Of a DNA stretch of 64,000 nucleotides, positions 1 through 64,000 are shown one piece after another (the stretch's first letter is position 1; each line of letters starts with the position of its first letter). The translations under genes were made by a program, and so were the position numbers. Source of the stretch: Ceratodon purpureus (Eukaryota; Streptophyta; Bryopsida; Pseudoditrichales; Ditrichaceae); the NCBI GenBank assembly GCA_014871385.1, contig CM026427.1:9058344-9122343 (forward strand). Direction: 5' to 3'. A model generated the notes under the pieces. The model had not been told where the DNA came from, did not search any database, and saw only the letters and a list, made by a program, of their open reading frames with translations.

Positions 1-654
1 ACTCCAAATGTGTCTATAATTTATTTCATTTATCTAATGTTGGATGTTTGAACGTTGCATATTTACTTCTCAATTTTCAAATAACTTAGGCACCTATACC
101 TTTCCATTGAGCTCTAAGATGAATAATGACTAGTAAATCACATTTAAGTCTTCACTAAGCATCTTTCTTTATAAATATAAATTATACATTGTTCAATATA
201 GATAATTAGCTTCCTATCTATTATACGAATGAGCATGGATGTCTCACTCGACGGTTCCACGCCGGAATCCGTCGAGGAGACACCCAATGTGCTACCACAC
301 GTCGACATGCACGCCCAGGTACCCTCATGCAGGCTGCAGTTCCCCATCTACGTTGCTGCTTTGCTGCATGCTGCCTGCGCATGCTGCCTGCGTATGCCTC
401 CTATGCGAGTGCCGCTCGGAATTGGCCTGCGCGCACACCGACCCATCTGCTCACCATCCTGCACGAAGACGAAGTCGCCGGAGGAAACCGTCTTTGGGTA
501 AGCTTGTTTTTTTGTATGCATTGGCTGAGGAGTGCAGGATGGTTGAATTGGGATTTTCGGGTTTTCAACTGGGTTTTGGTTTGGCTTGGAGGGGGACGTT
601 GGATTCTCGAGCCGGTTGTTTGTGTTTGGCTTGGAGAATCGCCGAGTTTTTCAT
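1..654. other. Upstream stretch with no supported gene
   Basis: Short open frames exist from about 229 to 650, but none resembles the N-terminus expected for the ligase fragment that starts near 655. A coding exon 5' of the fragment may be present but I cannot support one. Nothing else is recognised. Confidence 0.4.
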
Positions 655-1776
655 CTTCGTGTTAGAAGTCTTCTCGATCGGCGCCATCTACTCCGGGTCG
701 AACCCAGCTGCTCACGAGTCTGAGATTCACGAGCAAGCTTCAAACTCAAGAGCAAAGCTCGTGATCACAGACTTGAAAACGTACACGAAGGTTGAAGCGC
801 TTGGGGTGCCTGTCGTGGTGGTCGCCCCGGGGGAGGTGCCAGAGGGTTCTCATTCGCACTTGTCTCTCTTCGAAGCAGATGGGTCACAAGCGCCGGAGGT
901 CGACATTTCAGAGCACGACGTGTGCGCGCTGCCCTACTCTTCAGGCACGACGGGCGTGTGCAAGGGCGTCATGATCACCCACCGCAATGTGATCGCGAAT
1001 CTGAGCCAAACGCTGGGGGAACTCTAGCGCGCATACGCGCAAGGCCTCATTCCTGATGGTGAGGAGCACGTCGTTCTTGGCCTCATGCCTTTCTTCCACA
1101 TCTACGGCATCTGCGGCATCTGCTGTGCGTCCATGCGCTTGAAGGGCAAAGTGGTGGTCATGGCCAGGTATCACCAAACCCTAATACATTCCCATCATGC
1201 CATCACTCCAACCTTTCTACATTTCCAATCATCTGCATGTGCATTGTTTCAGATACAACTTGCAGGATTTCCTCGCCATACTGCTGAAGCACGGCGTCAC
1301 ATTCGCACCCATAGTCCCCCCGATTCTCCTCCAGCTTGTGAAAACCGACCTGAACTTCGACCCCAGCAAACTCAAACTCAAGTCAGTCCTGACAGCAGCG
1401 GCACCGCTGGGCATCGAGCTGCAAAGAGCCTTCGAGGCTAAGTTTCCAGGCGTGGAAGTCCATCAGGTACTGCACATGACCAAACCTCCAAACCCCAAAT
1501 GCCCTAACCCAGAAACCAGTAAGTTGGGGATGATCTCACATTGCCCACTAATCTCAAACTTGTTGTGGCTCATGCAGGCATATGGATTGACGGAGTACAG
1601 CTGCGTGACGATCTCCCACTGCGACCCCAGCAACGGAAGGGGACCATCCAAGCCTGGATCTGTGGGGTTCCGCCTCTCGGGACTGGAGCTCAAGTTCAGG
1701 GATCCCAGCACTGGTCTCTCCCTGCCTGCAAACACACCCGGGGAGATCTGCGTGCGAGGCGAGTCCACCATGAAAG
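655..1776 (+). pseudogene. 4-coumarate:CoA ligase-like (AMP-binding) gene remnant
   Basis: Three exon-like blocks (about 655-1167, 1253-1466, 1578-1776) join in phase across GT/AG introns and read as the middle of an ANL-superfamily acyl-CoA ligase. Visible are the P-loop motif YSSGTTGVCKGVMITHRN, the MPFFHIYG segment, the TAAAPLG segment, AYGLTEY and the GEICVRG block. Such enzymes activate hydroxycinnamates or related acids with ATP and CoA. An in-frame TAG lies at 1025-1027, right after the P-loop region. No N-terminal exon is convincing, and no exon after GEICVRG (the hinge and C-terminal lid domain) is found before the next gene. The last donor (GGTAAG at 1776) is intact. I read it as a decayed or truncated copy. 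It could instead be a peroxisomal 4CL-like paralogue, since substrate class cannot be told here. Confidence 0.8.
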
Positions 1777-3232
1777 GTAAGATCCGCCTCTCTCGTCCCA
1801 TGGATTGACAGCTTTTGCCTGCACGAATGCCTTCGATCCCGTATCCCAACATGCGCACTCCAACAAATTCCCTTCATCTTGCATCTCCATTCTTCTGCTT
1901 CTTCACAGCACAAACTTGAGCTTCGAGTAGTTCTCGTATGACTTGTCTTTCATTACACAAGCTTAGGATGGCAATTTTGTTTCTTCAATCTCCTTCATGT
2001 AGTCACAGGCGATTCTTCTCCATAGCCCAGAGCTTGAAAGTGCATGTCGTTCATGTTTACTGCTGATTGCTAACAAACTATGGCTGTTGAGAATTTGTAA
2101 GATACAGCGACTCTGCATTATACAAGTATTATATTATATAAATCTTAAAATATTACTCCAGTGTGACATCTGAAGCACCTGCCTCTTCTGGGGTTCTGAC
2201 AGTGGATTTGTTTGTGTCTTGGTGTGCATGATGTTTTTTTGTGCATGATGTTCTGGTTGCCTAACTTTGATGTGGGTTTATCAATGAAGCTTCTTGGAGG
2301 AAGCCCAGAATAAGCACAACCGTGTGGAGGGCGTAACGCTGGCAGTGGAAGCAATTCTGGAACTCTGCCTTTGCTTAGATACGAACTTCGAGTTCCTTTA
2401 CACAAGGTTTCTTATTCAGCATCCTTCCTCTGTATTGGAATGCAATGTTTTGATTTGTAGCTTGAGATAGCTTCAATATGCAGAGATATGAATGCATTAT
2501 TATATGATGCTTTGCTATAGCCAGAGATTGATTTAATTTAGTATCATCTGAAAAGGGGTGATGATACATTATTCTATTGTAAACTTAAAGCAAGTGAAAT
2601 ATAAATATAAAACTTGGATTAATCCAAGTAAATTGAGTGTACAATTTGTTGATATGTGTGACTATTGGCTTTTGCTTTGAGAAGCAATCCTTCTTTGAGC
2701 TAGATTCGCCAAGCATATAGCAGGAGTAATTTCCTTTTTGAAAGCACTGTTGTGATGTAATATGTTGTTTGAATGACACAAATGAAGCCATATGAGGTGG
2801 CACACTTGAGCAAGGTTATTTTGTCATTGATGGAGAGATTGTGCAAACAAATGAATTTGACAAATTGAGGCTTGAAATTGGCCAACTTGGAAACTCTTAT
2901 ATTTGTGAACATAAGAGTCGTTTTCTTGAACTGAACATTTTCATAATTGAACATTTTTATTATCAATGTGGTCAACGGCACGGGTCCCACTATCTACTAC
3001 AATGCATGCTGCTGAATGTTATGGCCTTAAACAATCCAAGCTCAACGTGCTCAACGGCACGGGTCCCACTAGTTTCTATACATTGTTAGAAGATACAAGT
3101 ACTCATTGTTGCATATTATGCTTTAAAAAACCTGTATCTTATAAAAGATAGTTACACACATCATTAAATATAGGATCCAAAACTAATGCTTTCAAAAATA
3201 TGGCACACATGTTTGGCAGACGTATGCAGTGG
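1777..3232. other. Non-coding AT-rich stretch
   Basis: No exon of the missing ligase C-terminus and no other gene is recognised. A phrase CAACGGCACGGGTCCCACTA occurs twice (about 2973 and 3050), suggesting a small local duplication. Confidence 0.5.
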
Positions 3233-3241
3233 GTCAAAGTG

Positions 3242-3496
3242 GGATCCACGTATTTTAGTGCTACGAGCGTTTTTAGGAGCCAATCCCATTGGTTGGCTTT
3301 TTTCTTCCAAAACCCTGCAATTTTCAATTTGGATCCCTGAGGCCATTTTTGGTAATTTTGAATTCAAAAATGGGGCATGCGGCCCCAAATTACTATAGGT
3401 GGACACCCTTAGGAATTTTAAAATAAAAACCAAAACCAAGGGCTCATCAACCCTGCCCCTCCGAAAAACGCTCGTAGCACTACAAAACAGTGATCC
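3242..3496. mobile_element. Mutator-type MITE, copy 1 (255 bp)
   Basis: A 255-bp element with long terminal inverted repeats starting GGATC. The inner part of the repeat, AGTGCTACGAGCGTTTTT (from 3257; inverted ending 3481), is perfect. It is flanked by the perfect 9-bp direct duplication GTCAAAGTG (3233-3241 and 3497-3505), the size typical of Mutator-like elements. There is no coding capacity. A diverged, inverted relative lies at 60347-60602. Confidence 0.85.
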
Positions 3497-3505
3497 GTCA
3501 AAGTG

Positions 3506-4432
3506 CATATGGAACAATTATGACAGTCCAATTCATGACAGATGTTCGACATGATGAAATCACTGCTTCCGGACTTACGCAGTATTTGGTTCTGAAGTCG
3601 GACTGGGATTATCAAGAAGGCTATGTTTTGTGCAAATTTTGTGTGAGTTCAGTGTCCATATGTCGTTCTCAAGTTTACACCTGTCGTCATTGAAACACTT
3701 ACAATTGTGGTTTGTTGACTGCTGACTTAAGGCAACCAAGTCACCTGCATTTTCCGGGTTGCAACAGATATCATGAAGGAGCCACGAACGGGAGTTGCTT
3801 ACGTACAAGACTTAGATCAACTTTGGTACTTGAAATTTTCTGCTGTCCGCTGAAATTACTACAGATACATAGGCAGAGCAAAGCCATGCTGCCGTAATGG
3901 GCATATCTGTCAAGCTTTCACCTGTTCTCTGGTGTCTCCATCTAATGAAAAGTTCCTAGGCTACGCCATGAAGTATGCTCTACCACATGAGAAAGGTAAA
4001 CTCTAAAGTCCAGTTCAACCTGGATGCGAAGAATCAAGTCATGTTCAAACTGATAAAATCACATGGCCTGGCATTCAACAAAAACCCTCCAAACAAGCTA
4101 CAGAATAACAGAGTATCCCCAAATGATAGAAATCAGAAGCTCTGAAGTACATGAAATCATGGCCAACAGCCAACTGAATACAAAAAACCGAACCATGACG
4201 AACATTGAGAACCAGATATCTAAACATAAAACACATAATTAACAACCAGAGTGCCGCATTAAACTCATGACCAATGTGCTCAACCTGAATAAAGAGGTTA
4301 CTCTTAAAAGCCGGACAAATTCTGGGCATACAACATCACCAGGACAGTTGAGTCCTTGCCAGTGCCTGACGATTCCGGAGGGAAAATGCAAGAACGGCAA
4401 AAAAGAACCATTCCAACAATACCATCTCTTCT
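3506..4432. other. Intergenic, including probable RPSA 3' UTR
   Basis: No gene seen. The part next to 4433 should be the 3' untranslated region of the minus-strand ribosomal protein gene. Confidence 0.5.
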
Positions 4433-5871
4433 CTACTGAGCGGCGGGTTCCCATTGTGCAGCAGGAGGCGCAGTGCCTTCCCACCCGGCGGGCGCAGCAG
4501 CAGCAGCCGCAGTGTCCCAACCTGCCGGGACAGCTGGAGCAGCTCCCACATCCCAACCAGCAGCTGGAGCAGCAGCTGGAACACCAGCTGCCGCAGCGGC
4601 TTCGGGCTGCTCCCATTGACCAGCCTCGGCAGCCTCAGGACCCCACTGTTCCCCACCCAATCCGAGCGCAGGAGCGGCGTACTCCACAGCGGCAAACTCA
4701 GGAGCAGCTCCTTCCTCTTCGTCGCGTTCCTTGCTTTCCTCAGGCTCCCTGTAGAAGAACAGATCCACCTGCAGAACACACCCCCATCAAACAAAGCAAA
4801 ATCAGAGTCCCTTCCACAATTGAAAACCGCGACTAAAATTCAATTATCAGAACCAATTAGCCGTGTTCCATGCCATCCAACTCACATTCAACACCAATTG
4901 AATCTCAATGATCAAATTTCACATTCAGTCGCCAATTCTTACCATCACGTCCCATGGCTGGGCAGCGCTGATCGTCCCTCGCATCTGCAAAACCATGCGA
5001 GCCAGAAGCCAGAACAGGGCGCCAATGCTGTGCTTGCCCTTGTTGTTCGCAGGGATAGCAATATCCACATACCGCATTGGAGAGTCCGTGTCACAGAAAG
5101 CAATCACGGGAATGTTTCCCAAAGCAGCCTCCATGATAGGCTGTGCAATCAAAACAGCATGCTCAGCCAAATACAGCCAAACAACCTCATTCGTACAATC
5201 GGCACTTTTCGGCGAAACGATACAACTCTCATATAAAGTTAATAAATCCCACCCTCAATAGTGACAAACGCTCAAAGCACATGCTTGAGTGCACCTCACC
5301 CAACTAAAACAACCCTAAAATACGCCCCCAGCACCCCAATTCGGGCCAGACAATGCCACCCACCAAAAAAAATTAAAATCATCTCACCTGGTGATCAGTT
5401 CGGGGGTCAGTCAAGATCAAAAGCCGGGGCTCGCAGAAGGTGTTCTGCAACTGATTCGTGAAAGTACCGGGAGTGTGCCTTCCAGCAATAGCCTGGCACC
5501 CCGTGTACTGCGCGAATTTCAGCACCGCACGCTGACCGTAAGGCCTCGCGGACTGCACAATAATGTCCTGGGGGTTCTCGATGGCAGCAATCACCCTCGC
5601 GGCCAGCTCGAGCTTCTCGTAGGTCTTGCCCACGTTGATGATGAAAATGCCTGCCAAGCAGACCAGCATACAACCATGAAAAAAAAAACCCCACAAATCA
5701 CCAATTCACAGCCAAAAACGAAACAAACCCCAACCCCGACACAAACCCTAAAACAGAATTGGTACCGTCGTTGCGGCGCTTCCAGACATAACGCTCCATC
5801 TGGAAGTCACAGTTCTTGGTGCCGAGGTGCACATCGGCAGCCAGCATCATCTGCACATCGCTCTCCTTCAT
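4433..5871 (-). CDS. RPSA: 40S ribosomal protein SA (uS2), four exons
   Basis: Structural protein of the small cytosolic ribosomal subunit (uS2/p40), needed for 18S rRNA maturation. Coding exons on the minus strand are 5871-5766, 5650-5388, 5140-4943 and 4768-4433. All junctions are GT/AG and in phase, giving about 300 residues. Plant-type signatures run in order: [75 protein letters not shown], the [12 protein letters not shown] segment and [10 protein letters not shown]. The C-terminal tail is rich in Ala/Pro/Trp (repeated AAPAGW-like units), as in other eukaryotic RPSA tails. The start ATG (5871-5869) is the only one in frame before an upstream stop near 5979. It gives a shorter N-terminus than many plant homologues, so an extra 5' exon is possible. 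No damage is seen. Confidence 0.95.
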
Positions 5872-5974
5872 GGTGACGTGCGGCAGGGGTCGCGGAGAGA
5901 CTCCAGAGGCGCTGCGAACCGCTCCAGGTGGTGCTGCAGCTGCGAAAGAGCCTTCGCTTGCGCCCTGCTCCGCC

Positions 5975-6020
5975 CTCTACACCCCCCCCTCCCCCTCCCC
6001 CTCCCCCTCCCCTCCCCCGA
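5975..6020. repeat. C-rich (CCCCCT)n tract upstream of RPSA
   Basis: A polypyrimidine run of CCCCCT units on the plus strand, about 105-150 bp upstream of the RPSA start. On the coding strand it is a polypurine tract in the promoter or 5' UTR. Pyrimidine/purine tracts near transcription starts are common in ribosomal protein genes, but a role here is inference. Confidence 0.6.
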
Positions 6021-6070
6021 CGAACACGACGACGAAACCCTAGCCTTCTCCGTCCGTCGACGATAGCTTG

Positions 6071-9000
6071 GTTTTACCGTCTCCGGGTACACTACGTTAC
6101 TGTACCGTGGTGGAGTGTCATGCTTGCAGTGCCGGGCACTGCTCTTCTCTGTAGCTTGGAAGTGAATCAGAGTGTTTTACACTCGGGCTTACATTTCCAT
6201 GGTTATTGTGAATCCACCCTTAGGCGCTCCATGGGGATAGTAGTTACAGAGGGTGAGCCCGGGCTCACGCCATGGGAGATACCCGGACAGAAAGGGCAAG
6301 GCCGAAGCTCGGCTCGTCGAAAAGGGCATCTCCTATGGTGTGAGCTATGATGGGTCGGGGCTCGGCTTACGTAATCCCCGTGCTCGGGATAATAATTGTT
6401 TTATTTACTAATATTGAAAGTGAAGTTGAGCTAGTGGAGGTGTTTGATTGAGATGTCAATAGTAGCCTCAGTGCGCAGTGAAGAGGCGTAGGCTAGAGAG
6501 AGCTAAGTTCTATATATTTGTTGCCGAGAGTGTTGTCGAATTCACTGATTATAAACACGATAACCATTCAAAGGGGGTTACGGTGCTATGTATATGACAA
6601 TTTCCAACATCTACAACAAGGTCTAAATTGGGATTTGAAAAGGGGACTAGAATCATATTGATATGAATTTTGATGTTGTTTTTTACCGTAAATCCATCAA
6701 ATGTGTATGTTGATTCCAGATACAACTAAAGTATATTATATTCTACTTGCATGTATTGGAGCTGATGGAAATGATTATAATGTTTTAACCTCCATGGGAT
6801 TTTGGAACATAATATGAGCAAATATTATAGACCATAAACATGGTACAAATAATAATTAAATTCATAAAAAAATAAGACACTATCCAAAAATTAAATGTTT
6901 TTTTTTCTTTTTCAAAAAGGTTTGTGGTTGCGTAAAGATTTTATTGTCCACATAAAAGTAATAGCATATTTTTCTACATGATAGATTTGTCCTTTTTCAA
7001 AGATTAAAAGGATATAAAAAGAATAAGATTATTAGACATTATACATGTACAAAAATATTTTCTACACACACTCCATTCTATCTAAAATCACAAAGTTTTA
7101 ATAAATACATTATTCATATGTATCGAGAGTATAAAAGCAATATGATTGTAAACCTCAAATATTCAATTTTTTAAAACTAAATATATTATAATTATTTTAG
7201 TACAAACTAAGGAATATTGAATCAATTAGTTTGTATGTTGTTGTTTTTTATATATGTTTAAAATTTAAATATAATTTATTTATTTAAAATTTAAAATTTA
7301 AAAGTTCTATGTGAAAAAATGTGAAAAAACTATACTCCAAAAAAATGATTTAAGTTTTATTATTATTTGATTTCAAGTGCACATATACAATCAAATTAAA
7401 TGTAACAAATAAGGTAAATGTCTTGATAAAAAGAAGTATTAAGTTCATAATTTTATAAAATATTTAGATATCTAATCTATAAATCATTTTTGAATCAAAA
7501 TTGAACTTTCAAATTGACATAATTTTTAGGTTGACATTTGTAACAAGATAATATAGATATCATGAAGTTGTATCATTTTTGAATTTAAAATTACAAACTT
7601 AAGAACAAATTCAATAATGAAATTTTGTTTCAACTTCCAGTTTGTTATTGTATTGAATAATTCGTTATGGTTCATATTAAGTCTCTAGTTCTTATTGAAT
7701 TTAGTTGTGATTTACATGGAGATTCTTTTATTTCACTTGTCACGAAGTTTAGTTGTAATATATGTAAGGATTTTATGAATTCACTAGTTATTATGACCTA
7801 TTCTTAATTGATAAGTATGTAATTAACAATGTGATATTATATTATCTACCGTTAAATTATCACAAGCTAATTATGCCAAAATATTCTAGATTATATAATA
7901 ATTTAATGCATAAATAATTCACTTTGTCACACTTTGGCATCATTTAATTGTTATTGAATAAATACATCATTTGAATTTTTTTTGTCATGACAAACAATTT
8001 TTAATAGTCTTATAATATAAATAATTCAAGATCTTATACAAAAAAATTACTCATGAGATGATTTATGTTTTTGACTAAATTTGATAAAAATAAATAAATT
8101 CTACAAGTCGTTATTTTTATATTAAAAGTAAACAAAAAATATTTAAAATTTGAATGAATATGATATTGGTCCATTACGTTGACTATTTTAGATAAATTTA
8201 TTTAAGAATAATTAATTAAATTTTGCTTAATATATGTTTAAAATAAATGAAAATTGTAGGATTTTTAAAGAATATGATCTACTTTTTTAATTTCTAAAAT
8301 CTAACATACAAATTCTTATTTGAATTTTTTATATTGATCTTTTAAGATTGTAGTTGGTAAAAATATTTGTTGTTATACTCATGGCAACTTCAAAGTAAGT
8401 TTCTAATTTGTTAAACAATTATAATTTTGAAAAAAATATAAGTTCTCCACATGAAGCTACGACTGGGTAACTTACTGCGGATCATGAATCCACAGAACTT
8501 TCGACAACATCCTCAATTTACCACTCAGAGAACTCACATTGAATTGTTGTTGCAGAATGTCACGTACAACCACCATCGTCATATCACCTTATCGGGTTCC
8601 ATTTCTTGACCTGGAGATTGGCTTTGATCAAAGAAAGTAATGGGGGACACTTGCTGTATCGGGAACCCCCGCTTCTCCACCCGACAGAGGAGAGGGGGGC
8701 CCGTCATCAGCAGCTGCCGGGAGGCTTCCTCCTCCCCTTTAGACGGGATGTGGGTGGGGCCTCTCCACCCTTTTCCTTCAAGGGAGGGCCCAGCCACCAT
8801 CCCTCACCCATCCCTCTCTCTCCAGCCCCCTCCATCCAACCATCTCCGCCCCTCCCTTTTAAACCCATATCATTTTTTATTTTTTTAAAAATTTACTTGG
8901 GAAAAAATAAAGGCTATAAAACCCAAAATTTAATGTGATCAATCCTAGCAACCCCGTGATCGTTGTTTTAATCTTTTTTATGGGCATGTAAAAGATACAA

Positions 9001-10239
9001 AATTTGGAAATGCTTCCAATTTGGATGTAAAAAATATATATTTACTTAAAAAATCTCTAATGGAAAGGAAACCGAATCCATCCATCCATTTGTGAGTCAT
9101 GACTTAACTCCATATATAATGATATTTATTTATTTATCATTTTAAAATGATAAATCATTTTTTATTATTTGAAAAGTTGTTTTATCGTATAAACGTAAAA
9201 ATTTGCCATATCTGCAAATTTTTATTAGGTATGCTGCCGCAAACCTCTAGGTCTCTCCTCAAGGTAGAGATCTTCGAGGCAAACCTCCAGGTCTTTCTTC
9301 TCTCGACGTACATCTTTCTATAACTTCTTCTTAAACTCTTTGCTCTACATATGGAGGCATTTTTATTTGTAATGTTCGGTAATGCACTAAGTGAACTTCT
9401 TTGCATTTCAAGGGAACATCGACTCCAATAACCTTGTGGGAACCTCGGAACGCCTCGCTGGCTTCAACGTCCAGACACGTTTCCTAGTTAAACAGATCCT
9501 AGACTTTCTGTCTGAAGTTAAAATCTCCTCCTCCACCTCAACAGTGATTGCATACACAACATCTTCGCTAGAAGCGATAGTGATCGAAGCAGAATCTGTC
9601 TAGCCCATGCTAAAATTGAAATTGAGCTGCGGATGAGCACATCGCCGGAAATTCACCTGTGAAACAAGGGCGCTAGCACGCGAGTGGAATTCCAGGGGCC
9701 AATTCTGCACGGTTGCTGGGACGGTGCGGACACATTCTCCGACTAGTGGTAGTATCGGACGACTGGAATTGTCATCGCTAGGAATTGTATTCTTTGAAAT
9801 TTTTCAATCATTTTAAATGTATCTTTTAATACAATATCTATTTTATATGTTTATAAATATCTGCTCCGGATGCAATTATGAATAGTCTTCAAACAAAATG
9901 AGAAATCTTTAAATATCAAATTAAATAATGTTCTATAAAATATATAATTTGAATGTAAAACAAATATTTTCAATGCAAAAAACCTTTATACAACATGAAA
10001 ATTTTATATTATTGTGTGTATCTTTATAAAATGTAAATTCAACATATATTCAAATTTTTAATTAAATATATATTTTAAATCTATAATTTTTAAATTTTTT
10101 AAATTTTTAAATTTTTAAATTTATATTCTATAATTTATATTTTTATTATAATGTGTATTACATGAAAGTTGTAAGTATTTTTCCATTGCAAAAATACTTC
10201 AATAAAGATTATGTATCAATGCCAAAGGTGCTAATGAAA
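6071..10239. other. Long gene-poor, AT-rich stretch
   Basis: About 4 kb with no supported gene. 6600-8450 is very AT-rich with no frame above about 60 codons. 8570-8940 holds a GC-richer patch with overlapping short frames on both strands that I do not recognise. A perfect 16-bp palindrome GTGAGCCCGGGCTCAC lies at 6253-6268. Probably decayed transposon or spacer DNA. Confidence 0.5.
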
Positions 10240-10805
10240 TCTAGTGGTTGATAAATTCCTGCAGAGTTTTTGGTACATCACATTCATGCTTTTACTATTC
10301 ATGTAATCATTTTGGTATAATGTACTAAAAAGTGTTTTATTTGCATATAGTTCTGAATTAATCCGTGATAAAGCTAATCTTCAATTTAGATTTCCATGTG
10401 ATGGACCCTAAAGAGGTGCTATATGTCAAGTATCTGTTTTGGATCATATTTTCTTCGGTATATTTTTAATATATAATGTTATTTTAGCCATTATTTTTCA
10501 TTTTAGATAGAAAATGCAATTTAATGTTTGAAGTAGTGTTAGCGATGAAGGAATTGTGACTCATATTACAGGAGGGAATTTTGCACAAAGTTCAATTACA
10601 ATTAATGGGTGGTTTTTTGATTTTTTATTAGCACAAGCATTTCAAATAATTCAATCTTATGTTTCTTCATTATCTGCATATGGTCTTTTATTTTTAGGTG
10701 CTCATTTTGTTTGGGCTTTTAGTTTAATGTTTCCATTTAGTGGTCGCAAGTGTTGGCAAAATCTTATAGAATTTATCATTTGGACTCACAATAAATTAAA
10801 AAGTG
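10240..10805 (+). pseudogene. psaA: Nuclear copy of plastid psaA (C-terminal part)
   Basis: Conceptual reading gives blocks of the photosystem I P700 apoprotein A1 C-terminal region in the right order: EFLVHHIHAFTIHV, then [20 protein letters not shown], then [18 protein letters not shown], then [25 protein letters not shown] and HNKLK. Several in-frame stops (one near 10400 replacing a Gly, one at a Trp position near 10530) and changed Trp codons show it is not functional. Homology ends abruptly at about 10805, before the last transmembrane helix, where a GA-rich repeat begins. Best explained as plastid DNA transferred to the nucleus and then decayed. Confidence 0.88.
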
Positions 10806-10845
10806 CCATAGACACACACACATACATACATACAGACGCTTTGGA

Positions 10846-11005
10846 GGAGAGCGCATATAGAGACGAGACGGAGGGAGATGAGAGGGAAGGATGATATAGA
10901 GACGAGAGGGAAGGATGATATAGAGACGAGAGGGAGGGAGGATATGGGAACGAGAGGGAGGGAAGGAGGATATAAAGACGAGAGGGAGAGATGGAGGATA
11001 TAAAA
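10846..11005. repeat. GA-rich minisatellite
   Basis: Repeats of a unit like GGATGATATAGAGACGAGAG with variations (GGGA insertions) directly after the psaA fragment. The same GATATAGAGACGAGAGGGA wording recurs in the tract ahead of ATG13 at about 12570-12750. Confidence 0.75.
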
Positions 11006-12555
11006 AGCAGTAGTGATTTTTCACAAGGTCTTGAACATGTTCATGAAAAAAAGAATTTAATGGACATGTTCTTAGAAAATGAACCGATTTTTGAACAAGT
11101 CAAATTCATTTTGGATGGGTTCTAAATATATATATTTTTTGATAAATTTTTTTCCAAAAAACAAATAGTACAAATATCAATTATGTTATGTCATACATTA
11201 TATGTGCATACAAACGTAATGAAATCAAACCACTTGTACCTATTCAAAATACCCTAGGCTACTAGTAGCCTCAATTTTTGCCTCAATTTTCTAGAAAGTC
11301 TTGACTTTGTTTGCCCAAAAAAATAAAATAAAACTGTAGTATTGTTCAAAATTAGATGAATTCAAACTGTGTGTGGCAAAATCCACAATGCAAAATCCAC
11401 TTTATTTTCCACAATATCTCTTTCACAAATAACATAACTCACAAATTTTTTTGACTTATATACAAAAAATCACTTACACACAACAATATGTATTCTTAAG
11501 GTTACTATTGCATGTGATTACGGTAAAGTTAAAGGTGGAAGTAGCCGCCATCCCTCATGAAAATAACCCTAAATTCAAAATTGCCCGACTTTGAAATAGT
11601 TTTTCTTGAACTAGCTAATTATTTTTTGCACTCTAATTAATTATTAGACAAAATGGCGCCTAAGCTGCTGGTAGCCTATTGTATCAATTTTCAAGTGCTT
11701 GATTTACTTGCACACATTGATTCATCAACTTCAAAATTTAATTTTTTTTTAAGACAATGTCAAAAATTATAATTGAAAGTAAATTTAGCAATTGAATAAA
11801 AATTAGTTTATACAAACATGTTCAATTTGTTTCTTTAATTGCTACTTACCTTTAACCCTTTAAGGCTTGAGGCGCCTTTTCTTGTAATTAGTGTGAAATA
11901 GAGGTCCTTGTAATTACCGCAAAACTCTACGCAAATGCTTGTTGTATCAAAGATCTGAACCTGATGAAGGAATCTACACTAAAAAAATATATTTTGGATC
12001 CAATTTGTAAGTTTTAAACATAGGTACAGTATGCTCTTTTCTACTGTCTCTGACAAAATCTCCACACTCAGATCGATACATAGGATGCATCTTACACCCG
12101 TCTGATTCGCTCAAAGGCTTGCCAGATGCAGAATTTTCGTGCCCCCACTTGCTTTGAATTACTCTTTACAAGAACAAACACACATTTTCTTCAATTTAAG
12201 AAATTCACTTTTAATTGATAAAAAATGGCTCATCCAATCGTAAAGGGTTAAACAAGTGGATGAATTATCTTATCCTTCATGTATCATGGCTATGCAGCTA
12301 GACCGGGCAAGTATGCCTATGTTTAATTATTTTTTCTTAAAAAATATTACAAACATTGTTAAAAGTTCATTTATACCTATTGCAAGACGGGTATTTTCAA
12401 TTTCCAACCAGTTTTGGGATTGGTTGTTTTATTTTTTACTTTTCCATGAACGGGGTGGTTTTGAAATTACCGGTTTTGGGACGGGTTGCCATTTTTTTTG
12501 CCTTTCAATTCAAGGTTTGGAGACATGGACAGGCTAAAACTTTGTGAAAAATCAG
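11006..12555. other. Intergenic, no gene seen
   Basis: AT-rich sequence with only short open frames. No recognisable coding or transposon structure. Confidence 0.5.
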
Positions 12556-12559
12556 CCTT

Positions 12560-12874
12560 CAAAAGGAAGGATATAGAGAGGAGAGGAAAGGAGAGGGAGG
12601 GAGGATATAGAAGACAGAGGGAGGGAAGGAGGGATATAGAGACAGAGGGAGGGAGGGAGGGATATCGAGAGGAGGGAGGATACAGAGACAGATAGAGACA
12701 GAGGGAGGGAGAGAGGGATAGAGACGAGAGGGAGAGAGAGAGAGAGAGGGAGGGTAAGTTGGAGTTAGGGTGGATTGGCAATGGTGGAGAGGAGGAGGAG
12801 GAAGGGGGAGTGAGGGGAGGGGAGGGGAGGGGAGGGGAGGGTTGGGGGTTGGGGGGAGGGGGAGGGAGGGAGCG
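12560..12874. repeat. Polypurine (GGGA)n tract over the ATG13 promoter / 5' UTR
   Basis: About 300 bp of almost pure purine on the plus strand: GAGGGAGGGA units mixed with GATATAGAGACGAGAG, passing into GGGGAGGGGA just before the ATG13 start codon. It probably forms part of the 5' UTR or promoter. Open frames on its minus strand (Pro/Ser-rich) are low-complexity artefacts. Confidence 0.75.
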
Positions 12875-15800
12875 ATGGCGCCGGTGGTGCCCGCGCAGGC
12901 GGAGAAGGCCAAGATAGAACAGATCGTGGCGGAGTATTACGCCAAGGCGTTGCATATCATCTTGGAGGCCAGGATACCGCATCTGCTGGGGGGGTATGGG
13001 GGGGAGGGCATGCACGATTACATGGGGGGGAGTGGGGGAGGGGGAGGGGGAGGGCGAGGAGGGGCGACGAACAAGTGGTTCAATTTGGAGATGGAGAGCT
13101 CGGCGCAGGTCGGGGAGAGCGTGGAGCCGTGGAGGCGGGGGACGTGCCAGGAGCCGATGGTGGTGGAGATCGTGCTGCACCAGCCGAATGGGGCGATGGA
13201 GGGGGGAGGGGGAGGGGGAGGGGGGGCAGGGGGGGTTGGAGCGGCAGCGCAGCTTTGGGAATCGGTGGAGCTCGTCGCCGCAGCGCGTCGCGGATTTGAA
13301 AGGGGAGTCGTGGGAGGAGGGCGAGAGCTTCGCGTCCGGGGGCGTGTCGCGGACGTTGCTGGAGCGGTGGGTGGTGCACTACGAGCGGACGAAGAAGGGG
13401 TCGTGGTTAGGGTTTGGGCCCGTGTTGGCGAAGCAGAATGTTGCGGGAGCGGGGGAGATGAGTGGGAGTGGGGGTGCGGGTGCGGGGACGGAGGAGGAGA
13501 GAGAGGGTGCAGGGTTAGGGCGAGGGGGAGGAGGAGCGTCATCGTCTGGTTTGCCGGCGAACCATGTGTTGGAGAGGCCGGTTGTGTATAAGAGGACTGT
13601 GATTATGCTGCGGTCGTTGTATTGTTTGGTGCGCACTTTGCCCGCCTTCCGGTTGTTCAAACTTGCGAATTATTCATCGCATAGTCGGAGCTTCTCGCTC
13701 TCGTACACGGTCTCGTCTGCGCCTTCGGCGATGTCGGAGCAGGATGAGGGGGCGATGATTAAGTGCAATTTGACCCCAATTGAGACTCAGTGGGGCAGAT
13801 TGTGCATCTCCTCTGTGTACAGAAATGCGACTGCTGTGACCGCTTTGGAGGTCACCCCGAGGATTCTCCCGCGGATCATCCCTGACTATGTTGGCAGTCC
13901 CACCACCGATCCGTTGAGAAGATTCACCAGTGTCGGATCACTGCCTTCTGCAGGGCTTTCTGGTCGGCATGGGGTGTATGTTGTTCCTTTGCCAGGTGAA
14001 AGCAAGACTCTTGACCTCTTGATAATTCTCGGTGTAAACCCGGGCGATCGATCTCTGCAATTCAATGTCTTCCAGCCGTTTGGGGTCTTGTAGGGTTTCA
14101 AATTTTGCATAGAGAGTCCCAAATCAGGTCAAGTAGATGGAGCGGAACGGGTTGTTTTAGTTCAATCGGGTATCAGGGTCTGACTATATGCTGGATATCT
14201 TGTCAATTCCTTTCATTTGTCACAATTTCGCTGATTTCGCTGATTGACAAGTGCGACATGATCAGCACTTCGCTTTGTGCTTTGGGTGCTTCGAGGGTTC
14301 CTTGCTTGAGAACTCTTTCGGTGTCATTTTACTCTTAAGTGCATGTTGACGTCGGATACCGCGTCGGATTTTGATGAATTGCTGATCGACCAAGAAGATG
14401 CAATATTCTTTTCTGGGTATCTTGTAGCTAAGCCCTACATTAGGTGGATGTAAATGATTATGAAGCGACTTAGGTTTATTCTGACTGAGCTGGGATGTGG
14501 GTCATTTCAGGTTCTGTCCCGAATTCTCCATCGGGGGCATTTGGACGACGCCACAGTTGGAGTGGGGGCATAAACAAGGTGCAGCCGCAGCCCCCTTCAT
14601 TGCCAATTTCTCCTTCCTACAAATCTTCATCACCTTCCCCTTCCCACCCGTCTCATGATTTTCAGAATTCTCCACCTAAAACCCCTCACTTCTTTCACCA
14701 TTCGTCCTCCCCATCTGGTACACATATTCCCTCGAATTTGTCGCCCCGAAATTCTCCCTTGCAAAGGCAGTTCGTTCCTCCTCCTTCCTATCATCATCCT
14801 CACAACGACTCCCAGCCTATTCCTATACATACGCGGCGTTCTCCTCCTTTTTCCCCATCTCCATCACCTTCTCCACCTCAACATGGCTACAATCAACAGG
14901 ATTCTCGGTTACGTTCGAGTAGTGCCCCTGTAACTATTCCCCGTCCCACTAACATTAACCGTCCCTTAGCTAGCGCCCGAGTTCCTCCCGATGTTGACCA
15001 TAGAAGCAGAATCCCTCTCCCTCCACCTTCTCCTCAGACTCGACCTATGGAGCTACCAAGGGCTATTTCTTTCAATTCCCGTCTTCATTCAGGATCGGGT
15101 GGTCATGTCTCAAACTTGTCATTAGACAGCAAGATTGCGGGTCGATCAGCCGACTCCTCGGGATTGGTCTCCCCCCAGAGTCGGTTTCGTGGACATCAGG
15201 TACGCTTTGCTATTCTAGGAGTAGTACCCTAGGTGCCAACGTTGCAGATGTGATTTTGAGGATGACCATTTGGCATTGACTGAACATTTTAGTTTCGAAC
15301 CTTTCTGTCCTTTCATAGGACTGCACTTGCTTCTTGTCCCTGAATAATACGATCATGTTGCGGTTCTTACTACTTTTAGTGTCTGCACCATTTCATTACG
15401 GACGAGGAAATTGTAAAAATAAGGCGTTTATTGTTGACTTTCAGGCCTATGCCGAAGATCAGGTTGACGATCTTGGTCTCTCAGGCATAAAGCGTTCCGT
15501 CTACAGTCCTCCAGGGCTCGTTTTAGGTGGTTTTAGAGCTGCCAGCAAGGTGTCCAGCCATAACCATGAGGATCCAGAGGAAGTGAATTTGGAGTGCCCA
15601 TTTGCACCCGACAACGATGAAGCGGAAGACTATCGGAGCAGGTACTTACATACGCTCAAAATGGTTATTTGTTGATCACTTATACCATAGCTTTTCACTT
15701 GGAGCTTTGTACTTTCATGGGCGCATTTAGTTGTGCCAGACATGTTCCGAACTTGACCAGCTATTGTTTTCTTAAATAGATCTAATTGTGTATTCAAGGA

Positions 15801-16411
15801 GGTTTTCAGAAGCTGAGGGGCCAGCTTTACTTTTTAAGTAGTGAGCATTTGTATTCATTTATGAGTTGCCTTTAGTATTGTGCATGGGGTGACTGTTCAG
15901 CTTTGGTTTCTGTTGCAGGGTCGGGAGTCCTGGTGTGAGGCTGAAGGTGCCTGATTCACCGGACTTTCAGGGTGGCACTCCAGGGTCTGCCGTGGGGGCT
16001 CTAGTTAGGATCCTCAAGGGTGCAGCCCCCCTACGCCAGCAAAGTGCTCCACCTGCGTTCGCGGATCTTCCTGTTCCAAGAATGGGGTCAGGGCCATCTT
16101 CTCCTGTTGGTATTGCAGGACAATATAAGAACAGTCCACCTAAACCCAACTCCCTTGGTGCACATAATATTATGAGGGGACGGCCGAGTGACCTTCGTCA
16201 TGCCCCTAGTTTGGAAGGCAATGGACGAGCAGAGCCGCCGTTTGCCGGAGGAATTGGCTCCCCACCATCGATTGGAGTTAGACAGGCCAGTTCTAAATCC
16301 GCAGCCGACGCTTTGGAAGAGTTGAGGCAGTACCGGGAGATGCGGGATTTCCTAGTACGTCAAAGTGGGGGTAATTCTGGGCCGAGTCATCAAGCAGTGA
16401 AACGTGTGTAA
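12875..16411 (+). CDS. ATG13: Autophagy-related protein 13 (ATG13), four exons
   Basis: Regulatory subunit of the ATG1 kinase complex that starts autophagosome formation. Exons 12875-13995, 14511-15199, 15445-15641 and 15919-16411 join in phase across GT/AG introns. The N-terminal HORMA region shows EQIVAEYYAKALHIILEARI, NKWFNLEM, EPMVVEIVL, LLERWVVHYE, MLRSLYCLVRTLPAFRLFK, WGRLCISSVYR and PRIIPDYVGSPTTDPLR, in plant ATG13 order. Exon 2 encodes a Ser/Pro-rich disordered region (SFGRRHSWSG-like segment), and the C-terminus ends after LEELRQYREMRDFL. The start fits a Met directly before the conserved N-terminus. One problem: the frame of EPMVVEIVL (to about 13190) differs by one base from that of LLERWVVHYE (from about 13280). 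Between them lies a G-run-rich stretch (13195-13240), so either a homopolymer base-count error, a small intron or a real frameshift is present. Confidence 0.88.
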
Positions 16412-17069
16412 ATGAAAGCGATACACGTGTATGACGTTATGGTGATGTTAGTGTATAGAGTGAAGACAAAGCTGGGAAGATGTATTGTACAGGCAAGTTT
16501 AGGTGACACTAGAAAAAGGGGTCTTGTCCATTCCTGGCTGACCTCATACAATTTGTTGTTGTAGTGAAACTCTCAAAAGGAAGTTGAGCATTGATTCATG
16601 TCTCCACAACTTGGGTAGTGTAGGTACTCCAGTTTCTGTTAACAACCAAAGTACTAGTTTTCTTGTGAACTTTGGCCTTACAAAGCTGTTCACATAGCTG
16701 GTATTTCTTTTGGCACTAGTGTTGGTGTCCAAGTACTCAACCAATGCCCTCTAAAGTTCCCAGAATTTTAACCAATAGTAACCTGTCAGATTCCTTGTCA
16801 AGACTCTCTGGTTAGTTCGAAAGAGAATTTGATATACAGTATTTACACCAGTTCATTAATGACAACATGTTATTTGTTTCTTTCTCAAGTATCGTGGCTT
16901 TCTAAGGCCCATCAAACGTCAGTGTGTTTCAGAGACCTACAACATCTCAGTCAAGTTTTGTTTTTTTTTGCAATTAACTGCTCACATGCTCAATCCGTCA
17001 GTGTATATTAGAAAGTTGCAGCATGCATTATGGTAGACATCATTTCTACTATGTTAATCCACTCACATC

Positions 17070-17150
17070 AGACTCTTTACTTGGAAAAGTGAAAAGAGTA
17101 AGATGTTTAAGAGTCTAAGACTTTGCTTTTCCAAGTAAGAGTAAGATTAT
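17070..17150. repeat. Inverted repeat (hairpin)
   Basis: ACTCTTTACTTGGAAAAG at about 17071 is matched by its near-perfect inverse CTTTTCCAAGTAAGAGT ending at about 17144. The stem is about 17 bp around a ~40-base centre. Possibly a remnant of a small MITE. Confidence 0.6.
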
Positions 17151-17869
17151 CGACCCAACAAAAGAATAATTGATCTTAATTTGGTGCTTATACTAAAATT
17201 TGAGGATGCAACTAAATAATCTTAACCAAAGTGTGAATTCAGGCAGGACAATGCTCTAAAAGAGCTGGAATGGAACAACCATAAAATATGTGAGATTTTT
17301 TAGTTCATGAAAAAGACGTGTGAATGTAATATGTTGTATGTACAACAAAATGATCCTTCTCCAATGGTTTAGAAGGGAACAAAAAGCCAAGACACCATTT
17401 GATATTAGAAGATTGGATGGATGGATTAACCTTGACTTAAGTTAAAGTAGCAAACTTGAAGTCGTTTTATTAGTTTAATGGCGTAAGAGGTGTAATAAAA
17501 AGACACAAAGGTTAAGCAAACATAGAAAATACGAGCAAAAAAGTTCAATTTCTTTTGATTTTTTAGTGGATTTTCAAAGGCTCTAGAACTAGAGTTTCCA
17601 TTAACTGATAATAGGTGCTTACAAGAACTACTACTAAGAAGCCACAAAAATATGAGTTTGCAATTATTAATTGATTAACAAAGAGCTACGAACACTAATA
17701 ACGATGAATCAAAAAATGATGCTATCATAAAACATTCATGGAAGGTCTAAAATGCTTTGGAAGAATTAAGAAAATGCCAATGGATGCTAGATTTTTGAGA
17801 ACGTCAAAGAAGGATGATTTTGTGATGGATCAACAATCTAACGATAACCATTGGTAAAAGTAGTAGCGA

Positions 17870-17956
17870 GGTGATTGTTCAAGGATATTACAAAAAAGTC
17901 AAATATTCCAAAAATATTTGACTTTTGGTGATTGTTCAAGAATATTACAAAAAGTC
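17870..17956. repeat. Direct repeats flanking a 14-bp-arm palindrome
   Basis: The phrase GGTGATTGTTCAAG followed by ATATTACAAAAA-AGTC occurs at 17870-17900 and again at 17927-17956. Between and overlapping them is a perfect inverted repeat AAAAGTCAAATATT / AATATTTGACTTTT (17894-17907 and 17913-17926) with a 5-base loop. Looks like a small insertion with a duplicated target, or slippage around a hairpin. Confidence 0.65.
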
Positions 17957-19040
17957 CTAGATTATTTACAAAAAATGAATTAAAATATTTTCGATTATTT
18001 CTTTACATTTTTTAAAATATTAATATTATTAGGAAATCTATAAAATCTATTATTATTTTTTAAATGTATGTATAAAACTTATAAAATGGTTCAATAACTT
18101 CCAATTTGTGTAGATTATTTAAACTATTAATAAGGCTTTCAACAACCATGTTATTAACTAGATTCAAAGAAAAATATGGATATTTCCACATTATTGATGT
18201 ATTGGACACGTAAACCTCTAAATATGATTCAATTCACATCAGCCCACATTCAGGCACATCCAGATTTCACTGCAAAAGTAGCACTATCAAAAAGTAGAGT
18301 TCAAAATAAGTAAAGAATTCAATTTTGACTTTTTAATTTTGATGAGCAGAGTTGGAAAAATGAAACTAGAATCATGTATGTCCTCACCATGTCCATCGAC
18401 GTTTACTTCCCATAATCTACTTAATGCACTATTTCGGATAAAAGCAGTGTCTTCGAAGGTTATCCGGGAAGAATCCATAAAAGTTCTCGAAGATCTGAGG
18501 TCCGAGTATGGACATATGATTCAGAAGTTCAGTCTGCAAAGATCTCCGAGGGCTGGTGAACTCAGTCAGGTAATTTCATGAACGTAAAAGTTGCTCCAAT
18601 TTACCCCAGATCGCCCACAAACTGCCACGCATGTTCAGACTGAGAAACGCTGAATTTTGTCCAAGTCATTTACTGAGTCCTTAAGGACGAAAAATGGACA
18701 ATGAGTCATATCGAACATGACTCTGCGGACCAAATTCCTACTAGCGTCTTTGGCAATATTTTAACCAAGAAACAGTGTCTCAGGTTGGGAATATTTTGTG
18801 CGTTTTTCTAGCTTTGGAGGGGTTTAGGTGCTACTAGTTGCTTGCGGTCGTCTATCCGGTCTTCCGACATCTCAAATCGAGATTCTGATGCGCTCGGTAC
18901 AACAATGGCGATGGACCATCTCAGATTTCTTAGCCGTTAGTGAAGTGTTTTTTGATGCCACCAGGGTCTCATATGCGATTCCCTGTGACGTTTTCCCGAC
19001 ATACACATGGAATTTGTAAAAAGACAAAGGGGAAGAACAA

Positions 19041-19225
19041 AGACACACAGGGAAAACTGAGACACAAAGGGAAAAATGAGACACAGAGAACACTCAGTTT
19101 TCCCTGTGTGTCTTAGTTTTCCCTGTGTGTCTCAATATTCCCTGTGTGTCTCAATATTCCCTGTGTGTCTCAATATTCCCTGTGTGTCTCAATATTCCCT
19201 GTGTGTCTCAATATTCCCTATGTGA
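19041..19225. repeat. 19-bp minisatellite with a 21-bp inverted arm
   Basis: About six tandem copies of TTCCCTGTGTGTCTCAATA (roughly 19100-19225). Upstream, AGACACACAGGGAAAACTGAG (21 bp, 19041-19061) is the perfect inverse of 19093-19113, so the array head can fold on itself. The same CCCTGTGT wording recurs inverted near 19257-19310. Confidence 0.8.
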
Positions 19226-20375
19226 CTTTGTCCTTTCCTGTATACTCTTTACAAATTCCCTGTGTAATGAAATTCACACAGGGAATACACATGGAAACAC
19301 ACAAGGAATCCACTTTAAGCTCCTAGTGTGCCCTGATGCTGGGTGGACTCTCTGGCTTGAAGTGAGAGGGTTGTATGTTCGATTTGTGTGCAGCTCTTTC
19401 TGGAGGAGGTGACGGCAAGCATTTGATTGTGAAGGCATGGTTTGCAGAGCTACGAATAAATGAAACTCGACAGTACTTTTATCCACTTAAGAAGTGGAAA
19501 CTCACATGTGGAGAACCTCAAGGGAGCCTGAGTTATTTAGACATTCAAGGCTGAGCTTCGTATCGGATGTTGCAGATTTTTTCTCTCCACATTTAACATT
19601 TGGGCATGTGTCGGAGCTGGTGGCGTTTTCTGTGCTATTATTTCTACAGAAACACAGGTTCATTAGAACATCAAAAATTCAGAGGCATTTCGAAGGGGAG
19701 CTACACCGGTATGAGGCTTTTCAGGCAGATCACTCCTGCCGTTCTCCAAAATTTGGGGCATGAATTCAGAAGGGCGCCTTGGGTGCTCCTCACCATCATC
19801 ATTCTAAATCACATCATTTCACCTGTTCCTGAGCTTAAGAGAATGGTGTGAGAATGGTCACGGTGAGATTTTTCTATGCACTTTTCCCCATCTCGATCGT
19901 TTTGTGTCTCCAACACCACGCTGAAAGCACAAAAATTCACCACCATAACAGGCTGCTCACAGTACTTTAAGAATGGTAATCTAAGCACATACAGGATCCA
20001 ATCGGTCATGAATTCTCGCCAAGCATTCCAACGAAGCGATCCCACCTGAACCCACTCAACACACACATTCAACTTAACAGATCTCGATCTGATGATCACG
20101 GTCAACAAACAGCAACTAACAGAGACGAACCCCACCGACCTCATCAACACATGAACCAGACACTGCAAAAGACCCACAGACCCAAAATGTCCATCTGAGG
20201 CAGATTCCATATTCGCCCAGCTGGAAGGATTGCCTCGAGTGTCGACAACTCTAGAGAGACGACCTCGCAGATCGCCGTAGCTCGGACCCAGTGAGAGGAT
20301 TTTCTAAGCTGGCAGTGGTTTTGACAGAAGCACTGATCGAAGTGCGTGCTTGAGCTTCGGGTTGCGCAATGATGG

Positions 20376-20938
20376 ATGTACCCGGTGCAGGGGTTCTACT
20401 TCTTCTTCCGGAACACGCACCGGCTGTGGCACCGAGTGGCGAGGTTCGTGCTGGAGGTCATCCTCGCCATCGTTGGAATCCTCGCCCTGCTCTTTACGCT
20501 GACGTTTCCGACGCAACGGAGGTTTCTGCTCAAGTTTCTGCCGCACTGGACGGGGACTCCAGGTGCGATTGCCTTGATCCTGCTTGAGACGGCGATCGCC
20601 ATTGTGGTGCTGTTCCAGTACCGCCTGGAGAGCGCGCAGCGGAAGCTCTTCATCGATGTGCTGGCGATTCGGAAGGTGAAGGTGCCCGGAGAGCGACCGG
20701 GGAGGATCACGTACTGTAGCTGGAAGAGACTTTGATTCCGAAGCTGGTGGGGGTGCCGGCGGAGGCGGACATGAGTCGCGTGGCGAAGAACAAGAAGGCG
20801 AGCGGGTACTTGAGCCAGGTTCTGACGGGGGACGAGCACCTGATCATGCATTTTTTGATCACACTGCCGTTGAATTTCGTGCCCGATGTTATGCGCAGAG
20901 TGTGGAGGAATGTCTTTGGATTGTGCACACACCGATAG
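20376..20938 (+). pseudogene. EI24/LDS-like small membrane protein gene, damaged
   Basis: Starts MYPVQGFYFFFRNTHRLWHR and has three hydrophobic segments (VLEVILAIVGILALLFTLTF, then PGAIALILLETAIAIVVLF, then a later HFLITLPLNFVPDV). The overall layout, with an early YPVxGxxxF start and a late LITLPLNxxP helix, resembles EI24/RRT8-type membrane proteins of plants and fungi. I recognise it by pattern only. The frame changes around 20685-20705, and in the second frame a TAG sits at 20717-20719 just before LEETLIPKLVGVPAEAD. Homology-like sequence stops after LNFVPDV. No intron with good borders bridges the break. I read it as a pseudogene, although an unrecognised small intron is possible. Confidence 0.55.
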
Positions 20939-22526
20939 GCTCACAGCTAGTTCAATGACGATTTTCAAAAACCTACTCAGCATCGACATGGATTGATTGC
21001 AAGTGTGTCGCGTGATTTCTAACGATCACTTGTCACACCGATGTCATTCGGAATTGTCTGAAATCGTGGACTTAAAAGGGAGCGCATGACAAGGTTTGGC
21101 ATTGATTCCTACTAGTGTAATTGCGTTAGTAGAGTGAAATGAAATCTGATTTCCTTTTGGTGTATGTCATGTTTGAATTTTCAATGTTCCAAGTTCAATG
21201 TGATCCAGCTGTGACATAATCCAACTTCATCACAACTTTGACTTCTGAATATTGTTGAAAATCAGGCTGCTGTAATGTAGTATTAGCGGCCATGGAAAAC
21301 TTTCACATTCAAATGGTGCGTGAACGCAAAGAGTCAAAGTTGTTGTCACGCACATCGTGGTTAATAACTGAAATACAGTACAGAGCAGGATGCCAACAAC
21401 AATGTGTACACCAGTGTGAGCGATTTGTATATTCTTGACTGGGATGGAAGAGGTAGAAATTCACATTCAGAAATTCACATGAAGATCATGTCATCATTGC
21501 CATGTCCTGGCCCGCAACCGTGAACATGAAGTCATCACCATTCATGGCAATTACAGAATGAAGTACATTGTGAAAGAAATACAAAAGCCTTGATTTGATA
21601 CATAGAGTTTGTCAGCTCATGACGCCAGCTGCGATGGACCAATTTGTGGAGCCAAACACCTTGGGGCTCCAAAACCCCTGTCAGGTGACGTGCACATGCG
21701 AAGACGAACTACTATCTCACCGAGGTGTAGGAAGGGGCCATGAATGTGGCTGGGGCCAATGAAGCACATTTAATGGTGCACTGGCTATTGCGTAGGAATA
21801 TTTCATAATCACGATGATGAAAATGAACTACGATTCATGTTAAAGTGGCACTTACATTCAACATCAATTCTTATTTTCATATACATGAAGGCCCTACATG
21901 ACATCATCACTTAAAGAGCAAAAAGAGACATGTCATATTTATCCATTTAAGCTCATAAAACAAAGTTTGTCATCTAGTCCTAATGACATAAGAAATGATG
22001 TCACTTATAGTACAAGGTGCCATTTGTAGTTGCTTGTCCTCTACTTTATGAGAGCACATTTCATCACAATTTTGACTATGATCCAAGTTCTAGTCAAACA
22101 TAGTATGTAAAGAAAAATATTCACTGTTTACTGTGGCATTTTAGATAAGTATGCAATTCTCAAGTTGTTTTTGTACATGATGTTGCAAGCACTTCTGCAG
22201 CTACATTTGAATTAGCAATTTTAAAATGAAAGAGCAATCCTCAATGGTATAAATTGACAAACTTGGAGACACAAAAAATGTCCAATGGAACTGAGTACAC
22301 ACCTTAGCACTTGCCATAGTCAACATGCACACTTTGAGAGAGAGAAAGTGAATTGTTTTGAGACCAATCACCCCTTTGCCGAGTTAACAAACCAGAGGTA
22401 GATTGAAGACCCATACACATACGGATTTTATCAACTAGACACTTGCATGATTCATTTTGCAAGAGAGTAGTATTCACATTCATATCTTAGTTTGTAAAGA
22501 CTTCAATTCCTTGATTGAAGTCTACT
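20939..22526. other. Intergenic; upstream region of the LRR gene
   Basis: No gene seen. The last several hundred bases before 22527 should hold the promoter of the LRR gene. I see no clear TATA element or repeat. Confidence 0.45.
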
Positions 22527-25500
22527 ATGACGACTCTAAATGGTGCTCTCAGAACTTCCACGCTTGCCTTCTCTCTTCTACTTCTATTACTTCTCTCATT
22601 TACTGAGGGGCAAACCCTCTCTACACCACACTCTTTCTCCATCCCCCATTCTATATATCACTTTCAGTCTACTAGGCTTCGGTCAAGCACTTTGAGCCGA
22701 GGGAGAAGTTATGAAAGGAGCACAATGTTAGAGCACACATTCCAACGTCGGGAGAAACTATATCACCCTTTTTCTAATCCTCTAAGCAAAACCATCATTG
22801 TGGTGAATACCACGATAGCATCATCCGAGGTGAATGCCCTCCTTGCGATTAGGAAGTCTATTCATATTGATCCATTTGCAGCTCTTGCAAATTGGAGTGC
22901 CAAAGCAAACTCTTCTTATTGTAGTATGTGGACGGGTGTGAGTTGTGATGACATGGGTCACGTGGTAAGCATTGAGCTTGCGGATTTGATGCTCAATGGC
23001 ACACTCAATCCTTCAATCGGCAACCTTATGCACTTGTCGTATCTCAACTTGAGTGGAAATAGCCTCTTTGGTGACCTTCCTTCAGAGTTGATGCGTTGCA
23101 AAAGCTTGGTTGTAGTAGATTTGAGCTTCAACTATCTCGATGGCAAGTTACTATCTGGACATCTCTATACATTACCAAAGCTTGAGTTCATCAGTCTTTC
23201 ATATAACACGTTCGCTGGTCTCCTATCAGAATTTCCAAAGAATGGTTGTCCGAGCTTGACCAATCTAAGGATAACGTTTACAAATTTGTATGGAGCCATT
23301 CCAAGCAGCTTGAGTAGATGTAAGAATTTGAGAGCGCTAGTATTGCGTAGCAACCAATTGAGCGGAAACATTCCTATATCATTGGGTGAGCTATACAAGC
23401 TTGAAGACCTAGAGCTATACAACAATACAATTTCAGGTGAGTAGTTACAAATTTTTCATTTCTTATATACTATGTTGTCAAATAAGCACCTCATACTATT
23501 GGACTTATATGATCACTCAAACTATTTTGACAATATTATCCGACTCATATGACTCAATTGCAATTCAGATATTTTCCTAGTAACGCATGCAAATCTTTTT
23601 AAATTCTTCATGTATTGGTTTTTATGGTGATTCCAACATAGACGGAGTGCTTGAATGATAACTAGATAATAAACAAGTCAACTTAAGGTGTTTGTATTTG
23701 TATCATATCATGAAATATTTAATATCATTTGAATTCTATCTTTTGACAATTAAAAGTTTTTTTTTATCTTGATAGGCCAAATTCCAAGCCAACTCGCATC
23801 TCTTCAGAACTTGCAAACACTTGATTTAAATTTTATACAACAACAATTTAGAATGGCCAATACCAATTTGGTTGGGAGGCATGACTTCTCTTGTGGAACT
23901 TTTGCTTGGAAGCAATAATTTGACAAGTGTGGAAATGACATTGATTCCCAAACATCTATGATTGATTTACAAATGACATGAACGGACCGCATGGCTCTAG
24001 ATCTTAGAATAAGTGGGCCTTTGTGAAATTTCAATCTAGATAGCAAATTAGCCTATATTTTGAACTTTAGTTTCTAATGTTTCAATTGAATTTATGTTGA
24101 TAGGTCAAATTCCAAGCCAACTTGCATCTCTTAAGAACTTGCAAATACTAGCATTAGACAACAGCACTTTAGAAGGACCAATACCAATTTGGTTGGAAGG
24201 CATGACTTCACTTGTGGAACTTTCTCTCGCAAGCAATCAATTAACAGGTGAAGAAATGACATTGATTTCACAACATACATCATAGAACTGCAAATGATAT
24301 GAATGAATGACATGGCTCTACATCTTAGAACAATTGGGCCTTTGTAAAATTTCAATCTAAATAGAAAATTAGCCTATATTATGAATTTTGTCTTCTAACG
24401 TTTAAATTGCTTTTATGTTGATAGGTCAAATCCCAAGCCAACTTGCATCTCTCAAGAACTTGCAAGTACTTGAATTGCAGAACAACAATTATTTAGAAGA
24501 GCCAATACCAATTTGGTTGGGAGGCATGACTTCTCTTGAGCAACTTTGACTAAGCCGTTGTCAATTGACAGGTGAAGAAATGACGTTGATTCCAAACATT
24601 TATCAACGAGTTAGAAATGTTAAGATGACTTTAATGCATCATGGTGTTCTTTTCAAAGTATTTATTTATAGAATATTATATTAATGATGACATGAATGGA
24701 CCACATAGCACAACATATAAAAATAAGAGGGTATTTCTAAGATTTTGTATAAATAGAAAGTTATGAAATATAATTTTAACAATATATTTTTACATTTGAA
24801 TTGCTCTTATCTTGATAGGTCAAGTTCCAATCCAACTTGCATCTCTTAAGAACTTGCAATTTCTAGCTTTAGACCACAATAGTTTAGAAGGGCCAATACC
24901 AATTTGGTTGAGAGGCATAACTTCTCTTAATGGGCAACTTGTGCTTGGAAGCAATCATTTGACAGGTGAGGAAATGACATTGATTCCAAACATCTATCAT
25001 GGAATTGCAAATTTTATGTTGAATTGCAATGCACTAAGGTGATCTTTTTAAAGTACTCATGTATGGATTGTCATATAAATGATGACATGAATGAATGACA
25101 TGGCTCTACATCTTAGAACAAGTCGGCCTTTGTGAAATTCCAATCTAAATAGCAAACTAGCCCATATCATGAACTTTATCTTCTAACGTTTCAATTGCTC
25201 TTATGTTGATAGGTCAAATCCCAAGCCAACTCGCATCTCTTAAAAACTTGCAAGTACTAGCTTTAGACAACAACAATTTAGAAGGGTCAATACCAATTTC
25301 GTTGGGAGGCATGACTTCACTTATGCAACTTTGGCTTACCAACAATCATTTAACAGGTGAAGAAATGACATTTGTTTTTAATATCTATTATAGAATAGTT
25401 AGTGTCAAAATCAAATACATTACATAATGGTTTTCTATATATAAGTCTTATATTATCTTATTATCATGAATGATGTCATGAATGGACCGCATGGTTGTGC

Positions 25501-27320
25501 ATCTTAGCATAAGTGGTTTCAACTTTCCACCTAGATAACAAATTATTGAATCTAATTTCAACAATTATTTTTGACGTTTGAATTGTTGGCATCATGATAG
25601 GTCATACTCCCTGCGAAGTTGAATCTTTAAATAACTTAGAATCTCGTAGAATAGAGAACAATGATTTTGTATGTCCAATACTAACTTGGATGTGACTCAT
25701 GTGAGTCTTTTCTTCACTTGGATTACTTTGGCTTTCAAATTATATGCATTGGTAAGTAAGTATTATTTAGTTAGCTACATGATGTAGGATTTTATTGATT
25801 TTAATTGAAATGTTATATGGCAAATGACTTATAAATGATTTGAAATCGGCATATTTTATTCGATATTTCACCTTTGAATGTTTCTAGGGAAGTTCACTCT
25901 AATGATTGGCTTATAAAATGAATCAAGTATTGTTGTTTTGAAACAGTTTTATCGTGCCATTCCAAGTTATGTTAGAAGGTTCTAGACCATTCTCGCTAGA
26001 AGGGATTTCTTCACTCGTGAAATTTTTTCTTCCAAATTTTTTGTTTGCAAGTCAATTGTGGATACAAGTTAAGTTTAGCTCTTTTGAGGTAGTATACATG
26101 ATTGTATTAGCGAGAAGCTGATTTAGATGCACTTCTAACTTTTTGACTTCTACAACTTCATTGTAGCTTCCAAATTGTTTACTAAGCTCTAAATCCTTAC
26201 ATGAATTTGAAATCTTTGTTTTTTTGTAGGTCACATTCCATCTGAACTAGGATCCCTCAAGCAATTACAAACTCTTTCTTTAACAGGAAACAAGCTCTCT
26301 GGTCCTATACCACAAACCCTACAAGATTGTTCATCTCTCCGTTACTTTTTCTTAAATAACAACAACCTCTCCGGTACTCTACCAAGTGGATTTGAAGACT
26401 TGACCATTTTATGGCCAAGTTTATATGCTTTTTCTATCTCAAACAACAAGTTGGAAGGAAATCTTCCTTTATCTTTGGCAAGCTTCAGTTCCACGGTTGC
26501 CTTTATGGATCTTAGCAGGAACAATTTTACCGGTGAACTATCTACCTTAGTGAATGGATGCCATCTCTCTAGCCTACGAGTCCTTTTGATTTCATACAAT
26601 CAACTTGAAGGGCCAATACCGTCATGGATTGGATACCTAAGAAGTTTACAAGTATTGGATGTATCGCATAACAAACTCACAGGATCCATTCCTCAAAACT
26701 TTGGCAACCTAGATGGATACAAAGTGAAATTTGGGAATGTGTCCAATCCTTTAGGATTAGTCATTGGCTCACCTATCACTTTGTTGCTAACTCCCAAAGG
26801 GCAAGGTATGGGCTATTGGTACCTATACATTCTATTGGGAACAACTTATATGGATATGTCTTCAAATGCATTGGAAGGAGAAATTCCAACAGGAATCACC
26901 AATCTTATTGGAATGAAGTATCTACTTTTGTCTAATAACAAATTGGAAGGTGGCATATCTCCAGCATTTCAATATTTGGAGCAATTGGAAACCTTGGACT
27001 TGTCACAAAACAACCTCACTGGAGTAATTCCAACATCTTTGCCATTCACGCTCAGCACATCCAATGTCTCGTACAACAATTTGAATGGTGTGATTCCAAT
27101 TGGAAATCAATTCAACACTTTTGACATGTCATCATATGTACCAGGGAATCCGGGCTTGTGTGGAGATGTTATAAAAAGGCCATGTGTTGTTGACGACATG
27201 CCACCTGTTGGTGATTCTATAGCCGATGAATATCAATTCTTTGACTATGGTTCTTTACCAGCATTTGCAATTGGAGTAGTGAGTGGATTCTTTGTTGTGG
27301 TGGCAATATCGTTTACTTAG
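22527..27320 (+). CDS. LRR receptor-like protein (no kinase), with duplicated LRR exons
   Basis: Cell-surface LRR receptor-like protein, probably a ligand-binding receptor or co-receptor. Exon 1 (22527-23436) encodes a signal peptide (TLAFSLLLLLLLSFTEGQ), an LRRNT_2 cap (EVNALLAIRKSI, LANWS, CSMWTGVSCDD) and plant extracellular LRRs. The last exon (26230-27320) encodes LRRs, a C-terminal cap ending GLCGD, an acidic linker and one membrane helix (PAFAIGVVSGFFVVVAISF), then stops. No kinase follows. Between them lie exon cassettes, each starting GGTCAAATTCCAAGCCAACT after AG and ending ACAG before GTGAGG/GTGAAG: 23776-23926 (7-bp insertion and changed donor), 24104-24247, 24425-24571 (in-frame TGA), 24819-24965, 25213-25356 and a degenerate one from 25601. 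Intact ones are 144 or 147 bp, two LRRs, in the same phase, so skipping or including them keeps the frame. Which are spliced in is not visible. Confidence 0.85.
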
Positions 27321-28279
27321 AGCCCTGCGTTTGACTTTGTATATGGAGGTGAGGTAAGACAAAGAGAAGAGGAGAAACGCTATGTTGCGTCCATGTTAAG
27401 GCCTCAACAATATGGCTTATTCAAATATCCAACTTAGATTGGCGCCTTTTGGAGATGGGAAGAGAGAAGTCTAGGACTTGTTTAGTATTTTTAATATAAA
27501 GATGGTCATTGGACTCGCAAGGAGCCACGTAGTTGAGGGTAATAGTAGATTTGGTTGAAAGATTTTTATCAGTTATAAATAAGAAGTATTGAAGGAAAAT
27601 TGAGACATTACCTTTGGTTCTGTTCTATGAAAGACTTGGTGGTAAATCATATGGATTTGATATTGTATCATGTGTAAGTCATTTGGGTTTTTTCTAACCA
27701 CTCATTATTATAGATACTTTACTAATCAACATCTAAGATGACAATTGAAGTTAATTTTTATTACATTAAAGCATTCTTGAATGAAGAATGTTTTTGCTAA
27801 ATAAAGGATGTCAAATTTCTTCAACTCTCAACATCAAGTTTCAGGATCCAATCCTTTTTGAATTTTCTAGCTTTTTCATTTTTCAAGTACAAAAAATCAC
27901 AATGTGATCACTGACGTATCAACATTAGATTCAAAACTTAAGTAGAAAGTAGATGCTAGAGTAGAGGGAATAAGTGGATTGTACTCTCTACTTATCCATG
28001 ATATTTTCAAGAGGTAAACATAGACTACCTCATGTTGCTTACCTCAACTTGCAAAAGGGGTAGCATATAATTAAGAAAGACTTGAAGAGAAGCTGCTCAA
28101 GTTCTAAGTGGTGCCCGCAATCTTACCATATGCGGACAAGATAAGCTATTCTTTGCATATCAATAAGGGATATCAAAGTGGGTGATACAACACCATGAAA
28201 TATAGCAAAACTTCCTACAGTATCTTAGCACCACAATAGTTGTGGAGGAGAGTTACAAGATGAGTTAGCATGCCCATTC
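27321..28279. other. 3' flank of the LRR gene
   Basis: No gene seen. Holds the 3' UTR and spacer up to the target duplication of the left transposon. Confidence 0.5.
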
Positions 28280-28299
28280 ATCTCATTCAGGGTTGTTCA

Positions 28300-28350
28300 T
28301 GGGACATAAGGACCGGTCCGTCCGTCCGGTCCGCTCGTCCGTCCGTTAGG
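28300..28350. repeat. Subterminal GTCC/GGAC tetramer cluster, transposase end of copy A
   Basis: GGACCGGTCCGTCCGTCCGG and neighbouring GTCC repeats lie within 60 bp of the terminus. The RING end (40090-40175) has longer GTCC runs (about 40116-40142). Subterminal repeats are the usual transposase binding sites in hAT elements, but binding here is inference. Confidence 0.7.
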
Positions 28351-28496
28351 GGTCAGGGGAGGTCCGTTTGACCAGGACTTACGGTTGACCACCCAAATGG
28401 TGAAATGGGAGTTACCTTGGCCACCTAGGATGCCACGCGTCTGACATGTCACCAAATATTCCACATATACAGTTGACTCGGGGGATGACGTGGCTA

Positions 28497-28625
28497 AGAG
28501 GAAGGGCGCCAACGCCTTGAGAGAGGGGGGCGCGACAGCTGAGAGGGGGGGCGCGAGCGTCTTGGGAAACGCGGCGCGAGCGAGGGGGCGCGAGCGACTG
28601 GGATGGGCGCGGGCGCCTGCGATGG

Positions 28626-28663
<38 letters not shown>

Positions 28664-28752
28664 CGCGAGCGCCTGCGATGGCAGGGGGGGCGCGAGCAAG
28701 GGGTTTAGGATGGGGGCGCGAGCGCTTGCGATGGGGGGGCGCGAGCGAGGAA
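28497..28752. repeat. GCGCGAGC array A1 (transposase 3' side)
   Basis: Degenerate tandem array of G-runs plus GCGCGAGC, with the spacer GCCTGCGATGGC typical of this position. It contains an unbroken run of about 37 G at 28627-28663. It lies between the transposase 3' end and the left terminus. The equivalent array in copy B is 54600-54905. Confidence 0.85.
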
Positions 28753-29032
28753 CAAAAATCAAGCATTGAAGGAAATTAAGACATGACTGAAGTTTTCATA
28801 GTGACATAAATGAGAGAAGTTTCAATTCATGTCGAAACAAAATTACATTCAATAGCCTTAGCTAATGTTTTATGGACATTGACTAAGGGTTAACATATAA
28901 GTATCTACGTATAAAATTTAGATATATATATATATATATTATATTTTTTTGTGATTTTTTAAAATTATTTTGGAGACATATATATTATACTTTCTCTATA
29001 TAACTTCTATATGTAATATGCTAATAGATGTA

Positions 29033-32000
29033 TTACTTTTTTTTATTTTTTTTGGCGGTGCGCCGCTCTGGATTCCTTCGAGTACCGGGCATACCCAATG
29101 GTACTCTTACAACAATGTCTTCATCATCAGGTGCTTCTTCACGGCTATCTTCCGATGAGTAATATCCTTCTGAGGATTTCGACCCCTCGTCATCTCCATC
29201 TCCCCCCTGATTAGGCACATACTCCTCCACCGTGGAATGAATGTTGCGCAATTCGTGGTCAATTGTACCATCCACCACTGTGGTCACAATTCTTTTGACC
29301 TTCCGTCTTTTGGTCTTATCGGTGATTCCGTCCACATTCATTACGGGTAATCTCCGTTTACCCACAGCCACAGGTAAAGACGGGGTAGTTCCAACAGTAT
29401 ATCCTGAAAAAAAAGGGCAAACGTTTGTTGGACCTTTCCGTGACCGTATCACTCCACGACGCGTCGTAGAAGGTCCAGCTGGTAGACTTCGTCCAGAAGA
29501 AGTGAGTGGAATGCTTGTATTCGGTGTTGGAGTTAATGAACCATGCCCAGTAGAAGTGCTTGAACGAGGTGGGGGAGGTCGACCCAACCCTGCAAGTACT
29601 GCTCCGATTGAAGGTGTACTCTGAGGCAGGGGTGTTTGAAACAATCGGCCAATAGGAATTTCATCTTCTTGTCCATTTCTGACTGTCTCTGATTGTTCAT
29701 TTCTTGGAGGGCTTTCATCCAAACCTCCGGACCTGATTGTTTCCTCAACATTTACTGGCAGAGTGCCTGGGAGTTGTTCAACTTCTTCTCCTCCCTCAAC
29801 GTCTTCTGGAATTGGAATTTGCTCTCCCATGTTGTTACCCCCCTCCTTCATTGTCATTGTTCGAAACGCTACGAACGGGGTGAATGTCATCATTATCGCC
29901 ACCATCGTCGCTTTGATGCTGAGTCATTTCGACTTCAAATTCATCGTCAATATCATCGTCTGCCCGATCGTATGCGACCTCGCCTCTAGTTTGTATTTCA
30001 TTGACAACGTGGTGAGGCGAAGTAGCTGCCTCTTCATCAAATCCTGCCCAGTCAAAAACTCCATTCGGCTGGTTAACGGGTTCAGTGCGTGGCATGTCAC
30101 CATCAGCATTGTCCACGGGTAACTCCTGATACTCATCATCCATAGTAGCAGGAGTGTAATGAACTCCACTGCCATCACCATCGCCTTCATTATCTTCAAG
30201 TCCGTCGTGGAATCCTTCATCTCCACATACGTCTTCATCGTACATGGCTGGAACTTCTTCATCCGAGTCTTCGGAGAACGGTTGGTTCTCGTACCAAAGA
30301 ACAGGATCCGCTCCACGTCGTTCTCGAAGGAGCTTACTGTTCGTGTAAATGTACACCAAGTCCTCTGCCTTCTTCACGGCCAATCGGTTGCGAACCTTAT
30401 TGTGAACAAAGGAATACATGCTCCAATTTTGCTCACATGATGATGCCGAGCATGTTAACGAAAGGATGCGCTTTGCTATCAAGGGTAACGCATCGCCCCC
30501 AACCCGCTGCCACCATTGATGAGGTAGCATCTTAGTCTGTCGAATGTTTGGGGCCTCCAAAGGGCTGAATGGACCAGTGCGTTCCTCAAACTGTGTTAGC
30601 TCGAACATCACAGTATCATGGTCCAGTTTAAGGGACTCACTCAAATGAATTAGCACTTGCAGGAGTGCACGCTTTGCAGCACTGCTAGTCAATAGCTCGT
30701 GGCTCTCCGGGAAAATGTAGGGATTCAAAATGGCGCCTGCGTAATGGAGATCTGTCAACATCATCTTCCATCTCTTCGTAAAATGTTTCTCAAAGCGCCC
30801 TGCTATAGCGGGGTCTAGGAAAAAAGGGTCACCCCGTAGACGGAATACATGCTTCTTCAAATTATTCATGGCCAACCATGCCCTCCCCATTGCCGGTGTT
30901 TGTCCATCAAAGGTCTTCAAGGTCACAACAGCCGGCTTCATAACATGCACAAGATCCTCACAACGTAACCAAAATGTCTCATCGAGAATGGTACTCCGTA
31001 CTTGACCTGCTAAGGCGTGAGCACGATACCCGTTTGACCGATTGAATAAAGTACTCACATATTCGTCCCATTTCGGACTGGCTACCACCTGGATTAGTGC
31101 CTCCCTCAGTTCAAGCAATCGAACAATCATCAAGTACGAGCATCCAAATCTTGTCTCCGCTGGTAACAACAGAGACAACTTCGGGCTGAATTGGCGAAAC
31201 AAAGCCATGGTGACATGACGGCGACGTATAAAATTTGGTATGCGTTTTGCCAAGGCAATCAGCTCTTTGAAGGTTGCTTCCTTCCCCCAATCTTCTAGTA
31301 AGAGGTCCATGATGTGAGCTGCACAACCTTGCTTGTAAATGTGAGGATAAGCTTCAACCACCTGGTCCATGGCTCCCAACATGGCACTAGCATTGTCGGA
31401 GCAAATCTGTACCACATTCTGCGGTCCAACTTCTTTGATGTACTCTTTCAATTTCCCAGCTATGTATGCCTTTGATTTCTTGTACCCCGTTGTATCAATG
31501 GAACCTAGGAATATATCTCCTGCTGGACACACAAGCATGACATTCATCAACGGCCGATGAACAACGTTGTCCCATCCATCCGAGCAAATAGTTGCCCCGT
31601 ACAAGCTAATACACTGCTTGGTTTTTTCCTCGATTTTCATCTTGAGAAGCTGCTTTGTTGGCTGGATGTGCTTGGTTCGCATTGCGTTGTATGCTCGTGG
31701 ACGGTAGACAAAACCTGCTTTCGATGTTGCCTCCACAGCTGCGATGAAAGATTGATGTCTAACCACATTGAAAGGCACATTCGCTTCATAAAAAAAGGAC
31801 GCCCATTTCTCATCCAATTCATTGCGCATTCCAATCTGATAGGCCTCGGGAAAGCTTTGTTGCCGCATAGATCTTGGTGTACATGAATCGCCTCGACTTA
31901 CAGGCGGAGTTGACTGAGACGGTTCAACTTGAGAAATCCTCTCCTCTTGGACCTCCTCCGTTCTTTGAGGCACTTCCGTAGATTGCTCAGCAGGCATAGA

Positions 32001-32300
32001 CTGGCTAGAACATGGTGCCAAGTGTGCCTCGCCATCACCACCGTCAGTGCCGTATATCTCCGCATGTGTCATTCTTTTTGGTATTACATTACCACAATTG
32101 GCAAAGCGCTTAAATACGGCGGCAGGGGCCTTGGTACAATGACTCTTGCTTGAACCTTCACCCCATCCATAGTGCTTCATAGCTCTTTGTCGTTTATAAC
32201 GAAAAGTGAAATTGCACCACACACATTTAACATGGTCCTTATCAATGAACGTCCACCACGGAGCCCACTCGGCCGTCGACTGACGCTGTTGACCTGCCAT
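29033..32300 (-). pseudogene. hAT transposase with acidic C-terminal extension, copy A (frameshifted tail)
   Basis: Same protein as the intact copy at 51009-54293. From the ATG at 32300 the frame runs through the BED-like finger, the DUF659/RNase H-like core (SDGWDN, QICSDNASAM, GCAAHIMD) and the hATC region (SASSCEQNWSMYSF), and ends early at 29835. The tail (EQIPIPEDVEGG and the rest, to 29033) continues in another frame. Against copy B there is one extra G in a G-run at about 29838-29843. The core lies before the shift, so a truncated, possibly active enzyme of about 820 residues could still be made. A homopolymer count error in the assembly would also explain the break. Confidence 0.9.
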
Positions 32301-32497
32301 TCTCCGTGTCTCTGAAAAAGTACAATGATCTCCTGTCTGCAAGTGTTAGTATGACACATGTGAGAAAAAAATGGTATGTGTAGACATCAACCACATGCCA
32401 ATGTGATGCACATTGTCTCAAGCAAGGAGCCCACAAGGAGTTCCGGGACTAGAGGCCATGATTTCAAATGATATTAGGCTTGGCCTAAGTTGGTGGC

Positions 32498-32505
32498 ATT
32501 TATAC
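32498..32505 (-). promoter_or_regulatory. Probable TATA box of transposase, copy A
   Basis: Minus strand reads GAGTATAAATGCC directly after the GCGCGAGC array, about 200 bp upstream of the ATG. A CTAACACTTGCAG sequence just before the start may be the acceptor of a 5' UTR intron. Same layout in copy B at about 50804. Confidence 0.55.
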
Positions 32506-32507
32506 TC

Positions 32508-32815
32508 GTGAGGGGGGGGCGCGAGCTTCTCCAGGGGGGGGGGCGCGAGCGTCTCCAGGGGGGGGTGGCGTGAGCTTCTCGGGGGGGGGGGGGGGGGGGG
32601 CGCGAGTTTCTCCAGGGGGCGCGAGCTTCTCCAGGGGGGGGGGGGGGGCGCGAGCTTCTCCAGGGGGGGGGGGGGCGCGAGCTTCTCCAAGGGGGGGGCG
32701 CGAGCTTCTCCAGGGGGGGCGCGAGCTTCTCCAGGGGGGGGGGGGGGGGCGCGAGCTTCTCAGACGGGGGGGGGGGGGGGGGGGGGGGGGCGAGCTTCTG
32801 GAAGGGGGGGAGGCA
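32508..32815. repeat. GCGCGAGC array A2 (between kinase and transposase)
   Basis: About 13 units of GCGCGAGCTTCTCC plus G-runs of varying length. The TTCTCC spacer is specific to this boundary. It separates the kinase 3' end from the transposase promoter. Equivalent array in copy B: 50430-50800. Confidence 0.88.
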
Positions 32816-33028
32816 CCCTTGTACGAGGGGCAGTCCCGGTGAATGGACCATACAGTTTTTCCATTTTTTTTTAAAAACATTTTTTCGTTCCATTACAAAA
32901 CCAACAATAGCATTTCATGTTCCACCGAGGCACGTATACTCCAAAAAAATGATTTATTAAAATATTAGAAATGTGCAAACAAGGCCACATAGGCAATCAA
33001 AATGTTCCAAACGTAAATCACTATGGAA

Positions 33029-34608
33029 CTACAATGTGTATCTAAAACAACCATTGGGAGCTTGGAAGTTGTAAGGGGGGCTCATCAAATCATTCACAAC
33101 TTTTGCAAGTGAAAGCCTCTTTGTAGGATCTTCGTTAAGCAAGCCATCCAACTTTGATGAGAATACAATCTTTGAGATTGAATCTTTGAAGAGTTCTGGG
33201 CATTCTTCTTCTCTCCATATTGTCTTTGCCAAATGGCCTACCGAAAATGCATCAGATAGCGTCGTACATGGATGCATCCTCTTCATGCGCCCCAAATTGC
33301 GTTCCTCATCATCTTTGTCGCCATATAAAAAGAACAACTCCGGTGCAACTCCTACCCTCCTCTCCTTTATTCGTACAAGATCATCGGGGTCCCTCACACC
33401 ATAAGGCGAGGCCTTCTTCTCAATGACTCTGCTTGCCATACCCAATCGCACAAACCAATATATACTTTATCCTTGTCATGAGGTGGAAAGTGGAGTAGAA
33501 TGTTGGATGGCGTTAAGTCGTTGTGGAGGATTTCAGCCTTATGGACTATGTCCATAACGTAGATGAGACTCCACGCCAACATTCCCCGGTTCTTTTGATA
33601 GGCAACAATTCTTTGGCACTCTTCCATGGGCATTTCCCTCGACTTCAAAATTTCTTTGTAATCTGTTGCCTCGGTTGCCTTCTCATTTAATTTGAGGAAG
33701 TTGCGGAGGCAATCTCCATTCCACCACAGGGTATAAGCTTCCATGGTCTTAGAGTAAATGGCCCAAAATTTTATCACACGCGGATGCTCTACGAGGTTAA
33801 CCGTGGCCTCAATCGCCCGTTGCTCTCGCTGCTGCACTTCAGTTTTAGCCTTGGAAAGTTTTCCCGCAAATTCTATGTGAATTGGAATTTCCTTCATATT
33901 GGCTATTCGCACTTTTCGCACTTTGCCATACCCCCCCTCGGCATTGAAGCCAGATAATGGCACAACTTTGGCCGTAACCGGAATCCATATCAATGCACCA
34001 TACATGTGTGCTTCCAATGCTGAGTTCAACGCTTGCTCATTCCAAGGCATAATCTTTGTTTTCCCCTTAGAACATCTCTGACATGCCTCCTGAACCGCTG
34101 TCAGTTTCTGAATAAACACTTTGTCTTGGTTGCTCCATTCTTCGCCTTGTGGTTTCTTCACATGTGATTTTAACACATGAATGACATTTGTCGTAGCACT
34201 ACTCACTTGTTGTGTCAACCACTTAGGGCTGTGAAAATACTTCGTCATGCAATCCATGTAGAACTCTGATCCTTCTAATGCGCTCCAAAATTCCTTTTCC
34301 AAATCACGTTGGAGGTTGTAGATACCATTCTCTCCTTGATCAAGGTACATTGCCTTCAACATTCGTATGGTACGGGCCTTGTAGTACTCGACGGTCACCT
34401 TCCTGATGAAATGCGTATACTCCAATGGTGGATAACCGTCATCCTTCTCGTGCGCCGCAATACTCTTCTTCTTTTTACCCTTCGAGCTAGATGAAGGAGT
34501 AGAACCAGTAGAACCATGAGATCTTACACAACTCATAGGGTCCACCGCATCTGGAGCATCCAAGTCCTCATAGATAGGCCGCTTGCCGGAGCCTTGTCTA
34601 GAAGACAT
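33029..34608 (-). pseudogene. Cargo protein kinase, copy A (one-base frameshift)
   Basis: Same gene as the intact copy at 48626-50206, with roughly nine in ten residues identical over the parts compared. From ATG 34608 the frame covers the N-terminal region, Gly-rich loop, hinge and catalytic loop (LHNDLTPSNILL). It shifts exactly at the CDWG motif: copy A has GATTGGGTATGG where copy B has GATTGGGGTGTGG, one G fewer (about 33440-33443). The activation segment (GVAPELFFLYG) and C-lobe follow in a second frame from about 33451 to 33029. Without correction the product would lack the activation segment and C-lobe and be inactive. Because the change is in a short G-run, read error is a possible alternative. 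Confidence 0.88.
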
Positions 34609-34737
34609 CGCAAAGTAAATCCCTGAAAAAAAAAATCAACAACTTCCCCCCTCCCCCCCAATGAAGACTTCCCACATAAGCAGTTCCAAGCAAGGCGTGT
34701 TGTCACACGTCAGGACAAGGAGCCGCAGTGGGAAGGA

Positions 34738-34945
34738 GTGGGGGGGGGGGCGAGAGCTTCTCCCCACCTTATATAGTCCCCCCACGGACCCGCTCGCGCC
34801 CCCCCCCTGAACCCGCTCGCGCCCCCCTGTACCCGCTCGCGCCCCCCCCGACCCGCTCGCGCCCCTGAACCCGCTCGCGCCCGTACCCGTCCGCGCCCCC
34901 TTGACCCGTTCGCGCCCCTTCAGACACGCTCGCGCCCCCCCCCCC
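34738..34945. repeat. GCGCGAGC array A3 (kinase promoter side)
   Basis: Units read on the minus strand as GCGCGAGCGGGTWC plus G-runs, with TTCAG/TACAG spacers. The array ends at the kinase TATA box. Equivalent array in copy B: 48255-48460. Confidence 0.85.
34768..34776 (-). promoter_or_regulatory. Probable TATA box of kinase, copy A
   Basis: Minus strand ACTATATAAGGTGGGGAGAA sits directly downstream of the array and about 160 bp upstream of the kinase ATG. The identical string is present in copy B at 48461-48480. Confidence 0.65.
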
Positions 34946-35104
34946 ACCTTTTGTTTTACAATTTTTTTTTTTTATTTTCTTTTTTTCTTCTGGAAATAGT
35001 CAAATCTCTGCACTACTTTCTAAGAGAAAAAAATAAAGTAAATACTTAAAAAAACAAATTAAAAAATAGAAACTCTGGAGATTTTATACATGCACAACCT
35101 CTCA

Positions 35105-36060
35105 TTCAGCTCTCTTCCACTCCATGCTATTGATTTAATTTTATTCCGTTTAATTCCCAAACCAATTGCATCGAGCCCCTTCCTAATGATTCTTTATATT
35201 TTTAATTATATGTTAGAGCATTGTAGGATCCGTATGTACAATGCAATATATAGATTATTTTTTTAAACTCTAATCCAACTGCCTTCCACACCATGCTATT
35301 CGTTTAATTTTATTCCGTTTATCTCTTCCACTCCATGCTATTGATTTTATTTTATTTCCTTTATCTCCCAAACCAATTGCATCGAGCCCCTTCCTAATGA
35401 TTCTTTATATTTTTAATTATATGTTAGAGCATTGTAGGATCCGTATGTACAATGCAATATATAGATTATTTTTTTAAACTCTAATCCAACTGCCTTCCAC
35501 ACCATGCTATTCGTTTAATTTTATTCCGTTTAACTCTTCCACTCCATGCTATTGATTTAATTTTATTCCATTTATCTCCCAAACCAATTGCATCGAGCCC
35601 CTTCCTAATGATTCTTTATATTTTTAATTATATGTTAGAGCATTGTAGGATCCGTATGTACAATGCAATATATAGATTATTTTTTTTAACTTTAATCCAA
35701 CTGTCTTCCACACCATGCTATTTGTTTAATTTTATTCCGTTTATCTCTTCCACTCCATGCTATTGATTTTATTTTATTCCCTTTATCTCCCAAACCAATT
35801 GCATCGAGCCCCTTCCTAATGATTCTTTATATTTTTAATTATATGTTAGAGCATTGTAGGATCCGTATGTACAATGCAATATATAGATTATTTTTTTAAA
35901 CTCTAATCCAACTGTCTTCCACACCATGCTATTTGTTTAATTTTATTCCGTTTATCTCTTCCACTCCATGCTATTGATTTTATTTTATTCCCTTTATCTC
36001 TTCCACTCCATGATATTGATTTTATTTTATTCCCTTCGTCTCTTCCAATGTTTTATCTTT
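35105..36060. repeat. AT-rich ~211-bp tandem repeat, copy A
   Basis: Four to five tandem copies of a unit beginning CTCTTCCACTCCATGCTATT, at about 35112, 35322, 35533, 35743 and 35953 (spacing about 211). Each contains TTGCATCGAGCCCCTTCCTA and ATGTTAGAGCATTGTAGGAT. Satellite-like block between the kinase and RING promoters. The inverse block is in copy B. Confidence 0.85.
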
Positions 36061-36464
36061 TTTCAATTTCCACATCTCTTCTAATATTAATGCACTATTT
36101 TTTTTGTGGTCAACATTATATTATTCATCGTGCATTAGATCATTATTCCGTTATGGCATAACTTAGTTTCTAATCATCATGGGATTTATTCATCTTGATA
36201 ACTTCTTTCATCCTATGTTATTCATCCCTTTTTATCCCGAGTCTCTTATTATAGTCATGATTTATTTTCTATAATTTGATAACTCATCCCCAAATTATTC
36301 AAATCAGTATTCCTTATTTTAATATCTCTTTGTAATTTTTTATTTTTTATTTTAATTTTGAGAGAAATGGTGAAAAAATCCATTGCATTTCTTTGTATTA
36401 TTGTCTTCTAACCTTCTTCAATGCTACTCCTAAGTAAAATTAGAGATTTTTTCATGGTGCGGAC

Positions 36465-36545
36465 CCTCTCGCGCCCCACCCCTGGACCCGCTCACGCCCC
36501 CCCGATACCCGCTCGCGCACCTCCCCTTGAACCCGCTCGCGCCCC

Positions 36546-36603
<58 letters not shown>

Positions 36604-36679
36604 AACCTGCACTCGCCCCCCCTGAACCCGCGCGCGCCCCCCCTTGATCCCGCTCGCGCCCCCCCCCTAAGCCGCTCGC

Positions 36680-36731
<52 letters not shown>

Positions 36732-36775
36732 CCCCCGACTATATAAGTGAAGGGGGCGCCCTCCCCCCCCCCTAC
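36465..36775. repeat. GCGCGAGC array A4 (RING promoter side)
   Basis: Array of CCCGCTCGCGCCCC units, containing two very long C runs (about 56 at 36547-36602 and about 49 at 36682-36730). It ends at the RING gene TATA box. The matching array in copy B (46380-46680) has much shorter runs. Confidence 0.85.
36740..36747 (+). promoter_or_regulatory. Probable TATA box of RING gene, copy A
   Basis: CGACTATATAAGTGAAGGGG lies immediately after the long C run, about 340 bp upstream of the ATG at 37082. The same string occurs inverted in copy B at about 46400-46420. Confidence 0.65.
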
Positions 36776-36800
36776 TTTTTAAGCTCCACCTTGGCACTCA

Positions 36801-36962
36801 GGCCTTGAACTACCTCGCGGTGGCTTATTGCTGAGTACTTGGGTGGGGTCTACAGCATTTTCACAACGCCACGTACCTCGTTCAACCGTATTTTGTACGC
36901 TCATCCGGGAATTTGGGCCCTAAACTACCTCACGGTGGCTTATTGCTGAATACTTGGGTGGG
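36801..36962 (+). repeat. Duplicated 46-bp leader element of the RING gene, copy A
   Basis: Two near-identical copies (36801-36848 and 36917-36962) sharing ACTACCTC-CGGTGGCTTATT and GCTGA-TACTTGGGTGGG lie between TATA and ATG. Both are kept in copy B (46180-46232 and 46301-46350). Could be a transcript-level or protein-binding element. Confidence 0.75.
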
Positions 36963-37081
36963 CCACAAAGTATAGTTACAATACCATAATCAACCACGTA
37001 CGAAATTTGTAAAATCATTTGGGGGAAGTTTTGAGGAGTTGGTGTGTTTTTTAACACACAAAACTTTACCAGTAGACCACG

Positions 37082-39463
37082 ATGGAGGGAAACCCAGCTC
37101 CGGCAGCGGAAACGCCACTCACCAAGGCGGAAAAGAAAAAAATCAGAGATCGTGAACGGAAGCGTGGTGGTAAGAAGATGAAGAAGCGGCTTCATGTGTT
37201 GAACAACCGGACAAAGTTGGCATTTAGAGGTTGGCAAGATGAGCCGGAACCGTGGAAATATTCCACATGCGAGGAATTCATTGAGTGGTGCCACATCACA
37301 AAAATATTTCCACACGATCGGCACAGAAAGCACAGGATCTCAGACAAGGCTAACCTCTATTATTGCTTGAATGCGGAGTTTGTTGAACGTTCTATACAAG
37401 TTTACCAGCATCTATACAAGCAATCTTGTGTCGAACGCAATGAAGTACCATTGTTCATTTGCAGAATGGTGTATGCTGAGGTGGTGCTTCACAAAGTGGT
37501 GGATTGGTCCACCATCAAATCCACGACGAGTGTTAGGGCGCCGACAGAGCGTGACATTCCCAAACAAAGGAAATTCGCAGATGGTGGCCTGGGGAAAAGA
37601 ATGAAGGTAAAAACACAAGTGCAAGAGCCTGCTACAGCAGAGTCTGAACCAGATTCTGATTCCGATGGTCGTCGTGGAGAAAGAGTGCCACGTAGAATTG
37701 CAGCACCAGCAAATATGGCTGTAGAGCCTCCAATGAACCATCCAGCGGACGTCGTAGAACCTCACGACGATGCGAACATCATCTTCGTGGAAAACGATCC
37801 GAATACGGCAGCTAATTTGGAGGTGGTCGGAACTGAACCTACGATGGTTCTTGGCATGCCGGTTGTAGTTAGAAATGACCAGTCTAACCAAACCGAGGAG
37901 GTCGGGGAGTTGCAATTACAGGTTATAGAAAAGGATGGCTTCATTGCAGAGTTACGAGAGACCATCCGAAAACTACGATTGGAATCAGCAGCAAAAGATG
38001 CAGTAATATCAGATTTGCGCAATCAATTGCAAGAACGAGAAAGACCTCAATCTTCTCAAGCCAATGATACACCTGTGGTTCAGGATCCAATGTTGGTGGA
38101 TGAATCTTACATCAACAATACAGTTGATGTTGCAACGGCCGGTGTGTTGGAGAATATTTCCACACCAGCAAAACGACGACGAGTTGGAGTGATATTGCCT
38201 CCACTAGCCCCATACCCGCGACCCTATGTGGACATTGATGGACCATTAAGTCAAGATTCCTTGTCATTTCCACCCAATGCTCTAACAGGAGAAGTGGAGA
38301 CATTGATGAGAGCCAATAATGATTTGCGGCTCCTTGTTTCTAAGTTTGCTAAAGCATACTACGAGTGGAAAGTGGCAACCATTCTCTGCGTTGATCGCGG
38401 TCGCCAAATTGCATTAGAGTTCAAGAAGATCGACGAATCGTACTTGCAACACAACAGACGAAGGGATTTTGGCCTCACTTCATGGATTAACGCAGATGAT
38501 ATGTATCCAGATGACATGCCAATGCAAGAATCGAATCCTGAACTCATAGATTGGGCCCAGTTGAATTTCGATGTGGAGAACGCAACTTCCTGCCATGATC
38601 TTCAAATGAAGGAAGGAGTTAATAGCAGAAAGCTTTGGCCAAATCCTCAACCGTGGGTGATGGATGGTTCAAAACAATGTATGGTGTGTCTAAACACATT
38701 TGGTCCTGAGGGTGGATGGGCAGTTGGATCATGTACCCACATGTTCCATCCAATGTGTTTAATTAACATTTTTTTGGTAAGGAGATTTTGCCCGATGTGC
38801 AAATCTCCGTTCCATGAACGCTTGTACGAGGTTTTTAGACTCATTCCATACATGCCACCAAGCCATGAGAAAAATCCCGAAAACACACCAGATGAACAGT
38901 ACCGCAACATGTGGGGGGAAGATTTGATTTGGAGTTGGCGGGCCCTGACTCACTCGGTCTTCAAGAGCAATGTAAGTGACGAGTTGGGGTGGGAGAATGA
39001 CCCCAATCAGATTGTGAGGGTGGCAAAGAAGATAATTGGATCAAAGAAGGAGGACCAAGGGAAACGAAATTTCTTCTATCAGACTTTGAATGGATACTGG
39101 GATGCGAAGAATAAGAAGTTCCAACTTGGTAATCACCCAAAAGGCCTCACATGGAATAAGGAGGGGGAATTGGTTACAGACCTTGAAGGTCAATTCATGA
39201 CTTTGACCGCCCGAGATGCAGTCCAAATGTCTCTTTCAGAGTGGAAGTTAATTTTCAAACATGAGGCTGTTGACTTTCTTCTGGAGGAACACTCTCCACA
39301 GACATTGCGTACATTGAGAGAATTGAGGAACTCGCAAATTTTGCGTTCTCTCAGTGAAAGTGATGGCCCATTCCGGCGGACACGGACGAGAGCCAGGCGC
39401 ACCTTGACGCTGGACGATGGAGCGGGACCAAGTGGCACAGCGGGAGTAGATGCAGATGAATAG
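37082..39463 (+). CDS. Cargo coiled-coil RING-H2 protein (putative E3 ubiquitin ligase), copy A, intact
   Basis: 793 residues, single exon. N-terminus is basic (about residues 16-42, KAEKKKIRDRERKRGGKKMK), a likely nuclear localisation signal. A charged linker and a coiled coil (about 280-325, VIEKDGFIAELRETIRKLRL) follow. The RING-H2 finger is C533-x2-C536-x14-C551-x-H553-x2-H556-x2-C559-x10-C570-x2-C573, with CTHMFHPMC and CPMC. The C-terminal 200 residues match no family I know. By family knowledge such fingers bind two zinc ions and recruit E2 enzymes; ligase activity and substrate are inference. It is transcribed opposite to the other two genes of the element, behind its own TATA box and array. 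In copy B the gene is cut by a stop after the RING domain. Confidence 0.85.
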   Translation: MEGNPAPAAETPLTKAEKKKIRDRERKRGGKKMKKRLHVLNNRTKLAFRGWQDEPEPWKYSTCEEFIEWCHITKIFPHDRHRKHRISDKANLYYCLNAEFVERSIQVYQHLYKQSCVERNEVPLFICRMVYAEVVLHKVVDWSTIKSTTSVRAPTERDIPKQRKFADGGLGKRMKVKTQVQEPATAESEPDSDSDGRRGERVPRRIAAPANMAVEPPMNHPADVVEPHDDANIIFVENDPNTAANLEVVGTEPTMVLGMPVVVRNDQSNQTEEVGELQLQVIEKDGFIAELRETIRKLRLESAAKDAVISDLRNQLQERERPQSSQANDTPVVQDPMLVDESYINNTVDVATAGVLENISTPAKRRRVGVILPPLAPYPRPYVDIDGPLSQDSLSFPPNALTGEVETLMRANNDLRLLVSKFAKAYYEWKVATILCVDRGRQIALEFKKIDESYLQHNRRRDFGLTSWINADDMYPDDMPMQESNPELIDWAQLNFDVENATSCHDLQMKEGVNSRKLWPNPQPWVMDGSKQCMVCLNTFGPEGGWAVGSCTHMFHPMCLINIFLVRRFCPMCKSPFHERLYEVFRLIPYMPPSHEKNPENTPDEQYRNMWGEDLIWSWRALTHSVFKSNVSDELGWENDPNQIVRVAKKIIGSKKEDQGKRNFFYQTLNGYWDAKNKKFQLGNHPKGLTWNKEGELVTDLEGQFMTLTARDAVQMSLSEWKLIFKHEAVDFLLEEHSPQTLRTLRELRNSQILRSLSESDGPFRRTRTRARRTLTLDDGAGPSGTAGVDADE

Positions 39464-39724
39464 GAATAGTTACAACTTAGTACTAAGTGACTAGTTTTCA
39501 TATACTACAGTTTTTGTAATGTTTTGGTTTGAATTGGTAATGAAATGCTTTTACTTTCATAAATGTATACAACATTGCAAAGTCCATGTATTTCGGCTCA
39601 CGAGTATCTCATTTTTTCTATGCTGAATTTACACTTTTGTCATTGCGCTTAGCCCCAATATATTATTCTGATGAAAATGTTAGGTTTTTTTGCATTGTCA
39701 AAAATTTACTATCTACAAAATGGG

Positions 39725-39960
39725 CCGCACGAAAAACCTGCTCGCGCCCCCCCTGAACCCGCTCGCGCCCATTCCCCCTGAACCCGCTCGCGTCCCCCCT
39801 TGAACCCGCTCGCGCCCCCCCCTGAACCCGCTCGCGCCCCCCCTTGAACCCGCTCGCGCCCCCCCCCCCCCCCCTGAACCCGCTCGCGCCCCCCCTGAAC
39901 CCGCTCGCGCCTCCCCTGAACCCGCTCGCGCCCCCCCCTGTACCCGCTCTCGACCCCCTA
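39725..39960. repeat. GCGCGAGC array A5 (RING 3' side)
   Basis: About ten units of CCTGAACCCGCTCGCGCCCC. Lies between the RING 3' end and the right terminus. Equivalent in copy B: 43215-43435. Confidence 0.88.
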
Positions 39961-40193
39961 CACATGCTGGCACCCCTTTTGCATATGTGGAATTCCCCGT
40001 CATCGTTCGTTGTCCATGTCATCAATATGTTTCCCCTATAGGTAAGTTGTAAAAAAAAAACTAACTTAGTAATTTTCCTCCTCCCCTCAATGTCCGATTA
40101 TGTCCGGGGACTGACCGGTCCGTCCGTCCGTCCGTCCGTCTATGTCCGGAAATTTTGCCCATGTCCGTCCGATAAGACAACCCTGATCTCATT

Positions 40194-40580
40194 GGCCAAA
40201 AAAATATTTTCCTCACTCTTCCAATAACGCAGTGCCTAATGCCAACTGTGTCGCCCCTAATGAACGTCAATAAGCAGAACATGTGTGGGTGTGGGATAAT
40301 CACCCATATAGTGAAGTTGCACTCACTTCTCGAGAGGCATTGATCTTTGTTCGCTTGCATATTCTTGAAATCAACAAAGCTTGTAGCAGCAGCAACGCAT
40401 CATGTTTCCAGGATTTTCAAGATGCTCCAGGTCCGGACGTCCGCAAGCGCTTCAGGACGTCCCGTGACTAAGAGGTCCTGGGGGGACTAAGTGGCAAGGG
40501 GAACTGAGGACCCCATTTCTGAATTGTTTTCTATGAGCTGCTAGTTGCACTAACATACGAGTGTATATGTTGCATGGTAA
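40194..40580. other. Spacer between copy A and the old hAT fragment
   Basis: No gene seen. Host sequence following the right target duplication. Confidence 0.45.
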
Positions 40581-40689
40581 ATGGTGGCGTTCAAAAGTGC
40601 CTTGGATTGGAGTTTCCTCGGAGGCTCTAGTTCTTTTTTCGACGTGCTACCTACATTTTTTGTAGGTTTTTCTAGTGACTTATCGAGTG

Positions 40690-41645
40690 CGAGGATGGGG
40701 TCAAGAGACTGCTCACCATGGTACATTGAGTTGAAGGATCGGAAAGAGAAGAAGTCTGACAGTGTACAATGCACTCTCTGCAAGAAGGTTTCGCAAAGAG
40801 GTTGGAGCAAATGCTCAGTCATTTGGGCCATGACAATATCTCAGCGGTACGGACTAGTGGTGTGGGTTGTTGTCCTAATTTGACATCTTGTGTACTTAGG
40901 CTTGTTCAAGAATTGCGGTGGCAAATTCCTCAAAGACATTGGAGTACTCTTGTTGGACTAGAGCACTTTACATGTGACCCGTTATGATCTTTCTTTGGAT
41001 GTGAGCACCCCTAGGTCTGCGGATATGGACTCATATGCTGGTCCATCTACCATGGCAACTCCGAAGAACGAACGAGCCTTGGATGTTGAAGGTGTTCCGT
41101 CCATCTCCACTCTTTTGGAAGAAGGGAGTGGAGGAGGGCGCCATGTGAAGACAAAGAGGCAATCTACTCTCAGTGATGGCTTCGCGGAGGCTGAGCGGCG
41201 GGAAGTAGACAAAGTCTGGGCTAAGTTCTTTTACGAAGCAAATATTCCGTTCAATGTGGCTCGAAGTGAATCTTTCAAGGAAGCGATGTCGAAGACATCT
41301 AATTTGAGGAGATCCTATCTACCTCCATCATATCATGAACTTCGGACAAAGTTACTAATCCGAGTAAGGACGGATTTGGAATCTATGCTTGACGAACGGA
41401 TCGCTGCTAGTGTTAGGAGGTTTGGTGGAACTTTGGCCCTTGCTGGATGCACATCCGTGAGCAGTCGCCTATTAATGAATGCGATGTTGGTCTCCCCGGT
41501 AAGTGAGCTTTTCTTGGGAGCTCTGGACACTACTCGGAAAGAGAAGGACATAATTTACATGGGCAAGCGGTTGAGCTTTAGATCCTACAAAAACTTGGCG
41601 TTGTTCTTGTCCCTGTTCCAACAGTCGAAGGGCTTGACAAGTTGA
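40690..41645 (+). pseudogene. Fragment of another hAT transposase, catalytic Asp lost
   Basis: From about 40694 a BED-like start (CSPWYIELKD, VQCTLCKK) is followed after frame changes by a 40974-41645 frame with a DUF659-type segment: VWAKFFYEANIPFNVARSES, SYLPPSYHELRTK and SSRLLMNAMLVSPVSELFLG. It is clearly related to, but far diverged from, the transposases of copies A and B (which read FYEANVPFNVVRHPSF and RPLMNVMLVCPAGDIFLG). Where an active enzyme has SDGW, this copy reads LAGC, so the first catalytic Asp is gone. The sequence ends before the second Asp. A dead relative of the same superfamily. Confidence 0.8.
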
Positions 41646-42440
41646 GCCCAACTCTTCCTCAGTGTCGTGAAGGTAAGTCTACGACGCCCTCAATGCAGCA
41701 GGAGCCATGAATCCTCTGACAAAACCCTAACTTGTTGCCGTGGTCAAAACTATCGCTAGAGAAGTGAAATTTGTCGCTGCAACTGGCAAGGCAAGTAAGT
41801 GCGGCACGGCAAGTTAGTGCAGTCATGAATTCCGCATTGCCCTCGCCAGTATACTCCTTTTGCAAGACTGTCGCAAACTACAGTGCTAACTTCTCAAAAT
41901 CCTTCCCAAGAGCTCTAACTTCGAGCTCCTCGCCAACTTTGCAAAAACCATCGAACAATAGAGAAGCGGCAAAATCTATTAGTACTTTGTAGATTATCTA
42001 AAAAAACTTTTGGCGCACGCATTGGGAACACATTGGGAACTCAGCAACGTGGCTTCACCACAAGCCAGGGAACGTCAACTAGTTTTCATTACACCCTTCC
42101 ATGAAGATATTGCAAGTTCTTAAAAACACAAAAAAATACTTACATTTACATATCATGTACTATGTGGTACTCTAGCACTATATCAAATTTACTTTAAGAA
42201 ATACTAAACATAGAAAACAGAAATAGAAGAAAAATAGAAATAAGGACAAAAGTACAAAATTATAAACTATTTTATTCCTAAATTTAAAAAATATCATTTT
42301 TGCAAGCCAAATCTTCTTTTCTCAAAAAAATAAAAATATTTGTGCATAGGCGACAACATGCTATGGTGCTATGCTATTTGTTGTGATTGGGAGTCTGAAG
42401 TCTTTTATTTTTATTTTTTTGAATTGTATTATCTTCTTTT
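41646..42440. other. Non-coding stretch between the transposons
   Basis: AT-rich. No gene recognised. Confidence 0.45.
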
Positions 42441-42748
42441 TGTTCCATAAGTTTATATATTCCAGTCATAATCAATATAGCAATTCCTTCTACTTTTCGA
42501 AGTATAAGTTTTTGTTCCAAAGTATACATCAATGAATCATTCTCACTTGTATGATTCATAATAATCAAACATGAGTCTAATATTCACATGAAAGATTCCA
42601 ATGGAGAGATGTTGATAAAGGTCATTATTACAACTGATCACTTTTATTTTTGGAATTTCAATCCAAACTTTATGTAACTTTGAAGTGACATTCCCTCCAA
42701 AATCTCATTTTTGAATGTGTATTCCACAATTCAAAGACATGTCCTAAG
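42441..42748. repeat. Dispersed repeat, copy 1
   Basis: About 305 bp beginning TGTTCCATAAGTTTATATAT and ending TTCAAAGACATGTC, repeated in the same orientation with few changes at 62525-62828. No terminal repeats or duplications recognised at the edges. Confidence 0.8.
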
Positions 42749-42999
42749 CTTCAGTGCGGCCTCAATTTTGTCGCATTCCATTTGAATCTTGTCGTTCTTG
42801 TTTAAACGCTGGTTTAGGCCGAGTTGCTGGTGGACGGAGAGGGTTTTCTTCGTTGGCGCGTCCATGCTATCGACTTGATCCATCACTGACTTCTCCTCGT
42901 CGTCGTGAAGCTTCTGCAAATGCTCGAGCTTCTTCTCGTAGTGTTCAATTGTCCTCTTGCTCAGTTCGCTGCAAGGGTCCGTTATGAATCCTCGACATC
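42731..42999 (-). other. Distal part of a reading frame apparently split by copy B
   Basis: On the minus strand an open frame, highly charged and probably coiled-coil (SKRTIEHYEKKLEHLQKLHD, DAPTKKTLSVHQQLGLNQRL), begins at the target duplication of copy B and ends at 42731. Removing copy B and one duplication joins it in frame with the open sequence at 55110-55214 (reading ICHCRSSRC then RGFITDPCSE). I do not recognise the protein. The composition looks coding-like, but the continuity could be chance. Confidence 0.4.
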
Positions 43000-43214
43000 C
43001 AGGGTTGTCTATTCGGACGGACATGGGCAAAATTTCTGGACATAGACGGACGGACGGACGGACGGACCGGTCGGTCCCCGGACATACTCGGACATTGAGG
43101 GGAGGAGGAAAATTACTAAGTTAGTTTTTTTTTTTACAACTTACCTATAGGGGAAACATATTGATGACATGGACAACGAACGATGACGGGGAATTCCACA
43201 TATGCAAAAGGGGT

Positions 43215-43435
43215 GCCAGCATGTGTAGGGGGCGAGAGCGGGTACAGGGGGGGCGCGAGCGGGTTCAGGGGGGCGCGAGCGGGTTCAGGGGGGGGGGGCG
43301 CGAGCGGGTTCAGGGAGGGGGCGCGAGCGGGTTCAGGGGGGGGCGCGAGCGGGTTCAGGGGGGGCACGAGCGGGTTCAGGGGGGGGCGCGAGCGGGTTCA
43401 GGGGGAATGGGCGCGAGCGGGTTCAGGGGGGTTCA
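43215..43435. repeat. GCGCGAGC array B1 (RING 3' side)
   Basis: About ten units of GGGGCGCGAGCGGGTTCAGG. Positional counterpart of array A5. Confidence 0.88.
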
Positions 43436-43689
43436 GGTAGATAGTAAATTTTTGACAATGCAAAAAAACCTAACATTTTCATCAGAATAATATATTGGGG
43501 CTAAGCGCAATGACAAAAGTGTAAATTCAGCATAGAAAAAATGAGATACTCGTGAGCCAAAATACATGGACTTTGTAAAGTTGTATACATTTATGAAAGT
43601 AAAAGCATTTCATTACCAATTCAAACCAAAACATTACAAAAATTGTAGTATATGAAAACTAGTCACTTAGTACTAAGTTGTAACTATTC

Positions 43690-46068
43690 CTATTCATCTG
43701 CATCTACTCCCGCTGTGCCACTTGGTCCCGCTCCATCGTCCAGCGTCAAGCTGCGCCTGGCTCTCGTCCGTGTTCGCCGGAATGGGCCATCACTTTCACT
43801 GAGAGAACGCAAAATTTGCGAGTTCCTCAATTCTCTCAATGTACGCAATGTCTGTGGAGAGTGTTCCTCCAGAAGAAAGTCAACAGCCTCATGTTTGAAA
43901 ATTAACTTCCACTCTGAAAGAGACATTTGGACTGCATCACGGGCTGTCAAAGACATGAATTGACCTTCGAGGTCTGTAACCAATTCCCCGTCCTTGTTCC
44001 ATATGAGGCCTTTTGGGTGATTACCAAGTTGGAACTTCCTATGCTTCGGATCCCAGTATCCATTCAAAGTCTGATAGAAGAAATTTCGTTTCCCTTGGTC
44101 CTCCTTCTTTGATCCAATTATCTTCTTTGCCACCCTCACAATCTGATTGGGGTCATCCTCCCATCCCAACTCGTCACTTACATTGCTCTTGAAGACCGAA
44201 TGAGTCTAGGCCCGCCAACTCCAAATCAAATCTTCCCCCCACATGTTGCGGTACTGTTCACCTCGTGTGTTTTCGGGATTTTTCTCATGGCTTGGTGGCA
44301 TGTATGGAGTGAGTCCAAAAACCTCGTACAAGCGTTCATGGAACGAGGATTTGCACACCGGGCAAAATCTCCTTACCAAAAAAATGTTAATTAAACATAT
44401 AGGATGGAACATGTGGGTACATGATCCAACTGCCCATCCACCCTCAGGACCAAATGGATTTAGACACACAGGGCATTCTTTTGAACCATCCATCACCCAC
44501 GGTTGAGGATTTGGCCAAAGCTTTCTGCTATTAACTCCTTCCTTCATTTGAAGATCATGGCACGAAGTTGCGTTTACATCGAAATTCAACTTGGCCCAAT
44601 CTATGAGTTCAGGATTCGATTCTTGCTTTGCCATGGTATCTGGATACATATCATCTGCGTTTGTCCATGAAGTGAGGCCAAAATTCCTTCGTTTGTTGTG
44701 TTGCAAGTACGATTCGTCGATCTTCTTGAACTCTAATGCAATTTGGCGACCGCTATCAACGCTGAGAATGGTTGCCACTTTCCACTCGTAGTATGCTTTA
44801 GCAAACTTAGAAACAAGGAGCCGCAAATCATTATTGGCTCTCTTCAATGTCTCCACTTCTCCCGTTAGAGCATCGGGTGGAAATGACAAGGAATCTTGAC
44901 TTAATGGTCCATCGATGTCCACATAGGGTCGCGGGTATGGGGCTGGTGGAGGCAATATCACTCCAACTCGTCGTCGTTTTGCTGGAGTGGAAATATTCTC
45001 CAACACACCGGCCGTTGCAACATCAACTGTATTGTTGATGTAAGATTCATCCACCAACATTGGATCTTGAACTACAGGTATATCATTGGCTTGAGAAGAC
45101 TGAGGTCTTTCTCGTTCTTGCAATTGATTGCGCAAATCTGATATTACTGCATCTTTTGCTGCTGATTCCAATCGTAGTTTTCGGATGGTCTCTTGTAACT
45201 CTGCAATGAAGCCATCCTTTTCTATAACCTGTAATTGCAACTCCCCGACCTCCTCGGTCTGGTTAGACTGGTCATTTCTAACTAGAACCGGCATGCCAAG
45301 AACCATCGTAGGTTCAGTTCCGACCACGTCCAAATTAGCTGCCGTATTTGGATCGTTTTCCATGAAGATGTTGTTCGCATCGTCGTGAGGTTCTACGACG
45401 TCCGCTGGATGGTTCATTGGAGGCTCTACAGCCATATTTGCTGGTGCTGCAATTCTACGTGGCACTCTTTCTCCACGACGACCATCGGAATCAGAATCTG
45501 GTTCAGACTCTGCTGTATCAGGCTCCCGCACTTGTGTTTTTTCCTTCATTTTTTTCCCCAGGCCACCATCTGCGTATTTCCTTTGTTTGGGAATGTCACG
45601 CTCTGTCGGCGCCCTAACACTCGGCGTGGATTTGATGGTGGACCAATCCACCACTTTGTGAAGCACCACCTCAGCATACACCATTCTGCAAATGAACAAT
45701 GGTACTTCATTGCGTTCAACACATCGTTGCTTGTATAGATGCTGGTAAACTTGTATAGAACGTTCAACAAACTCCGCATTCAAGCAATAATAGAGGTTAG
45801 CCTTGTCTGAGATCCTGTGTTTTCTGTGCCGATCATGTGGAAATATTTTTGTGATGTGGCACCACTCAATGAATTCCTCGCATGTGGAATATTTCCACGG
45901 TTCCGGCTCATCTTGCCAACCTCTAAATGCCAACTTTGTGGGGTTGTTCAGCACATGGAGCCGCTTCTTCATCTTCTTGCCACCACGCTTCCGTTCACGA
46001 TCTCTGATTTTCTTCTTTTCGGCCTTGGTGAGTGGCCTTTCCTCCGCCGAATCTGGGTTTCCCTCCAT
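43690..46068 (-). pseudogene. Cargo coiled-coil RING-H2 protein, copy B (premature stop)
   Basis: Counterpart of the intact 37082-39463 gene. From ATG 46068 the frame runs 620 codons through the basic N-terminus, coiled coil and RING-H2 finger (CPVCLNPFGPEGG, CTHMFHPICL, CPVC). It stops at TAG (44206-44208), where copy A has CTG (Leu). The following 159 codons stay open in the same frame to 43690. All eight zinc ligands are kept, so a C-terminally truncated protein could still act as a RING protein. The stop is a substitution, so homopolymer read error does not explain it. Confidence 0.88.
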
Positions 46069-46179
46069 CGTGGTGTACTGGTAAAGTTTTCTGTGTTAAA
46101 AAACACACCAACTCCTCAGAACTTCCCCCAATTGATTTTAAAATTTTCCTCCGTGGTTGATTATGGTATTGTAACTATA

Positions 46180-46350
46180 CTTTGTGGCCCACCCAAGTAT
46201 TCAGCAATAAGCCACCGTGAGGTAGTTTAGGGCCCAAATTCCCGGATGAGCGTACAAAATAAGGCTGAAAGCTGGTACGTGGCGTTGTCAAAATACTGTA
46301 GACCCCACCCAAGTACTCAGCAATAAGCCACCGTGAGGTAGTTCAAGGCC
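46180..46350 (-). repeat. Duplicated leader element of the RING gene, copy B
   Basis: Inverse of the copy A leader pair. AGCAATAAGCCACCGTGAGG is present at both 46200-46220 and 46320-46340, between the RING ATG and its TATA box. Confidence 0.7.
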
Positions 46351-46379
46351 TGAGTGCCAAGGTGGAGCTAAAAAAAGTG

Positions 46380-46682
46380 GGGGGGGGAGGGCGCCCCCTT
46401 CACTTATATAGTCGGGGGGGGGGGGGGCGCGAGCGGGGTCGGGGGGGCGCGAGCGGGGTCGGGGGGGCGCGAGCGGCTGAGGGGGGGCGCGAGCGGGATT
46501 AAGGGGGGGCGCGCGCGAGCGGGTCTCGGGGGGGGGGGGGCGCGAGCGAGGCAGGGGGCGCGAGCGGGTATGGGGGGGCGCGAGCGGGTATGGGGGGGGG
46601 GGCGCGAGCGGGATCACGGGAGGTGCGCAAGCGGGTATGGGGGGGCGCGAGCGGGATCAAGGGGGGGCGCGAGAGGGTCCCC
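46380..46682. repeat. GCGCGAGC array B2 (RING promoter side) with TATA box
   Basis: Units GGGGCGCGAGCGGG with GTC/TAT/ATC spacers. At its left edge the minus strand reads GACTATATAAGTGAAGGGGG, the probable RING-gene TATA box (about 46402-46412). Confidence 0.82.
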
Positions 46683-46984
46683 CCTTAAAACAAACTCTCA
46701 TTTCCTTAGGAGTACCATTGAAGAAGGTTGGAAGACAATAATAAAAACAAATGCAATGGATTTTTTCACCATTTCTCTCTAAGATAAAATTAAAAATTAA
46801 AAATTAAAATGGGATATGAAAATAAGGAATACTGATTTGAATAATTTGGGGATGAGAAATCAAATTATAGAAAAACAATCATGACTATAATAAGGGACTC
46901 GGGATAAAAAGGGATGAATAACATGGGAAGAAAGAAGTTATCAAGATGAATAAATGTCATGGTGGTTAGAAACTGAAATATCCC

Positions 46985-48110
46985 ATAACGGAGTACTGAT
47001 CTAATGCACCATGAATAATATAAAGTTGACTACAAGAAAATTAGTGTATTAATATCAGAATAAAATAAAAAGAATAGCATGGTGTGGAAGAGAGTTCGAT
47101 TAGAGTTTAAAAAAATAAAAAATATAATGCATTGAACATATGGATCCTACAATGCTCTAACATATAATTAAAAATATAAAGAATCATAAAGAAGGGCTCG
47201 ATGCAATTGGTTTGGCATATAAACGGAATAAAATTAAATCAATAGCATGGAGTGGAAGAGATAAAGGGATTAAAATAAAAAGAATAGCATGGTGTGGAAA
47301 TACGTAGGATTACAGTTTAATAACATCAAAAATATAATGCATTGAACATATGGATCCTACAATGCTCTAACATATAATTAAAAATATAAAGAATCATAAA
47401 GAAGGGCTCGATGCAATTGGTTTGACATATAAACGGAAAGAATAAAATTAAATCAATAGCATGGAGTGGAAGAGATAAAGGGATTAAAATAAAAAGAATA
47501 GCATGGTGTGGAAGAGAGTTCGATTAGAGTTTACAAAAATAAAAAATATAATGCATTGAACATATGGATTCTACAATACTCTAACATATAATTAAAAATA
47601 TAAAGAATCCTAAAGAAGGGCTCGATGCAATTGGTTTGGCATATAAACGGAATAAAATTAAATCAATAGCATGGAGTGGAAGAGATAAAAGGAATAAAAT
47701 AAAAAGAATAGCATGGTGTGGAAATACGTAGGATTACAGTTTAATAACATAAAAAATATAATGCATTGAACATATGGATCCTACAATGCTCTAACATATA
47801 ATTAAAAATATAAAGAATCATAAAGAAGGGCTCGATGCAATTGGTTTGGCATATAAACGGAATAAAATTAAATCAATAGCATGGAGTGGAAGAGATAAAA
47901 GGAATAAAATAAAAAGAATAGCATGGTGTGGAAATACGTAGGATTACAGTTTAATAACATAAAAAATATAATGCATTGTACATACGGATCCTACAATGCT
48001 CTAACATATTATAAAGAATCATAAATAAGGGATCGACGCAATTGGTTTGGGAGATAGACGTTTTACAATTAAATCAATAGCATGGAGTGGAAGAGAGGCT
48101 AGAGCTGCAT
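46985..48110. repeat. AT-rich ~210-bp tandem repeat, copy B
   Basis: Inverse of the copy A block. AATAGCATGGAGTGGAAGAG recurs at about 47241, 47456, 47666, 47876 and 48075, and ATGGATCCTACAATGCTCTA recurs between. Slightly more units and more internal variation than copy A. Confidence 0.85.
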
Positions 48111-48254
48111 GAGAGGTTGTGCAAGTATAAAATCCCAATACTTTGTATTTTTTAATTTGTTTTATTTTATTTTTTTCTCTTAGAAAGTAGTGTAGAGATT
48201 TCACTATTTCCAGAAGAGAAATAGAAAATAAAAAATGAGATCTAAAACTAATGG

Positions 48255-48462
48255 AAGCGGGGGCGCGAGCGTGTCTTAGGGGGCGCGAACGGGTTGGGGG
48301 GGGCGCGGACGGGTAGGGGCGCGAGCGGGTACAGGGGCGCGAGCGGGTGGGGGGGCGCGAGCGGGTACGGGAGGGGCGCGAACGGGTATAGGGGGGGCGC
48401 GAGCGGGTACAGGGGGGCGCGAGCGGGTTCAGGGGGGGGGGCGCGAGCGGGTCCGTGGGGAC
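48255..48462. repeat. GCGCGAGC array B3 (kinase promoter side)
   Basis: About ten units GGCGCGAGCGGGTACAGGGG and variants, ending at the kinase TATA box. Confidence 0.85.
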
Positions 48463-48470
48463 TATATAAG
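48463..48470 (+). promoter_or_regulatory. Probable TATA box of kinase, copy B
   Basis: ACTATATAAGGTGGGGAGAA begins one base after the last array unit and 160 bp upstream of the ATG at 48626. Position and sequence are identical to copy A. Confidence 0.65.
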
Positions 48471-48625
48471 GTGGGGAGAAGCTCTCGCCCCCCTCACTCC
48501 TTCCCACTGCGGCTCCTTGTCCTGACGTGTGAAAACACGCCTTGCTTGGAACTGCTTATGTGGGAAGTCTTCATTGGGGCGGGGGGGGAAGTTGTTGAAT
48601 TTTTTTTTCAGGGATTTACTTTGCA

Positions 48626-50206
48626 ATGTCTTCTAGACAAGGCTCCGGCAAGCGGCCTATGTATGTGGACTTGGATGCTCCAGATGCGGTGGACCCTATG
48701 AGTTGCGTAACACCTCATGGTTCTAGTGGTTCTACTCCTTCATCTAGCTCGAAGGGTAAAAAGAAGAAGAGTATACCAGCGCACGAGAAGGATGACGGTT
48801 ATCCACCATTGGAGTATACGCATTTCATCAGGAAGGTGGCCGTCGAGTACTACAAGGCCCGTACCATACGAATGTTGAAGGCAATGTACCTTGATCACGG
48901 AGAGAATGGTATCTACAACCTCCAACGTGATTTGGAAAGGGAATTTTGGAGCGCATTGGAAGGATCAGAGATGTACATGGATTGCAAGACGAAATATTTT
49001 CACAGCCCGAAGTGGTTGACACAACAAGTGAGTAGTGCTACGACAAATGTCATTCATGTGTTTGAATCACATGTCAAGAAACCACAAGGCGAAGATTGGA
49101 GCAACCAAGACAAAGTGTTTATTCAAAAACTGACAACGGTTCAGGAGGCATGTCAGAGATGTTCTAAGGGGAAAACAAAGATTATGCCTTGGAATGAGCA
49201 AGCATTGAACTCAGCATTGGAGGCACACATGTATGGTGCATTGATATGGATTCCGGTTACGGCCAAGGTTGTGCCATTATCTGGCTTCAATGCCGAGGGG
49301 GGGTATGGCAAAGTGCGAAAAGTGCGAATAGCCAATATGAAGAAAATTCCAATTCACATAGAATTTGCGGGAAAACTTTCCAAGGCTAAAACCGAAGTGA
49401 AGAAGCGAGAGGAACGGGCGATTGAGGCCACGGTTAACCCCGTAGAGCATCCGGGTGTGATAAAATTTTGGGCCATTCACGCTAAGACCATGGAAGCTTA
49501 TACCCTGTGGTGGAATGGAGATTGCCTTCGCAACTTCCTCAAGATAAATGAGAAGGCATCCGAGGCAATAGATTACAAAGAAATTTTGAAGTCGAGGGAT
49601 ATGCCCATGGAAGAGTGCCAAAGAATTGTTGCCTACCGAAAGAATCGGGGAATGTTGGCGTGGAGTCTCATCTACGTTATGGACATAGTCCATAAGGCTG
49701 AAATCCTCCACAACGACTTAACGCCATCCAACATTCTACTTCACTTTCCACCTCATGACAAGAATAAAGTATATATTGGTGTGTGCGATTGGGGTGTGGC
49801 AAGCAGAGTCATTGAGAACAAGGCCTCCCCTTATGGTGTGATGGACCCCGATGAACTTGTACAAGTAAAGAAGAGGAGGGTAGGAGTTGCACCGGAGTTG
49901 TTCTTTTTATATGGCAAAAAAGATGATGAGGAACGGAATTTGGAGCGCATGAAGAGGATGCATCCATGTACGACGCTATCTGATGCATTTTCGGTAGGCC
50001 ATTTGGCAAAGACAATATGGAGAGAAGAAGATTGCCCAGAACTCTTCAAGGATTCAATCTCAAAGATTGTATTCTCATCAAAGTTGGATGGCTTGCTTAA
50101 CGAAGATCCTACAAAGAGGCTTTCACTTGCAAAAGTTGTGAATGATTTGATGAGCCCCCCTTACAACTTCCAAGCTCCCAATGGTTGTTTTAGATACACA
50201 TTGTAG
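48626..50206 (+). CDS. Cargo protein kinase, copy B, intact
   Basis: 526 residues, single exon. The first ~200 residues have a Ser-rich start with a KGKKKK stretch (possible nuclear signal) and match no domain I know. The kinase domain follows: Gly-rich loop FNAEGGYGKVRKV (about 220-232), candidate ATP-binding Lys K250 (EFAGKLSK), hinge-like YTLWWNGDCL, catalytic loop HNDLTPSNILL (H362, D364, N369), CDWG (D388) in place of DFG, and APE at 422-424, ending in a C-lobe with DPTKRLSLA. All residues needed for phosphotransfer appear present. The usual Lys after HRDL is Thr and the Arg is Asn, so the subfamily is unclear. It lies upstream of the transposase on the same strand, behind its own array and TATA box. 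Targets are unknown; the transposase or silencing factors are guesses. Confidence 0.88.
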   Translation: MSSRQGSGKRPMYVDLDAPDAVDPMSCVTPHGSSGSTPSSSSKGKKKKSIPAHEKDDGYPPLEYTHFIRKVAVEYYKARTIRMLKAMYLDHGENGIYNLQRDLEREFWSALEGSEMYMDCKTKYFHSPKWLTQQVSSATTNVIHVFESHVKKPQGEDWSNQDKVFIQKLTTVQEACQRCSKGKTKIMPWNEQALNSALEAHMYGALIWIPVTAKVVPLSGFNAEGGYGKVRKVRIANMKKIPIHIEFAGKLSKAKTEVKKREERAIEATVNPVEHPGVIKFWAIHAKTMEAYTLWWNGDCLRNFLKINEKASEAIDYKEILKSRDMPMEECQRIVAYRKNRGMLAWSLIYVMDIVHKAEILHNDLTPSNILLHFPPHDKNKVYIGVCDWGVASRVIENKASPYGVMDPDELVQVKKRRVGVAPELFFLYGKKDDEERNLERMKRMHPCTTLSDAFSVGHLAKTIWREEDCPELFKDSISKIVFSSKLDGLLNEDPTKRLSLAKVVNDLMSPPYNFQAPNGCFRYTL

Positions 50207-50429
50207 TTCCATAGTGAATTACGTTTGGAACATTTTGATTGCCTATGTGGCCTTGTTTGCACATTTCGAATATTTTAATAAATCGTTTTTTCGGCGTATA
50301 CATGCCTTGGTGGAACATGAAATGGTATTGTTGGTTTTGTAATGGAATGAAAAATTGTTTTTTAAAAAAAAATGGAAAAACTGTATGGCCCATTCACCGG
50401 GACTGCCCCTCGTACAAGGGTGCCTCCCC

Positions 50430-50800
50430 CCTGAACCCGCTCGCGCCCCCCCCTCTGGAAGCTCGCGCCCCCCCCCTTCCAGAAGCTCGCGCCCCCCCTC
50501 TGAGAAGCTCGCGCCCCCTTTGCAGTAGGTTGCGCCCCCCCCCCTTGAAAAAGCTCGCGCCCCCCCTTGGAGAAGCTCGCGCCCCCCCCTTGGAGAAGCT
50601 CGCGCCCCCCCCCTCGGAGAAGCTCGCGCCCCCCCTGTTGGAGAAGCTCGCGCCCCCCTGGAGAAGCTCGCGCCCCCCCTGGAGAAGCTCGCGCCCCCCC
50701 CCCCCTGGAAAGAGAAGCTCGCGCCCCCCCACCTGGAGAAACTCGCGCCCCCTGCACACGCTCGCGCCCCCCCGCCTGGAGAAACTCGCGCCCCCCCTCA
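50430..50800. repeat. GCGCGAGC array B4 (between kinase and transposase)
   Basis: About 20 units of CTGGAGAAGCTCGCGCCCCC, the complement of the GCGCGAGCTTCTCC unit of array A2. Ends at the transposase TATA box. Confidence 0.88.
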
Positions 50801-50802
50801 CA

Positions 50803-50812
50803 AGTATAAATG
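50803..50812 (+). promoter_or_regulatory. Probable TATA box of transposase, copy B
   Basis: AAGTATAAATGCCACCAACT follows array B4 directly, about 200 bp upstream of the ATG at 51009. ACACTTGCAG at about 50963-50972 could be a 5' UTR intron acceptor. Confidence 0.55.
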
Positions 50813-51008
50813 CCACCAACTTAGCCCAAGCCCAATATCATTTGAAATCATGGCCTCTAGTCCCGGAACTCCTTGTGGGCTCCTTGCTTGAGACTATGTG
50901 CATCACATTGGCCTGTGGTTGATGTCTACACATACCATTTTTTTCTCACATGTGTCATACTAACACTTGCAGACAGGAGATCATTGTACTTTTTCAGAGA
51001 CACGGAGA

Positions 51009-54000
51009 ATGGCAGGTCAACAGCGCCAGTCGACGGCTGAGTGGGCTCCGTGGTGGACGTTCATTGATAAGGACCATGTGAAATGTGTGTGGTGCAATTT
51101 CACCTTTCGTTATAAACGACAAAGAGCTTTCAAGCACTATGGATGGGGTGAAGGTTCAAGCAAGAGTCATTGTACCAAGGCCCCTGCCGCCGTATTTAGG
51201 CGCTTTGCCAATTGTGGTAATGTAATACCAAAAAGAATGACACATGCGGAGATATACGGCACTGATGGTGGTGATGGCGAGGCACACTTGGCACACTTGG
51301 CACCATGTTCTAGCCAGTCTATGCCTGCTGAGCAATCTACGGAAGTGCCTCAGAGAACGGAGGAGGTCCAAGAGGAGAGGATTTCCCAAGTTCAACCGTC
51401 TCAGTCAACTCCGCCTATAAGCAGAGGCGATTCATGTACACCAAGATCTATGCGGCAACAAAGTTTTACCGAGGCCTATCAGATTGGGATGCGCAATGAA
51501 TTGGATGAGAAATGGGCGTCCTATTTTTATGAAGCGAATGTGCCTTTCAATGTGGTTAGGCATCCATCTTTTATCGCTGCTGTGGAGGCAACATCGAAAG
51601 CGGGTTTTGTGTACCGTCCACCAGCATACAACGCAATGCGAACCAAGCACATCCAGCCAACAAAGCAGCTTCTCAAGATGAAAATCGAGGAAAAAACGAA
51701 GCAGTGTATTAGCTTGTACGGGGCAACTATTTGCTCGGATGGATGGGACAACGTTGTTCATCGGCCGTTGATGAATGTCATGCTTGTGTGTCCAGCAGGA
51801 GATATATTCCTGGGTTCCATTGATACAACGGGGTACAAGAAATCAAAGGCATACATAGCTGGGAAATTGAAAGAGTACATCAAAGAAGTTGGACCGCAGA
51901 ATGTGGTACAGATTTGCTCCGACAATGCTAGTGCCATGTTGGGAGCCATGGACCAGGTGGTTGAAGCTTATCCTCACATTTACAAGCAAGGTTGTGCAGC
52001 TCACATCATGGACCTCTTACTAGAAGATTGGGGGAAGGAAGCAACCTTCAAAGAGCTGATTGCCTTGGCAAAACGCATACCAAATTTTATACGTCGCCGT
52101 CATGTCACCATGGCTTTGTTTCGCCAATTCAGCCCGAAGTTGTCTCTGTTGTTACCAGCGGAGACAAGATTTGGATGCTCGTACTTGATGATTGTTCGAT
52201 TGCTTGAACTGAGGGAGGCACTAATCCAGGTGGTAGCCAGTCCGAAATGGGACGAATATGTGGGTACTTTATTCAATCGGTCAAACGGGTATCGAGCTCA
52301 CACCTTAGCATGTCAAGTACGGAGTACCATTCTCGATGAGACATTTTGGTTACGTTGTGAGAATCTTGTGCATGTTATGAAGCCGGCTGTTGTGACCTTG
52401 AAGACATTTGATGGACAAACACCGGCAATGGGGAGGGCATGGTTGGCCATGAATAATTTGAAGAAGCATGTGTTCCGTCTACGGGGTGATCCTTTTTTCC
52501 TAGACCCCGCTATAGCAGATCGCTTTGAGAAACATTTTACGAAGAGATGGAAGATGATGTTGACAGATCTCCATTACGCAGGCGCCATTTTGAATCCCTA
52601 CATTTTCCCGGAGAGCCACGAGCTATTGACTAACAGTGCTGCGAAGCGTGCACTCCTGCAAGTGCTAATTCATTTGAGTGAGTGCCTTAAACTGGACCAC
52701 GATACTGTGTTGTTCGAGCTAACACAGTTTGAGGAACGCACCGGTCCATTCAGCCCTTTGGAGGCCCCAAACATTCGACAGACTAAGATGCTACCTCATC
52801 AATGGTGGCAGCGGGTTGGGGGCGATGCGTTACCGTTGATAGCAAAGCGCATCCTTTCGTTAACATGCTCGGCATCATCATGTGAGCAAAATTGGAGCAT
52901 GTATTCCTTTGTTCACAGTAAGGTTCGCAACCGATTGGCCGTGAAGAAGGCAGAGGACTTGGTGTACATTTACACGAACAGTAAGCTCCTTCGAGAACGA
53001 CGTGGAGCGGATCCTGTTCTTTGGTACGAGAACCAACCGTTCTCCGAAGACTCGGATGAAGAAGTGCCAGCCATGTACGATGAAGACGTATGTGATGATG
53101 ATGGAGATGAAGGATTCCACGACGGACTTGAAGTTAATGAAGGCCATGGTGATGACAGTGGAGTTCATTACACTCCTGCTACTATGGATGATGAGTATCC
53201 AGAGTTACCCGTGGACAATGGTGATGGTGACATGCCACGCACTGAACCCGTTAACCAGCCGGATGGAGTTTTTGACTGGGCAGGATTTGATGAAGAGGCA
53301 GCTACTTCGCCTCACCACGTTGTCAATGAAATACAAGCTAGACGCGAGGTCGCATACGATCGGGCAGACGATGATATTGACGATGAATTTGAAGTCGAAA
53401 TGACTCAGCATCAAAGCGACGATGGTGGCAATAATGATGACATTCACCCCGTTCGTAGCGTTTCGAACAATGACAATGAAGAAGGGGGTAACAACATGGG
53501 AGAGCAAATTCCAATTCCAGAAGACGTTGAGGGAGGAGAAGAAGTTGAACAACTCCAGGCCACTCTGCCAGTAAATATTGAGGAAACAATCAGGTCTGGA
53601 GGTTTGGATGAAAGCCCTCCAAGAAATGAACAATCCGAGACAGTCAGAAATGGAGAAGAAGATGAAATTCCTATTGGCCGATTGTTTCAAACACCCCTGC
53701 CCCAGAGTACACCTTCAATCGGAGCAGTACTTGCAGGGTTGGGTCGACCCCCTCCACCTCGTTCAAACACTTCTACTGGGCATGGTTCATTAACTCCAAC
53801 ACCGAATACAAGCATTCCACTCACTTCTTCTGGACAAAGTCTACCAGCTGGACCTTCTACGACGCGTCATGGAGTGATACGGTCACGGAAAGGTCCAACA
53901 AACGTCCGCCCTTTTTTTTCAGGATATACTGTTGGAACTACCCCGTCTGTACCTGTGGCTCTGGGTAAACGTAGATTACCCGTAATGAATGTGGACGGAA

Positions 54001-54293
54001 TCACCGATAAGACCAAAAGACGGAAGATCAAAAGAATTGTGACCACAGTGGTGGATGGTACAGTTGACCACGAAATTCGCAACATTCATTCCACGGTGGA
54101 GGAGTATGTGCCTAATCAGGGGGGAGATGGAGATGACGAGGGGTCGAAATCCTCAGAAGGATATTACTCATCAGAAGATAGCCGTGAAGAAGCACCTGAT
54201 GATGAAGACATTGTTGTAAGAGTACCATTGGGTATGCCCGGTACTCGAAGGAATCCAGAGCGGCGCACCGCCAAAAAAAACAAAAAAAAGTGA
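51009..54293 (+). CDS. hAT transposase with acidic C-terminal extension, copy B, intact
   Basis: 1094 residues from ATG 51009. A BED-like zinc finger lies at about 12-56 (W12, W15, C26-x2-C29, H43, H54/C55). DUF659/RNase H-like core: D244 in ICSDGWDN, D305 in QICSDNASAM, C329-x2-H332 in GCAAHIMD, and catalytic E626 in SASSCEQNWS within the hATC dimerisation region (HQWWQRVGGDALPLIAKRIL to VRNRLAVKKAEDLVYIY). These are the hallmarks of an active hAT transposase, which cuts CAGGG-type ends and makes 8-bp duplications, as seen here. Unusually, about 430 residues follow the hATC region: Asp/Glu-rich, low-complexity, ending in a basic tail (RRNPERRTAKKNKKK). The equivalent in copy A is frameshifted in this tail. 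Confidence 0.95.
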   Translation: MAGQQRQSTAEWAPWWTFIDKDHVKCVWCNFTFRYKRQRAFKHYGWGEGSSKSHCTKAPAAVFRRFANCGNVIPKRMTHAEIYGTDGGDGEAHLAHLAPCSSQSMPAEQSTEVPQRTEEVQEERISQVQPSQSTPPISRGDSCTPRSMRQQSFTEAYQIGMRNELDEKWASYFYEANVPFNVVRHPSFIAAVEATSKAGFVYRPPAYNAMRTKHIQPTKQLLKMKIEEKTKQCISLYGATICSDGWDNVVHRPLMNVMLVCPAGDIFLGSIDTTGYKKSKAYIAGKLKEYIKEVGPQNVVQICSDNASAMLGAMDQVVEAYPHIYKQGCAAHIMDLLLEDWGKEATFKELIALAKRIPNFIRRRHVTMALFRQFSPKLSLLLPAETRFGCSYLMIVRLLELREALIQVVASPKWDEYVGTLFNRSNGYRAHTLACQVRSTILDETFWLRCENLVHVMKPAVVTLKTFDGQTPAMGRAWLAMNNLKKHVFRLRGDPFFLDPAIADRFEKHFTKRWKMMLTDLHYAGAILNPYIFPESHELLTNSAAKRALLQVLIHLSECLKLDHDTVLFELTQFEERTGPFSPLEAPNIRQTKMLPHQWWQRVGGDALPLIAKRILSLTCSASSCEQNWSMYSFVHSKVRNRLAVKKAEDLVYIYTNSKLLRERRGADPVLWYENQPFSEDSDEEVPAMYDEDVCDDDGDEGFHDGLEVNEGHGDDSGVHYTPATMDDEYPELPVDNGDGDMPRTEPVNQPDGVFDWAGFDEEAATSPHHVVNEIQARREVAYDRADDDIDDEFEVEMTQHQSDDGGNNDDIHPVRSVSNNDNEEGGNNMGEQIPIPEDVEGGEEVEQLQATLPVNIEETIRSGGLDESPPRNEQSETVRNGEEDEIPIGRLFQTPLPQSTPSIGAVLAGLGRPPPPRSNTSTGHGSLTPTPNTSIPLTSSGQSLPAGPSTTRHGVIRSRKGPTNVRPFFSGYTVGTTPSVPVALGKRRLPVMNVDGITDKTKRRKIKRIVTTVVDGTVDHEIRNIHSTVEEYVPNQGGDGDDEGSKSSEGYYSSEDSREEAPDDEDIVVRVPLGMPGTRRNPERRTAKKNKKK

Positions 54294-54381
54294 TACATCT
54301 ATTAGCATATTACATATACAAGTTATATAGAGAAAGTATAATATATATGTCTCCAAAATAATTTTAAAAAAACACAAAAAA

Positions 54382-54427
<46 letters not shown>
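54382..54427. repeat. (AT)n microsatellite
   Basis: About 20 AT dinucleotides in copy B. The corresponding place in copy A (28921-28940) has only about 9, so the run length differs between copies. Confidence 0.85.
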
Positions 54428-54428
<1 letters not shown>

Positions 54429-54599
54429 AAATTTTATACGTAGATACTTATATGTTAACCTTAGTCAATGTCCATAAAACATTAGCTAAGGCTATTGAAT
54501 GTAATTTTGTTTCGACATGAATTGAAACTTCTCTCATTTATGTCACTATGAAAAATTCAGTAGTGTCTTAATTTCCTTCAGTGGTTGATTCTTGTTCCC

Positions 54600-54905
54600 A
54601 GCTCGCGCCCCCCCTTCGCAGGCGCTCGCGCCCCCCCTTCGCAGGCGCTCGCGCCCCCACCCCAAACCCCTTGCTCGCGCCCCCCTGCAATCGCAGGCGC
54701 TCGCGCCCCCCCCCCCCCCCCCCCCCGCCGTCGCAGGCGCTCGCGCCCCCCCACCATCAAAGGCGCTCGCGCCCCCCCCCCCCTCGCAGGCGCCCGCGCC
54801 CCTCCCAGTCGCTCGCGCCCCCTCGCTCGCGCCCCCCCTTCCCAAGACGCTCGCGCCCCCCCTCTCACGTGCTCGCGCCACCCTCACTCAAGGCGTTGGC
54901 GCCCT
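54600..54905. repeat. GCGCGAGC array B5 (transposase 3' side)
   Basis: Units of GCAGGCGCTCGCGCCCCCC, complement of the A1 unit with the GCCTGCGATGG spacer. Lies between the transposase 3' end and the right terminus. Confidence 0.86.
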
Positions 54906-55109
54906 TCCTCTTAGCCACGTCATCCCCCAAGTCAACAATATTTGGTGACATGTCAGACGCGTGGCATCCTAGGTGGCCAAGGTAACTCCCATTTCACCAT
55001 TTGGGTGGTCAACCGTAAGTCCTGGTCAAACGGACCTCCCCTGACCCCTAACGGACGGACGAGCGGACCGGACGGACGGACAGGTCCTTTTGTCCCATGA
55101 ACAACCCTG

Positions 55110-55214
55110 TCGACATCGACTCGATCTGCAGTGACAGATCTCGCCTATTGGCCCGTCGGTGACTCCCGCCCATCTGCCAACATGAGAATCGCCATTTACA
55201 AACCCTAATCGCAA
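55110..55214 (-). other. Proximal part of a reading frame apparently split by copy B
   Basis: Minus-strand open sequence beginning near an AAACCCTAAT (telo-box-like) motif at 55200-55209, ending at the right target duplication with ICHCRSSRC. Continues in frame at 42999 after removal of copy B. No ATG is in this frame, so an upstream exon or non-AUG start would be needed. Not recognised. Confidence 0.35.
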
Positions 55215-55343
55215 TCAGGGAATCCACATAACAATGAATGTTCTTGAACTTTCAGAATGCGGACTCGGGTGTCGGTACATGCTCCGAAACTCTCATTGAT
55301 CAATGCAGAGGTGTTAACTCGAAATTGTGGATATGGATAGAAC

Positions 55344-56204
55344 TCAGTTGTAATCGTACGTGAGAGCTTCTTTGGAGATGATTCTTCGGAAAGTCCGACC
55401 GACAGCATACACTTTGCCGTTCGACCAGGTGCATTATCCACCACAGACATCAGCTTGCACCTGGTTTTTTATCTGCCAATTCCAAGCCCAAATCCTCCAA
55501 TGTATCAAGCTCACGAGCATATCAATCTTGCGCAAACCAAACATTCACTATACAGAGCATTCATGGTAGCCTGTCGAGGGCTCGCATGCTTACCAATGGC
55601 TGACAGCCATATTCGGATCGCAGCTGTGATTTGCGAGCGTGGAGATATGATTCCAGGTATACACGGCGAATTCGACTTCGCCAGGCTCGCCAGGGACGTC
55701 CATGGACCACCCGGGCCAGGAGACGCAGACGCCGTAGTAACACCGTCTCGGATCCATCATGGCCAAACCGTGAAGGATCTTTTCGGTGACCATTTGGCCA
55801 CACATGACGAAGGCGAGTTTGTGCTGGGGGAGATCGACATTGGAGAAGACCTCGTGGCCGAGAGGGCCGTCTCGCACGTCCAGCTTCGGCAGGGTCGCAA
55901 AGTTGTTGCAGCAGAAGCCGTGGCAGTTGCAAGTGACCTCGCTGACCTTCATCGTGGTCCGACACGCACACGCACCAGAGCACGTCTCCTTCCCCTTCAC
56001 GTAGCACTGGCACATTCGTTGCGCCATTGCCTGGTTGGTCGCGGCGCTGGGGTGGGTGAGAAGCGACGCGCCGCTCATGTGCGCGTCCACATTTGTTTTC
56101 ACGGCATTAAATCTGAGGGCGGGGATAGAATGAACACCTGCTGGAGTTTCTACATTCTCAAGCTCATCGTCCGTTCGAAACGGCTCCTCTACCCTAACGG
56201 CCAT
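55344..56204 (-). pseudogene. SET-domain protein gene, probably frameshifted
   Basis: Exon 1 (56204-55594) starts MAVRVEEPFRTDDELENVET, has a Cys-rich segment (MCQCYVKGKETCSGACACRT, CNCHGFCCNN), and ends with the SET signature NHISTLANHSCDPNMAVSH. A good donor (GGTAAGC) follows. A CAG acceptor at 55461 gives an in-phase exon 2 beginning CKLMSVVDNAPGRTAKCM. The SET C-terminal motif RRIISKEALTYDYN (to TGA at 55344) is in another frame, so one frameshift near 55395 is needed. SET proteins usually methylate lysines; the NHSC and YDYN motifs frame the cofactor pocket. Upstream at 56297-56345 a 15-bp unit (CTGACCTTAGTAACT) is present three times. The 5' end is related to that of the ankyrin gene at 57808. 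Confidence 0.7.
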
Positions 56205-56572
56205 GTCCCTTGAAAGCGCTCTGTCGGCGCAGAGTGATCGGGTACCAGTAAAATCCGTGGTGTGATGAAAGTAGCACTCGAAGAGCTTGGCATCTTCTGA
56301 CCTTAGTAACTCTGACCTTAGTAACTCTGACCTTAGTAACTCCCACCAGTACTTCCTACCGACAACGAATGGAGATTTTTGCATCAATCTGGTGCGCGAC
56401 GTAAGAGACGCTGAGGAAATAGAACGCGGGTCCTAGCTTTAGTTATTTTTTGAGATAGCTCGACGTTGATTGATTCAACGGACTGAATATTGACGCCGGC
56501 TAACTCGATGCTTGACCTGGCTTCGAATGTTGCTCAGAAGTTCAATGCACATATAGTGTAATCTCGCCTGTC

Positions 56573-57808
56573 CTAGGTCAATCGGTCTGTTAATTGGTTA
56601 ATAAACCTAAGAACATCGATAGCAATGGTGAGGAGTAGGGCTACTAAAGCATATTTCATTCGCGTCTGGATGCGATACTGCCCACCCATCACGTTGCTGT
56701 ACGCGGCTGTGTAATAAGCTACGAATATAATAGTGACTTGGGTAAGAATGACTGTGATCAAGAACTTCCAAAATTTGGAAAGGTCAACACTAGTTGCAAC
56801 AAGCTTCTCGAAGACAATGTGGCCAGCATATGAGGAGCTCCACAGGATGGCTAATACGGCCACCATCATGAACCTTCGTGCAAATCAGACGGCCCTGCGT
56901 AGCTGCTGTACCTCCACTCTCACGGAGTTTCCCGTGTAGGGGACAGTGGCTAGAGTTCCAATTACGAGGGCCGTCACTGTGCACGCGAATGCAAGCGCAA
57001 CAAATATGTAAAACGAGGCCAACTCCCGGGACGATGTAGTGCTGGTGGGAATGCCTCCAAGAGGTTGCAACCAGCAACCGAATGCAATTGCTGCCACTAG
57101 AGCAGCACCCACCAGAATTGCATTCGCCGACATGGCATTTCGCTCTCGTTCTTTTTCCAGCCAGTGCAGATCCGAATTCTCCAGCAACTCCACCAGCTCC
57201 GGGTAGCTATGTTGTCGCGCTATGTCCAAGGCCGTGTCCCCGTTCCACGTCATGGCCTGGATATTCACAGGGTCGCAGTCGGGGAACTCCAATTGGCAAG
57301 GCTGTCGCAGCAGGAGCCTGGCTATGGCTACATTCCCTGTCACAGCAGCCAAGTGGAGCGGCGTGTATTCGCCGTGGTTCTCACTCCGTTCATCGCGCTC
57401 ACTGGTGACGGTCATATACCTGTCGGGGAGCACCAACAAGGACAGAAGGAGGAGGCTCACCACACCCTCGCGCTGCTCTTGGACTACCAGGTGCAGCGGC
57501 GTGCAACCGAAGTGATCCTTGGCGTTGACAACCTCTCGGGAGATGCGTGGGTGGGTTAGAATGAATTCCACAAGCTCCTCGTGTCCCTGCATCGCAGCCA
57601 AGTGGAGAGACGTTCGGTTTGCGTACACGTCGCTTTCGGCTTTGAAATCTAACGGATGCTTGCGGCTCTAGAGCTCGCTTTGAAAGAGGTCGAGAATTCC
57701 CTCCTTGGCCGGCTCTAGAATCTGGGGGGCGGGGTGAGTTCCTGCTGGAGTTTCGACGTCTTTGAGCTTCACGTCCATCCGTGCTCGCTCAACTTCCGTG
57801 TTGGCCAT
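56573..57808 (-). pseudogene. Ankyrin-repeat/PGG-domain membrane protein gene with two in-frame stops
   Basis: From ATG 57808 one frame encodes MANTEVERARMDVKLKDVET, ankyrin repeats (TSLHLAAMQGHEELVEFIL, GCTPLHLVVQ, TPLHLAAVTGNVAIARLLL, NGDTALDIARQHSYPELVEL), the PGG domain (NAILVGAALVAAIAFGC, then LGGIPT, then SFYIFVALAFACTVTALVIG) and two further membrane helices to 56573. The class includes ACD6-like plant defence and stress proteins with cytosolic ankyrins and a multi-helix C-terminus. The frame is interrupted by TAG at 57668-57670 (before the first repeat) and TGA at 56885-56887 (between helices). Both are substitutions; the rest stays open. Either a young pseudogene, or two shorter genes, or the first stop lies in a mis-modelled intron. 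Confidence 0.82.
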
Positions 57809-60337
57809 GTCCCTTGGTGAAAGTCCTCACCTCAAGGCTATTGGCGTAGGTTGAGTACCAGCAGATCAACCGAAACCAAATTAATCGAACGCAAATAACT
57901 TATGGTACGATGAAAGTTGCACGCTAGAGGCATTGAATTTGGTCTCTTCTCAGGGTAACTCCGACTAAGGTAGAACCATCTAAAACCGACCAGTTAAGGT
58001 TTGAGCATGTGTTTTTGAGGCGACGAATTTGATGAGGATTTTTCCCCTCTGGAGGCATAAGCTTATTCTTGAATGCAAAAGAATTTGGAATTTTACACCC
58101 AATATTGAAATAGTTACAAATTTTTTCAGTGAAAAGTTGAAAACCACCCATAACTAATATGTAGGCCCACCTAAAACCGACCACCATAACACCAAAACTT
58201 GATCACCAGAATATTTCCATATGATTCCCTTTCTACCAATCATGCTTGATACTTTCTTCTAGATCTCTCCAGATTTTAGATCTGACAGAAGGTTGGAATT
58301 GGAGAAGACTACTGATCGGTTATGGGTCCCCGGTCGGAAATGAGTGGTTCTACCTTAGTAATACCGACAAGAGTGTAGTGTTGTATCAGCGCAACAGAAT
58401 TCTATTAAATGGTTGGTTTCAAGGTACAGTACTACAGTCGTTGACACTTGACAGCGAATTCTCTCTACAATATTGTTCAGAACAAGTGAAATTGTCACCT
58501 TTATGAACCTGGACAAGCTCTGTAGGACGCGATCATGGGAGATGGAGTCCATCACTGGTATGAAGCATTGAATCAAAGATCACTGTGGTCCACATCGCGT
58601 CTTCATTGACGTTGGATGTGATCGACAAGCAAGGGCATTTGGAACAAGTTTTGTCAGTACACTTTTGAGTAAAATGACCAAAACAAGTGACTAGAGTCTA
58701 GGTTCATGACCATTTTGACCAGATTATGGAAAATTTGGTCAAAATGGTCATAAACTTGTCACTTCTTCTCATCATGGAGGGCATGGTTTCCACTACAAAA
58801 AAGTTTCTTGATTAGTGTTATATGAAGATTAGTGTTATTTACTGAAAGTCAAACATTACACTATTTATCAATATTTTTAAAATTAGTGTTTAATTTTGGT
58901 AACCACTGCAAACAATGCTCTTTGTCTTTTCTTCTAGCCACCAATTGTACTAATTCTAATAAATTCTTCCCCAATTGCACAAATTCCAACAAAGTCTTCC
59001 GATTACAAGCAATTTCCATACTCTCACATTTAATCCCTAAAGATCCAGGAAACCCGATGTGGGTTTTTGCTATTTCGGGCAGCCTAATTGAAGGTGTTAA
59101 AAGAATATTTTTGGCTAAGATTTTTATTGGATGCTCCCTTTACCGCAAGGTGTACGTGGTAAAAATTTCAAAGTCAAATTCCAAGTTTAGAACCTTCATC
59201 TAGAAATTTTATGTTTCAATTTGAAATATGGCAGTTTAAAATTAGGTTTTTTTTCAATTTTTTTTTATAAATATGTTCATAACCAAATCATTATTCAAAA
59301 TCCAAAGTGACCCAAGCCAATAAGTTTACCAATTTTACAAAGGCAGCCTCCAAAAATTATATGAACAAGCTTCAAAGTTTTATGTAATTTTTCATTTTTT
59401 CCTTTCAAAAATTGTCAAAATTTGAGATTTAGGAATTTTCCAAAAAAAAAAATTCCAAAATTTACGAAGTCATAGATGTAACTTTTCACCGTTCACTTTT
59501 TTTCCAAACCAAAAAACTTTAATGTTATGTAAGTTTTACCATATTGACGATTTTGTACCTGCTTTTGGAAAATAATTTGCATGAAGGCCAAAAAATCAAA
59601 ATAATTCTTCAAAATTTTGCACGGAGGTGCCCAACTTAGGTACCTACATGGAAAAAAATATGAGCAAAATGTTTGGGGTAAAAATCATCAAGTCTCCCTT
59701 GGCACCATTTAGACTATGGCTTTCAAGGAAAGCCCCCAAAAAAAAAACAATAAGCTTTGGAGGTTATAATCTCACAAATGATAAAGACCCAACAGTTGAA
59801 ATTTGACATGGTGTTAGTGCAAGTAGTTAGGTTGAAGATCCTACGGTTGGAAATACCAAAAATGTAAATTTTATTGGAAACATACATCAATTTCCATACA
59901 ATGGTCAAAATCTGCAGTTTTCGGTTTTGGAAGTGCCAAAACACCTTGGACCTTTAGGGGTTAAAGTTGTGTTTTGAACATTAGTGTTGTAGCACTATCA
60001 TGTATATGATGATGTGTGAAATTTTGTGTTTTTGTTTGCAATTAAAAGGTTTGTAAAACTAATCAACATATCTTGTGTAGTGATAAACCATCCACCCCAT
60101 ATAAAACAACTCCAAGAAAACACTTTCAAAAGCATGCAATCGTGTCTGATTCTAAGTTTGCATATGCTCATTGATAACCTCTCATGATGTTCCACTTTGT
60201 CTTCACTCTCATTTATAGAAAACTCACAACTAGGCAACTAGCTGAACACTTGCATTTCTCCTCTTCCTTATTATGCCTGCAAACTTTCTACAGATGGCAA
60301 ATTGTGGGCTACAAGTAAATTAGTTTTAAAGGGAGTG
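57809..60337. other. Intergenic, no gene seen
   Basis: Contains the ankyrin-gene promoter at its left end and a hairpin at 58684-58765. Otherwise AT-rich with short unrecognised frames. Confidence 0.5.
58684..58765. repeat. Short inverted repeat (hairpin)
   Basis: ATGACCATTTTGACCA (about 58707-58722) is matched by its perfect inverse TGGTCAAAATGGTCAT (58737-58752), with outer arms AAGTGAC / GTCACTT (58686-58692 and 58759-58765). About 80 bp in all; could yield a stem-loop transcript or be a tiny MITE core. Confidence 0.65.
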
Positions 60338-60346
60338 GATACTGAC

Positions 60347-60602
60347 GGATCTCTGTAATGTAGTCCAACGAGCCTTTTTCAGGGAAGGGTTGATGAGCCC
60401 CCTAGTTTTTGGTTTTTTATTTTAAAATCTCTAGAGGGATGCTCCTAGAGTATTTAGGAGCCGCAGGCCCCATTTCTGAATTCAAAATCACCAAAAATGG
60501 TCTTGTGGGGCCGAACTGAGAATTTCACGGTTTTGATAAAAAAAAAAAAAAAAAAACCATTGGCTCCTGTAAAAGGTCGTAGCACTAAAATTCATGGATC
60601 CG
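60347..60602. mobile_element. Mutator-type MITE, copy 2 (256 bp, inverted relative to copy 1)
   Basis: Related along its whole length to 3242-3496 when reverse-complemented, with the same GGATC ends and AGTGCTACGA inner repeat. Flanked by GATACTGAC (60338-60346) and GGTACTGAC (60603-60611), a 9-bp duplication with one change. More diverged than copy 1 and with an A-run (about 18) inside. Confidence 0.82.
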
Positions 60603-60625
60603 GTACTGACTCAGAGATGTAATAA

Positions 60626-61213
60626 GGGCCGATTTACACCTAGAGGCCGGGCCAAGTTTTCTTGAGGCCAATTGCTTGAAATTTCAACCCATTTTTGGGT
60701 TGGGGCCGGCCTCAAGTCCCCATTATAATAAGATTAGAACAAGGGCCGATTTTCCCTTATGTAATGGCCTTCGGGCCAAAAAGCCAAGGCAGTCCAATAA
60801 ATCTACAAAAACATGGAGGACAAGAAGGAGTAAAGAAGGATGTGGTGGATGAGGTTTCCTTGGGCTCCTGCCATGTATCTATGAGGTGGTGGGGTCAATT
60901 CCCTGTGGCTCTAGAAATCACTGTGATTGGTCAAGGACAAAGGATTTTTTACTGTGAATTATTTTTTTAATTGCAACCGGGACATTGGCCCTGAGGCCAA
61001 GAGTTGGCCTTCCATTCTCGGTGCACCCAATTCACCGAGCTCGGGCCATGTCAGAACTTGCATTTCTTGATTAAAAAATTTCTGCCACCAAATTGGCCCG
61101 AGGACTAGGTGTAAAGGGGTTGGGGCCAATTTTTGCCTCTCGGCCAATCATGATTGAGGATTTCAGCCCTCAAAGGGGCTGAATTGGCCCGGCCCCTAGG
61201 TGTAAATCGGCCC
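60626..61213. mobile_element. PIF/Harbinger-type MITE (588 bp)
   Basis: Terminal inverted repeats GGGCCGATTTACACCTAG (60626 onward) and the inverse CTAGGTGTAAATCGGCCC (ending 61213), continuing as RGGCCGGGCCAA. Flanked by TAA on both sides (60623-60625, 61214-61216). A 3-bp TAA duplication with GGG-starting ends is typical of PIF/Harbinger (Tourist-like) elements. No transposase; internally rich in further GGCC motifs. Confidence 0.82.
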
Positions 61214-61216
61214 TAA

Positions 61217-62524
61217 GATGGGTCCACGGCGAAGGTTCTTGGGAGAATGTTACACGGTACATGCCTAGAGACAGTCAAGAGTAAAATAATATGTGTAGGT
61301 CACCTCAATCCATGAAGCTGTGCTATCCTTGCAGTGAGGGGTATGTATTGCACTGAAGATCACCACTATCTCTCACTAGGAAAAAAACTGTATGCTAGGA
61401 CTTGTAAGCAATGACTCAAACAATTGTAAACCAACCATAAAATGTTTTGTATGACCAGTTGGCTTCAGAATATTTGAGGTACTATTGTTTCAGCTATGTC
61501 TTACTCATCAATGAAGTGAATTAAAATTGGAAAAAAAAATGACTTACTCTCTTAACCCCTAATCGGCCGTGACCATTTCTCACCAAAAACACTCCAAAAA
61601 TTATCATTTTAGAAGCAAGTGTGAACAAACCAAAAATAAAATTCCTTTTGCATTTCTAACCGTAGGATCTCACATAGAACTTCTAAAAGATTATGCACAA
61701 AAAAATTCAATTAATTCGACCGCGTGGATTAGAAGATTATAAAGTTTGAAGTAAGAAACATTGTTCCTTTTTATCCTTTCAAAATAGAATCAGCTGACTT
61801 CGACTTCTCTTTGAGTAAAATTTTTACACTATACAAGTTCGGGTTTTGTACTGAAATGATTTACATGATGTTAATTACTTGTGCACCAAATTTTAGATTC
61901 AACAAAAAGGCGTAGCATTGTGAAAAACATTGTATTAGGAACATGGGTTCATGTTATTGTTAATACTCATTCTATTTTTTTGATAAATCATTTTATGTTA
62001 GAATAAAAATCCATGCGGTCAAAACAAAGGTCTATGTCTATTCTTGAAGTAGAAAAAAGAAGAAAAATCTCTATCTTTTATGTGATAAAGAAAAAGTTTT
62101 TTTCATGCTTGACCGAAAAAAATGATAAAACTTCGACTCCTTGTAGAATGAAAATCTTCCACAATATAAGGATTTTTTTTTTGGTAATCTCAAAACTAAT
62201 CATGTTAGTTACTTGCACTAAAAATCCCAGAGGTAGTTGAAGGGTGTATCAAAATTTTGGAGCTGCCCCGAGAAGTAGGAAAAATCGCTTCGGGCACCAT
62301 AAATATTTTTTTCAAAGTTTGTTGCAAAAAAAAATTACACTCCCGCAAAGCTCTTGCAATTCCCTATGTCTACAAAAAAAATTCAGAAACTTACATCTAA
62401 AATTGACATCGTAGGAACGTGCCCAAAATTTCAAAAAGCCCATTCTAGGACTTTGACCGTTTAGGGGTTAAAACTTAAATGAATCTTTCTAATTTTAACT
62501 CATAATCATAGCCTATTGTAATAT
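61217..62524. other. Intergenic, no gene seen
   Basis: AT-rich; nothing recognised. Confidence 0.5.
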
Positions 62525-62828
62525 TTGTTCCATAAGTTTATATATTCCAATCATAATCAATATAGCAATTCCTTCTACTTTTCAAAGTATAAGTTTTTGT
62601 TCCAAAGTATACATCAATGAATCATTCTCACTTGTAAAATTCATAATAATCATGCATGAGTCTAATATTCACATGAGAGATTCCAATGGAGAGATGTTGA
62701 TAAAGGTTATTATTACAACTCATCACTTTTAATTTTGGAATTACAATCCAAACTTTATACATCTTAAAGTGACACATCCTCCAAAATCTCATTTTTGAAT
62801 GTGTATTCCACAATTCAAAGACATGTCA
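62525..62828. repeat. Dispersed repeat, copy 2
   Basis: Near-identical to 42441-42748 over about 305 bp. The match starts at TGTTCCATAAGTTTATATAT and ends at TTCAAAGACATGTC. Confidence 0.8.
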
Positions 62829-63758
62829 TAATCTTTCAAACCAACAGTCTAATCTCCCAAGGTTAAGTACATACTTCTTCACAAGATAGGATGGGTACTG
62901 TACTTCTATAACTGAGATGTTCTTAAATTCATACCATTAAATATCATAAATAATACCATATCATTAATTTCAACAGAGATTTTAGGAAAATATTCCCCAT
63001 ACCAAAAACTGCAGTTTTTCTGGATAAACACCGGGCTATAAAGGATTAAGGGAAATAATATAAGCGTTAAAATATCCTTGCATGAGATACTGAGTTAACA
63101 TGTAAGCCATTAAAATCTTCTTTCCATTTTTTGACATACCCTCAACATCAGTCCCTGAGTATTGATGTTGAGAGCTCAACATAAGTGGGCAGGTAATAAC
63201 TTAAATAACCTTCTGACAAGAGGGGCACATAACATATACAATTACTAACAGCGGTTGGAAATTAGGTTTGGTATAACAAAGAAGAAAAAAAAAAACCGAA
63301 AGCCTGGACACAGACAGTAAATCAGATCCCTTTCAGAGATCACAAGAGGAAATTTCAATTGCAGCAGTGGTACCTACCAATAGGTCCGTTGGTTTCACGT
63401 GGTTGCCACCCTTATGCAAAGACCAAATAATCTCAATTCTGAGCCATGATTGAGCGCTCGTCAGGTAACTGGGCAGAAAGGAATTTGCCAGTGACCATAA
63501 TTAGCTGCTCAGAGTTTCAACTATCCTGCTGCGCCGGTATAACACATCTATCCTAATCTCAACTTGTAACTGAAGATGAAGCCTTACAGAAGTACTGATG
63601 TTGCCTACTGCCTTTATTCAAATGAACCCCTCCTACTCCAAAAATACTTCCTATCGCCTGGCTGCTTCTATCCTCAGATAATCCTAAGTCTACTAAACTG
63701 GAACATTCTTCGTCATTTTCTTGGAATGCTGACGTACGCCTGAAGTAAAAACATCTCT
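62829..63758. other. Probable 3' region of the PP2C gene
   Basis: No independent gene seen. 63559-63771 on the minus strand stays open in a second frame just after the PP2C stop and might be an alternative or further coding part (EECSSLVDLGLSEDRSSQ). Confidence 0.4.
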
Positions 63759-64000
63759 TCAGACCACGCACCTGCGCTCACTTGCAGAAGCTTGCGCAAT
63801 ATCAATGTCCTTTTGTACACTCAGCATCTTCTTGAGACAAAAGTTTCTAATCGTAGTCCTCCTTTCAAGGACTACAAGAGGCGGAGGAGCATCAGCCCTG
63901 AAACAAATTACGATAACGGTAACGTTGTCCTGTGAATTTCTCCTCAAAGCCTCAACAACAAGCTCCCGGGAACATTGTTCTGGGTCGTTGTGACGCTGCA
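63759..64000 (-). CDS. Protein phosphatase 2C, C-terminal exon (5' part outside window)
   Basis: Minus-strand frame entering from the right edge reads [20 protein letters not shown] followed by IVICF. This is the last conserved block of plant PP2C phosphatases, with the metal-binding Asp of the DNVT motif. A ~40-residue tail ([12 protein letters not shown] and onward) leads to a stop at 63759. PP2Cs are Mg/Mn-dependent Ser/Thr phosphatases, many acting in ABA and stress signalling, but the clade cannot be judged from one exon. The true end is uncertain: a donor-like GCAGGTGCGT lies just before the stop, but the nearest acceptor would give an intron of only about 32 bases. Confidence 0.8.

Follow-up and report, generated by a model that had tools for sequence, protein, structure and literature searches.

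The window, i.e. the whole 64-kb stretch of Ceratodon purpureus DNA analysed, contains two hAT elements of about 12 kb, E1 (11,898 bp, 28288-40185) and E2 (12,110 bp, 43000-55109), delimited by their ends, their target-site duplications and their alignment to each other. They are in mutually inverted orientation: taking the strand of the transposase and kinase genes as reference, E1 lies on the minus strand and E2 on the plus strand. The 9-bp sequence CAGGGTTGT is present four times in the window, exactly at the four element ends, for a mean of 0.57 in 100 shuffles of the window, none of which reaches four. The 8-bp duplication is ATCTCATT for E1 (28280-28287 and 40186-40193, as read on the plus strand) and TCGACATC for E2 (42992-42999 and 55110-55117). 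Two elements with 8-bp duplications and shared CAGGGTTGT ends, as announced by the original prediction made from the letters of the window, are thus found with exact ends.

Per block of 500 alignment columns, the identity between E1 and E2 is 92-99% outside the repetitive spacer and 81-89% inside it. The interval between the RING and kinase genes carries a tandem repeat of about 211 bp in E1 (35111-36047) and about 210 bp in E2 (47058-48096). E2 also displays five G-rich arrays. Three are on the plus strand: array 1, with the core GGCGCGAGC, is left subterminal (43252-43418), array 2 is on the 5' side of the RING gene (46426-46652) and array 3 on the 5' side of the kinase gene (48262-48448). 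Arrays 4 and 5 are reversed (minus strand), in the kinase-transposase interval (50439-50768) and in right subterminal position (54601-54879) respectively. Folding of the left end into a hairpin was no stronger than in shuffles.

Genes of E1 and E2

In E2 the hAT transposase (51009-54293, plus strand, 1094 aa from its ATG) and the kinase (48626-50206, plus strand, 526 aa) are open, and the RING gene (43690-46068, minus strand) has a stop at codon 622, behind the RING finger, giving ORFs 44206-46068 and 43690-44169. In E1 the RING protein is open (37082-39463, plus strand, 793 aa). The E1 transposase (29033-32300, minus strand, ATG at 32300) is split by a 1-bp insertion into ORFs 29835-32342 and 29033-29905, and the E1 kinase gene (33029-34608, minus strand, its low end deduced from the alignment with E2) has a 1-bp deletion at codon 389 that leaves only ORF 33394-34608 open. 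The same three genes are therefore in the same arrangement in both elements, as predicted, but they are not all intact: because of the two E1 frameshifts and the E2 stop, neither copy of the window holds three open frames. All three genes are open in some copies outside the window.

The transposase matches the Pfam families DUF659 (6e-33, 114 bits) and Dimer_Tnp_hAT (8.5e-6, 25.9 bits for a cut-off of 21.4); its N-terminus is rich in Cys and His. The kinase matches PF00069 (2e-10) and the predicted structure of the E2 copy has the eukaryotic protein-kinase fold. For the RING protein the match to zf-RING_2 (1.4e-5, 25.7 bits) is slightly under the Pfam cut-off of 27.3, the mean pLDDT of the predicted structure is 56 with a poorly modelled RING finger, and structural comparison of this model gave no match. 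Since the score is below the cut-off and the finger is poorly modelled, the E3 activity is only putative; this coiled-coil RING protein is probably an E3 ubiquitin ligase. Polybasic stretches are present in all three proteins, which is consistent with an action in the nucleus.

Copies across the genome

The kinase gene occupies at least 107 places, on each of the contigs C1-C13, and is thus not confined to the two copies of the window. The sets of copies described below are the best-scoring matches listed for each gene, among which deletion derivatives would not appear; the best-scoring copies share 97-100% protein identity. The matches listed for the transposase include 42 full-length copies (39 without a stop). 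For 37 of these 42 a listed kinase lies upstream in the same orientation, at a distance of 697-893 bp, and for the remaining five the upstream kinase is full-length but broken, so that a kinase is found in 42/42. The RING gene has 57 full-length copies among the matches listed (38 stop-free). In 18 of the 57 a listed kinase is divergent at a distance of 2.0-3.5 kb; the same holds for all 12 RING copies sampled from 38 of the others, i.e. for the 30 checked out of the 57 listed. The ten elements retrieved, which were picked by their kinase, all contain transposase, kinase and RING. Thus, in every copy examined, the genes occur jointly within the element and in a constant arrangement, and members lacking kinase or RING are not the rule among these copies.

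Frames are open in 10 (kinase), 6 (transposase) and 7 (RING) of the 11 elements read. Among 11 distinct elements the 8-bp duplication is perfect in six and matches at 7 of 8 positions in one; two others have both ends with unlike flanks and for the last two the left end was not found. Judged from these sequences, this is a hAT DNA transposon family of high copy number and recent activity, the autonomous form of which carries three genes. A second family of this kind was sought in the C. purpureus genome with a 47%-identical kinase as query. Of the 81 places scored among 1367 candidates, 72 were kinase places already known (matched by eye) and the nine others score alike; a second three-gene family is therefore not shown.

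Conservation of the accessory proteins

The catalytic motifs of the kinase (K250, E267, HND, CDWG and APE) are intact in 26/26 copies and the eight zinc ligands of the RING (C3H2C3) in 11/11, so the conservation first noted in the window extends to the copies. We collected 105 relatives of the kinase, with identities from 98% down to about 26%. In an alignment of 44 sequences (the query and 43 of the 105, P0038 and P0073 being left out) K250, E267, HND and D388 are invariant and P423 is conserved in at least 90%. In the first kinase alignment P0038 had HNN in place of HND and P0073 was without the DWG stretch. The RING protein has 25 relatives, with 95-37% identity where they match over nearly the full length; those covering the finger mostly retain the ligands, with a Cys replacing a His in P0109 and one ligand missing in P0116. 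No named relative of the kinase was found. The search of IMG/VR gave no relatives with genomic context, and that of the GTDB genomes one kinase stretch with neither transposase nor RING adjoining.

Selection on the three genes

The dN/dS ratio (w) was tested by counting distinct changes as independent, with a transition weight of 2:1. The kinase sample consisted of 26 of the 42 listed transposase copies, i.e. all five with a broken kinase and 21 of the 37 with an open one; of these 21, five came from elements already retrieved and 16 were random draws from the other 32. In these copies, picked through their transposase, w is 0.37 (P=3e-5). Changes common to at least two copies give a w of 0.23 and singleton changes 0.49. 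The N-terminal part of the kinase by itself is not significant (w=0.52, P=0.055). For the RING gene w is 0.52 (P=0.004; 10 copies picked through the kinase), the changes common to copies being too few by themselves (w=0.48, P=0.14), and for the transposase 0.53 (P=0.004; 10 copies). An early estimate for the kinase (pooled ratio 0.13; w=0.17) was discarded as biased because kinase score had served to rank the copies on which it was based.

Both accessory genes thus display the dN/dS below 1 between copies that had been proposed as a check, but for the kinase branch of E1 the w of 0.89 (P=0.4) is indistinguishable from neutral. On these ratios kinase and RING seem to be under purifying selection. 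Together with their co-occurrence in the copies examined, this supports the proposal that they are functional cargo, and we consider it very probable that they are functional genes of the element.

Alternative explanations

Genes that are neighbours by chance, or a contig segment duplicated in the assembly, could have been mistaken for elements. This was considered because two copies lie in one window, and nothing in its favour was found. The ends are exact, the 8-bp duplications are unlike between sites and copies are spread over the genome, on each of C1-C13; these facts refute such an artefact, the probability of which is negligible. Kinase and RING could also be passengers, two host genes captured by a master copy that was amplified too recently for them to decay. 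The youth of the best-scoring copies (97-100% protein identity), the five broken kinases among the 42 adjoining listed full-length transposases and the neutral-looking E1 branch agree with this. But w is below 1 within the family, with a stronger effect for the older, shared kinase changes, and the relatives form a ladder from 98% to about 26% identity in which the catalytic residues are nearly always retained. Given dN/dS and the depth of the kinase and RING relatives we reject the passenger explanation as very improbable.

Purifying selection, as well as the existence of full-length relatives in other sources, would also be expected if kinase and RING conferred a trait on the moss (e.g. stress or immune signalling) and were selected at the level of the host, as has been proposed for part of the cargo of fungal Starships. 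The dispersal of the kinase over at least 107 places and the fixed layout of the element in all copies examined nevertheless fit selection at the level of the element better, and no copy outside this layout was found among those examined; a benefit to the host is thus improbable. Another possibility is a control of transposase dose: the kinase would phosphorylate and the RING protein ubiquitinate the transposase, by which the element would limit itself or couple its activity to a stage of the cell cycle. Kinase and RING form a classic phospho-degron pairing, and the three genes are conserved together in the same element and the same copies. A self-limiting function is however weakly selected among copies acting in trans, and we regard this explanation as rather unlikely.

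Comparison with known transposons

hAT elements are textbook single-gene cut-and-paste transposons; to our knowledge the autonomous ones encode the transposase alone, within about 2.5-5 kb. The Ceratodon family shares with this superfamily (Ac/Ds, Tam3, Tol2, hobo) the 8-bp duplications, the C-terminal dimerisation domain, subterminal repeats and short inverted ends that start with CAGGG (here the 9-bp terminal inverted repeats). It differs by its length, 11.9-12.9 kb across copies, and by two extra full-length genes; the transposase-only habit is departed from in 42/42 listed transposase copies for the kinase and in 10/10 elements for all three genes.

Other autonomous elements keep non-transposase genes, such as MURB of MuDR and VANC of Hiun in the Mutator/VANDAL group and TnpA of Spm/En, which are linked to insertion or anti-silencing. 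These belong to other superfamilies and their accessory proteins are neither kinase nor RING. Kaonashi-type MULEs also carry a gene of a ubiquitin-like pathway in plants, the ULP1 protease, but this is a SUMO-protease domain in a MULE, without kinase. Plant transposons that pick up host genes usually carry fragments. Pack-MULEs, Helitrons and Pack-TIR elements likewise contain non-transposase coding sequence, in their case copy-specific fragments of host genes, whereas the Ceratodon elements examined have an identical set and layout of full genes under selection. Starships and Teratorn are large eukaryotic elements with cargo genes, other than a kinase and RING pair in both cases; Starships use a tyrosine recombinase, and Teratorn is reported to be a 180-kb composite of a piggyBac-like transposon (PMC10175614). 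In the titles and abstract openings of the open-access full-text literature we found no hAT family with transposase, kinase and RING, in line with the original prediction. What appears new here is a hAT family with kinase and RING; plant elements with accessory genes were already known in other superfamilies.

Proposed mechanism

Our preferred reading, to which we give a probability of about 0.6, is a three-gene hAT family with kinase and RING as trans-acting helpers. The transposase would cut and paste the element through the 9-bp ends and the subterminal repeats, and kinase and RING would act in trans in the nucleus, the one phosphorylating and the other ubiquitinating, and so marking, a protein. 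If these genes are functional, a host silencing or repair factor is a plausible target, with slightly less than even chances, by analogy with the anti-silencing of MURB or VANC; the second choice, the transposase itself with a dose control by phospho-degron, is less probable. More tentatively, the family could stem from an ancient plant hAT lineage with its own phosphorylation-ubiquitination circuit (an orphan kinase and a RING ligase), which would either set the timing of the transposase or inactivate a host factor of silencing or repair; this circuit would have co-evolved with the transposase from a time well before the Ceratodon family arose, and its regulation would involve the five G-rich arrays bounding the genes.

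Viruses act on host signalling through post-translational marks; a kinase and a probable ubiquitin ligase kept under selection in a hAT family, in every copy examined, suggest that host signalling can be controlled or attacked in this way by DNA transposons too. C. purpureus is amenable to laboratory culture and crosses, so that the target, and whether each gene is needed, could be tested directly. With its many copies, the best of them so alike, the family may be mobile at present.

Structure of the two elements

The window carries two hAT elements in mutually opposite orientation: E1 (28288-40185, 11,898 bp, transposase and kinase on the minus strand) and E2 (43000-55109, 12,110 bp, transposase and kinase on the plus strand). 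There are four exact matches to CAGGGTTGT in the window, each of them an element end, and 8-bp duplications border the ends of both elements. With the transposase taken as forward, the RING gene follows the left end and is reversed; a 210-bp tandem repeat separates it from the kinase, and kinase and transposase, both forward, lead to the right end. Pfam confirmed the hAT transposase and the protein kinase, the RING finger being sub-threshold. Two hAT elements with shared ends, duplications and the same three genes had been predicted from the sequence, and these are indeed present. The further claim of three long genes in each copy holds for the layout, common to both, but not for the reading frames: E1 has 1-bp indels, one in the kinase and one in the transposase, and in E2 codon 622 of the RING gene is a stop. 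Both copies are broken and none in the window is intact. Outside the repetitive spacer E1 and E2 are 92-99% alike.

Five arrays of a G-rich unit of ~20 bp, with the core GGCGCGAGC, occupy matching places in 9/9 distinct two-ended elements: two are subterminal, at either end, two lie 5' of the RING and kinase genes respectively, and the fifth is in the kinase-transposase gap. The left three are forward and the right two reverse in E2. The window has 78 copies of the core, none of them outside E1 and E2. These arrays are putative regulatory or recombination units. GGACGG clusters stand no more than about 70 bp from either end, and the terminal repeats are likely candidates for the sites of the transposase.

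Two other features of the window were noted. The stretch 40974-41645, between E1 and E2, is part of a third hAT transposase, distinct from those of the two elements; it matches E2 transposase residues 146-287 at 36.6% identity. Two ORFs for LRR proteins on the same strand (22515-23444 and 26400-27320) look, by eye, like parts of one receptor-like gene.

Copy number and association of the three genes

The 362-Mb genome that contains the window (151 contigs) was searched with each gene; counts come from the best-scoring matches and are lower bounds, and such lists would not show shortened copies. The best 82 of 1421 kinase candidates are all full-length at 97-100%, 80 of them without stops. The best 42 of 1550 transposase candidates are also all full-length (39 without stops), and the best 57 of 1664 RING candidates are full-length or one residue short (38 without stops). 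When the kinase-, transposase- and RING-derived sets are merged and E1 is added, the kinase occupies at least 107 distinct places on 13 contigs. Twenty-four of the 107 are on a contig of 110,524,308 bases (30% of the genome), which we take to be the male V sex chromosome from the VG label of the Ceratodon purpureus protein KC19_VG232100.

A listed kinase lies 697-893 bp upstream, on the same strand, in 37 of the 42 listed transposase copies; in each of the other five the kinase gene is full-length but disrupted, by a frameshift (four) or a stop (one). The 57 RING copies comprise 18 with a listed kinase in divergent orientation, E1, and 38 others; 12 of these 38, drawn at random and fetched, all have a kinase at the expected place. 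Whole elements were taken as the first ten, in list order, of a random 50 from the 82 listed kinases, a sample that leans to copies with a kinase most similar to that of E2. All ten (E2 included) have the three genes, one with the RING end deleted. Together with E1 these make 11 distinct elements, where the frame is open in 10 for the kinase, 6 for the transposase (from ATG) and 7 for the RING; two combine three open frames with both ends and a perfect duplication. The expectation that the genes occur together in many copies is supported: a kinase accompanies 42/42 listed transposase copies and 30/30 RING copies examined, and all three genes are in 10/10 elements chosen by their kinase.

At one place (contig C11, 11135700-11150619) two RING copies face each other 1.3 kb apart, with outer kinases on both sides and identical scores each side, as in a single element duplicated in inverse orientation or a palindrome introduced by the assembly.

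The family is hAT by its ends, duplication and transposase, but its content of three genes is stable. No hAT family with this kinase and RING set was found in the literature available as open-access full text.

Selection on the genes and possible role

Selection was estimated by w, a dN/dS-type ratio from counts of distinct changes among copies, with P against neutrality. For the kinase we used 26 of the 42 transposase-list copies, chosen to avoid ranking bias. They show 41 non-synonymous (two scored as stops, the only real stop being in one copy, L034) and 34 synonymous distinct changes, i.e. w=0.37 (P=3e-5 vs the neutral share). The ratio is 0.23 (P=2e-4) for changes common to at least two copies and 0.49 (P=0.013) for singletons; it is 0.30 in the kinase domain and 0.52, not significant (P=0.055), in the N-terminal part. 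Ten kinase-chosen copies gave w=0.52 (P=0.004) for the RING and 0.53 (P=0.004) for the transposase; RING shared changes alone (w=0.48, P=0.14) are too few for significance. A dN/dS check had been proposed in the original prediction, and it did not refute functional cargo: kinase and RING are constrained among copies. Against this, the E1 kinase (33029-34608) looks unconstrained on the E1 branch (w=0.89, P=0.4). This would fit a kinase dead for some time in that copy. On the same long branch transposase (w=0.34) and RING (w=0.50) both look constrained. Pairwise ratios against E1 are 0.54-0.66 for the kinase, 0.28-0.34 for the transposase and 0.37-0.42 for the RING.

Since many dispersed copies show this selection, the element probably benefits from keeping the kinase and RING, in agreement with their predicted status as functional parts of it. 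Given the family, ends and duplications, the transposase would move the element by ordinary hAT cut and paste. A kinase together with a putative ubiquitin ligase suggests that a protein may be marked for removal. Other plant elements encode anti-silencing proteins, and by analogy the target would be, as first choice, the host silencing or repair machinery and, as second, the transposase. Polybasic stretches occur in all three proteins, fitting a possible nuclear action.

Proteins and their relatives

The catalytic motifs of the kinase are kept, as had been seen in the sequence: Lys250, Glu267, HND, CDWG and APE are present in 26/26 copies. A search of 5.8 billion proteins returned 105 relatives, with identity up to 98%. 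In an alignment of the query with 35 of them Lys250, Glu267, His362 and Asn363 do not vary, while conservation of Asp364 and Asp388 is 90% or more, the motif losses being those of P0038 (HNN) and P0073 (without the DWG stretch). In a second alignment, with 43 of the 105 and these two left out (identities to about 25%), Lys250, Glu267, HND and Asp388 show no variation. In the AlphaFold model (mean pLDDT 83) a helical N-terminal domain precedes a protein-kinase domain. The nearest solved folds (top 50) belong to ordinary protein kinases that share 13-20% identity with it, and the best solved structure by sequence reaches an E of 0.0016 only; we regard this kinase as an orphan branch among protein kinases.

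All eight RING zinc ligands, also noted earlier as kept, are present in 11/11 copies and in most of the relatives covering them. The RING has 25 relatives (95% down to 37% among those matched over nearly the whole length) and the transposase 38. The RING model is confident in an N-terminal region of about 130 residues; no structural match to the whole model was found. The identity ladders of the three proteins look parallel, e.g. in clusters picked by eye at 57% (P0007, 47 members, kinase), 50% (P0115, 47, RING) and 55% (P0135, 43, transposase). This is suggestive only, and is as would be expected for one three-gene family in another species.

A distant kinase branch (P0098, P0079 and P0080) shows about 28% identity over 87-91% of the query. 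One of its database entries carries a 'Bacilli bacterium' MAG name, probably through the binning of a eukaryotic contig with bacterial ones.
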